Shown here piece by piece: positions 1 to 43,506 of a stretch of DNA of 43,506 nucleotides. Under the pieces are notes generated by a model. The model had not been told where the DNA came from. It saw nothing but the letters and a program-made list of their open reading frames with translations, and searched no databases. The DNA lies in contig JAAXUC010000008.1 of assembly GCA_013336225.1 (NCBI GenBank), positions 1-43,506 on the forward strand, written 5' to 3'. Origin of the DNA: Candidatus Moraniibacteriota bacterium. Lineage in GTDB: Bacteria; Patescibacteriota; Minisyncoccia; Moranbacterales; GWC2-37-73. Position 1 is the first letter of the stretch; each line of letters begins with the position of its first letter. Position numbers and translations under genes: made by a program.

Positions 1-2
1 TT

Positions 3-380
3 GAAATGATTGAGGGGCATCACTCCTGGGCAACCTCAGCCTTTATTTTGGCATTGCTTGGCTGGTTGCCGCTCATTTTTGGTGGGCCAGAGTTTAATCA
101 AAGTGTGTTAGCTCATAATTTGCCATTTGTAACACGCTATTTGATGACATTGGCAATGACTGGTTTGATCATTTCAATGTTTCTCAGTTTTGTGCTTTTG
201 CCGCCGCGTCCAGCCAAATATGGCAAAAAACGTTATATCTACATGTTTCTGCAATGGTTTTTGGCCCCGATAATTGCACCAACATTGGGAGCAATTCCAG
301 CTATTGATTCTCAGACACGCATCTTGTTCAAGCAATATTTTGGGGAATTTTGGGTAACTGATAAAATACGCAAGAAATAA
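3..380 (+). CDS. Membrane glycosyltransferase (family 2-like), C-terminal fragment
   Basis: The reading frame is already open at the window edge, so the protein is cut at its N-terminus. The visible part has at least two hydrophobic segments (around residues 10-27 and 45-66 counted from the Met at base 6), a short Pro/Lys-rich cytoplasmic loop (PPRPAKYGKK), a further hydrophobic stretch and the C-terminal region GAIPAIDSQTRILF. I recognise this tail from large CPR proteins that carry a GT2 catalytic domain followed by membrane helices. The catalytic domain itself is outside the window, so the family call rests on the tail alone. It is followed after 16 bases by a WecA/TagO-like gene on the same strand, which fits a cell-surface glycan role. 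Confidence 0.55.
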   Translation, partial: EMIEGHHSWATSAFILALLGWLPLIFGGPEFNQSVLAHNLPFVTRYLMTLAMTGLIISMFLSFVLLPPRPAKYGKKRYIYMFLQWFLAPIIAPTLGAIPAIDSQTRILFKQYFGEFWVTDKIRKK

Positions 381-396
381 ATGCGAGGAATATGCT

Positions 397-1434
397 ATGG
401 ACCATTCTCTATTTTTGATGCCACTGCTTATTTCCTGTCTAATATCAACATTCTTATTGTTGATCTTGATAGTTGTTGGTCGCAGGTGTAGTATTTTGGA
501 ATCTCGCATTTCCAAGAGACACCTGCATAAAATTGGAACCTTGCGTTTTGGGGGAGTAGCACTGATCTTATCTTTCGTAGCCACTATTCTTTTGGATAAG
601 AATCTGATTATCAGCACACCGCTTATGGGTGTGCTTTTTGCTAGTTTGGCAATTTTGATCTTGGGGGTTGTGGATGATTTTAAACAAATATCTTGGAAAT
701 TGCAACTCTGCTTTCAATTTTTTATTGTGATTTTTGTATATGGCATGGGCGTCAAACTTGAATATATGTCCAATCCCTTTGGTGGAATCTTATTGTTTCA
801 AACTGGACTTGGAAGTTTGATTGGATTATTTATTTGTGTTGCTTGGGTGATTTTCTTGATGAATGCCTTAAATTGGGTTGATGGAGTTGATGGAGTGGCT
901 GGAGGAATTACTTTGATTGGAGTGGTGACAATCTTCGTGTTGAGTTTGCGACCAGAAGTCAATCAGCCGCCAATTGGCATCATTACTGCAGCCCTTATGG
1001 GTGGATTACTAGCTTTCATTCTTTTAAATTTTAATCCTGCTAAAATTATGGCTGGTACTAGTGGCTCAATTTTCATGGGTTTCATGCTGGCGATCATGGC
1101 AATTTTTGCTGGTGCAAAGATTGCCACCACCTTGCTCGTGTTGGCAGTTCCGGTCATTGATGCACTCTGGGTGATCATTGAGCGATTCAGAGCTGGCGCG
1201 TCAATTTTTTCTGCAGACAGGAGGCATCTGCATTTCAGACTATTAGAACTTGGCTGGTCAGTGAAAAGGATTTGCTTGTTTTATTATGTCATCACGATCT
1301 TGGTTGCTTTGGTTTCACTTAATACTGGCGCGCTTGGCAAAGCTGTTACATTTGTTTTAATTTCCCTGATAATGGTGAGCACATTTGTGTTTATCAGTAA
1401 AAAGATTGAAACAAAAGAGTTGAGTTTGTCTTAA
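397..1434 (+). CDS. WecA/TagO-like undecaprenyl-phosphate sugar-1-phosphate transferase
   Basis: Polytopic membrane protein of 345 aa, the usual length for the MraY/WecA (glycosyltransferase 4) family. These enzymes move a sugar-1-phosphate from a UDP-sugar to undecaprenyl phosphate, the first step of many surface polymers. Family motifs are visible: the cytoplasmic DD pair in GVVDDFKQ, NWVDGVDGVAGG (the N-x-x-D-G-x-D-G-x-x-x-G motif), and DRRHLHFRLLELG, the His-rich loop typical of the WecA/TagO branch rather than MraY. About ten hydrophobic helices can be counted. A GAGGA sequence lies about 12 bases before the ATG. It follows the glycosyltransferase fragment and is followed after 13 bases by a DUF192 gene, so the three probably form an envelope operon. 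The sugar substrate cannot be read from the sequence. Confidence 0.85.
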   Translation: MDHSLFLMPLLISCLISTFLLLILIVVGRRCSILESRISKRHLHKIGTLRFGGVALILSFVATILLDKNLIISTPLMGVLFASLAILILGVVDDFKQISWKLQLCFQFFIVIFVYGMGVKLEYMSNPFGGILLFQTGLGSLIGLFICVAWVIFLMNALNWVDGVDGVAGGITLIGVVTIFVLSLRPEVNQPPIGIITAALMGGLLAFILLNFNPAKIMAGTSGSIFMGFMLAIMAIFAGAKIATTLLVLAVPVIDALWVIIERFRAGASIFSADRRHLHFRLLELGWSVKRICLFYYVITILVALVSLNTGALGKAVTFVLISLIMVSTFVFISKKIETKELSLS

Positions 1435-1447
1435 GAATATTTTATGT

Positions 1448-1897
1448 ATGTCTAAAATAAAAAAATATGTAGCGTTATTACTGGCTGGATCTTTGCTAGC
1501 TTTCTTGTTTGGCTATCTTTTTATCTATCAATATTCGGTGGCTGGAAACGAAGTGGTTTCCATTAAATTGCATGAGAAAACATTTCGAGCAGAAGTTGTC
1601 ACTAGTCAGCAAGCAATGGCAAAAGGTTTGGGACAACGAGATGATTTATGTGAAAATTGTGGCATGCTTTTTGAATTTCCAAAAGCAGCTAAACATTCTT
1701 TCTGGATGAAAGATATGCGTTTTCCGCTTGATATAATCTGGATTACCCAAGGAAAGATTGTATATATTGAGAAAAATGTTCAGTCAACATTCTTGGAAAC
1801 CATTACACCCCCTGAAAATGCGGACATGGTTTTGGAGATCAATGCTGGAATTGTTGATCAGCTTGGAGTAAAAGTGGGGGATGTTGTTAAACTTTAG
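1448..1897 (+). CDS. DUF192 family exported or membrane-anchored protein
   Basis: 149-aa protein with a single N-terminal hydrophobic segment (about residues 8-27) that is either a signal peptide or a membrane anchor, followed by a DUF192 domain. Diagnostic features are the region RAEVVTSQQAMAKGLGQR, GMLFEFP, the motif HSFWMKDMRFPLDIIWI and the C-terminal ADMVLEINAGIVDQLGVKVGD. The family is a small beta-rich fold, widespread in bacteria and archaea, with no settled biochemical role. Two Cys residues (CENCGM) form a CxxC, a common variation in the family. The gene ends shortly before a repeat element and a strong hairpin at 2102-2134 that probably terminates the operon. Confidence 0.85.
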   Translation: MSKIKKYVALLLAGSLLAFLFGYLFIYQYSVAGNEVVSIKLHEKTFRAEVVTSQQAMAKGLGQRDDLCENCGMLFEFPKAAKHSFWMKDMRFPLDIIWITQGKIVYIEKNVQSTFLETITPPENADMVLEINAGIVDQLGVKVGDVVKL

Positions 1898-1954
1898 TTT
1901 GGAATTATATGTAGTATGAGATTATATGAATAGAAGAATGCAATTTTTGTCTCA

Positions 1955-2060
1955 CCTGCTTTCTCTTGAGAGCACGCTTCGCAGCCGAAAATCTATGACT
2001 GCTCACTCGGACCTCACTGTCGCTCGCTACGGCTTCAAGAAAAAACAGGTGGAGCAGAAA
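1955..2060. repeat. Dispersed palindromic repeat, family 2
   Basis: The ends are roughly inverted (CACCTG near 1955, CAGGTG near 2047). The inner part ACCTCACTGTCGCTCGCTAC is shared, with few differences, with 18110-18130 (ACCTCGCTGTCGCTCGCTGT). In both places a Phe/Ser/Arg-rich ORF appears on either strand, which I take as a by-product of the repeat rather than a gene. Confidence 0.55.
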
Positions 2061-2101
2061 CCACACACAACACATGATTTTTTGTTTATAGTAATAAAAA
2101 C

Positions 2102-2134
2102 ACAAAACACTCCCGCTTGGCGGGAGTGTTTTGT
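2102..2134. terminator. Bidirectional rho-independent terminator
   Basis: Perfect stem of about 15 bp (ACAAAACACTCCCGC paired with its complement, 2102-2116 with 2120-2134) and a 3-base loop TTG. A-rich and T-rich ends serve both strands. It sits between the convergent DUF192 gene and the LysM-like gene, so it can end both transcripts. Confidence 0.85.
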
Positions 2135-2205
2135 TTGTGTAAACTTCTTTTCCGGAAAAGAACAAAATGTGTGTTGGTCAGATATTCATTGAGTTGGCTT
2201 CGGTG

Positions 2206-2790
2206 TTAGAGTGAAGAAACTCGAGCTGAATATTTTTCAAGATTCTTAAGTTGTCTTTCGTTAAGTGTTTTGGATTGAGCAATTGCCTTCTGTATGAGAT
2301 CCTTTGAGAATTCAATAGATGTTCCAACATGAACTCCTCCAGTATGTCCAACAGCTTTTCTTAGATAATCTTCAATGTAAATCTTGTGTTCTTTGGTCAA
2401 GGCTGAATCTGAGTTTTTCTCGAGATAATTGGCGGTTGCTTTGCGAGCAAGTGTGGTTAGGCTGTCATTTCTAACAGCGGTTTGAACGAAAGAACCTTCA
2501 GTTTCCTTGCTTGTTTGAGCAGAGGAAACAGCTGTTTTGATATCTTTGTTCTCCACGCTAGTCGTTGCCTTATCTTCTTCTGCTTGACTTTCGTCAGTAG
2601 CGCTCACTTCAGTTGTTTGGCTCTGATCGTCAGTCACGATAGGAGAGTTTGTTCTTTTTGAATATGAATAAATTCCTCCTGCAATGATGATAACGATTGC
2701 CACACTGATAACGATGCGAAGATTATCTTGAAACCATCTTTTTAGTTGTTCAGATTTTTCTTCTTGTTGTTCTGGTGTGTATTCTTCCAT
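2206..2790 (-). CDS. Single-pass membrane protein with a LysM-like C-terminal region
   Basis: 194 aa. A short acidic N-terminus (residues 1-24) precedes one membrane helix (about 25-42). A Ser/Thr/Glu/Gln-rich linker (45-105) follows, then a conserved-looking C-terminal part beginning VRNDSLTTLARKATANYLEKN. That part resembles the first half of a LysM peptidoglycan-binding motif (usual form: a-GDSLt-lArk). Many CPR genomes carry proteins of this layout and they are presumed to sit on the outer face of the membrane. The start is supported by GGAAGG seven bases upstream. The 5' region has a good promoter (2969-2997) and a roughly 170-base leader that contains a 22-codon ORF whose stop overlaps this start (TAATG). 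Function is inferred only from layout. Confidence 0.7.
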   Translation of the reverse strand: MEEYTPEQQEEKSEQLKRWFQDNLRIVISVAIVIIIAGGIYSYSKRTNSPIVTDDQSQTTEVSATDESQAEEDKATTSVENKDIKTAVSSAQTSKETEGSFVQTAVRNDSLTTLARKATANYLEKNSDSALTKEHKIYIEDYLRKAVGHTGGVHVGTSIEFSKDLIQKAIAQSKTLNERQLKNLEKYSARVSSL

Positions 2791-2858
2791 TATGATTTCA
2801 CCTTCCTTTCTAGTTTACTGTCGGGCTGTTTAGGGCGCCGACTTGATCCTTTTGCCAT
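2790..2858 (-). CDS. Possible 22-aa leader peptide overlapping the next start codon
   Basis: Reads MAKGSSRRPKQPDSKLERKV and two more residues, then TAA whose last A is the A of the next gene's ATG. It is very basic. An in-frame TGA lies just upstream, so the ATG is the only plausible start. There is no good SD in front of it, only CTGAG about eight bases away. It would be translationally coupled to the LysM-like gene. Alternatively the frame is open by chance, since the SD of the downstream gene lies inside it. Confidence 0.3.
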   Translation of the reverse strand: MAKGSSRRPKQPDSKLERKVKS

Positions 2859-2968
2859 AAAGACTCAGGATTAGTGGATTAATTGTCAAAGGGCGCTTTC
2901 GTTGAAGCTTTATCTGCCTTGGATGAGTTTAGTCATCTTTGCAAATAAATTCTTCCTTTAGTGTCTTA

Positions 2969-2997
2969 ATTGTATCTTAGCCAAATTTGAGCGTCAA
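2969..2997 (-). promoter_or_regulatory. Sigma70-type promoter of the LysM-like gene
   Basis: On the minus strand: TTGACG, 17-base spacer, TACAAT. The expected start of transcription is near 2962, giving a leader of about 170 bases before the gene at 2790. Confidence 0.7.
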
Positions 2998-3420
2998 CTA
3001 GACAAAAAGTCCATTTTTTGGCGTAATAATGGGACAAATTTAAAAATGCAATATTTGAAATATGACAAAATGCCGACAAACGATATGCCGTATGCTTATG
3101 TGACATTGTTATTTTTATGATTTAAATTGAATGTGGTTATTATAAATATTAAATATTGTTGATATAATATTTTTCTAAAAGTGAATTGTTGTTTTCGAGA
3201 ATAAAAAATTAAAAAAGAATTACTGAATTAATTTGTATATAATTTTTAAAAATTATAAATTTAGAAAATAGCTTTGCTGATAATTTCGATGTTGAAATTT
3301 TTATATGAAAAGAGTTGTATGAATAAGTAGTGATAAAATGCAGTAATCATGGTATTAAAACAGTCTGTTGTATTTTTAATTTTTAATTTTGAATTTTGTG
3401 ACACTGTGGATAACTTTCTT
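2998..3420. other. AT-rich spacer with one DnaA box and no gene
   Basis: Very AT-rich stretch between divergent transcription units. I see no credible coding sequence: the 60-codon frame on the minus strand at 3261-3443 lacks an SD and family features. A perfect DnaA-box 9-mer (TGTGGATAA, complement TTATCCACA) lies at 3405-3413. A TTTTTAATTTTTAATTTTG tract near 3374 belongs to a low-complexity class that recurs near 15300-15420 and 39110-39185. Confidence 0.5.
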
Positions 3421-3423
3421 GCA

Positions 3424-3451
3424 TTGCTTTTTATGAAAAACATACTATAAT
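3424..3451 (+). promoter_or_regulatory. Promoter of the H1-like gene
   Basis: TTGCTT, 16-base spacer, TATAAT. It predicts an RNA start near 3458 and a leader of about 260 bases that contains the hairpin at 3606-3660. Confidence 0.55.
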
Positions 3452-3605
3452 TAAAGTACTGAAAAAAATATTTCTAAAATATTTTAACTCAGTGGATGTT
3501 GGTAGATATAAAAATAAAAAAGAGCGTTTGTTTTTTTGCATTCGCGTTAAGATAAAAATTAAAAGTATTTGTTTTCTGAAAAAATGTTTAGCATCATAGA
3601 CACGA

Positions 3606-3660
3606 CCCGCACCCTTTCTGAGGATTGATGGAGGGACTCAATCAGAGGAAAAGGTGCGGG
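3606..3660 (+). ncRNA. Leader hairpin upstream of the H1-like gene
   Basis: CCCGCACC (3606-3613) pairs perfectly with GGTGCGGG (3653-3660). An inner stem forms between TCTGA/ATTGA (3617-3627) and TCAATCAGA (3638-3646). No T-run follows, so it is not an ordinary terminator. It lies about 60 bases before the start codon of a gene with a very strong SD. It may be a stability or regulatory element of the mRNA; I recognise no known RNA family. Confidence 0.5.
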
Positions 3661-3720
3661 ACAAAAGAGTCTTGCTAAATATTCGCATAAGAGCAAATTC
3701 ATGAAAGGAGGTGTTTTACC

Positions 3721-3897
3721 ATGGCAGTAAAAAAAGTAGCTAAAAAAGCAGTTAAGAAGACTGTAAAAAAAGCAGTTAAGAAAGTTGCTAAAAAAGCAGT
3801 TAAGAAAGCAACAAAGACTGTAAAAAAAGCAGTTAAAAAAGCAGCTCCTAAGAAAGTTGCAAAGAAAGCAAAAAAAGTAGCAAAACGAAAGAAATAA
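3721..3897 (+). CDS. Histone H1-like Lys/Ala-rich DNA-binding protein
   Basis: 58-aa protein made almost entirely of K, A and V in repeats of the type VKKAVKKVAKKA, ending VAKRKK. It has no hydrophobic segment and no acidic residue. Such tails resemble the C-terminal domain of histone H1 and bacterial H1-like proteins (HctB, AlgP), which bind and compact DNA without specific sequence. The start is clear: AAAGGAGGTG, a full anti-SD match, lies 8 bases before the ATG. The DNA itself repeats (GTTAAGAA, AAAAAAGCAGTTAAG), so length variation by slippage is likely. A strong terminator follows at 3958-3994. The strong SD and its own promoter suggest high expression. Similar basic tails occur at the N-termini of HisS and NrdD in this window. 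Confidence 0.8.
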   Translation: MAVKKVAKKAVKKTVKKAVKKVAKKAVKKATKTVKKAVKKAAPKKVAKKAKKVAKRKK

Positions 3898-3957
3898 TTT
3901 CTTTTGATTCTATATAGTTTTTATCTTTTAGCTTCATTGTAAGCTTAAATATATCAA

Positions 3958-3994
3958 CAAACTAAAACCCGCCAAATTGGCGGGTTTTAGTTTG
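3958..3994. terminator. Rho-independent terminator after the H1-like gene
   Basis: A 16-bp stem (3958-3973 with 3979-3994, CAAACTAAAACCCGCC on the left arm) with a 5-base loop. A and T runs on the arms let it work in both directions. Confidence 0.85.
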
Positions 3995-4050
3995 GGGAAA
4001 GTTTTGCCTAACTTTTCTTTTAATAGAAAAGTTACAAAAGAAATCGCAAC

Positions 4051-4184
4051 CTGATGAAGATACTGTGGCAAAGACTTCGCTCTTCACTAAAATTTACACT
4101 GCGCGCCTTCGTCTGCTGACTGGCGCTACGTTTCAAAATTTCTTAACGCTCATCACTCGTTTTTCGCCTACGTACTTCATATGG
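4051..4184. repeat. Dispersed repeat, family 3, copy 1
   Basis: Begins CTGATGAAGATACTGTGGCA and ends TACTTCATATGG. Matching ends and the internal TTAACGCTCATCACTCGT occur again at 12041-12229. The ends are imperfectly inverted (GATGAAGATAC against GTACTTCAT). A small frame over it (4065-4268) is not supported by an SD or any family feature. The stretch from 4185 to 4264 holds only ATACGAAATAC-type short repeats. Confidence 0.6.
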
Positions 4185-4264
4185 TTGCAGGAAAATGCGG
4201 AAATGCAGAATACGAAATACGAAATACAAAATATTTACTTTAAATTTATCCTCGATAGAAGATA

Positions 4265-5245
4265 CTAAATACTAATCTTGCAGAGGCGCCATTTGCTGGC
4301 AAGATCTTTTTTGAACTCTATTTTTGCAGTAGGGAAGATTGATTTGATAAGTTTCGTCAGTGATTTTTTTTGCTCAGGACTAATTTCTAGAAACAGAGTG
4401 ACTGATGATTGATGTCTAGAGGATAAGTCTGAAGCAAAATTGATGACTTGATTTTTAACTTGTTCTAATAATTTTCGATAGTGAGCGAGTCCTTCCTCGG
4501 GGCTGAAAAGTGCAGATTTTGGTTCAAATTTTTTCACATCAATCGGCGCAGAATTGTAAATTTCCTTGGAAAGATAGGGAAGATTGGCAGTTATAATTAA
4601 ATTCGTAGCTCGTATTTTGTATTTCGTATTTTGTATGAATGCAGAGAGGAGATTGGACTTTACGAATCTTATTTCTTTATCTAAGTCGTGAGTCTTGGCA
4701 TTTTTCTTGGCAATTCTTAATGCACCTTCGCTGATATCTGTTGCGAAAAAACTTAATTTGTCATTCCGAGTGAAGCGAAGCGAAATCGAGGAATCTGAGC
4801 TCAGATCTCTCGACAAACTTGAGATGACGCCGTTTTGATTTGTATTTTTTGTTAATTCATTTGTAATTGCAATAATGATGCATCCTGATCCAGTTCCGAT
4901 GTCAATTATTTTTGTATCTTGTATCTCGTATCTTGTATCTTGCATGAGTTGGAGGGCTTCCTCCACCATTAGTTCAGTCTCTGGCCGCGGCACAAGCGTA
5001 TCTTTGTTGACAATAAAATCCAATCCATGAAATTCTTTGTGTCCTATGATATATGCAATAGGCTCACCACTAATCCTTCTTTGAATGCATTTTTTGATTT
5101 TCGTATCTTGTATTTTGGTTATCAAATATTTAGGGTATGTTAAAACAAATTCCCTCGTTTTTTTGAGAGAATTTGCGATGATTATTTCCAAGTCCAAATA
5201 ATCAATCTTACCTTTATATTCATTTGTGATTTCCAAAATGGTCAT
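4265..5245 (-). CDS. prmC: PrmC, release factor glutamine methyltransferase
   Basis: Methylates the Gln of the GGQ motif of release factors, using S-adenosylmethionine. Seen here: the N-terminal PrmC signature SGEPIAYIIGHKEFHGLDF and LVPRPETELMVEEAL (residues 59-97), SAM-binding DIGTGSG (115-121), and the active-site motif NLPY (221-224; NPPY in most families, NLPY being a tolerated variant). At 326 aa it is 40-50 residues longer than usual. The excess is explained by inserted repeat DNA: residues 140-162 are a palindromic repeat read in frame, and residues 45-50, 101-112 and 204-212 come from ATACGAAATAC-type short repeats. The insertions fall in surface loops between core strands, so activity may be kept. 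It begins 6 bases after prfA, the usual pairing. Confidence 0.9.
   Translation of the reverse strand: MTILEITNEYKGKIDYLDLEIIIANSLKKTREFVLTYPKYLITKIQDTKIKKCIQRRISGEPIAYIIGHKEFHGLDFIVNKDTLVPRPETELMVEEALQLMQDTRYEIQDTKIIDIGTGSGCIIIAITNELTKNTNQNGVISSLSRDLSSDSSISLRFTRNDKLSFFATDISEGALRIAKKNAKTHDLDKEIRFVKSNLLSAFIQNTKYKIRATNLIITANLPYLSKEIYNSAPIDVKKFEPKSALFSPEEGLAHYRKLLEQVKNQVINFASDLSSRHQSSVTLFLEISPEQKKSLTKLIKSIFPTAKIEFKKDLASKWRLCKISI
4760..4828. repeat. Palindromic repeat inserted in frame in prmC
   Basis: 69-base element starting GTCATTCCGAG and ending GAGATGAC (inverted ends), with inner AGCGAAGCGAAATCGAGGAA and TCTCTCGAC. This is the well-known GTCATTCC...GAATGAC class of small bacterial palindromic repeats, here inside a gene. 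It adds exactly 23 codons without a stop. Confidence 0.8.
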
Positions 5246-5251
5246 CTTGCT

Positions 5252-6325
5252 TTAAACTATTTGCATCTTAAGTTTGATATCTTCTTCTCTGAGTGCTTCA
5301 ACGATTGGATCAATATCTCCATTAAGGATTCCTTCCATATTGCTCCAAGACTGCTTGATGCGATGATCAGTGATACGGTCTTGTGGATAGTTATAGGTCC
5401 TGATTTTTTCACTGCGATCACCAGTTCCAACTTGGCTTTTGCGAGCATCTCCAAGTTCCTTGGCTTTTCTTTCTTCCTCAGCTTGCAAAAGACGAGAGCG
5501 CAAAACTTTCATAGCCTTTTCTTTGTTTTTGAGTTGAGATTTTTCATCCTGGCATGAAACAACCACGCCAGTTGGAATGTGAGTGATGCGCACAGCGCTC
5601 TTGGTGGTGTTTACTGATTGTCCGCCAGGTCCAGATGAACAAAAGGTGTCAATGCGAAGATCATTATCATTGATGGTTAAATCAATTTCCTCAGCTTCAG
5701 CCAAAACTGCCACAGTTGCAGTTGAGGTATGAATGCGTCCTTGTTTTTCAGTTTCAGGAATGCGCTGCACGCGATGAACGCCTGATTCAAATTTCATTTT
5801 TTGATAAACTGGATTGGTTGGGGTTCCATTTATTTCAAAAACAACCTCTTTGAAACCTCCAAGTTCAGTGCGATTGGAATTTAAAACAGAAAGTTTCCAA
5901 TTATTTTTTTCAGCAAATTTTGAATACATGCGAAAAAGACTGGCTGCAAAAAGAGCAGATTCATCTCCGCCGGCACCACCACGAATTTCAATGATGATGT
6001 TCTTTTCATCATTGGGATCCTTTGGCAAAAGCAGAACCTCAATTTCTTTTTCAAGTTCCGCCAGACGCTGCGAAAGCTCCATGTTTTCCTCCATGGCCAT
6101 TTCTTTCATCTCAGGATCATCATCTGTGTTGATGATTTCAGCATTGCCTTTCATGCTAGTATGGATTTTTTCAAGCTCTTCAATCTTGCCAATCATTTCA
6201 GTCAATTCTGATTGTCTTTTGCCAAGCTGAGCCATTTTCTTGGGATCAGAAAGAATCTCAGGGGAACTGAGTTGATCGGTGATATCCTGATATTCTTTTT
6301 TGATCGCTTCTAATTGTGGATTCAT
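5252..6325 (-). CDS. prfA: Peptide chain release factor 1
   Basis: Recognises UAA/UAG and triggers peptide release on the ribosome. The 357-aa length is typical. The catalytic GGQ lies at residues 234-236 in [18 protein letters not shown]. The codon-reading tripeptide region [20 protein letters not shown] carries PET at 190-192, which fits the PxT pattern of RF1 rather than the SPF of RF2. The N-terminal coiled coil (residues 1-100) is present. Upstream there is no SD (an A-run and GCTC precede the ATG). prmC follows in the same operon, so the substrate and its modifying enzyme are made together. Confidence 0.95.
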
Positions 6326-6398
6326 GAGCTTTTTTTTATAATACAGCTATAAGTCTAGCTTTTTAGGCAGGAAAAGTCAATAAATTAATGTTAATGTG

Positions 6399-6546
6399 TT
6401 TATTATCGAACGTAGTGAGTGAAATGATTTGTCAGCAGACAAAATCATTTCCGAGCGAGTGATGATAACAAATTGGTTAATACCTCGCGGCTTGCCGCGG
6501 AAACCCAAAGGGTTCGGGGCTTGCCCCGGGGTTAATACCTATTTAT
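6399..6546. repeat. Dispersed palindromic repeat, family 1, copy A
   Basis: Contains GTGAGTGAAATGATTTGTC and, inverted, GACAAAATCATTTCCGAGCG, then GATGATAACAA and the GC-rich ACCTCGCGGCTTGCCGCGG and GGGGCTTGCCCCGGGGTTAA. A closely similar but inverted copy lies at 16941-17063, and a shorter relative at 18028-18090. It fills the gap between prfA and rel. Confidence 0.7.
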
Positions 6547-8036
6547 TTTGAAAGTGTATCCTTTTTTAGTTCTCTTTTGATGTGAGTTTTGGCTACGGCT
6601 GTTTTGACAAACTTAAGCCAGTCAGCATTTGGCAGTTTGCGATCTTTGGAAGTCAGAATTTCCAAAACTTGGCCATTTCTTATTTGATAATCAAGTGGCA
6701 CCATCTTGCCATCAGCTTTGGCCCCGGTGGCGTGATTTCCGACCTCACTATGAATCGCATAAGCAAAATCAATAGGAGTTGATTCCTCTGGCAGGTCGAT
6801 GATGTCGCCTTGCGGAGTGAAGGCAAAGATGTGATTTTTGAAAAAATCAATGCGCAAGCCTTGCACAAATTCTTCATCATCTCGGCCAATTTCATTCTGC
6901 CATTCGCGCAGTTGTTTGACCCATTCCAATTCTTTTTCTGGTTGAGGCGCTTTCTTTTTAAATAAAAGTTCGCGCCAGTTTTTCTTCTTTTTGTTTTCAC
7001 TATAAATCCAGTGAGCTGCAATTCCAAATTCGGCTTCATTGTCCATTTTTACTGTGCGTATTTGAACTTCCAGAATTTTTCCATCAGGACCGAAAACTGT
7101 GGTGTGAATTGATTGATAGCCGTTTGGTTTTGGCAGTGAAATGTAATCCTTAATTCTTCCAATCATCGGGCGATATTTTTTGTGCACGATGCCAAGCGTT
7201 TCATAGCAATCAGCAACTTCTGGCACAATGACTCGAATGGCTGCTAAATCATAAATTCTGTCGATGTCCATTTCATGCTTTTGCATTTTTAGGAAAAGGC
7301 TGTAAATGCTTTTGGCTCGTCCGTCAGTTTTGATAAATTGAACGCCTTCCTTTTTCATTTCTTCTTCCAATTCAGCAATGGCGATGTTGACATACTTTTC
7401 TCTCTCCTTGTAATTTTTTTCTGCTAGGTCTTTTACTAAGGTGAAATTTTCAGGATCGAGATATTTAAAAGAAAGGTCTTGCAATTGGACTTTAATTTCT
7501 CCCATTCCAAGGCGATTTGCAATTGGCGCAAAAACCTCCATGGTTTCGCGTGCAATTCTGAGTTGTTTGTCGGCAGGATTGAAATCAAGTGTTTGCATGT
7601 TGTGCAAACGATCGGCCAATTTTATGATTACAACTCGAATGTCGCTCGCCATGGCCAAAATCATCTTCCTCAAATTTTCCAAAAAATATTCTTCATGCGA
7701 ACCGCGCAACTTTATTTTTCCCAACTTAGTGACACCATCAACCATGGCAGCAATTTCACTGCCGAATTTTTTTTCAACATCAGCAAGTGTGATGGCGGTA
7801 TCTTCTGGCACATCATGCAGAAGTCCAGCAGCGATGGTTTTTCCGCCCATTCCAATTTGAGCCAAGATTTTTGCCACCGCAAAAGGATGGGTGACATAAT
7901 CCTCCCCAGAGCGCCTTTTTTGCCCCTTATGCGCCTCAATGGCGAAGTTGTAGGCTTTGGCTATAACTTCTTTGCGCGCCTCTGTTGGTGGATTGCGCAG
8001 AGCCTTTAGGATATCTTCTAATGTGATTTTTTCCAT
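6543..8036 (-). CDS. rel: Rel/SpoT-type (p)ppGpp synthetase/hydrolase, short form
   Basis: Makes and degrades the stringent-response alarmone (p)ppGpp. The HD hydrolase domain is intact: H50 and HDVPEDT (H74, D75, E78, D79) with LADRLHNMQTLDF. The synthetase domain shows GRAKSIYSLFLKMQ, YDLAAIRVIV, LPKPNGYQSIHTTVFG and LEVQIRT, so both activities look possible. A TGS domain follows (HIFAFTPQGDIIDLPEESTP through NGQVLEILT). The protein stops at 497 aa, soon after TGS, and so lacks the helical, zinc-finger and ACT regulatory domains of full-length Rel (about 730 aa). Those domains mediate ribosome sensing and allosteric control. It has its own promoter at 8075-8103. Confidence 0.92.
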   Translation of the reverse strand: MEKITLEDILKALRNPPTEARKEVIAKAYNFAIEAHKGQKRRSGEDYVTHPFAVAKILAQIGMGGKTIAAGLLHDVPEDTAITLADVEKKFGSEIAAMVDGVTKLGKIKLRGSHEEYFLENLRKMILAMASDIRVVIIKLADRLHNMQTLDFNPADKQLRIARETMEVFAPIANRLGMGEIKVQLQDLSFKYLDPENFTLVKDLAEKNYKEREKYVNIAIAELEEEMKKEGVQFIKTDGRAKSIYSLFLKMQKHEMDIDRIYDLAAIRVIVPEVADCYETLGIVHKKYRPMIGRIKDYISLPKPNGYQSIHTTVFGPDGKILEVQIRTVKMDNEAEFGIAAHWIYSENKKKKNWRELLFKKKAPQPEKELEWVKQLREWQNEIGRDDEEFVQGLRIDFFKNHIFAFTPQGDIIDLPEESTPIDFAYAIHSEVGNHATGAKADGKMVPLDYQIRNGQVLEILTSKDRKLPNADWLKFVKTAVAKTHIKRELKKDTLSK

Positions 8037-8074
8037 AACCTTTAATACTCTTAAGTAAGTTTATTCTTACTTTC

Positions 8075-8103
8075 AGTATAGTTTAGTGGGGAAGATGAGG
8101 CAA
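8075..8103 (-). promoter_or_regulatory. Promoter of rel
   Basis: On the minus strand TTGCCT, 17-base spacer, TATACT. It lies just after the topA terminator on the same strand, so rel is transcribed on its own. The ATG is about 32 bases from the predicted start and has no SD. Confidence 0.7.
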
Positions 8104-8109
8104 GAATTT

Positions 8110-8149
8110 TTAAAAAAAAATCAACACGCAGTGTGCTGATTTTTTTTTA
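8110..8149 (-). terminator. Terminator of the dprA-topA unit
   Basis: Hairpin formed by AATCA-ACAC and GTGT-GC-TGATT, flanked by long A and T runs, giving a U-tract on either strand. Confidence 0.7.
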
Positions 8150-8160
8150 TTTTGAATTTC

Positions 8161-8222
8161 CTAAGAAGTTAAAAAGCTTCAGCCATAGGCTGATCAGCCT
8201 ATGGCTGAAATGCCTAATAAGT
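8161..8222. repeat. Short repeat interrupted by a 30-bp perfect palindrome
   Basis: The palindrome (8179-8208) is two abutting 15-mers, TCAGCCATAGGCTGA and TCAGCCTATGGCTGA, reverse complements of each other. Each can also fold by itself. The flanks (CTAAGAAGTTAAAAAGCT and AATGCCTAATAAGTTG) match the uninterrupted repeat at 18218-18245. A part copy of the palindrome (TGATCAGCCTATGGCTGA) forms the end of nrdR near 39649. Confidence 0.75.
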
Positions 8223-8228
8223 TGTTTT

Positions 8229-10478
8229 CTATTCGCCGTCTTTTTCAAATCCGCAATCTTTGTTTGGGCATTTAACTTTTCCTTTAGCTGCAAAGGCCAG
8301 GGGTTGTTTGCACATTGGGCACATTTCTCCTGTTGGCTTGTTCCACATCACAAAGTCGCACTCTGGATATTTGTTGCAACCATAAAACATCTTACCTTTT
8401 TTGGATTTGCGTTCGATGATATCGCCCTTTTCGCATTTTGGACATTTCACTCCGGTTTTTTTCTCAATGTTCATGATGTTTTTGCATTCAGGATATTTTG
8501 AGCAACCAAGAAAGGCTCCGAAGCGTCCACGTTTAACATTCATTGGCGCTCCGCATTTGTCGCAGATAATGCCTGAATTTTCTTCATCTTCCTTTTTTTC
8601 GCTGTCAGTCTTTTCAGTATATTTGCAAGTTGGATAGGTTGAGCAGGCGATGAATTTTCCGAAACGTCCAAATTTCATGACGAGATCTGCGCCACAAGTT
8701 GGACATGGTCTGTCCAATTTTTCCATCAGATCTTCTTTTTTGACAGAGTCAGTTTTTTCTTCCAATAATTTGTGAAATGGTTCGTAGAAATTTCGAATGA
8801 CTGGCACCCAAGTTTTGTTGCCATCAGCAATTTCATCGAAGTCTTTTTCGATATTGGCAGTGAAATCGATGCTAACGATTTCAGGGAAATGTTCCACGAT
8901 CAAGTCGTTGACCGGAAATCCGATCTCCAGTGGAAACAAGCGCTTGTCGTCATTCTTGTCCACATATTTCCTGTCGATGATGGTGGAAATTGTTGGAGCA
9001 TAAGTTGAAGGTCTTCCAATTCCATGTTCTTCCAAGACTTTTACCAAGGTCGCTTCATTGTATCTTGGCGGAGCGGAAGTGAATTTTTGCAATGGCATGA
9101 CAGCCAAAGCGGAAAGCTCATCACCTTTCGCTAATTCTGGCAAAAAAGATTCAGCTTGCGCAGCGCGAGAAGCATACACTTTCAAGAATCCATCAAAAAC
9201 AACAGTTGAGCCAGTTGCTCGCAGCAAAAATTTGTTTTTCTTACCTTGCGCTTCAATGTCAGCTTTGACTGAATTTAGTTTGGCACTTTGCATTTGGCAA
9301 GCAATCATGCGGTTCCAAATCAAGCGATATAGTTTGTGCTGACCTGGTTCCAAAATTTCCGAAAGAGAGTCAGGAGTTTTTTCTGGATCGGTTGGGCGAA
9401 TGGCTTCATGAGCTTCTTGTGCGCTTTTGGACTTGGTTTTGAAATAGCGTGGACTTTCCAAAGAATAATCTTTGCCGAATTCTTTCTCAATAATTTTACG
9501 TGCACTCATCAGAGATTCTAAAGAAAGATTCATGCTGTCAGTTCGCATGTAGGTGATATAGCCTTCTTCATATAATTTTTGCGCTGTCATCATGGTCTGC
9601 TTGGCGGAAAAACCAAAACTGCTGATAGCTGCTTGTTGCAAAGTTGAAGTGGTGAAAGGTGCTGAAGGATTTCGCAAAGTTTCCTTTTTCTCCACTGACA
9701 GAACTTCATATTTGGCATCCTTAAGTTCGGTTGTGATTTTCTCAGCTGATTTTTTGTCAGCGATAATACTTTTTTTGGTTTTGTAATCCCCAGTGAAAAG
9801 TTTCAGTGTGATGGTTTGTTCAATTTTATCTCCGTTTTGTTCGAGCAAATTTGCTTCAAATTCATCATTGGTTTTTTCTTTTTGCAGCTTGGCAGAAATT
9901 GTCCAAAATTCTTCCGCTTCAAATTTTTGAATTTCTCTTTCGCGCTCAACGATAAATCTCAGCGCCACTGATTGCACGCGTCCAGCTGAAAGGCCGCGCC
10001 TGATTTTTTTCCAAAGAAAAGGGGAGAGTTCATAGCCAACTAAGCGATCAAGCACGCGGCGTGCTTGCTGTGCATCAACCAAATTAATATCAATGGTGCG
10101 AGGATTCTTGAGCGCATTTTCAATCGCATTTTTGGTGATTTCATGAAAAACAATGCGAGAATATGGTTTTTTATTTTTTTTATCAAGTCCAAGTGCTTCC
10201 ACAAGATGCCAAGCAATAGCTTCTCCTTCGCGGTCTTCATCGGATGCCAGAATCACTTCATCAGCTTTTTTGGCCAATTTCAGCAGCTCTGCCACTTTGA
10301 TGCGAGCCTTGTCTGGAATGACATAGCTGGGAGTGAAATCTTTTTCGATATCAATTCCCATATCACTTTTTGGCAAATCGCGCACATGACCAAAAGAAGA
10401 TTTCACAGTGAAACCTTTGCCCAAAAATTTAGTGATTGTTTTGGCTTTAGTGGGGGACTCAACAATAATCAGTTTCAT
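8229..10478 (-). CDS. topA: DNA topoisomerase I (type IA)
   Basis: Relaxes negative supercoils through a transient 5'-phosphotyrosine. The TOPRIM domain starts at KLIIVESPTKAKTITKFLG, with metal-binding D80, D82 and E84 in ASDEDREGEAIAWH. The catalytic tyrosine is Y310 in EGYITYMRTDSMNLS. LSAGRVQSVALR and GIGRPSTYAPTISTI are further family landmarks. The C-terminus has four Cys4 zinc ribbons (starting CPTCGADLVMKFGRFGKF, CDKCGAPMNVKRGRFGAF, CPKCEKGDIIERKSKKGK, CPMCKQPLAFA). Length 749 aa fits the family. It follows dprA with an 84-base gap filled by AGCTTTTTAGG-type repeats, an order common in bacteria. Confidence 0.97.
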   Translation of the reverse strand: MKLIIVESPTKAKTITKFLGKGFTVKSSFGHVRDLPKSDMGIDIEKDFTPSYVIPDKARIKVAELLKLAKKADEVILASDEDREGEAIAWHLVEALGLDKKNKKPYSRIVFHEITKNAIENALKNPRTIDINLVDAQQARRVLDRLVGYELSPFLWKKIRRGLSAGRVQSVALRFIVEREREIQKFEAEEFWTISAKLQKEKTNDEFEANLLEQNGDKIEQTITLKLFTGDYKTKKSIIADKKSAEKITTELKDAKYEVLSVEKKETLRNPSAPFTTSTLQQAAISSFGFSAKQTMMTAQKLYEEGYITYMRTDSMNLSLESLMSARKIIEKEFGKDYSLESPRYFKTKSKSAQEAHEAIRPTDPEKTPDSLSEILEPGQHKLYRLIWNRMIACQMQSAKLNSVKADIEAQGKKNKFLLRATGSTVVFDGFLKVYASRAAQAESFLPELAKGDELSALAVMPLQKFTSAPPRYNEATLVKVLEEHGIGRPSTYAPTISTIIDRKYVDKNDDKRLFPLEIGFPVNDLIVEHFPEIVSIDFTANIEKDFDEIADGNKTWVPVIRNFYEPFHKLLEEKTDSVKKEDLMEKLDRPCPTCGADLVMKFGRFGKFIACSTYPTCKYTEKTDSEKKEDEENSGIICDKCGAPMNVKRGRFGAFLGCSKYPECKNIMNIEKKTGVKCPKCEKGDIIERKSKKGKMFYGCNKYPECDFVMWNKPTGEMCPMCKQPLAFAAKGKVKCPNKDCGFEKDGE

Positions 10479-10483
10479 GAAAA

Positions 10484-10573
10484 TAGCTTTTTAGGATTTA
10501 GCTTCTTAGCTTTTTAGGTTTTAAATTCTGCATTTTTTCCTAAAAAGCTAAAAAGCTAATGCCTAAAGCCTAA
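10484..10573. repeat. AGCTTTTTAGG / CCTAAAAAGCT short inverted repeats
   Basis: Several direct and inverted copies of AGCTTTTTAGG between dprA and topA, ending CTAAAAAGCTAATGCCTAA at the dprA stop. Related tracts lie at 8161-8222 and 18217-18245, always at gene ends. Confidence 0.6.
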
Positions 10574-11642
10574 TATAGTTCTGCCCTCCGACGTTCTTGA
10601 TGGCACCTTTTATCTCCATCATTGCTAGGATTGAGGAAATGGAGGATGTCTCAAGTTTAGTCAGTTTAGCTATTATGTCAATGTGCAGGCTTTCATGGGA
10701 CAGTATTTTGTGAACAGTTCTTTCGTCTTTAGTTAGCTCCAAAATGGCACATTCTTGTGCGGTTGCGACAACACTTTCAAGTCTCAATTCAGTCAAAATA
10801 TCTTTGGCGCAGGTGGTGAGTTTGGCGCCAGCTTTAATGATGAGATGTGTGCCAGTGGATTGTGGAGAAAAGATTGGTCCTGGCACCGCAAAGACTTCTC
10901 GATTATAATCCAAGGCCAGATTGGCTGTGATAAGGGTGCCACTTTTTTCAGCGGCTTCAACCACTAAAGTGCCAAGGCTCATGCCAGCCATGATGCGATT
11001 GCGAGCAGGAAAAGTCCAAATTTCAGGATTTGTTTTGACGGGAAATTCGCTGATAAGCAATCCGCCGCTTTTAATGATATCTTCAGAAAGTTGAAAATTG
11101 CTGCGAGGATAGATACTTTCTCTGTCTAAGCTGTTGCCGAGCACAGCAATCGTTCTGCCATTAGCGCTGAGCGCTCCAAGGTGAGCTGCAGCGTCAATTC
11201 CAAAGGCCAAGCCGCTGACCACACAAATGCCGCTGTTGGCAAGATCTCTGGCGAATCCAGTTGTGGCTCGTTTGCCATATTCAGTCAATTTGCGCGAGCC
11301 AACGATTGCAATCAAAGGGTAATTCAAGCATTTCAAATCCCCCTTCATATATAGAAGGTAAGGGTTGTCAGGAATTTGTTTGAGTAGGGCTGGGTAGTGT
11401 GGGTCATCAAGTGCAACAACAACGATGTTTTCTTTTTCCAATTTCTCCCATTCTTTTTCAACGTCAATAAGTGGTCTGGTTTCAACAATTTTTTGTGCCA
11501 AGGGTTCCTTGATGCCAGCGCTCATGAGTGCTGCTTGGTCGGCTTGCCAAATGCTTTGAGAATTTCCAAAAAATTCCATCAACAGCTTCATGTTTTTGGC
11601 ACTAAGTCCCTGGATTGTATTCAGCGCATTGAGATGTTTCAT
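10563..11642 (-). CDS. dprA: DNA processing protein DprA
   Basis: Binds incoming single-stranded DNA and loads RecA during natural transformation. The 359-aa protein has an N-terminal helix-hairpin-helix/SAM-like part (residues 1-70), then the Rossmann-like DprA domain: IVGSRKLTEYGKRAT, VVSGLAFGIDAAAHLGAL, TIAVLGNSLDRESIYPRSN, SEFPVKTNPEIWTFPARNRI and VVEAAEKSGTLITANLALD. The C-terminal DprA winged helix follows (ILSHESLHIDIIAKLTKLE...GAIKNVGGQNYIRL). DprA is widely kept in CPR bacteria, which usually also have competence-type pili. It heads an operon with topA and is transcribed divergently from the 51-aa gene at 11768. Confidence 0.95.
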   Translation of the reverse strand: MKHLNALNTIQGLSAKNMKLLMEFFGNSQSIWQADQAALMSAGIKEPLAQKIVETRPLIDVEKEWEKLEKENIVVVALDDPHYPALLKQIPDNPYLLYMKGDLKCLNYPLIAIVGSRKLTEYGKRATTGFARDLANSGICVVSGLAFGIDAAAHLGALSANGRTIAVLGNSLDRESIYPRSNFQLSEDIIKSGGLLISEFPVKTNPEIWTFPARNRIMAGMSLGTLVVEAAEKSGTLITANLALDYNREVFAVPGPIFSPQSTGTHLIIKAGAKLTTCAKDILTELRLESVVATAQECAILELTKDERTVHKILSHESLHIDIIAKLTKLETSSISSILAMMEIKGAIKNVGGQNYIRL

Positions 11643-11697
11643 TGAAATTTAGCTTAGAAATTCTTTGTATGTATAATATTCTCACAAAACCATCATA

Positions 11698-11726
11698 TTG
11701 ACAAATAGTCAAAAAAGGAGTATAAT
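11698..11726 (+). promoter_or_regulatory. Full-consensus promoter of the 51-aa gene
   Basis: TTGACA, 17-base spacer, TATAAT: the best match to the sigma70 consensus in the window. It lies close to the divergent start of dprA. Confidence 0.85.
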
Positions 11727-11767
11727 AGAGGTGTAAAATAGTCCACTTAAAGGAGGAGGTGAGAACA

Positions 11768-11923
11768 ATGCTAACGCGTGTTTTAAGCTTTATTTCCAAG
11801 ATTGTGGGTGACGAAAAAAACAGTGAAAGAAGGAGAACCAATGACGGAGTTCCTTATATCGGGAGAAGAACGACAGATCCAAGATATAGAAGTCATAAGG
11901 ATCTTAGTGATTTGTATACATAA
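11768..11923 (+). CDS. Small basic protein of 51 aa, function unknown
   Basis: Begins MLTRVLSFISKIVGDEKNSE and ends SHKDLSDLYT. The first 14 residues could form an amphipathic helix; the rest is polar and Arg-rich (RRRTNDG, IGRRTTDPRYR). I recognise no family. Evidence that it is real: a consensus promoter upstream, the very strong SD AAAGGAGGAGGTG 7 bases before the ATG, and a long terminator hairpin directly after the stop codon. An overlapping 80-codon frame starting at 11802 has neither SD nor a stop before the terminator, so I prefer this frame. The signals suggest a strongly expressed, monocistronic small protein. Confidence 0.7.
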   Translation: MLTRVLSFISKIVGDEKNSERRRTNDGVPYIGRRTTDPRYRSHKDLSDLYT

Positions 11924-11925
11924 GA

Positions 11926-11992
11926 AGAAAGCGCCAGCTTTTGAATTTATCCAACTGGATAAACAAAAGACTGACGCTTTTTCTTTTGTGTC
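11926..11992 (+). terminator. Long hairpin terminator after the 51-aa gene
   Basis: Nested stems: AGAAAGCGCCAG with CTGACGCTTTTTCT (one G-T pair), CTTTTG with CAAAAG, and TTATCC with GGATAA around the loop AACT. It ends in a T-rich run. It is unusually long for a terminator and could also act as a stable 3' end. Confidence 0.75.
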
Positions 11993-12040
11993 TAGGGATT
12001 TAAATCACGTTTCCATATTTCATATCTATATTTTTTGTGC

Positions 12041-12229
12041 CTGATGAAGATACTGTGGCAAAAGAATTTGTCATTCCCGCGAAGGCGGGAATCTGGGATT
12101 TAGCACGCCTATTGTTTTTTATCCTGGATCCCGGATCAAGTCCGGGACGACATTGCTATGTCGATTCCTTAACGCTCATTACTCGTCTTTCGCCGTAGTT
12201 TATGCTCGGAACGGGTATACTTCATATGG
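12041..12229. repeat. Dispersed repeat, family 3, copy 2, with a nested palindromic repeat
   Basis: Starts CTGATGAAGATACTGTGGCA and ends ATACTTCATATGG like copy 1 at 4051. Inside it, 12070-12151 is another small palindromic element. That element starts GTCATTCCCGCGAAGGCGGG and ends CCGGGACGAC, each end with its own hairpin (ATTCCCGC...GGCGGGAAT; ATCCCGGA...TCCGGGA). The 392-base gap between 11924 and 12315 holds this, the terminator before it and the hairpin after it, and no gene. Confidence 0.65.
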
Positions 12230-12230
12230 C

Positions 12231-12267
12231 AAAAAAATACAGATACGAAATACGCCTGTATTTTTTT
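12231..12267. terminator. Bidirectional terminator downstream of pth
   Basis: Perfect 12-bp stem AAAAAAATACAG with CTGTATTTTTTT around a 13-base loop. It lies about 50 bases beyond the pth stop on the minus strand. Confidence 0.75.
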
Positions 12268-12315
12268 AGTATGAAATATGAAACAAAAAACATAAAAATA
12301 CGAAGTCTTTGAAAA

Positions 12316-12843
12316 CTAAATATTCTTAACAATTTCTTCAGTAAGTTTTTTGATGGTTTCCAATTCTTCAGCGCTAAACTTTTGCAACACAAAATCGCTG
12401 CCTGACATTTGGCGCTGGAGTTTTTTCTCTGCGCCTTCAATGCCGATGCGAATTCTGGTGATGGCTTGCGTGCCAAATTTGTCAAAAATGTTCTGCACGC
12501 CATTATGTCCTGCAGCAGATGAGTCATTGGAAACTTTGAATTTTCCAAGTTCAAGATCAAGATCATCATGAATGATGAGAATGTTTGCCGGGGGAATTTT
12601 ATAGAAAGCTGCAATTTTTTCTGTGACTTCTCCGGAAAGATTCATGAATGATTGTGGTTTGACTAGTATTGTTTTTTCGCCAACAATATTTTTTTCCGAA
12701 ATTTCCGCCTCAAACTTTTTGTTTATTTCAAATGTTGGAAATTCCAATTGTTTTTGAATTTCATTCAGGATGATGAAGCCAGTATTATGACGAGTGTTTT
12801 CATATTGAGCGGTTGGATTACCGAGACCTACTATTAATTTCAT
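12316..12843 (-). CDS. pth: Peptidyl-tRNA hydrolase
   Basis: Frees tRNA from peptidyl-tRNAs that drop off the ribosome. The 175-aa protein shows the whole Pth pattern: MKLIVGLGNPTAQYENTRHN with the catalytic His (H19) and Asn (N9), LVKPQSFMNLSGE, ILIIHDDLDLELGKFKVS with the catalytic Asp, AGHNGVQNIFDKFGTQ and RIRIGIEG. It starts 26 bases after the LCP-family gene on the same strand. A frame at 12222-12614 over its 3' part is only a shadow. Confidence 0.96.
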   Translation of the reverse strand: MKLIVGLGNPTAQYENTRHNTGFIILNEIQKQLEFPTFEINKKFEAEISEKNIVGEKTILVKPQSFMNLSGEVTEKIAAFYKIPPANILIIHDDLDLELGKFKVSNDSSAAGHNGVQNIFDKFGTQAITRIRIGIEGAEKKLQRQMSGSDFVLQKFSAEELETIKKLTEEIVKNI

Positions 12844-12869
12844 ATTTTTAAAAATTTCTTAATTTTAAA

Positions 12870-14483
12870 TTAGTTTACTTTTGAAAAATCAATACTGTCT
12901 TGCTTGTCTTGTGCTTTATTGAAATCATCAATACTATCTTCTTCATATTTGTAGGTGTCAACAAGATCATTTCCAAGAGTGATGGTGATGTCGCTGACTT
13001 CAATGGTTGCTTGCTCGCTGGATGCGGCAGATTCGCTTGCCAAGGAGGCGGGAAGTTTCTTAATGAGTTCATCTAGGGTGAATATTTTTTCAGTGGATGA
13101 ATTGTTGTTGATGATTGTTTTTTCCGTGATTTCATCGGAAGGATTAGGAATTATCTGCACTTTTTTCATGCCAAGTTTCTCCGTAAGCATTTTTTTGATT
13201 TTATTGGCAAGGTCAGTGTTAGTGCTCTTATTGACAATGGAAATGCTGGCAGCCTCATTTATAATTGAAGCCTGACGTTTTTTCAGCTCATCTTGGTTGA
13301 AAATGTTTAAAGCTAAATCTTTTATTTCACTGTATGATCCAACGCGCGGAACCAAAATGAAAGCCAGGTCATTTCCCAGCATGACATGTGAAACCTTTAG
13401 TAGACTATCTGGTTTCCAAGCATCAACCACTGTATTGGTGATGTTTTGGGTGTCTACTTCCTTGCTGAGCTTAATGAACTGCTCGATGTCATTGAAGGTC
13501 ATGTCTGTTTTGATGTTGTCACCAAGTGTGTCCAGGATGTTGCTGAGTGCCACCACGTTGAAGATTGTTTGCATGGAGAATATTCTGCTTTTGACCGCTT
13601 GAATGACTTGTTGTTGCCTTTTGGCTCTGCCAAAATCTCCTTCGGGGTCGTCATGTCGTTCGCGCACATATTTAAGTGTGGTGTCGCCATTGAGTAGATA
13701 AGCTCCTTTTTTCAAAGCAAAAAGCTCATAGCTATAGTTTGGTCCAGGATAAGTTGGATCATAAATGTCGCGCTCAACTAATATGTTCACACCATTGATG
13801 TGGTCGATAATTTTTGCAAAAGCATCGAAATCCACGGTCATATAATAGTTGATGGTCACACCGGTCACTTTTTCCACAGCTTGCTTGGTTAGGTCAATGC
13901 CCTTTTCTTGAGCGATGCCAATTTTGTATAGGCTGTTGATTTTAGTGAAAGAGGTTGTGTCTCCAATTGGAACGTAGAAATCACGAGGCAAAGAAAGCAA
14001 AGCCACCTTCCTGTTTTTAGTGTCGATGCTCATGATCATGATAGTGTCAGTCAAGTTTCCACCAGGCTTGTGTTCGCCGGCTGCTCCGAGCAGTAAGATG
14101 TTGATGCGGCCTTCTTTTTCTCCGCGCAAAGTACTGGTGGTTGCCGAAGGAATTATGGGCGAGAGCATGGATGAAAGATCTTGTGATAAAGTTGTTTGCT
14201 CGGTGGAAACATTCATTTTCTTGGTGGTGGAATATATCTTACTCAAGAAAAAAAACAAGAAAGACAGTAGTGCCGTCAGAATCACTAATAAGGTTATCCA
14301 GATGAATTTGCGAATAGAGCGTTTTCTTTGGAGGCCCTCTTTCTTGAGATGCTTATCGAAAGTTTCTTCTTTGGGGATATAGAGATCTTCTTTTTTGGGA
14401 AAATAAAAAGATTCCACTTTTGTTGTCAGCGGTAGTGCGGCTTTTTTTGGCTCCAATGTAAGCTTCTTTTTGATGCCATCCAT
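12870..14483 (-). CDS. LytR-CpsA-Psr (LCP) family glycopolymer transferase
   Basis: LCP enzymes attach anionic or sugar polymers from undecaprenyl carriers to the cell wall. Layout of the 537 aa: basic cytoplasmic N-terminus (1-58), one membrane helix (about 59-80), then the extracellular LCP domain. The LCP landmarks are NILLLGAAGEHKPGG, LTDTIMIMSID, VALLSLPRDFYVPIG, KINSLYKIG, FAKIIDHINGVNILV and LKYVRERHDDPEGDFGRAKR, with the usual Asp and Arg residues. A LytR_C domain near the C-terminus (about 410-515) contains ISIVNKSTNTDLANKIKKML and SDITITLGNDLVDTYKY. The promoter at 14490-14519 would start transcription at the ATG itself, so the mRNA is probably leaderless. Confidence 0.92.
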   Translation of the reverse strand: MDGIKKKLTLEPKKAALPLTTKVESFYFPKKEDLYIPKEETFDKHLKKEGLQRKRSIRKFIWITLLVILTALLSFLFFFLSKIYSTTKKMNVSTEQTTLSQDLSSMLSPIIPSATTSTLRGEKEGRINILLLGAAGEHKPGGNLTDTIMIMSIDTKNRKVALLSLPRDFYVPIGDTTSFTKINSLYKIGIAQEKGIDLTKQAVEKVTGVTINYYMTVDFDAFAKIIDHINGVNILVERDIYDPTYPGPNYSYELFALKKGAYLLNGDTTLKYVRERHDDPEGDFGRAKRQQQVIQAVKSRIFSMQTIFNVVALSNILDTLGDNIKTDMTFNDIEQFIKLSKEVDTQNITNTVVDAWKPDSLLKVSHVMLGNDLAFILVPRVGSYSEIKDLALNIFNQDELKKRQASIINEAASISIVNKSTNTDLANKIKKMLTEKLGMKKVQIIPNPSDEITEKTIINNNSSTEKIFTLDELIKKLPASLASESAASSEQATIEVSDITITLGNDLVDTYKYEEDSIDDFNKAQDKQDSIDFSKVN

Positions 14484-14489
14484 GAGCTC

Positions 14490-14519
14490 ATCTTACCTTA
14501 TTCTAGGGTTAAATGTCAA
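14490..14519 (-). promoter_or_regulatory. Promoter of the LCP gene, likely leaderless
   Basis: Minus strand TTGACA, 18-base spacer, TAAGAT, with the ATG only six bases after the -10 hexamer. There is no SD and no later in-frame ATG that keeps the membrane helix. Confidence 0.6.
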
Positions 14520-14550
14520 AAAATACCGCTGCTAAGCTAAAAAACAACCC

Positions 14551-14579
14551 TTGCAATGAGCGTCAAAGCATGGTATTAT
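14551..14579 (+). promoter_or_regulatory. Promoter of lepB
   Basis: TTGCAA, 17-base spacer, TATTAT. It predicts a leader of about 80 bases. It is back-to-back with the LCP promoter. Confidence 0.6.
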
Positions 14580-14664
14580 TGCTGTGTTTAAAACAAAAAT
14601 ATTTCAATAAAAGTAATGTAAAATAAGTTGCGTTCCAGTGGAACACAATCTTATTAATTGATAA

Positions 14665-15297
14665 ATGGAAAATCAAAACAATAACACGACTGAAATGGCT
14701 GATGAGGAAGTTTATTACGGTGTTGGAAGTTTTCTTTGGGAAGTTGTGAAAGTTTTTTTCTGGGCCTTGATCATTATAGTTCCAATCAGAGTTTTTCTTT
14801 TTCAACCATTTTTTGTGCAAGGTGCAAGCATGGAACCTAATTTCAAGGATGGTGATTATTTGATTATTAATGAGTTGGGATATAAGAAGACAGTGGCTGA
14901 TTTTGAAGGATTTCATTTATTTACTGTCAATTCCTTTAAAGAATTGAGTCGAGGTGATGTGGTGGTTTTCCGCTATCCGCGAGATCCGAAGCAATTTTTC
15001 ATCAAACGAGTGATTGGACTCCCTGGAGAGCAGGTGAAAGTTGAAGCAGGGAAAGTTACGATTTATAATAATCAAAATCCCGAAGGTTTGTTATTGGACG
15101 AACACGTGTATTTACCGGCCGGTTTAATAACTTCTGGAGCAGTGACTGTAACAATGAAATCTGGTGAATATTTCGTATTAGGTGATAATCGTCAATTTTC
15201 GCATGATTCTCGCGCCTGGGGTGTGCTTCCTGAAGAGGATGTTGTTGGAAAAGTATTGGTTCGTGCTTGGCCATTTTCACAAGCGGAAATACTCTAG
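14665..15297 (+). CDS. lepB: Signal peptidase I
   Basis: Membrane serine protease that removes Sec/Tat signal peptides. One N-terminal membrane helix (about residues 27-47) is followed by the catalytic serine S55 in QGASMEPNFKDGDYLIINE and the general-base lysine K114 in FFIKRVIGLPGE. The later conserved boxes are RGDVVVFRYP and GEYFVLGDNRQFSHDSRAWG. The 210-aa size is normal for Gram-positive-type enzymes. It has no SD (TTATTAATTGATAA before the ATG). It could process the exported proteins of the 23-38 kb block. Confidence 0.95.
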   Translation: MENQNNNTTEMADEEVYYGVGSFLWEVVKVFFWALIIIVPIRVFLFQPFFVQGASMEPNFKDGDYLIINELGYKKTVADFEGFHLFTVNSFKELSRGDVVVFRYPRDPKQFFIKRVIGLPGEQVKVEAGKVTIYNNQNPEGLLLDEHVYLPAGLITSGAVTVTMKSGEYFVLGDNRQFSHDSRAWGVLPEEDVVGKVLVRAWPFSQAEIL

Positions 15298-15299
15298 AA

Positions 15300-15425
15300 A
15301 AAATTTGAAATTTGAAATTTTTAATTTGAAATAAAAAATTCTAATGATTTAAAATTTAAAACATTAGAAAATTAAAAATTGATTAAAAATTAAAAATTGT
15401 GAATTGAAAATTGTTGTTTATCTTT
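15300..15425. repeat. AT-only low-complexity tract
   Basis: Short repeats of AAAATTAAAAATT and TTTGAAATTT between lepB and hisS. The same kind of sequence is found at 3370-3395 and 39110-39185. Confidence 0.5.
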
Positions 15426-15489
15426 AAATAGTGAATGTTTAATTTTAATGAGAATGTTTTTTAGCGTAATTAGCTAATATCTAATACAT

Positions 15490-16932
15490 ATGGCTCAATC
15501 AAAAATTAAGATCGTAACAAAGAAAGTTGTAAAAAAAATGGATAAAAAAACTGTTACCGCAAAATCTGCAAAGCCTGTAATCGTAGCAAAAAAAACTACT
15601 GCACCTGCCAGTAAAACTAAAGTGGTGGAGGAGGAAATCATGTTGCAACCACCAAGGGGAATGCGCGACTTGCTGCCTGGTGATCAGCCATATTGGAATC
15701 AGCTTAGGCGCATTCTTTCTAAGATTTCATTGGAATATGGATTTCAGCGCATTGATACGCCAGCTTTAGAATATTCAAATTTGTTTATTCGTTCAATCGG
15801 AAAGGGAACAGATATTGTCGACAAGGAGATTTATGCCTTTACTACTAAGGGTGGAGACAAGGTTGCACTTAGACCGGAACTTACAGCTGGATTGGGACGA
15901 GCTTATATTCAACATGGCATGACAGTGCTTTCTAAGCCTGTGAAGCTTTTTTCAACTGGTCCAGTATATCGTTATGATCGGCCGCAAGAAGGAAGATATC
16001 GCGAACATTTCCAAGCCAATTTCGATGCTTTTGGCGAGCAAGATCCCATTTTGGATGCACAGCTCATTCAGCTGGCTCATCGCGTGGTGACTTTGGTTGG
16101 AATCAAGAATATTCAATTTCAGGTAAATTCAATTGGCTGTCCAAAATGCCGCAAGGAATATCAAAATCTTTTGGTGGCATATTTTGAATCAAAAAAGCAA
16201 AAACTTTGCCTCAATTGTAAGAAGCGTCTTGAAACAAATCCGCTGCGAATTTTGGATTGCAAAGAAGATAAATGCATTCAAGTTTCAGCGCTTGCGCCAC
16301 AATCAATTGATCATCTTTGTATGGAATGCCGTGTGCACTTCAAGAGTCTTTTGGAATATTTGGATGAGTTGGACTTGCCATATGTGATTAATCCTCGCTT
16401 AGTTAGAGGCCTCAGTTATTACACGAAAACAGTTTTCGAAATTTGGTCAGGAGATGAAGAAGGTAAGAAACACTCACTAGGTGGCGGAGGACGCTATGAT
16501 AACTTAATTGGTGAGCTTGGTGGAGAACAAACTCCAGCAATCGGATTTGGACTTGGCATGGATCGCTTAGTGCAAGAAATGAAAAGAGTGCATGCAAAAA
16601 TGTATATTGAGCCGAAACCGCGAGTGTTTTTGGCGCAGCTTGGAGATTTGGCCAAGAAGAAAAGTTTGAATGTTTTTGCGGAACTGCAAAAAAATGGAAT
16701 TTTGACTGCGGAGAGCTTCGGTCGTGGATCACTCAAGTCACAACTTCGTGTGGCTGACAGGCTTGGCGTTGAAATCACTTTGATTATCGGTCAGAAAGAA
16801 GCACTTGATGAAACTGTGATCGTCAAAGATATGGTCAGTGGAACACAAGAGACAGTGAATCATGAAAGACTCATCATTGCTGTGCGAAAAATCTTGAAAA
16901 ACAATGTAGTTGTTTCTCATAGTGAGGAATAA
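15490..16932 (+). CDS. hisS: Histidyl-tRNA synthetase with a basic N-terminal tail
   Basis: Charges tRNA-His. Class II motifs are clear: PPRGMRDLLPGDQPYW, RPELTAGLGRAYIQHGM, GPVYRYDRPQEGRYREHFQ (motif 2), the His-specific LVRGLSYYTKTVFEIW and GGGGRYDNLIGELGG, and GFGLGMDRLVQEM (motif 3). The C-terminal anticodon domain begins near PRVFLAQLGDLAKKK. In the insertion domain, NSIGCPKCRKEYQ, KLCLNCKKRLETNPLR and ILDCKEDKC give several Cys pairs, a known variant that may bind zinc. Unusual: residues 1-48 are a Lys/Ala/Val/Thr-rich tail (VTKKVVKKMDKKTVTAKSAK) before the normal N-terminus at about 51, similar in style to the H1-like protein. No SD is visible. Confidence 0.95.
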   Translation: MAQSKIKIVTKKVVKKMDKKTVTAKSAKPVIVAKKTTAPASKTKVVEEEIMLQPPRGMRDLLPGDQPYWNQLRRILSKISLEYGFQRIDTPALEYSNLFIRSIGKGTDIVDKEIYAFTTKGGDKVALRPELTAGLGRAYIQHGMTVLSKPVKLFSTGPVYRYDRPQEGRYREHFQANFDAFGEQDPILDAQLIQLAHRVVTLVGIKNIQFQVNSIGCPKCRKEYQNLLVAYFESKKQKLCLNCKKRLETNPLRILDCKEDKCIQVSALAPQSIDHLCMECRVHFKSLLEYLDELDLPYVINPRLVRGLSYYTKTVFEIWSGDEEGKKHSLGGGGRYDNLIGELGGEQTPAIGFGLGMDRLVQEMKRVHAKMYIEPKPRVFLAQLGDLAKKKSLNVFAELQKNGILTAESFGRGSLKSQLRVADRLGVEITLIIGQKEALDETVIVKDMVSGTQETVNHERLIIAVRKILKNNVVVSHSEE

Positions 16933-16940
16933 GGTTAACA

Positions 16941-17063
16941 ATGAATAGGTATTAACCCTGGGGCAAGCCGCGAGGTATTAAACCAACTTGTTATCATCAC
17001 TCACTCGGAAATGATTTTGTCTGCTGATAAATCATTTCGCTCGTTTCGCTAGATAATAAAAAA
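16941..17063. repeat. Dispersed palindromic repeat, family 1, copy B (inverted)
   Basis: Reverse complement of most of copy A at 6399-6546: ATTAACCCTGGGGCAAGCC, CGCGAGGTATTAA, TTGTTATCATCACTCACTCG, GAAATGATTTTGTC and its inverted partner. It lacks the second GC hairpin of copy A. It fills the hisS-HIT gap. Confidence 0.7.
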
Positions 17064-17075
17064 TAAAAAAAATTT

Positions 17076-17468
17076 ATGTTGACAGTGCTTAATTATGCAA
17101 AAGAAGAATGTATTTTTTGCAAGATCATTGAAAAGAAAATTGAGGCAAAAATTGTCTTTGAAAGTGATGAGATAGTTGCTTTTAATGACATCAAGCCACT
17201 TGCACCTGTGCATGTGGTAATCATTCCCAAGAAGCATCTTGCTTCAGTGAATGAAATTGTCAGTCCTGACGATGTGCAGCTTTTGGGGAATATGTTGGTG
17301 GCGGCCAGGGATATTGCGATTAAATTAGGTATCGCCAAAAATGGTTATAAGCTCTTATTTCGAGTTGGAAAGCATGGTGGACAGGAAGTTGACCATTTGC
17401 ACTTGCATTTGATCGGTGGAGCTGCTTTGCATGAGGAAATTGGGCCATTGGCAGTAGAATGGAAATAG
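17076..17468 (+). CDS. HIT family nucleotide hydrolase (HinT-like)
   Basis: 130-aa protein with ECIFCKIIEKKIEAKIVFE at the start and the histidine triad near the end: GKHGGQEVDHLHLHLIGG (H-x-H-x-H). HinT-type proteins hydrolyse AMP-lysine and other nucleoside phosphoramidates. Length and the GGQ-V-HLHLHLIGG pattern match that branch. LAPVHVVIIPKKHLASVNE is the usual middle box. The Cys pair near the N-terminus (CxxC) is common in bacterial members. It has no SD. Its true physiological substrate is not known from sequence. Confidence 0.93.
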   Translation: MLTVLNYAKEECIFCKIIEKKIEAKIVFESDEIVAFNDIKPLAPVHVVIIPKKHLASVNEIVSPDDVQLLGNMLVAARDIAIKLGIAKNGYKLLFRVGKHGGQEVDHLHLHLIGGAALHEEIGPLAVEWK

Positions 17469-17584
17469 GGGTGTAGGTATAAAGTTCATCAAGTTATCAA
17501 GTTTATAAAGATGTAAAACATGCAAGGCATTTTTCTTTACAAACCTGAAACTTTTTACTTTATAAACTTGCGGCGTAGCCGCGG

Positions 17585-17612
17585 TTGACTTATTGAAAAT
17601 TATCTGTATAAT
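17585..17612 (+). promoter_or_regulatory. Promoter of rpsU
   Basis: TTGACT, 16-base spacer, TATAAT, about 50 bases before the rpsU start. Confidence 0.75.
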
Positions 17613-17661
17613 ATCATTGGTAAGCTATTATAAAGGCTTAATTATAGAAAGGAGGTTTTTC

Positions 17662-17910
17662 ATGATTGGAGTACAAAAAAAGGACAAAGAAACGACAGAA
17701 AGCTTAATGCGAAGATTTTCTCGTAAAATTCAGCAAAGTGGTGTGCTTATTCGCGCTCGAAGAACACGTTTTCGAAATGATGAAAAGAGTAAAACAGAAA
17801 AACGCACTGAAGCTCTATATAAAGTTAAAATTCGTAAGGAAATTGATAAGCTTAAGAAGCTTGGAAAATTTGACGACGAAGCTTTGAAAAACATCAAACG
17901 AAAGATGTAA
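17662..17910 (+). CDS. rpsU: Ribosomal protein bS21
   Basis: 82-aa basic protein of the 30S subunit, which sits near the anti-SD end of 16S rRNA. The start at 17662 is fixed by AAAGGAGG eight bases upstream; the frame can be extended upstream to 17593 but that would include the promoter. ETTESLMRRFSRKIQQSGVL is the bS21 core, followed by a basic helix IRARRTRFRNDEKSKTEKR. The C-terminal extension (KVKIRKEIDKLKKLGKFDD) is longer than in E. coli bS21, as in other CPR members. The hairpin terminator at 17925-17953 follows. yqeY comes next, a frequent neighbour of rpsU. Confidence 0.88.
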   Translation: MIGVQKKDKETTESLMRRFSRKIQQSGVLIRARRTRFRNDEKSKTEKRTEALYKVKIRKEIDKLKKLGKFDDEALKNIKRKM

Positions 17911-17924
17911 TTGTGGGACAATGA

Positions 17925-17962
17925 TGCGAATGATGCCTTAGGTATCATTCGCAAATTTGTTT
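17925..17962 (+). terminator. Terminator of rpsU
   Basis: 13-bp stem TGCGAATGATGCC / GGTATCATTCGCA with one G-T pair and the loop TTA, then AAATTTGTTTT. Confidence 0.8.
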
Positions 17963-17989
17963 TAAAATGATGACTTTTATTTCGTCAAT

Positions 17990-18150
17990 TTCCTTTCTCG
18001 GCACGCTCGCAATCGAGGAACTATTGTTTAGCGGAGTGAGTGAAATGAAATAGCAATTTCATTTCCGAACGAGCGACAACAACAAGCTTGCTTATGATTG
18101 CTTCACTAAGACCTCGCTGTCGCTCGCTGTTGCCTCAAAAGAAAACTGGC
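17990..18150. repeat. Composite repeat: family 1 core inside family 2 ends
   Basis: Outer parts (CCTTTCTCGGCACGCTCGCA near 17992; ACCTCGCTGTCGCTCGCTGT to 18130) resemble the family 2 repeat at 1955-2060. The centre (GCGGAGTGAGTGAAATGA ... TCATTTCCGAACGAGCGAC, 18031-18077) is of family 1 type, seen also at 6399 and 16941. The gap 17911-18252 holds this, the rpsU terminator and the 18218 repeat; no gene. Confidence 0.55.
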
Positions 18151-18217
18151 TCATAAAAGTTTCTATTTTTAAATTCATTTTATTTTTAAAAAACAAAAAG
18201 GTATTTAGTATTCACTA

Positions 18218-18245
18218 AGAAGCTAAAAGCTAATGCCTAATAAGC
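18218..18245. repeat. Uninterrupted ('empty') copy of the 8161 repeat
   Basis: Reads CTAAGAAGCTAAAAGCT then AATGCCTAATAAGCT, the same flanks as at 8161-8222 but without the 30-bp palindrome. It lies directly before yqeY. Confidence 0.65.
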
Positions 18246-18252
18246 TACTCTT

Positions 18253-18714
18253 ATGACTTTAAAAGAAAAAATTATTTCAGATCTGAAAGACGCGATGCGC
18301 AGCGGTGACACGCTTCGTCGCGACACTTTGCGTCTGATTGACAGTGCTGTTAAAAACACTGAAATTGAAAAGAAGAAACGCGAAACCGGACTTTCTGATG
18401 AAGAAGTTATGGAAGTTTTTTCTCGCGCGGTGAAACAACGTCAGGACAGCATTCGCCAATTTGAGGAAGGCGGGAGAGCTGATTTGGCTGAAAAAGAAAA
18501 ATTGGAACTTGATATTCTGATGCCATATCTTCCTGCCCAGCTTTCAACTGAAGCTGTTGCTAAGATTGTTGGCGAAGTTATTGCTCAAACTGGCGCAACA
18601 AATACAAGCGATTTAGGAAAAGTGATGGGACTTGCCATGGCAAAAATGAAAGGAGAAGCTGATGGAAACGTGGTGCGCGAAATTGCTAAGGAACTTTTAG
18701 AGAAAAATGCATAA
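18253..18714 (+). CDS. yqeY: YqeY / GatB-tail domain protein
   Basis: 153 aa, the full length of the stand-alone YqeY family. The family resembles the C-terminal tRNA-contacting domain of GatB, the Glu/Asp-tRNA amidotransferase subunit. Features: MTLKEKIISDLKDAMRSGD, RRDTLRLIDSAVKNTEIEK, EVFSRAVKQRQDSIRQFEEG, KLELDILMPYLPAQLS and DLGKVMGLAMAKMKGEADGN. Its cellular role is not settled; a link to tRNA-dependent amidation or translation is assumed from the fold and from the common rpsU-yqeY pairing seen here. No SD; the ATG follows a CTAATGCCTAATAAGCT repeat. Confidence 0.9.
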   Translation: MTLKEKIISDLKDAMRSGDTLRRDTLRLIDSAVKNTEIEKKKRETGLSDEEVMEVFSRAVKQRQDSIRQFEEGGRADLAEKEKLELDILMPYLPAQLSTEAVAKIVGEVIAQTGATNTSDLGKVMGLAMAKMKGEADGNVVREIAKELLEKNA

Positions 18715-18922
18715 TGATTAAGTAGAGAGGGAACATGCTTTTTCTTTTTTCACTTTCACCCTTAAGGGTATATATTGTCTGGTCAAAATTATAAATTTTG
18801 AAAGCCAATTAAAACAAGTCACGCTGGTGTTATGTTAAAAAGTTGCAATTGTTTTTCCGTGACAAAAAGAAAAATGCATGTGAGCGACTGCTATAATTTA
18901 CGGTAGTTATACTTTTATATAA

Positions 18923-19387
18923 ATGAAATTCATTCTTGAAGTAAACAATAAAACAGCTTATAAATTTTCCAAAAAAAAGTTTATGAGCATTTTTCAACAT
19001 TCGCTTAAATTGGCGAATTTGGCATGTCTTGAGAATAAAACCTTGGAGCTTAGTGTTGCATTGATAGAGGAAGAAGAGATGCATATTTTGAATAAACAAT
19101 ATCGTAAAAAGGATCGCGCAACTGACGTGCTTTCTTTTTGCGAATATGAATCAATCTTAAAGCTTTGTGAAAAAGGAGCATTGATGGATGAAGAGCAAGT
19201 CTTCATTGGCGAACTGATTTTGTGCCCAACCTACATTGAAAGAAACGCCAAAGAAGATGGTGAGTCCTTGGAATATGCTTTGACCTATATCACTGCGCAT
19301 GGAATTTTTCACTTATTGGGCTTTGATCATGGCAAAAAAATGTTCACACTGCAAAAATGTGTTGCCGATGAGTCAATAAAAGAATAA
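18923..19387 (+). CDS. ybeY: Endoribonuclease YbeY (rRNA maturation)
   Basis: Metal-dependent RNase that trims the 3' end of 16S rRNA and takes part in ribosome quality control. The zinc site HGIFHLLGFDH is intact (H126, H130, H136). Upstream family boxes are IEEEEMHILNKQYRKKDRAT and TDVLSFCEYES, and GELILCPTYIERNA precedes the zinc site. The 154-aa length is normal. The C-terminus diverges after the zinc motif. The dgkA-like gene follows after 30 bases, as in many bacteria where ybeY, dgkA and era are linked. Confidence 0.94.
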   Translation: MKFILEVNNKTAYKFSKKKFMSIFQHSLKLANLACLENKTLELSVALIEEEEMHILNKQYRKKDRATDVLSFCEYESILKLCEKGALMDEEQVFIGELILCPTYIERNAKEDGESLEYALTYITAHGIFHLLGFDHGKKMFTLQKCVADESIKE

Positions 19388-19417
19388 GATAAAGATATAA
19401 ATCCTTAAAATAAAAAA

Positions 19418-19804
19418 ATGATAGAAGAAATAAGAAGATTCAAAAGAAGCTTGAAGCATGCCTTGGATGGAATTGGTTATGCCTTGACTCATGAGAAGAA
19501 TTTTAGAGTTGAATTGCTGGTTGCTGTTCTGGTGATTGGCTGTATCTTTATTTTTAAGGTGAAAAATTGGGAAGCAATAATTTTACTGCTGATGATCATG
19601 TGGGTGCTCATTTCAGAGCTCACCAATACTGTGCTTGAAAGAGTGGTGGATATTTTGAAGCCAAGAATTCATCCTTATGCCAGATTGATCAAGGATTTGA
19701 TGGCAGCTGTAGTGCTCATTTCAGCAACCACTGCGGTTGTCATTGGAATTATCATCTTTTATCCATACATCAAGGAGTTGGTTGTGATGTTTTGGTTCTA
19801 TTAG
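19418..19804 (+). CDS. dgkA: DgkA-type diacylglycerol/undecaprenol kinase
   Basis: 128-aa membrane protein of the prokaryotic DAG kinase family. Gram-positive members phosphorylate undecaprenol and so recycle the lipid carrier for cell-wall and surface-glycan synthesis. Three membrane helices are visible (about 32-50, 52-70, 92-118). The conserved cytoplasmic motif is ISELTNTVLERVVDILKPRI, with HPYARLIKDLMAAVVL (family: E-x-x-NTAIE-x-x-VD ... AK-x-x-KD-x-A-A-x-VL). The N-terminus RRFKRSLKHALDGIGYAL is the usual amphipathic helix. Whether it prefers diacylglycerol or undecaprenol cannot be read from the sequence. Confidence 0.92.
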   Translation: MIEEIRRFKRSLKHALDGIGYALTHEKNFRVELLVAVLVIGCIFIFKVKNWEAIILLLMIMWVLISELTNTVLERVVDILKPRIHPYARLIKDLMAAVVLISATTAVVIGIIIFYPYIKELVVMFWFY

Positions 19805-19822
19805 GACACGGGTGGAATATTT

Positions 19823-19851
19823 TTGCAAGAATCGTGCAATCCATGTATAAT
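19823..19851 (+). promoter_or_regulatory. Promoter upstream of ftsA
   Basis: TTGCAA, 17-base spacer, TATAAT, with TG one base before the -10 hexamer. It predicts a leader of about 125 bases. A second TATAAT at 19963-19968, 15 bases before the ATG, could give a nearly leaderless ftsA mRNA, but its -35 is poor. Confidence 0.6.
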
Positions 19852-19983
19852 ATACGGAAGGTGGGGCATTTTTCGGATCAATGAAATATCTGAGTTTTTT
19901 CCATTGAAAACAAATAATAAAGGAGTTGAATAAATTTACAAAATTGAGCAGGCGAAGCTTGTTATAATTTTTTATTATCGTTT

Positions 19984-21252
19984 ATGGCTAGGGATAATAA
20001 TTCTATTGTTGTCGGTATTGATATTGGCTCAATAAACGTGCGCACAATTATTGCGCAGCAATCCAGGGATGAGGAAAATCCTCGGGTTATTGGGGTTGGC
20101 ATCGTACCTTCTTTTGGCATCAGACGTGGAGTCATTACTGATGTGGAAGATGTCATCAAAACCGTCAATGAATCTGTTGAAAAAGCTGAGCGTATGGCTG
20201 GTGTTCAAGTTAAAAGAGCGATTTTCAATATTGGAGGAGGGGATATTGGCTTTCAAAGTTCCAAGGGTGTCATCGCGATTGGCAAAGCTGATGGTGAAGT
20301 CATGGAGGACGACATTAATCGCGTCATTTCTGAAGCTCAAATCATTTCACTTCCAATGAACAGGGAGATTGTGCATGTTTTGGCAAAAAAATACAGGCTT
20401 GATGATCAAGACAACATTAAGGATCCACTTGGCATGAAGGGTGTCAGATTGGAAGTTGACGCGCTAGTGATTGAGAGCAGCTCTTCGCATGTCAAAAATA
20501 TCAGTAAATGCGCTTATCAATCCAACATTGAAATTGATGATCTTGTATTGGAACCATTAGCTGCTGCCAAATCTGTTCTCAGTAAGAAGCAGAAAGAATT
20601 GGGCGTGGTACTGATTAATATTGGAGGTGGGACAACTTCTTTGGCTGTTTATGAAGAAGGTGATTTGATTCACACTGCCATTATTCCAGTTGGAGCAGGG
20701 CACATCACTAATGACATTGCCATTGGCCTTCGAACTTCAATTGATGTGGCAGAAAAAATTAAACTCGAATATGGCAGCGCGCTTAGTCGCGATACAAACA
20801 AAAAAGAGGGAATTGATCTTTCACAAATAGATTCGAGTGAAGAAGGGATTGTTTCACGCTATCATGTAGCGGAAATCATTGAAGCAAGATTTGAAGAAAT
20901 TTTCTCTTTGGTGCAGAAGGAATTGAAATTAGTTGGTAAGGCTGGATTGCTTCCATCTGGTGCGGTGTTGGTGGGTGGTGGAGCCAAGATGACCCACGCC
21001 TCGGACCTGGCAAAGGAAATTTTGGGCTTGCCTGTTCAAATTGGTTTTCCCTTGGGATTGGGTGGAATGTTGGACAAAGTTGACGATCCATCTTTTGCAA
21101 CTGCTGCTGGCTTGATTTTATGGGCAGAAAATCATCAGGAAGTTTCTTCAGGTGAGGGCTTCTTGAATTCCAAAACAGTGGGGATGTTCAAACGTGGGAC
21201 CGGCGATGGTGCTAAAAAGGCGAGCGAATGGCTCAAGAAATTTTTGCCATAA
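19984..21252 (+). CDS. ftsA: Cell division protein FtsA
   Basis: Actin-like ATPase that anchors FtsZ to the membrane. ATP-binding boxes are in order: VVGIDIGSINVRTIIAQ (phosphate 1), VVLINIGGGTTSLAVYEEGD (phosphate 2), and LPSGAVLVGGGAKMTHASDL (adenosine). The 1C subdomain region includes ERMAGVQVKRAIFNIGGGDI. The C-terminus KKASEWLKKFLP is the amphipathic membrane-targeting helix typical of FtsA. Length 422 aa is normal. There is no SD before the ATG. ftsZ follows after 288 bases with its own promoter. Confidence 0.96.
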   Translation: MARDNNSIVVGIDIGSINVRTIIAQQSRDEENPRVIGVGIVPSFGIRRGVITDVEDVIKTVNESVEKAERMAGVQVKRAIFNIGGGDIGFQSSKGVIAIGKADGEVMEDDINRVISEAQIISLPMNREIVHVLAKKYRLDDQDNIKDPLGMKGVRLEVDALVIESSSSHVKNISKCAYQSNIEIDDLVLEPLAAAKSVLSKKQKELGVVLINIGGGTTSLAVYEEGDLIHTAIIPVGAGHITNDIAIGLRTSIDVAEKIKLEYGSALSRDTNKKEGIDLSQIDSSEEGIVSRYHVAEIIEARFEEIFSLVQKELKLVGKAGLLPSGAVLVGGGAKMTHASDLAKEILGLPVQIGFPLGLGGMLDKVDDPSFATAAGLILWAENHQEVSSGEGFLNSKTVGMFKRGTGDGAKKASEWLKKFLP

Positions 21253-21319
21253 TGCAAATCGGAGTTTGATTATCCAGTAAAAATCAATATTTGAGCATAA
21301 AAAGAGTGATTTAACAATG

Positions 21320-21349
21320 TTGACATGAATGCTTGAGACATGATAGATT
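21320..21349 (+). promoter_or_regulatory. Promoter of ftsZ
   Basis: TTGACA, 18-base spacer, TAGATT in the ftsA-ftsZ spacer, giving a leader of about 185 bases. Confidence 0.55.
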
Positions 21350-21439
21350 TAAGAACTAAGAATATTTTCATATAAAGATTTTTTTAGTGGTTTAAGGGAA
21401 CGGTTCAGCTCAACAACAGAAAAACAAAAAGCAAAACCC

Positions 21440-21455
21440 GTCACTCGCGAGTGAC
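21440..21455. other. 16-bp perfect palindrome in the ftsZ leader
   Basis: GTCACTCGCGAGTGAC, about 85 bases before the ftsZ start and downstream of its promoter. It could be a protein-binding site or an RNA hairpin. No T-run follows, so it is not a terminator. Confidence 0.5.
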
Positions 21456-21540
21456 AGGTAAAAATAAAAGGGTGCAATTTCATGAAATTCTAATTTATAT
21501 TAATTGTTTAGTGGCTTTGTCCGCTGACTATTGAAAAAAT

Positions 21541-22761
21541 ATGGCAGAAATAAAACCTGATATTGAAACATTTGCTCGAATCAAAGTTGTTGGCGTTGGT
21601 GGCTCAGGAAATAATGCAATCAGTCGCATGATCGACTCCAAAATTAAGGGGGTTGAATTTGTGGCAATCAACACTGATGCGCAAGCGCTGCATCATTCGA
21701 AAGCTTCTGAAAAAGTGCATATCGGAAAAAATCTCACCAAGGGTCTCGGGGCAGGAATGAATCCTGAAATTGGAAGACAAGCTGCTGAGGAAAACCGCGA
21801 TGAAATTCAAGATGTTCTGAAAGGTGCTGATATGGTTTTTGTTTGTGCTGGAATGGGTGGAGGAACAGGCACAGGTGCAGCTCCAGTGGTGGCTGAGACA
21901 GCCAAGGAATTGGGAGCATTAACAGTGGCTGTTGTCACCAAGCCATTTTCTTTTGAAGGAGCGCAGCGCAGAAATCTTGGGGAAGAAGGTTTGCAAAACC
22001 TCAGGGATCGCGTGGACACCTTGATTACAATTCCAAATGATAAGTTGCTTTCCATAATTGATCGAAAAACCACTTTGATTAATGCTTTTAGGATTGTGGA
22101 TGATGTTCTGAGACAAGGCGTGCAGGGAATTTCTGATTTGATCACAAAACCCGGAATCGTCAATGTGGACTTCGCTGATGTGCGCGCAATCATGCAGGAC
22201 TCTGGATCAGCTTTGATGGGGATTGGTGTCGCTAGCGGCGAAAACAGAGCTTCAGAGGCTGCTCGCGCTGCAATCAATAGTCCACTGCTGGAACTTTCAA
22301 TTGATGGGGCTAAGGGAGTGCTGTTTAATATTTCAGGATCAAGCGATTTGGGAATGTTGGAAATCAATGAGGCTGCCAACATCATCACGGAAAGCATTGA
22401 TCCAAACGCCAAAGTTATCTTTGGGGCTGTGGTTGATGATCAGGTGAAGAAAGGTGAAATTCATGTCACAGTGGTGGCTACTGGTTTTGATGCAGATCGC
22501 ATTGTGGAGAATCCGATGCTGAATCGTGTGAGAGCAAACATTTCTCAATCGCATGAGACAATCGCTGAAAAAGAAGAAAAGGCTGAAAATGAAGAACTCA
22601 AAACTGAAATAACTTTTCCAGTCAAAAAAATCCTGGAACCGAAAATGATCATCGAGGAGAAGATTCAACCTCGCATAGCACCTGCTGTTACTGCAGTTAA
22701 GGAACCGGAAGATGATGAACTTGAAATCCCAGCTTTCATTAGGAGAAAGATGGAGAAATAG
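21541..22761 (+). CDS. ftsZ: Cell division GTPase FtsZ
   Basis: Tubulin-like GTPase that forms the division ring. The 406-aa protein has [18 protein letters not shown] (nucleotide-binding start), the tubulin signature [16 protein letters not shown] (GGGTGTG at 106-112), the R-N-L-G-x-E-G-L box ([13 protein letters not shown]), and the T7 catalytic loop [20 protein letters not shown] Glu/Lys-rich linker (about 340-390) leads to the C-terminal peptide [16 protein letters not shown], which binds FtsA. A clear terminator follows at 22791-22820. Confidence 0.98.
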
Positions 22762-22790
22762 TTCAAATGTTGAAAAACATGTGTATATAT

Positions 22791-22820
22791 AAAAAATCCA
22801 GCATGCTAGCTGGATTTTTT
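22791..22820 (+). terminator. Terminator of ftsZ
   Basis: 12-bp perfect stem AAAAAATCCAGC / GCTGGATTTTTT with the loop ATGCTA. Confidence 0.88.
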
Positions 22821-22825
22821 AATAC

Positions 22826-22854
22826 TTGACTTTTTATCTAAAAAGGTGTATAAT
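22826..22854 (+). promoter_or_regulatory. Promoter of the lipoprotein gene
   Basis: TTGACT, 17-base spacer, TATAAT, right after the ftsZ terminator. Confidence 0.8.
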
Positions 22855-22890
22855 TGATAGTTGAGTTATTTAAAAAACAAAGGTGGTTGA

Positions 22891-22947
22891 ATGATACTAC
22901 ATTTCGTAGAATCATTACAAATAAGCCTAAAAAGGAGTGTAAAATGA
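22891..22947 (+). CDS. Possible 18-aa leader peptide coupled to the lipoprotein gene
   Basis: MILHFVESLQISLKRSVK, with an SD-like AAGGTGG six bases before the ATG. Its TGA stop overlaps the lipoprotein ATG (ATGA). It lies between a good promoter and the lipoprotein start, so it should be transcribed. It may serve translational coupling, or be chance. Confidence 0.35.
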   Translation: MILHFVESLQISLKRSVK

Positions 22948-23456
22948 GAAAACTTGGCAAGATGATGAAAATGATGGCGATTCTGTGTTGCTTGGCTGGT
23001 TGTGGCGGCGGCGGGAGTGGTGCCACAGGTACCGTAAATGTTGTCCCGGATGTGAATGGGATTGTGATTCGGCAGCTTAGCGTTGATAAGGCGAGCGTTG
23101 CTGCTAATCAGGATTTTGCGGTCAGTAGTAATTCTGAACACATGCTAGGGGCACAAACATTGAGCATAAAAATATATCTCAATGAAAATGCTGGCTTAAG
23201 CAGTGGAACGAGATTGCAGATTGAGGAATATTCCGAAGTTGCAATAGGAGTTAAGACTCAGTCGTCCACCTTCAGTTTCCATCGCTCAGCAGATGGCTTG
23301 TCAATCAATGGTAATGTCAGCACTGCACTGAGCAGTATAAACACAGGAAGTCCTTTATATGTAGTTATGAAACAATGCATACAAGGTGTGATGGTGAATG
23401 GCGTTGCTACGGAATTTTGTAGTGATCCAGCTGGCGTGCAGGTGACTTTCCCTTAA
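22944..23456 (+). CDS. Small exported lipoprotein, function unknown
   Basis: 170 aa. The start is placed at 22944 because AAAAAGGAGTG lies 5-9 bases before this ATG; the frame can be extended upstream to 22854 but that would cover the promoter. Signal peptide MRKLGKMMKMMAILC then lipobox LAGC, so the mature protein should begin at the Cys and carry lipid. A Gly-rich linker (GGGGSG) follows. The rest is Ser/Thr/Val-rich, probably beta-sheet, with two Cys near the end (KQCIQGV, TEFCSDP) that may form a disulfide. No family recognised. It has its own promoter and a strong terminator, just before the Hxs-like block, so membership in that system is only suggested by position. Confidence 0.7.
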   Translation: MRKLGKMMKMMAILCCLAGCGGGGSGATGTVNVVPDVNGIVIRQLSVDKASVAANQDFAVSSNSEHMLGAQTLSIKIYLNENAGLSSGTRLQIEEYSEVAIGVKTQSSTFSFHRSADGLSINGNVSTALSSINTGSPLYVVMKQCIQGVMVNGVATEFCSDPAGVQVTFP

Positions 23457-23476
23457 ATAGTAAGGGAAAATATTAA

Positions 23477-23506
23477 GGATAGAACAGTAATGTTCTATCC
23501 TTTTTT
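23477..23506 (+). terminator. Terminator of the lipoprotein gene
   Basis: 10-bp perfect stem GGATAGAACA / TGTTCTATCC, loop GTAA, then TTTTTT. Confidence 0.9.
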
Positions 23507-23507
23507 C

Positions 23508-23536
23508 TTTACAATTAATTTTTAGTTGGTTATAAT
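23508..23536 (+). promoter_or_regulatory. Promoter of the maturase operon
   Basis: TTTACA, 17-base spacer, TATAAT. The -35 box touches the T-run of the preceding terminator. It should drive 23574-26934. Confidence 0.75.
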
Positions 23537-23573
23537 TAGGTTGTTTTGAATTAATAATATTTTCTCACATCTT

Positions 23574-24125
23574 ATGAAAGCATCTATTGACCTGAAAAAT
23601 AATTCCATATCATTTGAAGTCAGTACCAAGATATATTCCAAGGATATTATCTATAAAGCGTGCTACGTTTTCATTGATAGGATGTATGTCTTGTTGGATA
23701 TCCCTAATAAGAAAGATGTTATTTTGGTTACCTTGAAAGGCAAAGCATCTCTAGTGAAAAAAGACCTTGAAAAAATGGAAGGAGAATTCATGAACGAGTT
23801 GTTGAATTCTTTGGTGCGAGAAAACATCTCAAAGCGTAATCAAAAAGTTTTAGAGCAAATTGTTGGCGGAGCGATGGGAGCAGCTCTGGGTGCTGGCAAT
23901 ATGCAAAATGATGATAAATTGAAATCCGATGGTTGCAATGATAATTGTGATGATAATATTGAATCCAAAGAAATTGAAGATGCTGTAGCAGCACTTCGTA
24001 AAGAGTTGGAAGCTTTTGAAATTGGGGATGATTATGAAAGTGATGCATTGGGAATTAGGGATGTGCAGAAAAGCGATGTTGGCAATAAAAAAAATAAGGA
24101 GAAAAAAAATGAAAAGAAAAAATAG
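23574..24125 (+). CDS. hxsD: HxsD-like protein with a C-terminal extension
   Basis: 183 aa. Residues 1-100 follow the pattern I know from HxsD, the small partner protein of the His-Xaa-Ser radical-SAM system: KIYSKDIIYKACYVFIDRMY (family: YS-x-eaI-x-kAay-x-F-d-x-x-y), VLVTL-like ILVTLKGKA, then GEFMNELLNSLVRENISKRN and a last helix EQIVGGAMGAALG. HxsD has no known catalytic activity; a role in peptide recognition or as chaperone is a guess. The second half (about 110-183) is an acidic, then Lys-rich low-complexity tail (CNDNCDDNIESKEIEDA ... KKNKEKKNEKKK) not usual for HxsD. It overlaps the next gene by 17 bases. Confidence 0.7.
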   Translation: MKASIDLKNNSISFEVSTKIYSKDIIYKACYVFIDRMYVLLDIPNKKDVILVTLKGKASLVKKDLEKMEGEFMNELLNSLVRENISKRNQKVLEQIVGGAMGAALGAGNMQNDDKLKSDGCNDNCDDNIESKEIEDAVAALRKELEAFEIGDDYESDALGIRDVQKSDVGNKKNKEKKNEKKK

Positions 24126-24324
24126 CATCACATTGAAATTGGCTCACGAGCTATATGATCCTCAATCCATTGAAATGGCTGCCGGAGCCTTTGAAGAATT
24201 AGCAGAGATAGCTATTGTAAAAAATAAGCATCATACTGAAATTGAATTTCTCAGCGATGAGGGAGAAAATGTACTCTTTGAATTTGCAAATTACGCTCTA
24301 TTCTTAACCATACAATCAAAATGA
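24109..24324 (+). CDS. Second, short HxsD-like protein
   Basis: 71 aa, started at 24109 because AAGGAG lies 8 bases before this ATG inside the end of the hxsD gene; longer upstream starts would lie deep in that gene. The sequence ITLKLAHELYDPQSIEMAAG then AFEELAEIAIVKNKHHTEIE repeats the HxsD layout (beta strand, LY-x-x-x-S/I helix, strand) in shortened form, so I read it as a paralogue. Its stop overlaps the hxsB start (ATGA), which implies translational coupling and matched amounts. Two HxsD-like proteins side by side suggest a heteromeric partner, or one per maturase. Confidence 0.55.
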   Translation: MKRKNSITLKLAHELYDPQSIEMAAGAFEELAEIAIVKNKHHTEIEFLSDEGENVLFEFANYALFLTIQSK

Positions 24325-25778
24325 TTTCTGATAAAAAAATAAAATATTCAAATTTGGCAAACTTTCGTTTTACCAGACTCAATGGAAAATATTTACTGAC
24401 GACTGACACTGGACGCTGGATTTTTCTTGAGGAGAATGAATTTGAAATGTTTCTTAGTGGTGAGATAAAAAAGAATACTACTCTCTATAAACGCTTGGAT
24501 GAATGTGGTTTTATCAAGACGAAAAAAAATGAAATTGCTGATTATTCCGCAAAATATCTCAAGCTCAATTCTTCTCTTTCACAAGGCCCATCACTTTTTA
24601 TTTTTGTACTTACTTTGCAATGCAATCATCGATGCTTGTATTGTCAGGTTACTCCAGAAAAAGAAGGTGCAACTGGTTTCGACATGAGCAAAGAGGTTGC
24701 TAAAAAATCAGTGGATTTAATTTTCAGATCACCTTCCCCATATATTGGAATAGAATTTCAAGGTGGTGAACCACTTTTGAATTGGTCAGTTTTGCAATAC
24801 ATTGTTAAATATGCCAAGGCAGTCAATAAAACAGAAAAAAAGGAATTGAAAATTTCATTGGTCACGAATCTGACGCGAATGGATGATAATAAATTGGCAT
24901 ATCTCATTAAAGAGGGTGTAAGTATTAGTTGCTCATTTGATGGTCCTGATTATGTGCACAATAAAAATAGGATTTATTTGGATGATAAAAATGGCAGCTA
25001 TAAGCCGTTAGTTAGGAATATGAAAATGGTGCGAGGGGTTATTTCGCAAAAAAAGCAAAAAAGCAAGAAGATTTTTGTGGATGATCTTAATGCGATACTT
25101 ACGACAACCAGGTTTTCTTTGTCATATCCCAAGGAGATTGTTGATGAATATCTTGCAAAAGGCTTCAATAATGTTTTTATCAGACCACTTAGTCCATTTG
25201 GGTTGCAAAGAAAAACGCTTGGCATCATAGGTTATAGCGCCGAGGAGTATATTGCCTTTTATGAAAAAGCGCTGGATTATATTTTAGAATTAAATTTGGG
25301 TGGTACACGTTTTATTGAAAGAACGGCTTATTTGGCATTGAAGCGCGTTTTGAATTATGAAGATTCATCCTATTACGAAATGCGCTCACCTTGTGGAGCT
25401 GGCATTGGTCAGATGGCATTTGATTATAATGGGAATGTGTATACTTGTGACGAGGGACGCATGGCTGAGCGTATGGGACATGATAATTTTAAGCTTGGCA
25501 GTGTTCATAGTGATAAATATGTCGATGTTATTGATAATGAAGTGACAAGAACAATGTGCTTGGGATCATCCCTGGACAATCAAGCAGGCTGCAATGACTG
25601 TGTGTATAAACCTTATTGTGGAATTTGTCCATTAGCCAACTTTATCGAACATGGCACAATTTTTCCTCAAATACTCAACACTGATAAACACAAAATCAAT
25701 AAAGCTCTTTTTGATTATCTTTTCAACAAAATTAGCGACGAAAAATATAAGAGTATTTTCGAAAGCTGGCTAGCATAG
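24321..25778 (+). CDS. hxsB: HxsB-type radical SAM/SPASM maturase
   Basis: 485 aa. The N-terminal part (1-90) has the HxsB look: NFRFTRLNGKYLLTTDTGRW, IFLEENEFEMFLSG. The radical SAM cluster is LQCNHRCLYC (C101, C105, C108). DMSKEVAKKSVDLIFRSPSP and IEFQGGEPLLNW (GGEP at 148-151) are nearly diagnostic for HxsB, as is SCSFDGPDYVHNKNR. The C-terminal SPASM-like region has SPCGAGIGQMAFDYNGNVYT with C-D-E-G-R, then CNDCVYKPYCGICP, for auxiliary Fe-S clusters. In the Hxs system HxsB and HxsC act on the His-Xaa-Ser repeat protein HxsA; the chemistry is not established to my knowledge. It is coupled to both HxsD-like genes upstream and to another radical SAM gene 4 bases downstream. Confidence 0.85.
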   Translation: MISDKKIKYSNLANFRFTRLNGKYLLTTDTGRWIFLEENEFEMFLSGEIKKNTTLYKRLDECGFIKTKKNEIADYSAKYLKLNSSLSQGPSLFIFVLTLQCNHRCLYCQVTPEKEGATGFDMSKEVAKKSVDLIFRSPSPYIGIEFQGGEPLLNWSVLQYIVKYAKAVNKTEKKELKISLVTNLTRMDDNKLAYLIKEGVSISCSFDGPDYVHNKNRIYLDDKNGSYKPLVRNMKMVRGVISQKKQKSKKIFVDDLNAILTTTRFSLSYPKEIVDEYLAKGFNNVFIRPLSPFGLQRKTLGIIGYSAEEYIAFYEKALDYILELNLGGTRFIERTAYLALKRVLNYEDSSYYEMRSPCGAGIGQMAFDYNGNVYTCDEGRMAERMGHDNFKLGSVHSDKYVDVIDNEVTRTMCLGSSLDNQAGCNDCVYKPYCGICPLANFIEHGTIFPQILNTDKHKINKALFDYLFNKISDEKYKSIFESWLA

Positions 25779-25782
25779 TTCT

Positions 25783-26934
25783 ATGAAAAAAAAAACAATT
25801 TTGGATGAAAATATCCAAGCCAACGACGTTCCTCGTGTGCTGAATGTTTTTTTTCCTGGAAGATGTAATCTGCAGTGCAAATATTGCTTTGTGCATAAGG
25901 AGGTGGAATATTTTAATGACATCAATGAGGAATCTATAAGACGAGAAGTTGATATTTTTTTTGATTATCCAGGAAAACAAAAGGCTTTAAGTTTTAATGG
26001 CGGGGAGCCTCTTTTGGAATGGAATCTTATAAAAAAGATATGCGCTTATGCTAAGCAGCAAGCCAGAAAAAAAAAGCTTACTTTGAATGTTTCAATCGTA
26101 ACCAATGGCACCTTGCTTAAAAAGGAGCATGTGGATTTTTTTAGTAAACACAATATTGCTGTCCGCATCAGTATTGATGGAGATAGAAAAACGCATGATA
26201 GCGCAAGACCGTTTAAAGCAAAAAATGGGAAATCAAGTTTTGATGCTATCATGAAAAACATTGATGAAATCGGCATTGCCTCATTGAATTTTTCGGCGTC
26301 TTTAGTTTTTGGACCAAATACAATTACTGACTTGCTTGATAATATAAAATTTCTACAAGCTAAGGGTTTTAAGCAGATTGATTTCTATCCTGAAATATAT
26401 GCAACCTGGAGCGCTCCGGAGCTTAAAAAGCTCAAAATTGAGATGGCAAAAATAAAGCAATATTACATTAATATTTTTGATGAAAATAATAATTTATTTA
26501 AAACTTCCCTGGTTGATGTGACTTTGAATGGTTCTGCTGTTGGCAAGCAAGCGCATTGTGGGAAAATTCAAGCCGATGGTTTGGGGAATTTTTATGCTTG
26601 CGATAAGGTTTTTTCTTTGCCAAAAAAACATAGAGGCAAATATTTGATTGGAGATGTGAAAATAGGGATTGACAATGAAAAAAGAGAGAAGTTGCTGGCA
26701 ACTTTGCGTGAAAAACATGCGGAGAAAAACTTGCTGACTTGCAGTTCTTGCAAATTGAGAAAATATTGCTTTTGTCCTATTGGACAGCATCTTTACTATG
26801 AAAATATGGGAATTGAAAATCTTGCATTTTGGAGGTCTTCGTGTGCAATTTCCAAGATCTTGATTGAGGCTGGTTTGGATGTTGTAAAAAGGCTTAGGTA
26901 TAATGATTTATTTGTGAAACTTAATCGTTTTTAA
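25783..26934 (+). CDS. Radical SAM/SPASM peptide maturase (rSAM 2)
   Basis: 383 aa. The radical SAM motif is GRCNLQCKYCFVHKE (C28, C32, C35), followed by SFNGGEPLLEW (GGEP 73-76), SIVTNGTLL and RISIDGDRKTHDSARPF. The SPASM region has AHCGKIQADGLGNFYACDKV and CSSCKLRKYCFCPIG, the Cys pattern of the anaerobic sulfatase-maturase/peptide-maturase group. These proteins usually modify side chains of a peptide (thioether, C-C cross-link or epimerisation). It sits 4 bases after hxsB in the position expected for a second maturase. In sequence style it is closer to rSAM 3 (29167) than to classical HxsC. The exact reaction is unknown. Confidence 0.85.
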   Translation: MKKKTILDENIQANDVPRVLNVFFPGRCNLQCKYCFVHKEVEYFNDINEESIRREVDIFFDYPGKQKALSFNGGEPLLEWNLIKKICAYAKQQARKKKLTLNVSIVTNGTLLKKEHVDFFSKHNIAVRISIDGDRKTHDSARPFKAKNGKSSFDAIMKNIDEIGIASLNFSASLVFGPNTITDLLDNIKFLQAKGFKQIDFYPEIYATWSAPELKKLKIEMAKIKQYYINIFDENNNLFKTSLVDVTLNGSAVGKQAHCGKIQADGLGNFYACDKVFSLPKKHRGKYLIGDVKIGIDNEKREKLLATLREKHAEKNLLTCSSCKLRKYCFCPIGQHLYYENMGIENLAFWRSSCAISKILIEAGLDVVKRLRYNDLFVKLNRF

Positions 26935-26953
26935 ATATTAGCAATTTTAGTTG

Positions 26954-26982
26954 TTGCGCCTTCATCATTATTGTGGTATTAT
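26954..26982 (+). promoter_or_regulatory. Promoter of the precursor gene
   Basis: TTGCGC, 17-base spacer, TATTAT, with a predicted start near 26989. It would let the precursor be made in greater amount than the maturases. Confidence 0.55.
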
Positions 26983-27030
26983 TTTAATATTGAAATTTGA
27001 TAGTCTGCGTAAGAAGTAATTATAAAAAAT

Positions 27031-27285
27031 ATGAAAATCGAACCTAAAAAGCTTCCCTCAATCAAGAAGAATTTGAAAACATTTCTTTTGAGTGAGGAGG
27101 GAAAAATGACAAAAAAGGATATCGTGAAGATGACCGCAGTTGTTGTTGCAATTGCTGGCGCATTGGGCGGAGTGGCTAAACCGAATGATGCTCTTGGCGC
27201 CAGTTATCACGTTTCACACGGTTCACATGGTTCACACGGTTCACATGGTTCACACGGTTCACACGGTTCCGGTGGATGGTGCTAA
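27031..27285 (+). CDS. HxsA-like RiPP precursor with His-Gly-Ser repeats
   Basis: 84 aa in three parts. Residues 1-25 are a polar leader (KLPSIKKNLKTFLLSEEGK). Residues 26-57 look like a Sec signal peptide: MTKKDIVK, the hydrophobic MTAVVVAIAGALGGVA, then KPNDALGA. The core has one HVS and six HGS triplets (residues 60-80), then GGWC. His-Xaa-Ser repeats are the hallmark of HxsA, the substrate of the HxsB/HxsC radical SAM pair, and an HxsB gene lies upstream, so I call it the substrate of this block. The core DNA (27208-27270) is a 9-base tandem repeat alternating CAC/CAT. A second start at 27106 with a strong SD (GAGGAGGG) would drop the leader and give 59 aa. Core residues open to modification: His, Ser, Trp and the terminal Cys. 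Confidence 0.8.
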   Translation: MKIEPKKLPSIKKNLKTFLLSEEGKMTKKDIVKMTAVVVAIAGALGGVAKPNDALGASYHVSHGSHGSHGSHGSHGSHGSGGWC

Positions 27286-27306
27286 TTTTTTTTAAAATAA
27301 ATTGTC

Positions 27307-28233
27307 ATGGACATTGAAAAAACAAAAAGTATTCTTCTAAAGATTGTTGTTCCAATGTTAGTATTGGTCTTATTTATAGTTGTTGGCTTGGTTGTGTTTG
27401 ATAATATTTCTAAAAAGAAATTAATTGAAAAAGTTCGTCAAGAGAATTTAGCGGTACATGAGGCCGCAAAGATAGCTATTCAGGCTGCTAAAGATGCTAA
27501 ACTAAATAATAGTGGTGAATCTTCAGAGCCAGAAAATGACAATTTATTTCTAGCTAAACTTGGGAAATGTGAAAGTGAGCCAGTTGCTGATTTTAAGCAG
27601 CAATGGAGACAGAAATCGAATGGGTACAGCTTGGTCTATGCTTCTATGTATGCAATTTCAGAAAAAAAAGCTACCTTTTGTGAGGAAGTATTGCTAGATA
27701 GTGATGATATTTCAATTTGTCATGATAGATATAATTTATTGATGAACATGAATAATGGCAATATGGATTGTGGTATTATTAAAGATGGTGAGATGAATGC
27801 TTATTGTGTGGCTTTACACGCTAAGGATGCTGATGTGTGCATAGGATTAGATACTGATCTTGCCAAGAGAAAGTGTAAGGCAATTTTCAGTAAAAATGTC
27901 AATGATTGTGATGGGCTTAATGAGAATGATATGAATATGTGTAAGGGATCCGTATTATTGGGTATGGCTATTTCAAAAGGAGATTTGGCTGGATGTGATG
28001 ATATAAAATATGACAGCCCTAGTGGAAGATTCAACTTGGAATATTGCAAGTTGATATTGTCGCCAGATCCAAAAAATGAATGGAGCAAGTTTTATGCGAG
28101 TGATGTATGTTATGAAAAATATGCAAGTTCAGTGGCTGGTGAGAAAAAGGACACTTCTTTTTGTGAAAAAATACCGTTAAAGATGTTGGATAATAAGATT
28201 GCATATGAATCTTGTATGGAAAGTGTTAAATAG
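27307..28233 (+). CDS. Membrane-anchored Cys-rich protein, unknown
   Basis: 308 aa. One membrane helix near the N-terminus (about residues 11-31, VVPMLVLVLFIVVGLVVF), then a charged helical stretch (35-75) and a Cys-rich region. In that region pairs of Cys recur every 10-25 residues in loosely repeated units (TFCEEVLL...ICHDRYN, DVCIGLDTDLAKRKCKAIF, NDCDGLNENDMNMCKGS, AGCDDIKYD...YCKLIL). The pattern of short helical Cys-paired repeats suggests an extracellular domain held by disulfides. No family recognised. It follows the precursor by 21 bases with no terminator between, so both are probably co-transcribed up to the terminator at 28260. It could be an immunity, presentation or binding partner of the peptide, which is inference from position only. 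Confidence 0.7.
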   Translation: MDIEKTKSILLKIVVPMLVLVLFIVVGLVVFDNISKKKLIEKVRQENLAVHEAAKIAIQAAKDAKLNNSGESSEPENDNLFLAKLGKCESEPVADFKQQWRQKSNGYSLVYASMYAISEKKATFCEEVLLDSDDISICHDRYNLLMNMNNGNMDCGIIKDGEMNAYCVALHAKDADVCIGLDTDLAKRKCKAIFSKNVNDCDGLNENDMNMCKGSVLLGMAISKGDLAGCDDIKYDSPSGRFNLEYCKLILSPDPKNEWSKFYASDVCYEKYASSVAGEKKDTSFCEKIPLKMLDNKIAYESCMESVK

Positions 28234-28259
28234 ATTTTTCAGTATCAACTAGGACCGTG

Positions 28260-28295
28260 GCAAGCAATTATTGTCCTTAATTGCTTGCTTTTTTT
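28260..28295 (+). terminator. Terminator of the precursor unit
   Basis: 11-bp perfect stem GCAAGCAATTA / TAATTGCTTGC, 7-base loop, then a run of T. Confidence 0.88.
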
Positions 28296-28323
28296 ATTGG
28301 TCATTATTATGACTCTGCTGTGC

Positions 28324-28353
28324 TTGCCTTATTCGTCTGGTACAAGGTATAAT
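28324..28353 (+). promoter_or_regulatory. Promoter of the tailoring operon
   Basis: TTGCCT, 18-base spacer, TATAAT. The ATG of the next gene begins 9 bases after the -10 hexamer, so the mRNA is leaderless or nearly so. Confidence 0.65.
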
Positions 28354-28362
28354 ATTTTCTAT

Positions 28363-29142
28363 ATGAATGATTCAGAGGCCAAGGAAACAATACGATTACT
28401 AGTTAATGAATATGGAGCCAAGGAAGACTTGGCAACTTTTTTTTGTGGAATTGTCGAGACTATTGCTACAAAAAAAGATGGAGAATTCGAATTTTCTTTT
28501 GTTGAAAATGAGAAAAAGATTAGATTTAATCATTTTTATTTTTTTAATAATGGATTGACAGCAATCGAAAAGGGAAAACGTTGGGACAAGAGAATCGAAC
28601 AAATAAAAAAAGCATTGCAAGATATTGAAAGAATATTTTGTCTTGGCATGGATTATGTTTTTTTTGATAAAATAATTAATTTTGCCAAATTAAATGGTTT
28701 ATTGCCAGTGCATTTTGGAATTGAATATGATGCTACGCTAGGAATGAGGATTAAAATATATCTTGGAATTAATGAAAAAATGATTGATCTGAGGGGATTT
28801 TGCAAGACTCTTAATGTAAGTTTTAAGCTGATCATGCTTGCAACAAAAAATCTCCCTCTTGATACTATTGCTTTTGATTTTTCACCTGGAAAACTTCCAA
28901 CACTTAAATTGTATCCGATTATATCTAAGCACAAGGGTTTATTGCTTAGAATTGGGGCAAATGGTAATATTGAGTCAGCCAAGATCTGGCAACGTTTTCC
29001 AGTAGGCATTAAGGTTGGAAAATATGCTGAAAGTGAATTTTTAATTGCTCCATCCTTTTTGCATGAAAATATGATGCTGAATAAATTTAAATTTTCATAT
29101 ATTTGTCTAGAGAAAGGCAAAAAGAGTCTTTATTGGCGATAA
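28363..29142 (+). CDS. Possible ABBA-fold peptide prenyltransferase (tentative)
   Basis: 259 aa from the ATG at 28363. The frame is open further upstream to 28285, but that includes the promoter and the preceding terminator. Begins MNDSEAKETIRLLVNEYG. Strand-like segments recur: FNHFYFFNN, LPVHFGIEYD, GMRIKIYLGI, TIAFDFSPGKLPTLKLYPII, GLLLRIGA. From memory, the order of the motifs GI-(D/E), a (K/R)-x-(K/H)-IY/I strand, and FDF-x-x-GK-x-x-(L/I)-KLY resembles cyanobactin prenyltransferases of the LynF/PagF type (about 290 aa, ABBA barrel), which prenylate Tyr, Ser, Thr or Trp in peptides. The core has Tyr, Ser, Trp and Cys as possible acceptors. This is a weak, pattern-level match; otherwise the protein is unknown. 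It heads the operon with rSAM 3, YcaO and the rest. Confidence 0.45.
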   Translation: MNDSEAKETIRLLVNEYGAKEDLATFFCGIVETIATKKDGEFEFSFVENEKKIRFNHFYFFNNGLTAIEKGKRWDKRIEQIKKALQDIERIFCLGMDYVFFDKIINFAKLNGLLPVHFGIEYDATLGMRIKIYLGINEKMIDLRGFCKTLNVSFKLIMLATKNLPLDTIAFDFSPGKLPTLKLYPIISKHKGLLLRIGANGNIESAKIWQRFPVGIKVGKYAESEFLIAPSFLHENMMLNKFKFSYICLEKGKKSLYWR

Positions 29143-29166
29143 GCATGTAATTTTTTTGAACTATAT

Positions 29167-30255
29167 ATGAATAAGGAAATTTTTGAGATGAAATTAAGTA
29201 TAAATACTGCTTGTGTTTTTAATTGTAAATATTGTTTTGTTGACAAGAAAAAGGTGGATGTGCCGATGAATATTGAAATAGCAAAAAAATCAGCAAATTT
29301 GTTCATCACTTCTCCTGGCAAAGATAAGATATTAAAAATATATGGCGGTGAGCCTCTTATGAACTTTGCTCTTGTGCAAGAAATTGCTCCATATATTACA
29401 GCACTAGCTAAGAAAAACGATAAAAATCTTTCGCTTAGCTTGTGTACTAATGCGGCATTACTTAATCAGCAGCATATTGAATTTTTTAAAAGATATAAAT
29501 TTCAATTAGCTGTAAGCTTTGATGGGAGAAGGCAAACGAATGATAAATATAGACAATTTAAAAATGGAATGGGCACTCACGACATAATAGTGAGAAATAT
29601 TAAAAAATTGATAAAGGAAATTACAACACGTAATTTTGCGGTCAATATGTCAGTCACGCCTTCGGAGGCAAAGAACATCTTTAAAAATTTTTCATACATA
29701 CTAAGTCTTGGGGCTGACACTGTTAATATTGAGCCCATATATGGCTTCGAGAAGTGGAGTGCTGCTAAGTTGAAGATATTCAGTGATCAGATGAGATTAG
29801 TTAACGCCTTTATTTTTAAAGAGATAATGAATAAAAATTTTATATTCTCCACAACCATTGATAGAGAACTTCGTTATAAGACATTAAGTAGATGCAGAGA
29901 GGGTGATTGCCTGTTCGGACAACTTTCAGAAATCTATCCTAATGGGGATATGACTTTCTCATCATTTTTCTTGAACTTACCTGTTGAGATGCATGATAAG
30001 TATGTTATAGGTAATGTTAACAGTGGCCTCTTTAAAGAGCAATACAGTAAATGTGTTTTTGATAATAAAAGCAATAAATGCATAAAATGCAGGGAAGCAT
30101 ATTTCGATGCTTCTGATTTAAGTCTTAGCTCTGGCCCAGTGAATGTTAGAAATAATATGTCAATTTTAATGTCAGAGGAAATAGAAAGAATGGCAAAGGA
30201 GAATGAAGTATTTAATGAATATATCCTGGAAGCCAAGAAGCACATTTGTTTCTGA
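29167..30255 (+). CDS. Radical SAM peptide maturase (rSAM 3)
   Basis: 362 aa. Cluster motif NTACVFNCKYCFVDKKKV (C16, C20, C23), IYGGEPLMNF (GGEP 60-63), LCTNAALLNQQH and AVSFDGRRQTNDKYRQF. It resembles rSAM 2 in order and wording (CKYCFV, SPGKDK, GGEPL), so the two are probably paralogues. The C-terminal auxiliary region is reduced: SRCREGDCLFGQLSEIYPNG and NKCIKCREAYFDA, where a full SPASM would have two further Cys groups, so it may hold one auxiliary cluster (twitch-like). No SD is obvious; the gene starts 24 bases after the preceding one. Substrate is presumed to be the HGS-repeat peptide. Confidence 0.82.
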   Translation: MNKEIFEMKLSINTACVFNCKYCFVDKKKVDVPMNIEIAKKSANLFITSPGKDKILKIYGGEPLMNFALVQEIAPYITALAKKNDKNLSLSLCTNAALLNQQHIEFFKRYKFQLAVSFDGRRQTNDKYRQFKNGMGTHDIIVRNIKKLIKEITTRNFAVNMSVTPSEAKNIFKNFSYILSLGADTVNIEPIYGFEKWSAAKLKIFSDQMRLVNAFIFKEIMNKNFIFSTTIDRELRYKTLSRCREGDCLFGQLSEIYPNGDMTFSSFFLNLPVEMHDKYVIGNVNSGLFKEQYSKCVFDNKSNKCIKCREAYFDASDLSLSSGPVNVRNNMSILMSEEIERMAKENEVFNEYILEAKKHICF

Positions 30256-31589
30256 GCTTAATTGATTTTAATTTTGTGGGATACGTTTTTAAAAAAAATT
30301 CAAAAAAGTATTTTAAAGGTGCTGAACGTATTTGCGATCCTTGTGAAACAAGGATGCGCGTGCTTGATCGTATTAAAAAATCTGGACTTCCGGTCTTGAT
30401 TAAGGTTGAGCGCATTGATCACCTTGATAACTTGGGCATCCCTGTGTATGCTGCTGCGCATTCGGATATTTTTGGAAATTGTGGTAAGCCAAGCTGGGGC
30501 AAAGGTATAACTGAAGATTTGGCCTATGTTAGTGCTCTGATGGAACGTGTGGAGCGCTACAGTGCTTCTGACGTGAGTGGCGCTGAGGATATTGTGAGGC
30601 GGAGATTTATTGATTTCAAGCAGGGTGATGCTGTTTCCAGGTGGGATTTGGTTCCTTGCAATTTGCAACGTAAATTATACACAAAAGCTGAAGTTGATAG
30701 GCAGGAATTGCTTTGGGCGAAATGTTTTTCTTTTACAAAAAATAGGAATGTTTTTATTCCGGTTAACATGGTCTATTTTTTGCCAGCAGAAGAATATGAT
30801 GATTTCTCTTATACGACTGGACTCGCCTCTGGCAATAGTATTGAGGAGGCAATTCTGCATGCATTGTGTGAGGTAATTGAGAGGCATGTCGAGGAAGTTG
30901 CTTATAACAATAAGGTAAAATTTCCAACCATCGACCTGGCAACAATCAAAAATAAAGAAGTTAAGAATCTCATAAATGCATTTATTTCCAATGATTTCAA
31001 TTTGCAATTTACGAGAATGGACACTGATTTTAATGTTTCAATCATAAGAGCTTTTGCTTATGAGAAAAAAGGTCCATATGCCAATACCTATTCCCAATAT
31101 ACAAGTATTGGAGTTCATCCAAATGAGAATGTGGCTATCATAAGGGCACTGACTGAAATTGCACAAGCCAGAGCCTGCAACTATTATCAGATTAAAAATA
31201 AGACTCAAAGCATTGAGATGGTGGAGGTGATACCTGATGACATTATGCATTATTTTTCTGACATTATGGACAGGGAATGCGTTATTTCATTGGATGATGT
31301 GCAAAGTATAAGTAGGAATGACATCTCCTCGGAGATAAGAAATATTCTCAAGGCTCTGAAGAAAAAAAAATGTGAAGTGATCTTTAAGGATTTGACATTG
31401 CCAAAGCTTGAGATTCCAGTGGTGCGTGTTATTGTGAGAGGGCTGCAGCCTGGAAATTTGGGGGTTGGAGTTATTGATTTGAAGCATGATGTGGCCAGAA
31501 TTTCTGAAAATCTTACTGCCTACCAAAAGCTTCTTAATGAGATTGTAGGTGTGAAGCATTTAAAATGCGTGATACAATCTAAGGATTAA
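30246..31589 (+). CDS. YcaO-domain protein (ATP-dependent peptide backbone modification)
   Basis: 447 aa if TTG 30246 is the start; GTG 30276 is an alternative. Both keep the typical YcaO opening KKYFKGAERICDPCETRMRV; the first ATG (30354) would lose it. ATP-binding motifs: WGKGITEDLAYVSALMERVE (S96, E100, E103, R104), SIEEAILHALCEVIERH (E209, E212) and the RALTEIAQARA box. YcaO enzymes activate backbone amides with ATP to make azolines, thioamides or amidines. The C-terminus (KCVIQSKD) lacks the PxPxP end of azoline-forming cyclodehydratases. No E1-like partner, TfuA or flavin dehydrogenase gene is in the block, so the product is open: azoline at Ser or Cys, thioamide or amidine. It overlaps rSAM 3 by up to 10 bases. 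Confidence 0.88.
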   Translation: MFLSLIDFNFVGYVFKKNSKKYFKGAERICDPCETRMRVLDRIKKSGLPVLIKVERIDHLDNLGIPVYAAAHSDIFGNCGKPSWGKGITEDLAYVSALMERVERYSASDVSGAEDIVRRRFIDFKQGDAVSRWDLVPCNLQRKLYTKAEVDRQELLWAKCFSFTKNRNVFIPVNMVYFLPAEEYDDFSYTTGLASGNSIEEAILHALCEVIERHVEEVAYNNKVKFPTIDLATIKNKEVKNLINAFISNDFNLQFTRMDTDFNVSIIRAFAYEKKGPYANTYSQYTSIGVHPNENVAIIRALTEIAQARACNYYQIKNKTQSIEMVEVIPDDIMHYFSDIMDRECVISLDDVQSISRNDISSEIRNILKALKKKKCEVIFKDLTLPKLEIPVVRVIVRGLQPGNLGVGVIDLKHDVARISENLTAYQKLLNEIVGVKHLKCVIQSKD

Positions 31590-31606
31590 AAAATAGACTA
31601 AAATAT

Positions 31607-32503
31607 ATGAAAAAAGCTGATATTAAAACTGGATTTTTGTGCAACAATAATTGTCTTTTTTGTGTGCAAGGCCCAGAGAAAAAGGCGTATGGGAACAAGA
31701 ATACTAAAGACTTAAAGGTTATCATTAAAAGAGCGGCCAAGGATTGCGATATTGTTGTTTTTACTGGTGGAGAGCCAACAATTAGGAGGGATCTAGTGGA
31801 GCTTGTGGCATATGCTAAGAAGTTGGGATTTAAAACGATTCAAATTCAATCAAATGGTAGAATGTTTGCCTATGAAAAATTTTGTCATGAAATTATCGCT
31901 GCTGGCGCCAATGAATTTGGATTGGCTTTGCATGGACATACAGCTAAATTGCATGATTATCTCACGGGGGCAGAGAGTTTTCGTCAAACAGTGGCAGGGA
32001 TCATGAATTTGAAAAAAATGAAACAAGCTGTCATCACCAATACGGTGATTACGAAATCAAATTATCGTCATTTGCCTGAAATCGCAAAGCTTTTAGTGAG
32101 CCTGGATGTGAACAGTTTTCAATTTGCATTCGTGCATGCCTTAGGGGCTGCAGGCAAGAATTTCGATAAAATTGTTCCACGCATGAGTATGGTTGCGCCG
32201 TATGCAAAAAAAGCTCTGGATGTCGGCAAGCATTTTAAGAAAACAGCTACAACGGAAGCGATGCCTTATTGCATGCTTGCTGGATATGAAGAATGCATAG
32301 CTGAGGCATCAATGCCAATGATGAAGATTTTTGATCAGAATCATGTTGTTGCAAACTATACGAAAGCAAGAATTGTGGAAGGGAAGGCAAAAGGTCTTGG
32401 TTGTGTAAGGTGTATGTATAATAATATTTGTGAGGGACCATGGCGCGAATATCCACAAGCTTTCGGTTGGGATGAATTTAAGCCGATATTAAAAGAAAAA
32501 TAA
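31607..32503 (+). CDS. Radical SAM protein, HxsC/MoaA-like layout (rSAM 4)
   Basis: 298 aa. Cluster motif GFLCNNNCLFCVQGPEKK (C12, C16, C19), VVFTGGEPTIRRDL (GGEP 54-57), IQIQSNGRMFAYEKF and LALHGHTAKLHDYLTG. It ends with a compact auxiliary motif GCVRCMYNNICEGPWREYPQ and AFGWDEFKPI (C-x-x-C-x5-C). The order 'SNGR-x-F', 'H-x-x-x-x-HD', 'F-x-QT-x-x-G', then a Cys-rich end, is the one I know from HxsC and related short radical SAM proteins. It is therefore one of three candidates for the HxsC role (with 32506 and 35522). It is separated from the next gene by 2 bases. Confidence 0.8.
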   Translation: MKKADIKTGFLCNNNCLFCVQGPEKKAYGNKNTKDLKVIIKRAAKDCDIVVFTGGEPTIRRDLVELVAYAKKLGFKTIQIQSNGRMFAYEKFCHEIIAAGANEFGLALHGHTAKLHDYLTGAESFRQTVAGIMNLKKMKQAVITNTVITKSNYRHLPEIAKLLVSLDVNSFQFAFVHALGAAGKNFDKIVPRMSMVAPYAKKALDVGKHFKKTATTEAMPYCMLAGYEECIAEASMPMMKIFDQNHVVANYTKARIVEGKAKGLGCVRCMYNNICEGPWREYPQAFGWDEFKPILKEK

Positions 32504-32505
32504 GC

Positions 32506-33645
32506 ATGTTATTAGTGGATAAGAAAACCATCAAAAATAAGGTTGCTGAGCAAAAAAGGCACTGGGTGCGTATCAATCGTGCATGTAACAATAATTGTCT
32601 GTTTTGTCTTGATCGTGAAAATCAAAATGGTTCCATTTTTGAAATAAAAGAAGTGGTGGCTGATCTTGAAGTTGGTCTTGAAAAGGGTGCGAAACGCGTG
32701 ATTATTTCTGGTGGAGACCCCACTGTTCATCCGAGATTAGCTGCCATAATAAAAAAAGCTAAGGCGCTTGGTTACGAGCATGTGCAAATAATCACTAATG
32801 GAAGAATGTTAGCATATGAAAAGTTTGCCGCAGAACTTAAGCAAGCAGGCTTGGATGAGGTTACTTTGTCGCTGCACAGTCATATTGAAAAAGATTTTGA
32901 AAAATTGACTGGAGTCAGTGGTAGCTATAAACAGGCGCTTAGTGGCTTGTTAAACGCTCAAAAGCAGGGATTTATAGTGAGTGTTGATATTGTGATCAAT
33001 AAGATAAATTACAAAAAACTCAAGGAAACTTTGCAATTTTACATAAAATTAGGTGTCAGTGAATTTGATCTTTTGTATCCAGTACCCTTTGGCAGTGCTT
33101 GGGAAAATAGGGATGAACTTTTCTTTGATCCAGAAAAAGCTCAAAAATATTTGCAAGAAGCTTTTGCTCTTTCAAAAAATAAAAATCTTTTCATTTGGAC
33201 CAACAGGATGCCGGCGCAATTTTTGGAGGGGTCAGAAGATCTCATTCAAAATCCTGTTAAATTGCATGATGAGGTGCGAGGAATGTTGCCAGAATTAATG
33301 GCTCATGTGAAAAATGGGAGACAAATGGGATGCAAAGGAGAGCGATGTCAGCATTGTTTCATGCAAGGCTTCTGCAAAGATCTGGATGAACTTTTGAAAA
33401 ATAAAAAACTGCCTGGCAAGAAGAATCCATTATGCGTAAATGCCAAAGAAACAAAAGAAAAATCACTCGAATTTAAATTTAATAGCAAATTTACACTTGA
33501 AAAATTTACAGATTTTTATATTAAGAATAGATATTTTGTAAAAAGTTTGCGTTGTGCTAAGTGTAAGTATGAAAATATTTGTGATGGAGCTTGGATTGAG
33601 GATGTGAGGAGATATGGCTTCAGATTTTTAAATGTCAGGAAATAG
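32506..33645 (+). CDS. Radical SAM protein, HxsC/MoaA-like layout (rSAM 5)
   Basis: 379 aa. Cluster motif INRACNNNCLFCLDRENQ (C27, C31, C34), IISGGDPTVHPRL (GGDP 69-72 in place of GGEP), ITNGRMLAYEKFAAELKQAG and LSLHSHIEKDFEKLTGVSGS. It is a clear paralogue of rSAM 4 in the first 230 residues. It then has an additional central segment with GCKGERCQHCFMQGFCKDLD and the same type of end, LRCAKCKYENICDGAWIEDV. It may thus hold two auxiliary Fe-S clusters against one in rSAM 4. Tight spacing (2 bases) to rSAM 4 suggests that the two work together or on the same peptide. Confidence 0.8.
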   Translation: MLLVDKKTIKNKVAEQKRHWVRINRACNNNCLFCLDRENQNGSIFEIKEVVADLEVGLEKGAKRVIISGGDPTVHPRLAAIIKKAKALGYEHVQIITNGRMLAYEKFAAELKQAGLDEVTLSLHSHIEKDFEKLTGVSGSYKQALSGLLNAQKQGFIVSVDIVINKINYKKLKETLQFYIKLGVSEFDLLYPVPFGSAWENRDELFFDPEKAQKYLQEAFALSKNKNLFIWTNRMPAQFLEGSEDLIQNPVKLHDEVRGMLPELMAHVKNGRQMGCKGERCQHCFMQGFCKDLDELLKNKKLPGKKNPLCVNAKETKEKSLEFKFNSKFTLEKFTDFYIKNRYFVKSLRCAKCKYENICDGAWIEDVRRYGFRFLNVRK

Positions 33646-33703
33646 ATTTAAGTAAATTGATTTACATATCGATATCATAATATCTTTATTTTAATGGAAA
33701 AAT

Positions 33704-35506
33704 ATGTTTGAAATTTTCTGTGGATTTTCTGGGGAAACAGATCAAAAATTGCTAGGAAAGATGATGCATGCCTCAATGGGGAAGAAGATATATAAAGAAG
33801 AAATCTTTACTGAAAATGGCATAAATATTGGGGCCGGATATCTTATCATCTCAAAATTAAATAAGGGTGATGAGGTTTTGTATGATAATGATGGCATTCA
33901 CGCTGTTTTTAGTGGTGAAATGTATAATTTCACTGAGCTTAAGCTTGATTTGAAAAAAAAAGGATATGAATTTTCTATCAATTCAAATGCTGAGATGATT
34001 GCATTTTTATATAGAGAATATGGAGCAGATTTTATTGTTAAGATAAATGGTGCTTTTGCTATTATTTTGTGGGATAATGCCCAGAGAAAGTTATTTTTAT
34101 TTCGAGATAGGTTGGGCGAGAAAAATATCTATTACCTTCTAAGAGGGAAACGGATTATTTTTAGTTCCGAGATGAGGATTATCTTGGAGGCTCCTTTTTA
34201 TAAGAAAGAGATAGATTTTGAATCTCTGCATCATTATTTTTCTTTCAGGAGCATTCCACAACCACGATCCATTTTTAAGGATATACAATATGTGCTGCCT
34301 GGTGAATTGTTGATGTTTAAGGATGGCATTTTAAAGAAAAAGAAATACTGGAATTGTACTTTTGGTGATAGGAAGAATGTTGATGAAAAAGTTTTGATAC
34401 CTAAGATGTCGGACTTGTTTTCCACTGCAATTAAGGATAGGATTTGCAATGAAATTCAACCAAAAGTTTTACTGAGTGGGGGGTTGGACTCCAGCTCTAT
34501 TGTGGCTACCCTTTCCGGATTATCAAAAAAAGCACTGAAAACATTCCATCTTAATTATGGCAAAAAAATTAATGCTAAATTGGCTGACGTTGTGGCTGCA
34601 CGAAAAGTTGCTAAATTATACAAAACTGATCATCAAGAGTATTTAATGGGTCCCAAGGAGATCATGCGGAATATAAAAAAATCCATTGAAGTTTTCGATG
34701 AGCCGCTTGGAGTTTTTGTTCCATTCTCTTTCTTCGCTAATGTTGTTGATGGTGATGGTGATGTTGTTTTTTCTGGTAATGGCGGAGATGAGGTTTTTGG
34801 TGGTTATGACTACCATCGCACAGTAGAGGGTCAATCTTCTGACACTGAGTTATTGCAAAAATATATATTTAATTTTTATGATTTCAATGAAAGCGAGAAA
34901 CAAGAAATTTACAGTGATTCTTTAAGGAGAAAAATGAAAAATTTTAATTCTATTGCTATTTGGAAAGAATATTTTCAAGAAACAACATCAAGAAAATATC
35001 CGGATAAAATTTTTGAAATAGATATTAAAAATATCGTGCCTGAGCAAACTCTTTATATTAGTAGGGAGGTGGGCACACATTTTTCATTTCAGCCAAGAGC
35101 ACCTTTTTTAGACTATCGCTTAATTGAACTAGCAGCATCCTTAAAAGGCGAAATTAAAGTTAAAAACAACAGAAACAAACATCTCTTGAAGGAATTAATA
35201 AAGAATTGCCTTCCGTATGATATTATTAATAGACCCAAAGATGTGTTTACATTGAGTGCTGATCAATGCTTGATGGATAATATGAAAAAAAATATTAAAG
35301 ATATTCTTGCCAAGGAAAGATTGGAAAAGCATGGTTTTTTAAATATTGAAGTGGTGAATGAATTGGTAAGGGATTATTATACTTCAGGTGTTAAAAAAGA
35401 ACAGCCGAAACTTCGCAATAGTGCGCATTTGGCTGACAAGATCTTTATTTTGATGATATTTCAACTTTGGTGGGAGCATCATTTCGATGAGAATAATTTA
35501 AAATAA
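33704..35506 (+). CDS. Asparagine-synthetase-like amide ligase with a degraded glutaminase site
   Basis: 600 aa, two domains as in AsnB. The C-terminal synthetase half has the ATP pyrophosphatase loop VLLSGGLDSSSIVATL (S258-G-G-L-D-S263) and FSGNGGDEVFGGYDYHR, so ATP activation of a carboxylate looks possible. The N-terminal half keeps the fold (FAIILWDNAQRKLFLFRDRL, GEKNIYYL) but not the catalysis. The nucleophile Cys must be residue 2 (MCGI); here the start is MFEIFCGFSGE with Cys at 6. The usual RRLSI box reads AGYLIISK, NGEIYN reads SGEMYN, and the Asp of S-D-x-E is Ala (NSNAEM). It should not use glutamine. AsnB-like proteins without glutaminase act in lasso-peptide macrolactam formation (McjC), so amide or isopeptide bond formation on the peptide is my inference. 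Confidence 0.82.
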   Translation: MFEIFCGFSGETDQKLLGKMMHASMGKKIYKEEIFTENGINIGAGYLIISKLNKGDEVLYDNDGIHAVFSGEMYNFTELKLDLKKKGYEFSINSNAEMIAFLYREYGADFIVKINGAFAIILWDNAQRKLFLFRDRLGEKNIYYLLRGKRIIFSSEMRIILEAPFYKKEIDFESLHHYFSFRSIPQPRSIFKDIQYVLPGELLMFKDGILKKKKYWNCTFGDRKNVDEKVLIPKMSDLFSTAIKDRICNEIQPKVLLSGGLDSSSIVATLSGLSKKALKTFHLNYGKKINAKLADVVAARKVAKLYKTDHQEYLMGPKEIMRNIKKSIEVFDEPLGVFVPFSFFANVVDGDGDVVFSGNGGDEVFGGYDYHRTVEGQSSDTELLQKYIFNFYDFNESEKQEIYSDSLRRKMKNFNSIAIWKEYFQETTSRKYPDKIFEIDIKNIVPEQTLYISREVGTHFSFQPRAPFLDYRLIELAASLKGEIKVKNNRNKHLLKELIKNCLPYDIINRPKDVFTLSADQCLMDNMKKNIKDILAKERLEKHGFLNIEVVNELVRDYYTSGVKKEQPKLRNSAHLADKIFILMIFQLWWEHHFDENNLK

Positions 35507-35521
35507 TCCTGAATAGATATT

Positions 35522-36457
35522 ATGGCTAAATTAGGATACATACAAGTAACTAGGCAGTGCAACCAAAAATGCATCATCTGTTCAAATCCTCCGACTGAAC
35601 AGCTGTTGTCCTTATTGGCTGCTAAAAGAAAAGTTGATGAAATAAAAAATGAAGGTGGGGAAGGGATCATCATCACTGGGGGAGAACCAACCCTATATAA
35701 ATATCTGCCAGAATTGATTGCCTATGCCTACAAGGAGGGTATTTTCCCTAGAATCATTACAAACGGTCAAAAGCTTGCCAGTTGGCGATATGCCAAAGCA
35801 CTCAATGCTGCTGGCCTCAGACATCTTCATGTTTCAATCTATTCTTGCAGGGATGATGTGCAAGCGGCCATTTCGCAAAACGCAGATTCACTGAAAAATA
35901 TCACTAAAGCATTAGATAATCTGAAAAGGCTTGGGGATATGACTGTAAATATGAATATTGCCATCAGCAAGCTTAATGCTGGTCATCTATCAGAAACTGT
36001 CAGCTGGGTGGTTGAAAAATATCCCATGGTGCAGCATTTTGTCTTTAACAACCTTGATCCGCACATGAACAGGGCTTCTGAAAATCCCGAGGTGGTTCCG
36101 CGTATGCATGATTTTGAATTGGAATTGCATAAAAGTTTGAATTTTTTGGAAAAGAATGGAAAAACATTTCGTGTTGAGCGAGTACCTCTTTGCTATTTGG
36201 CAGGTTTTGAATTTGCCTCCACTGAAACACGCAAAATAGTTAAAAAAGAAGCCAGAACTGTTTATTTTTTGGATACAAAGGAAAAACTCACTCAAAGCAC
36301 TTGGGAGAGCGAAAAGGCTCCTTGGTGCAATGCTTGCGAACTTAACGACATTTGTGCTGGACTCTTTGGATGGGGTAGATTTTATTCTATTGAAGAATTA
36401 AGTCCAGTCTTTATTGATAAAAATGAAATTATTAAAAAAATAAAAGATGAAAAGTGA
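35522..36457 (+). CDS. Radical SAM protein, HxsC-like (rSAM 6)
   Basis: 311 aa. Cluster motif QVTRQCNQKCIICSNPPTEQ (C13, C17, C20), IIITGGEPTLYKYLPEL (GGEP 53-56), IITNGQKLASWRYAKALNAA and LHVSIYSCRDDVQAAISQ. It ends with APWCNACELNDICAGLFGWG and F-Y-S-I-E-E-L-S-P-V-F, which mirrors the HxsC ending (CE-x-C-x-x-R-x-x-CGGFF-x-x...I-x-P). CSNPPTE after the cluster is also close to the HxsC 'CSQPP'. Of the three short radical SAM genes in this operon it is the best HxsC candidate. It overlaps the peptidase gene by 11 bases. Confidence 0.8.
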   Translation: MAKLGYIQVTRQCNQKCIICSNPPTEQLLSLLAAKRKVDEIKNEGGEGIIITGGEPTLYKYLPELIAYAYKEGIFPRIITNGQKLASWRYAKALNAAGLRHLHVSIYSCRDDVQAAISQNADSLKNITKALDNLKRLGDMTVNMNIAISKLNAGHLSETVSWVVEKYPMVQHFVFNNLDPHMNRASENPEVVPRMHDFELELHKSLNFLEKNGKTFRVERVPLCYLAGFEFASTETRKIVKKEARTVYFLDTKEKLTQSTWESEKAPWCNACELNDICAGLFGWGRFYSIEELSPVFIDKNEIIKKIKDEK

Positions 36458-37427
36458 AATTTTAAATGCAGTTTTCATTTTATGCATGGGTATTTTGAGT
36501 TTTTTTGTGATCAGGGAGGATATCAAGCATAAGAAAATAAAAAATAAATTCGTCTTGTTTGGTTTCTTGGCTGGATCTATGTTGTTTTTACTTGGATTTC
36601 TGCTGGGATTTGTTCAGCCTGAATATTTACGCAGCGTGTTTTTAAATTCGCTGGTTGCGCTTGTTGTCGCCTATATTTTTTGGCTCACTTCCTTCTGGCC
36701 AGCAGGGGACGCAAAACTGTTTGTTTTGTTTTCTTTTTTGCTGCCACTGCATTATTATTGGAAAAGTTATCTGCCAATCTTTCCATCCCTAATTCTCTTA
36801 GTAAATATCTTTGTGTGTGCATATGTTTTTTTGCTCGTGCAAGGCATTGTTCATCTTGGATGGCTTATACGCAAGAAAGACAAGTCATTGCCAGGCTTGA
36901 TTTCCAGTGGCAATGCTCTATTTTCGCCTAAAGTGCTGATATCTTTTTTTAAAAAAATCAATCTTAAAGTTTTAGGTAGGAGCGTGTTGATGATAATTGG
37001 AATGTTTTGTTTTTCATATTATGTTTTTGATTTGAAGCATGTTGGTGTATACAGCTTAATTAAGACATCGATCGTGACCAGCATGATCTGGCTCGTGTCC
37101 TTATGGATAATCAGGAAGTATATAATTGATAATGAAACATATGTCATAGCTATAGAGGAGCTGTTTCCGGGCGCTTTAATTGCAGTGAAGCAAGAAGATC
37201 ATGATGTCTTTTCATCAGAACTTTTGAAAAAAATTGGACCGATGCGCGCAGATGGTGTTGATGCTAGGCAAGTAGCAATAATTCTTGAAGATTCAAAAGC
37301 GAGAGGCATTAAGTCTATTGCCTTGCATGAAAACATTCCATTTTCTCCCTTGATTGTGGTTGGAGGCTTGGTTACTGTGATTTTAAGTGACAATGTGGTG
37401 CAGCTTATCAAGAATATGTTCACGTGA
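36447..37427 (+). CDS. A24-type (prepilin peptidase-like) membrane aspartyl protease
   Basis: 326 aa, about seven membrane helices. The two catalytic Asp are in IREDIKHKKIKNK (D25; family D-x-x-x-x-x-IPN) and SFWPAGDAKLFVLF (D88; GxGD-type motif reading AGDAK). The N-terminal zinc-Cys domain of PilD is missing, as in the short TadV/CpaA branch. Beyond the membrane core there is a soluble C-terminal part (about 225-326) with FPGALIAVKQEDHD, ADGVDARQVAIILEDSKARG and HENIPFSPLIVVGG, found in other CPR members. Its position at the end of the radical SAM operon, overlapping rSAM 6, suggests that it trims the leader of the peptide or another exported product rather than a pilin; no pilin gene is near. 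Confidence 0.75.
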   Translation: MKSEILNAVFILCMGILSFFVIREDIKHKKIKNKFVLFGFLAGSMLFLLGFLLGFVQPEYLRSVFLNSLVALVVAYIFWLTSFWPAGDAKLFVLFSFLLPLHYYWKSYLPIFPSLILLVNIFVCAYVFLLVQGIVHLGWLIRKKDKSLPGLISSGNALFSPKVLISFFKKINLKVLGRSVLMIIGMFCFSYYVFDLKHVGVYSLIKTSIVTSMIWLVSLWIIRKYIIDNETYVIAIEELFPGALIAVKQEDHDVFSSELLKKIGPMRADGVDARQVAIILEDSKARGIKSIALHENIPFSPLIVVGGLVTVILSDNVVQLIKNMFT

Positions 37428-37473
37428 GCATGGTTTCCCTGAAATAATATTTTCAATTCAAGTTATATTGTGT

Positions 37474-37479
37474 TATAAT
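37474..37479 (+). promoter_or_regulatory. Possible -10 box of the secreted Cys-rich gene
   Basis: TATAAT preceded by TG at -2; the -35 (TTTCAA) at the right distance is poor. It would give a short leader of about 27 bases. Confidence 0.4.
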
Positions 37480-37512
37480 CAAATGAGATAGGTATCTTTA
37501 TTTTTTTAAAAT

Positions 37513-38661
37513 ATGAAAATGGGTAAAATACGAAAAAGTAAGAGTTTGATGCTTTCCTTATTTGCTTTAGTGGCTTTTATTGGGCTTGGTTTTTCATCTG
37601 TGGTCAGCGCTGATACATGTGGTAATCTTTTGTCTAATTCAGCAATTCCTTCTGGTGGTCTTGCTGAACAAGTTGGAATTAACATCTCATCTTCGGTGGA
37701 CTCACTTGTGGCTGGTAATCCAGTTACAATTACTTGGTCTAGTCAAAATGCTACATGGGGTTGTGGTAGTAATTTTGGAGCTTCTGGATCAAATTTATAT
37801 CCAACAACAGGTGGTATAACGAATTATTATGTGACGTGTTATCAAGGCGATGGACTTGGTAATTATTATAGTGCCACAGCGTGTGTGAATATTGCAGTTG
37901 ATAATAACTGTGCTGCTAGTACTTGTATACCAGGAACGCCTAGCGTGCCAACTTCTTGTTGGAATGGCTTGGCGACGGTTAATGGTACTAAATATTGTCC
38001 GAATAGTTGCGCTGCAAATACTTGTACAAGTGGGACCTGTTGGGATAATTATGCAACAGTGGCTGGCACAAAAACAACAAATGAATGCGCTGCGCCAGTC
38101 GGTTTTTCCTTTAGTCGCAGCGCTGATGGAGCAGCTCTTACCTTGAATTGGAATGCTACGCCCGGAGCAACTGGCTATCATTTGCGCATAGACAACACGG
38201 CTGATGGGTTTTGGCCAATTCTAGCTACGGACACTTATTTGGATAATTATGTCCCAATTTCTTATAGTAGAGCTGTTCTTCCTGGAGTTGCTTACAATGC
38301 ATGGATTCATAGTGTTGGACCATCTGGCTACTCGCAAGCAGCAGCATCGTTATCAATATTGGATAATTGTGCTCCTAGAACATGCGACAATACTAACTGT
38401 TGGAATGGTGTTGCCTCAATACCTGGCACTAAACCATCAACATATGGTCCTCCTGTTTGCACTTCGACAATAACTGACTGCAGTGTTGATACTTGTCAGC
38501 AAAATATCACCTCTAAATCATATTCCTGCTGGCAATATGATTCCACTAATTGTAGTGGGCCAATTGCTTGTGATGCTACTGCTAATTGTCCAGTAAATGA
38601 GACAACTACTTGTCCTCTTTGTCCGCGAAGTATTATTGATTGGCGAGAAGTTGCGCCTTAA
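37513..38661 (+). CDS. Secreted Cys-rich multidomain surface protein
   Basis: 382 aa. Sec signal peptide: basic start MKMGKIRKSK, hydrophobic core SLMLSLFALVAFIGLGFS, cleavage probably after VVSA (about residue 34). Then an Ig-like domain with VDSLVAGNPVTITWSSQNAT, a type frequent in CPR surface proteins. A Cys-rich region follows with the repeat CWNGLATVNGTK, CWDNYATVAGTK and later CWNGVASIPGTK. Between the repeats is a fibronectin-III-like domain (SFSRSADGAALTLNWNATPG to SLSIL). The Cys number (over 20) points to disulfides and life outside the cell. The protein ends DWREVAP; I recall similar W-(K/R)-E-V-x-P endings on other CPR secreted proteins, perhaps a sorting signal. A hairpin terminator follows. 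Confidence 0.75.
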   Translation: MKMGKIRKSKSLMLSLFALVAFIGLGFSSVVSADTCGNLLSNSAIPSGGLAEQVGINISSSVDSLVAGNPVTITWSSQNATWGCGSNFGASGSNLYPTTGGITNYYVTCYQGDGLGNYYSATACVNIAVDNNCAASTCIPGTPSVPTSCWNGLATVNGTKYCPNSCAANTCTSGTCWDNYATVAGTKTTNECAAPVGFSFSRSADGAALTLNWNATPGATGYHLRIDNTADGFWPILATDTYLDNYVPISYSRAVLPGVAYNAWIHSVGPSGYSQAAASLSILDNCAPRTCDNTNCWNGVASIPGTKPSTYGPPVCTSTITDCSVDTCQQNITSKSYSCWQYDSTNCSGPIACDATANCPVNETTTCPLCPRSIIDWREVAP

Positions 38662-38697
38662 TGATCAACTTAAAACTCATAATTAGTGACAAAAATG

Positions 38698-38718
38698 CAG
38701 GAGAAATCCTGTTTTTTT
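38698..38718 (+). terminator. Terminator of the secreted protein gene
   Basis: Short stem CAGGA / TCCTG with a GAAA tetraloop, then seven T. Confidence 0.75.
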
Positions 38719-38890
38719 GTTTGTATTAATTGCTGTTATGTCATCCCTAGCTATTGATGGCGAATTGCTGGGATAGGCTATGTCATTTGTATTTTTGTGA
38801 TACACATTTACCCGCAATGTTTCGCATGCAAACTCACTTGCTAAGCATTGTGGGTAGGTGTGCATAACTTCCAAAAATGGCTCAAAAGAG
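38719..38890. other. Gene-free spacer with potential RNA structure
   Basis: No convincing ORF (an 86-codon minus-strand frame at 38683-38943 runs through the terminator and promoter). TACCCGCAATG (about 38809) can pair with CATTGTGGGTA (about 38846), with one G-T pair. The heptamer ATGTCAT occurs twice. No promoter is seen for an RNA on either strand. Confidence 0.35.
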
Positions 38891-38895
38891 GGAGC

Positions 38896-38923
38896 TTGGC
38901 AGATATTTGACTTGTGGTATAAT
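38896..38923 (+). promoter_or_regulatory. Promoter of the nrdR-nrdD-nrdG operon
   Basis: TTGGCA, 16-base spacer, TATAAT. It predicts a start near 38930 and a leader of about 260 bases, most of it low-complexity AT sequence. Confidence 0.65.
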
Positions 38924-38934
38924 GGACTAACGGT

Positions 38935-38950
38935 ACACAACATATAGTGT
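38935..38950. promoter_or_regulatory. NrdR box
   Basis: ACACAACATATAGTGT differs in one position from the consensus acaCwAtATaTwGtgt. It lies just after the predicted start of transcription, where bound NrdR would block RNA polymerase. Only one box is seen; many genomes have two. Confidence 0.75.
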
Positions 38951-39193
38951 AAAAGCTCATAAAAATGAATTTTGTCAAGTTTTACAAGAGTGAAAAATAA
39001 ATGTTGTCAAGTGCTGAAAAGTTTATCAAGTTAGAAAGTTTTTAAAGTTTATAATGTGGGAGTTTTTTTAAAATAAATATAAAAGAGCTTAAATATTAAA
39101 TGTAAAGTTTTGAATTTAGAATTTTGAATTTAAATTGAGTCATTTGGATTTGATTAAAAATTAAAAATTAAAAATTAAAAATTTAGTAACGAT

Positions 39194-39649
39194 ATGATTT
39201 GTCCTTTTTGCGGACACGATGACACAAAAGTCGTTGATTCGCGCGACACCAATGATGGCAGAGCCATTCGCAGACGCAGGGAATGTGAAAAATGTCAGGC
39301 AAGGTTCAGTACCTATGAAGAGATGGAAATCATGCGTCTGATTGTGATTAAGCGAGATGGCAGCAGGCAGGAATATAGTCGCAGGAAAATTGAAGCAGGG
39401 CTACATAAGGCTCTGGAAAAAAGACCAGTCAGTGAAGAAAAGATTTCAAAGGCGATCGGCGACATTGAATATGAAATTCAAGCCCGCGAATCAAATGAGA
39501 TCACCAGTAAGGAAATCGGCAAAATGATCTTGGAAAAATTGAAAGAACTTGATGATGTGGCATATTTGCGATTTGCCAGTGTGTATAAAAGTTTTAAGAC
39601 GGCAGACAGTTTTCGTAAGGAGATGGAGAAAATGTCAACCGAAGGTTGA
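39194..39649 (+). CDS. nrdR: Transcriptional repressor NrdR
   Basis: Repressor of ribonucleotide reductase genes that senses ATP/dATP. The 151-aa protein has the N-terminal zinc ribbon (C3, C6, C31, C34 in MICPFCGHDDTKVVDSRDT and RRRRECEKCQARFSTYE), then an ATP-cone domain (LIVIKRDGSRQEYSRRKIEA through AYLRFASVYKSFKTADSF). The last residues (STEG and stop) are encoded by DNA that runs into the palindromic TGATCAGCCTATGGCTGA repeat, so the end of the gene may have been reshaped by that repeat. The NrdR box upstream indicates self-regulation together with nrdD. Confidence 0.96.
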   Translation: MICPFCGHDDTKVVDSRDTNDGRAIRRRRECEKCQARFSTYEEMEIMRLIVIKRDGSRQEYSRRKIEAGLHKALEKRPVSEEKISKAIGDIEYEIQARESNEITSKEIGKMILEKLKELDDVAYLRFASVYKSFKTADSFRKEMEKMSTEG

Positions 39650-39665
39650 TCAGCCTATGGCTGAG
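39640..39665. repeat. Part copy of the palindromic repeat at the nrdR stop
   Basis: GGTTGATCAGCCTATGGCTG matches one half of the 8179-8208 palindrome plus its centre. The left half differs (CAACCGAAGG), so this copy is imperfect. Confidence 0.55.
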
Positions 39666-39736
39666 AAACGAGTTAGCGTATAAACCAACATTTTTAAAAT
39701 ATAAATAACTAAATATACTGTAGGGGTAACATCAAT

Positions 39737-42010
39737 ATGGTAAAAATAAAGAAAAATTCAAAGAAGAAAGCTGTGGCAAAAAAAGTTGTGGCAGTAAAAA
39801 AGATAGTGTCACAAACGTCTGCAAAACCGAAAACAGAAAAAGTTGTAAATCAGGTGAAAAAATTAGTGAAAAGAAGTGGGCGCGTGGTGCCGTTTGATCA
39901 AAAGAAAATTGCCATTGCTGTTGAGCGTGCTTTTTCAGTGACTGGAGAGGGAAGCAAAGCTGATGCAAAAAAAGTTGCAGACAAAGTTGTACAACTGCTA
40001 AATAAGAATTTTAAGCTTGGCGAAATCCCCTCTATTGAACAATTGCAAGATTTGGTTGAGCGCGTGCTGATGATTTTGGATTTCGATGACACTGCCAAGG
40101 CTTACATTTTGTATCGCGAACAACATCGAAAAATTCGCGAAACTGAACATTCCTTGGATGAAGCTGTGAGCTTGGTGGATAAGTATATTCAAGAGCTTGA
40201 TTGGCAAGTGAAAGAAAATGCCAATATGGCGTATTCTTTGCAAGGACTTAATAACTATATTGCTTCAATTGTTAGTTCCAAGTATTGGATGAATCGCGTG
40301 TATTCAAAGGAAATCAGAGAGGCCAATGAAAGTGGGGATTTTCATATTCATGATTTGCAATTGGTGGCAGCATATTGCTGCGGATGGGATTTGCAAGATT
40401 TGCTTCGTCGCGGTTTCACGGGAGTTCCTGGAAAAGTTGCTTGTAAGCCAGCTAAACATCTTGGTTCAATTTTGGGGCAAATGGTTAATTTTATCTACAC
40501 TCTTCAGGGGGAAGTTGCTGGAGCGCAAGCATTTTCAAATTTCGACACTTTGCTTGCTCCGTTTGTACGCTATGACAAATTGAATTACGACCAAGTGAAA
40601 CAAGAAATTCAATCTTTTGTTTTCAATATGAATGTGTCAACTCGCGTGGGTTTTCAAACTCCATTTTCCAACATCACTATGGATATGACAGCTCCGAGCA
40701 TGCTAGCCAAGGAATCAGTGATTTTGGGAGGCGTGCCACAGAAGGAAACCTATGGCGAATTTCAAGATGAGATGAATATGATCAATCGCGCTTTCGCTGA
40801 GGTGATGACTGAGGGAGATGCAAGCGGAAGAATTTTCACTTTCCCAATTCCAACCTATAACATTGCCAAAGATTTTGATTGGACAGACAAACGTTTTGAC
40901 GCAGTTTGGGAAATGACTGCCAAATATGGCATCCCATATTTTGCAAACTTTGTTAACTCAGACATGGATCCTGATGATGCGCGTTCGATGTGTTGCCGTT
41001 TGCGTTTGGATAATCGCGAACTTCGCAAGCGCGGAGGAGGATTGTTTGGGGCAAATCCACTAACTGGCAGCGTTGGAGTGGTGACAATTAACATGCCGCG
41101 CATTGGCTATGTGGCTAAAAATAAAAAAGAATTCTTCAAACAATTAGACTCATTAATGGATATTGCCAAAGAGAGTTTGGAAACCAAACGTAAACTCGTG
41201 GAAAGTCTGACTGAAAAAGGATTATATCCATACACGAAATTCTATTTGGATGCGATCAAAATGCGCCAAGGTGCATATTGGTCAAATCATTTCTCAACCA
41301 TTGGTTTAGTTGGACTTAATGAAGCGTTGGTTAACTTGGTTGGAAAAGACATCACCACTAAGGAAGGACAGGATTTGGCTGAAGAAATTTTGACCCACAT
41401 GCGAGAAAAGATGCTCAAGTTTCAGGAAGAAACTGGCAGCATGTATAATCTTGAAGCAACACCAGCTGAAGGAACATCATATCGTTTGGCGCGCAAAGAT
41501 CGTGAGAAATTCCCAGACATCATTTTTGCCAACGACATGTCAGTGCGAAATGATGGCGCTGAACCATATTACACCAATTCATCGCAACTCCCAGTGCATT
41601 TCACAGATGATCTTTTCGAAGCTCTTGATTTGCAAGAGAAATTGCAAACCAAATACACTGGAGGCACAGTGCTGCATGGATTTTTGGGAGAAAGAATTTG
41701 GGATATTGAAATGGTTAAGAATTTGGTGCGAAAAATTGCTGAAAATTATGCGCTTCCATATTTCACTCTTTCGCCAACTTTCAGCATCTGTCCAGTGCAT
41801 GGATATATTGCTGGCGAGCAACCAATTTGTCCTAAGTGTGTGATTGAGCAAAAAACTGAAGTCTATTCTCGTGTGGTTGGATATATTCGTCCAGTGGAGC
41901 AATGGAACAAAGGTAAGCAAGCTGAATTTGCTGATCGCAAAGAATATATAAACGGAAATTGCGGAACGGTGCCTGCAAAAAAAATCGAAACAGTTAGTAA
42001 GAAGAAATAA
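39737..42010 (+). CDS. nrdD: Anaerobic (class III) ribonucleoside-triphosphate reductase
   Basis: Glycyl-radical enzyme that makes dNTPs without oxygen. Layout of 757 aa: Lys/Ala/Val-rich tail (1-45, KKAVAKKVVAVKKIVSQTS), ATP-cone (about 46-135, KRSGRVVPFDQKKIAIAVER), then the catalytic barrel (NFDTLLAPFVRYDKLNYD, TPFSNITMDMTAPS, GDASGRIFTFPIPTYNIAKD). The C-terminal zinc site is CPVHGYIAGEQPICPKC. The glycyl radical is Gly715 in VYSRVVGYIRPVEQWNKGKQ. After the glycine loop about 40 more residues follow, with an odd NGNCGTVPAKKIETVSKKK end. The radical is made by NrdG, encoded 383 bases downstream. The basic tail resembles those of HisS and the H1-like protein. NrdR should repress the operon. 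Confidence 0.96.
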   Translation: MVKIKKNSKKKAVAKKVVAVKKIVSQTSAKPKTEKVVNQVKKLVKRSGRVVPFDQKKIAIAVERAFSVTGEGSKADAKKVADKVVQLLNKNFKLGEIPSIEQLQDLVERVLMILDFDDTAKAYILYREQHRKIRETEHSLDEAVSLVDKYIQELDWQVKENANMAYSLQGLNNYIASIVSSKYWMNRVYSKEIREANESGDFHIHDLQLVAAYCCGWDLQDLLRRGFTGVPGKVACKPAKHLGSILGQMVNFIYTLQGEVAGAQAFSNFDTLLAPFVRYDKLNYDQVKQEIQSFVFNMNVSTRVGFQTPFSNITMDMTAPSMLAKESVILGGVPQKETYGEFQDEMNMINRAFAEVMTEGDASGRIFTFPIPTYNIAKDFDWTDKRFDAVWEMTAKYGIPYFANFVNSDMDPDDARSMCCRLRLDNRELRKRGGGLFGANPLTGSVGVVTINMPRIGYVAKNKKEFFKQLDSLMDIAKESLETKRKLVESLTEKGLYPYTKFYLDAIKMRQGAYWSNHFSTIGLVGLNEALVNLVGKDITTKEGQDLAEEILTHMREKMLKFQEETGSMYNLEATPAEGTSYRLARKDREKFPDIIFANDMSVRNDGAEPYYTNSSQLPVHFTDDLFEALDLQEKLQTKYTGGTVLHGFLGERIWDIEMVKNLVRKIAENYALPYFTLSPTFSICPVHGYIAGEQPICPKCVIEQKTEVYSRVVGYIRPVEQWNKGKQAEFADRKEYINGNCGTVPAKKIETVSKKK

Positions 42011-42027
42011 TTAAATTAAAAATTAAT

Positions 42028-42309
42028 ATGAAAAACAAACATATGTCCGAGAAATACACCTGCCATGATTGCGGCAAAGCAATCGAAAATAATGAAGAAT
42101 ATATGCCATACAAAGTTGGCAGCGAAGTTTACACCAAATGCAAAGTTTGTCATCAAAAAGACAGTGTGCTGAGAAATTTCAGGCAAACAGAAGTGTATTC
42201 CCGCGTGGTTGGATATATTCGTCCAGTGAGTCAATGGAACAAAGGCAAGCAAGCAGAATTTGCTGATCGCAATGAATATATGGTTGAGCAAGAAGCTTGC
42301 CCTTGCTAG
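42028..42309 (+). CDS. Stand-alone glycyl-radical mini-protein (NrdD spare-part-like)
   Basis: 93 aa. The N-terminal half is a zinc-ribbon-like Cys4 unit: YTCHDCGKAIENNEEYMP (C12, C15) and YTKCKVCHQKD (C38, C41). The second half, TEVYSRVVGYIRPVSQWNKG and KQAEFADRNEY, is nearly identical to the glycyl-radical loop of the NrdD just upstream; the radical glycine would be Gly62. The DNA of the two loops (about 41849-41949 and 42184-42281) is also close, roughly 12 differences in 98 bases, which implies recent duplication or gene conversion. By analogy with GrcA/YfiD, which replaces a damaged glycyl-radical domain of pyruvate formate-lyase, it may repair oxygen-cleaved NrdD. This role is inference. 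It lies between nrdD and nrdG, so it is made with both. Confidence 0.75.
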   Translation: MKNKHMSEKYTCHDCGKAIENNEEYMPYKVGSEVYTKCKVCHQKDSVLRNFRQTEVYSRVVGYIRPVSQWNKGKQAEFADRNEYMVEQEACPC

Positions 42310-42337
42310 TTATTGCAATTTGATTTGAGAAAACAGG

Positions 42338-42366
42338 GGCGATATTTTCTTTATGGAGATATCGCC
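42338..42366 (+). other. Hairpin between the mini-protein and nrdG
   Basis: Perfect 8-bp stem GGCGATAT / ATATCGCC with a 13-base loop, without a T-run. It may stabilise or process the operon mRNA rather than end it. Confidence 0.5.
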
Positions 42367-42392
42367 TCGAATTTCCTAAATAAAAATTTATT

Positions 42393-43094
42393 ATGCGCAT
42401 TGGTGGCTTTCAAAAATTAACTTTAATAGATTTTCCTGGTACGATTGCAACAACAGTTTTCACTGTGGGTTGCAGTTTTCGTTGCGGCTTTTGTCACAAT
42501 CCTGAATTGGTGATCAAGTCGCAATTTCCAGCAATGAACAATTTGGAAGAGGAATTTTTTGCTCATCTGGCCAAGCGCAAAGGAAAATTGGAAGGAGTTT
42601 GCATCACTGGCGGTGAGCCAACTATTCAAAGCGACATTATTGAGTTTATCAAAAAAATAAAAGCCATGGGTTTCAAGGTCAAACTTGATTCCAATGGAAC
42701 ACGCCCCGATGTGCTGCGAAAAGTGATCAGCGAAAAGTTGGTTGATTTTATCGCGATGGATATCAAAAGTTCACCTGAAAATTATAGCAAAACAGTTGGC
42801 CTTAAAGCTGACGTTGAGCGCATCAAATTGAGTGTGCAATTGATCATGAACAGTAAAATTCCATATGAGTTTCGCACCACGGTCGTGCCAGGAATTCATA
42901 GTGAGCAAGATTTTGGGGAAATCGCTAAATGGATCAAAGGCGCAAAGGCATATTACCTGCAAGAATATCGAGAAATGAGAGTGCTTGATCCAAAAATTAA
43001 AAGTCTCACAAAAGGTCAGAAAATTGATTTGGAGAAGATTAAGCTTGAGATTGAAAATAATTTTGCCATCTGTGGAATACGAAAAAATAGTTGA
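42393..43094 (+). CDS. nrdG: Anaerobic ribonucleotide reductase activating protein
   Basis: Radical SAM enzyme that abstracts the hydrogen of the NrdD glycine. Start MRIGGFQKLTLIDFPGTIAT is typical of the NrdG2/PflA-like branch. The cluster motif is GCSFRCGFCHNPEL (C27, C31, C34), followed by GVCITGGEPTIQSDI, KLDSNGTRPDVL and FIAMDIKSSPENY. At 233 aa it is a complete activase without auxiliary cluster domains. It could activate both NrdD and the 93-aa mini-protein, since their glycine loops are the same. A hairpin with a T-run follows at 43094-43126. Confidence 0.95.
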   Translation: MRIGGFQKLTLIDFPGTIATTVFTVGCSFRCGFCHNPELVIKSQFPAMNNLEEEFFAHLAKRKGKLEGVCITGGEPTIQSDIIEFIKKIKAMGFKVKLDSNGTRPDVLRKVISEKLVDFIAMDIKSSPENYSKTVGLKADVERIKLSVQLIMNSKIPYEFRTTVVPGIHSEQDFGEIAKWIKGAKAYYLQEYREMRVLDPKIKSLTKGQKIDLEKIKLEIENNFAICGIRKNS

Positions 43095-43126
43095 AAAATA
43101 ATGCTTTAATAAAGCGTTATTTTTTG
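43094..43126 (+). terminator. Terminator of the nrd operon
   Basis: 14-bp stem AAAAATAATGCTTT / AAAGCGTTATTTTT with one G-T pair and the loop AAT, followed by T-rich sequence. Confidence 0.75.
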
Positions 43127-43234
43127 TTATAATAAATCTATATTAAGCGTGGTGAATAAAACATGAATTATGCGCGTAGTAATCTTGAGTTGAGGATATG
43201 TGTAAATTTATATTAAATTCATAAGATAAAAATA

Positions 43235-43506
43235 ATGCTATTGGAAAAATTAAAACAACATGGTGTGAAGATAATGTTTTTTGTGATGAACTTGTCGGTT
43301 GTGGCAAGTGGAGTTTTTTTTATCAATCAAAAAAAAACTGAAAAGGCAACTCTGGCAGCAGCAGAACTGGATGCTCAACAATATAAATCAATGGTTGATT
43401 ACGCGCTTAATGCTCAGCAACTTATCTTGAGCAATAAGGCGGATAAAATCAACAGCGTGGTCAACAATTCAGGCACGGTCAATCGTCAGCAAAGTGTGCC
43501 AGTTGT
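43235..43506 (+). CDS. Membrane-anchored protein, cut at the window end
   Basis: 90 codons visible. It begins MLLEKLKQHGVKIMFFVMNL with one hydrophobic segment (about residues 12-30), then an Ala/Gln/Asn-rich soluble part (EKATLAAAELDAQQYKSMVD, NAQQLILSNKADKINSVVNN). The frame remains open at the last base. It looks like an exported or membrane-tethered protein; no domain can be named from this part. It has its own spacer after the nrd terminator, with TATAAT at 43128-43133 but no good -35. Confidence 0.6.
   Translation, partial: MLLEKLKQHGVKIMFFVMNLSVVASGVFFINQKKTEKATLAAAELDAQQYKSMVDYALNAQQLILSNKADKINSVVNNSGTVNRQQSVPV

Follow-up and report, generated by a model that had tools for sequence, protein, structure and literature searches.

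Patescibacteria are reduced, probably host-dependent cells credited with hardly any specialised products. What, then, is a dense set of peptide-modifying enzymes for in a Candidatus Moraniibacteriota genome of 1.11 Mb? The window (the whole stretch of 43,506 nucleotides that was analysed) contains, at positions 23574 to 37427, a single compact operon whose 14 genes all lie on the plus strand, with intergenic gaps of -62 to +129 bases, mostly under 60 (Table 1). It encodes HxsD, an HxsD-like protein, HxsB, an HGS-repeat precursor (HxsA), two PapB-like and three HxsC-like radical SAM proteins (rS1 to rS5), YcaO, an AsnB-like ligase, an ABBA-fold prenyltransferase, a membrane-anchored protein, and an A24 prepilin-peptidase-like protein. 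Based on open reading frames and profile searches, every element listed in the original prediction is present, and the gaps are as short, and in places as overlapping, as it described. The operon lies in an island between ftsZ and nrdR; in a genome of the same genus (G395), these genes are spaced about 1.4 kb apart, and homology resumes at position 38859. Six of the genome's 12 radical SAM matches fall within these 14 kb, and the set recurs in related genomes; thus, the clustering is not due to chance. We consider it likely that the operon directs the biosynthesis of one heavily modified, probably exported ribosomal peptide, as an expanded Hxs RiPP system of Paceibacteria, which bears out the proposal of an expanded His-Xaa-Ser-type modification cluster in a CPR genome.

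Table 1. Features of the locus, with positions in the window and the basis of each assignment.
Feature	Position	Strand	Basis
Island between ftsZ and nrdR	22763..38858	.	Comparison with same-genus G395
HxsD (TIGR03976)	23574..24125	+	56.9 bits, cut-off 50
Second HxsD-like protein (NF038315)	24109..24324	+	55.1 bits on the longer reading 24064-24321, cut-off 41; start 24109 likely by comparison with 71-aa relatives
HxsB radical SAM maturase	24321..25778	+	TIGR03978 493 bits, cut-off 370
rS1, PapB-like radical SAM	25783..26934	+	NF047865 184.7 bits, below cut-off 340
HxsA-type precursor	27031..27285	+	Sequence; HxsA3/HxsA4 models below cut-off
Single-TM, Cys-containing extracytoplasmic protein	27307..28233	+	Adjoins precursor; no family
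ABBA-fold prenyltransferase	28363..29142	+	AlphaFold model, Foldseek
rS2, PapB-like radical SAM	29167..30255	+	NF047865 145.4 bits, below cut-off 340
YcaO protein	30246..31589	+	PF02624 199 bits, cut-off 25.7
rS3, HxsC/HxsC4-like radical SAM	31607..32503	+	NF038332 183 bits (cut-off 500), TIGR03977 112 bits (cut-off 267.9), both below
rS4, HxsC-like radical SAM	32506..33645	+	NF038332 122 bits, TIGR03977 101 bits, below cut-offs
AsnB-like amide/lactam ligase (putative), degenerate glutaminase domain	33704..35506	+	TIGR01536 287.9 bits, cut-off 267.1
rS5, HxsC-like radical SAM	35522..36457	+	TIGR03977 96 bits, below cut-off
A24 (prepilin-peptidase-like) membrane protein, last gene	36447..37427	+	Pfam A24, catalytic Asp pair

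The closest known systems are the Hxs (HxsA-B-C-D) loci, such as those of Aeromonas salmonicida plasmid 4 (L108) and Paraburkholderia pSYMBR3459 (L110). Like these, the operon has HxsD and HxsB proteins that pass the same curated models, an HxS-repeat precursor, and HxsC-like radical SAM proteins. HxsB retains CNHRCLYC, GGEP, and its C-terminal Cys. The structural model of HxsD has an alpha/beta core at high confidence and is weakly Rpb11/Pcc1-like (best Foldseek matches, E about 0.01). An RRE (PqqD-type winged-helix leader-binding) domain was also considered for HxsD, and no such match was among those listed for its model. The published loci carry two radical SAM proteins, as had been stated beforehand, whereas there are six here, and the stretch shown for them has no annotated A24, YcaO, AsnB-like, or prenyltransferase gene. 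In the HxsB tree, published-type Hxs loci form a separate clade (support 100/100); the tree was built without row G815 and one long row, and the split is the same with them included.

Each of the six radical SAM proteins passes the Pfam Radical_SAM model and has the motifs CxxxCxxC and GG[E/D]P intact. The five besides HxsB, originally listed simply as further radical SAM proteins, can be refined into two types. The PapB-type ranthipeptide maturase model scores best for rS1 and rS2, yet both are below its cut-off and, unlike those maturases, they appear to target GGWC. By their scores, rS3, rS4, and rS5 are classed as HxsC-like rather than HxsC, since none reaches the TIGR03977 cut-off. The rS5 gene lies immediately 5' of the A24 gene, and related loci have a radical SAM gene in the same place.

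The precursor has a leader (KKNLKTFLLSEEG), a hydrophobic stretch, an AxA-like site, the core HVS(HGS)6, and the tail GGWC. It contains seven H-x-S motifs; most relatives have 4 to 56. Its nearest models, leader included, are HxsA3 (NF038309; 36.5 bits, cut-off 65) and HxsA4 (NF038313; 33.2 bits, cut-off 55), and the model nearest to rS3 is HxsC4 (NF038332); these NCBIfam entries are single-family models, and the proteins here score below every cut-off. A relative's precursor (L075) reaches 61.3 bits against the cut-off of 65. Across 23 precursors, the K-K, F-L, and E-E-G of the leader are invariant or nearly so, and all 23 have the AxA-like site. The leader had no match in the plasmid collection. 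No second HxsA-type precursor was found elsewhere in the genome, in line with the earlier view that one short peptide is the focus of many enzymes.

Is this system new? The combination of Hxs with YcaO and an AsnB-like ligase had been called undescribed. We found neither a description of the whole cluster nor a paper on Moranbacteria with radical SAM proteins in the literature searched, but the system is not wholly unknown: NCBIfam already has HxsA3, HxsA4, HxsC4, and HxsD-like models.

The expanded Hxs type occurs in about 5% of the class genomes drawn, with 4 to 15 radical SAM ORFs per countable related locus, so the six here are modest. Wherever both ends of a locus are visible (14 loci), HxsD, HxsB, an HxS precursor with the conserved leader, an rS3 orthologue (at least 53% identity), and the A24 protein are present. 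These parts, usually with the second small HxsD-like protein, are the constant ones. Two loci have a permuted gene order. The AsnB-like ligase has no match among related loci, and a YcaO-like protein is found in only one (G476, 25% identity). We therefore do not count YcaO and AsnB as defining parts of the system; they are a local addition. The original prediction named two outcomes that would count against it, failure of HxsB and HxsD on their models and homologous loci unlinked to any HxS-repeat precursor. Neither occurred: both proteins pass, and homologous loci are linked to such a precursor wherever its region was covered.

The near absence of YcaO and AsnB-like genes from relatives, together with the canonical Aeromonas locus being D-B-C-A only, could mean that a standard Hxs system merely adjoins unrelated radical SAM, YcaO, and AsnB-like genes for another product. 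We regard this as improbable, given the few-base gaps throughout the operon and the genome's single precursor of this kind. Moreover, rS3 and A24 accompany HxsB in every one of the 14 loci, including the two with permuted gene order, and rS1 and the prenyltransferase vary together with the type of tail.

This covariation is a new observation. The precursor ends in G[GS]WC exactly where rS1 is present (10/10) and never where it is absent (0/10). The independent pairs (three on well-supported branches, five on all branches) are all concordant, though such contrasts are too few for significance alone. The prenyltransferase follows the tail likewise (8/8 versus 0/7 loci scored), and the rS2 clade occurs in GGWC-type loci only; rS2 is paired with the prenyltransferase, and both follow the rS1/G[GS]WC association. 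A strict prenyltransferase-GGWC rule is softened by G653 (tail HGQW), where one protein missed by the prenyltransferase profile weakly matches Trp_DMAT (E 0.011).

The prenyltransferase itself has no Pfam or NCBIfam sequence-family match. Its ORF opens at TTG 28285, with ATG 28363 the likelier start. The AlphaFold model (pLDDT 88, pTM 0.86) matches CymD, PagF, and PatF in Foldseek (E 4e-7 to 4e-6) and the ABBA (PT-barrel) fold at Z 17.9 over 246 of 259 residues, so the protein noted as a possible prenyltransferase has, by predicted structure, the architecture of an ABBA prenyltransferase from end to end. K182, Y184, R196, and Y257 are invariant, and the genome has a polyprenyl synthase gene. 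Cyanobactin PatF, PagF, LimF, and other ABBA prenyltransferases match the whole-length fold (Z 16-18) and share the RiPP setting; identity is 8-17%, and the partners here are an HxS peptide and radical SAM proteins.

For YcaO, the nearest solved structure is MJ1094 (100 bits, against 63 for MusD and 54 for LynD), and TIGR03266 (McrA-glycine thioamidation) scores 198.4 bits, below its cut-off of 365. Gly thioamidation and Ser cyclodehydration are both possible reactions. Aligned with E. coli AsnB, the AsnB-like ligase has Cys2 replaced by Phe, the Arg of HERLSI by Tyr, Asn74 by Ser, and Asp98 by Asn, while LLSGGLDSS and SGNGGDEVFGGY are intact. Loss of the glutaminase site suggests a lactam or amide ligase. 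Lasso-peptide cyclases and beta-lactam synthetase likewise belong to the AsnB fold family, with the glutaminase nucleophile lost and ATP motifs intact; unlike lasso cyclases, this protein scores best on asparagine/amidotransferase models (lasso cyclase model, 122.9 bits against 525), and no lasso protease or leader-binding partner was seen for it.

How might the product leave the cell? The A24 protein scores 23.5 bits on PF01478 as a whole protein and 26.8 in the genome search (cut-off 26.5), and its catalytic residues, Asp25 and Asp88, do not vary across 13 homologues. It is separate from the genome's other A24 gene. It may cleave the HxsA leader, with a candidate site after EEG. The argument for this is one of co-occurrence, since the leader shows no similarity to pilins in Pfam and has no hydrophobic residues directly after the Gly, where usual prepilins have them. 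We found no paper on a prepilin peptidase in RiPP work and no description of A24-type leader removal for RiPPs in the literature searched. The genome also has signal peptidase I. The membrane-anchored protein next to the precursor matches no Pfam or NCBIfam family and has a homologue near HxsA in seven further loci. No exporter or immunity genes were identified.

The leader motif FLxSEEG resembles the Flp prepeptide, a likeness that we keep as no more than a hint. A Flp/Tad pilin identity for the leader was rejected: it matches neither Flp nor other pilin families in Pfam, and Flp_Fap turned up no more than a 13-bit stretch at another site in the genome.

HxsA could instead be a His-rich metal-binding or structural surface protein, a minor pilin-like subunit. 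On this view, the enzymes would make light modifications to HxsA or to some other molecule of the surface (a pilin or glycan), and the A24 protein would be part of a pilus-like system. The constancy of A24 would fit this, as would the great length of the His/Ser repeats, which reach 56 HxS, the location of several related loci directly behind type IV pilus genes, and the glycosyltransferase, carbamoyltransferase, and aminotransferase genes of sister clusters, which recall glycan pathways. Nonetheless, this reading is unlikely: type IV pilus linkage is absent from the window and from its nearest relatives, the leader lacks a pilin profile match, and covariation of a four-residue tail with specific enzymes fits substrate recognition better.

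Returning to a modified, exported peptide, we infer the following reactions, order, export route, and cleavage sites. HxsA would be made as leader, hydrophobic stretch, AxA-like site, and core with its tail. HxsB and rS3, with HxsD and the HxsD-like protein, would act on the HxS repeats. Because no characterised Hxs product was found in the literature searched, this chemistry is proposed by analogy to triceptides (XncB, OscB, MscB, HaaB, YhhB), in which an aromatic residue i of a three-residue motif is crosslinked to the beta-carbon of i+2; HxS would correspond to His(i)-Ser(i+2). MscB forms a C4(Phe)-Cbeta(Ser) and HaaB and ScaB a C2(His)-Cbeta(Ala) i/i+2 crosslink (PMC11002830). As known three-residue-cyclophane enzymes thus act on F-x-S and H-x-A, the crosslink here would most likely run from the His ring to the beta-carbon of the Ser at i+2. 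Unlike triceptides, the system is known from genes alone, and HxsB and HxsC-type enzymes would work on long tandem repeats.

At the tail, rS1, rS2, and the prenyltransferase would act on GGWC, e.g., by Cys crosslinking and Trp prenylation. Peculiar to this genome, YcaO may add a Gly thioamide or Ser azoline, and the glutaminase-dead ligase an amide or macrolactam, possibly C-terminal given that the core has no Asp, Glu, or Lys. The product would then cross the membrane by Sec, and the leader would be cut off by the operon's own A24 peptidase, by signal peptidase I, or by both. Tailoring enzymes are very numerous for each peptide, and relatives' clusters include aminotransferases, an arginine decarboxylase-like protein, and ATP-grasp proteins; this might instead point to the peptide as a scaffold for assembling a small molecule that is then released, as in peptide-scaffolded pathways. 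This seems very improbable; a disposable carrier would not need conserved repeats multiplied up to 56 times, and the window revealed no dedicated peptide-aminoacyl-tRNA ligase.

The finished peptide may serve as a weapon, in metal binding, or as a surface coat of an epibiont. With considerable doubt, we suggest that there could be a Paceibacteria class of exported peptides, made up of long tandem crosslinked His-x-Ser chains with a separately modified, prenylated GGWC terminus, released by A24, with up to 15 radical SAM ORFs per cluster. The cluster suggests a prepilin-type peptidase in RiPP maturation, and its fixed core and variable tailoring, with a tail motif matched to enzymes, offer ready enzyme-substrate pairs for testing Hxs chemistry. 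There seems to be an unexplored family of heavily modified peptides in organisms supposed to be without such chemistry. That genomes of 0.6-1.1 Mb retain 6-15 radical SAM enzymes to serve one or two peptides implies a role that is strong and probably interspecies.

The predicted His-Xaa-Ser (Hxs) peptide-modification cluster is real: HxsD, an HxsD-like protein and HxsB meet curated NCBIfam cut-offs, and the tightly packed genes are separated by -62 to +129 bases, in most cases fewer than 60. The 1.11-Mb genome, of which the window is contig 4, is rated 100% complete, and Candidatus Moranbacteria and other Patescibacteria records are its closest named relatives. At 35%, the G+C of the cluster lies below that of the flanks (38-39%). 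Half of the genome's Radical_SAM matches (6/12) fall inside the cluster, including all five predicted besides HxsB (rS1-rS5), which we now divide into two PapB-like and three HxsC-like proteins. All six retain the CxxxCxxC cluster motif and GG[E/D]P. The observation behind the original prediction is confirmed and its interpretation supported, with corrections.

Features of the cluster and its surroundings (window positions; single numbers as reported)
Feature	Position	Description
Signal peptidase I	14737-15270	
Hxs cluster	23574-37427	14 genes, all on the + strand
rS1	25783	PapB-like radical SAM
HxsA precursor	27031-27285	leader, hydrophobic stretch, HVS(HGS)6, GGWC
Single-TM protein	27307-28233	Cys-containing, beside precursor
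Prenyltransferase-like protein	28285	likelier start 28363
rS2	29167	PapB-like radical SAM
rS3	31607	HxsC-like radical SAM
rS4	32506	HxsC-like radical SAM
rS5	35522	HxsC-like radical SAM
Secreted protein	37513-38661	Cys-rich, between cluster and nrdR
NrdD-tail-like protein	42028-42309	separate 93-aa protein after nrdD, zinc-finger-like Cys pairs

HxsB was searched at family, order and class level, and neighbourhoods were then compared. It was found in 5/19 genomes of the family (window genome included), 12/131 of the order and 19/384 of the class; in a phylum-wide draw of 380 genomes, no more than three scored above the HxsB cut-off, each from the same class as the window genome. Recurrence in other Patescibacteria held for the core: the HxS precursor, the prepilin-peptidase-like A24 protein and an rS3 orthologue (identity at least 53%) occur in all 14 loci covered at both the HxsD/HxsB and A24 ends (the HxsB end only partly in G384), but gene order is permuted in two (G476 and G681). 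The other both-end loci carry 4-15 radical SAM ORFs (15 in G349, 14 in G711, 13 in G575, 12 in G430), the low count in G653 being influenced by masked stretches. Some single ORFs in G430 and G663 contain two or more radical SAM motifs; in these loci (L077 and L084), fused radical SAM ORFs reach giant lengths (691, 733, 774 and 1089 aa), and the CxxxCxxC motif occurs more than once in some of them, as though successive maturases had fused.

In contrast, canonical plasmid-borne loci of Aeromonas and Paraburkholderia have one HxsB, one HxsC, HxsD and HxsA, and Novosphingobium and Mesorhizobium show HxsB-HxsC; no annotated A24 gene appears in the displayed stretches of these four. Two Patescibacteria loci (G402 and G473) are of the minimal two-radical-SAM type, and the HxsB tree sets them and the canonical loci apart from every expanded locus (support 100/100). 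The expanded system is therefore a branch of its own and no local accident.

The accessory enzymes vary. YcaO and the AsnB-like protein are both present as predicted, but lack counterparts in close relatives, apart from one 25% YcaO match (G476). Sister clusters instead encode carbamoyltransferases, a glycosyltransferase and class I, III, IV and V aminotransferases, as well as pyruvoyl arginine decarboxylase-like, TsaD/YrdC-like, ATP-grasp, agmatine-deiminase-like and diphthamide-synthase-like proteins. A recurrent family with a GYPxCC motif, perhaps a further core tailoring enzyme, turns up in several of the largest clusters (L081 2364-3305 and ~300-400-aa proteins in L082/L097 and L091; one member matches DUF483). 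The closest protein to the cluster YcaO is archaeal MJ1094 (100 bits; MusD 63, LynD 54), and its nearest model, McrA-glycine thioamidation, scores below cut-off. The AsnB-like protein meets TIGR01536 and retains the ATP motifs LLSGGLDSS and SGNGGDEVFGGY; aligned with E. coli AsnB, its glutaminase residues are replaced (Cys2 by Phe, Arg of HERLSI by Tyr, Asn74 by Ser, Asp98 by Asn). The analogy of lasso cyclases predicts that it couples a carboxylate to some amine other than ammonia derived from glutamine.

The possible prenyltransferase has no sequence-family match. Foldseek matches its AlphaFold model (pLDDT 88, pTM 0.86) to the ABBA prenyltransferases CymD, PagF and PatF (E 4e-7 to 4e-6), and VIA-align matches the model to the ABBA family (Z 17.9, 246/259 residues), with hits that include the peptide prenyltransferases PagF, PatF and LimF. 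ABBA prenyltransferases have KxY diphosphate-binding motifs, with which Lys182, Tyr184, Arg196 and Tyr257, invariant in nine homologues, agree. The genome also encodes a polyprenyl synthase.

The HGS-repeat peptide proposed as the focus of these enzymes is encoded in the cluster and is the only such precursor in the genome; its best models, HxsA3 and HxsA4, score below cut-off. Related precursors mostly have 4-56 HxS units, and in L047 and L087 the repeats of a 521-aa and a 555-aa HxS protein are followed by large extra C-terminal domains that resemble each other. Leader residues K-K, F-L and E-E-G are invariant across the rows aligned, and by this measure the leader is under strong constraint. 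The adjacent single-TM protein, for which many loci have a homologue or look-alike (e.g., G711 6947 and G430 6286), is a candidate immunity or partner protein.

Precursor C-termini vary: some end in GGWC/GSWC and others in GSW, GQW, ASW, SSY, NSY or longer tails. rS1 is present in 10/10 loci with G[GS]WC-ending precursors and 0/10 others (Fisher p 1.1e-5, kinship ignored); independent pairs (three on well-supported branches, five on all) are all concordant, too few for significance alone. A close relative, G380 (HxsB 81% identical), has neither rS1 nor the tail. The rS1 proteins form one group (SH-aLRT 95) with one extra paralogue within. The rS2 clade is confined to GGWC loci, and the ABBA family occurs in 8/8 scored GGWC loci versus 0/7 others, with G653, whose tail ends in Trp, a possible distant exception. 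Of the evidence that these enzymes act on HxsA, this covariation is the strongest; it suggests a division of labour in which HxsB, rS3 and the HxsD proteins would modify the repeats, and rS1, rS2 and the prenyltransferase the tail.

Triceptide enzymes connect the aromatic residue at position i with the beta-carbon of residue i+2, as in Phe-Ser (MscB) and His-Ala (HaaB and ScaB) crosslinks (PMC11002830). Because His-x-Ser fits this geometry, our leading guess is that HxsB/rS3 may form tandem His-Ser cyclophanes. Export of HxsA would use Sec, with cleavage at AxA, cleavage after EEG by A24, or both. In 23/23 precursors, the core is preceded by an AxA-like signal-peptidase site, and the genome encodes signal peptidase I. 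No pilin profile matched the leader. The A24 protein, distinct from the genome's other A24 protein (contig 23), keeps both catalytic Asp in 13/13 aligned homologues. In one lineage (L014, L082, L084, L086, L089 and L090), the cluster lies directly downstream of pilT-pilC-pilin-pilD-like genes, which precede HxsD, a second hint of a tie to prepilin processing.

The window lineage instead carries the cluster between ftsZ and nrdR. In same-genus G395, ~1.4 kb with a single unrelated gene separates these two genes; homology with the window ends after ftsZ (22762) and restarts at 38859. The cluster is absent from all five other genomes of the genus examined; in another genus, its position is next to ftsZ in G381 and upstream of nrdR in G384. 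Either it has been repeatedly lost or it is exchanged at one site. Relatives of the Cys-rich secreted protein occur near ftsZ in a same-genus genome without the cluster (L123), so we place it outside the cluster. In the NrdD-tail-like protein, the tail shares 85% identity across 34 residues with NrdD's C-terminal glycyl-radical end, and counterparts of the protein also adjoin nrdD in G384 and G395; the protein looks like a spare glycyl-radical unit that would serve anaerobic ribonucleotide reductase as YfiD does pyruvate formate-lyase.

Parts of the expanded system are already catalogued as NCBIfam models; no account of the whole was found in the open literature searched. With this cluster, the Hxs system gains a new and strongly expanded variant, whose constant core with varying tailoring would be the usual pattern for a RiPP family under diversifying selection.
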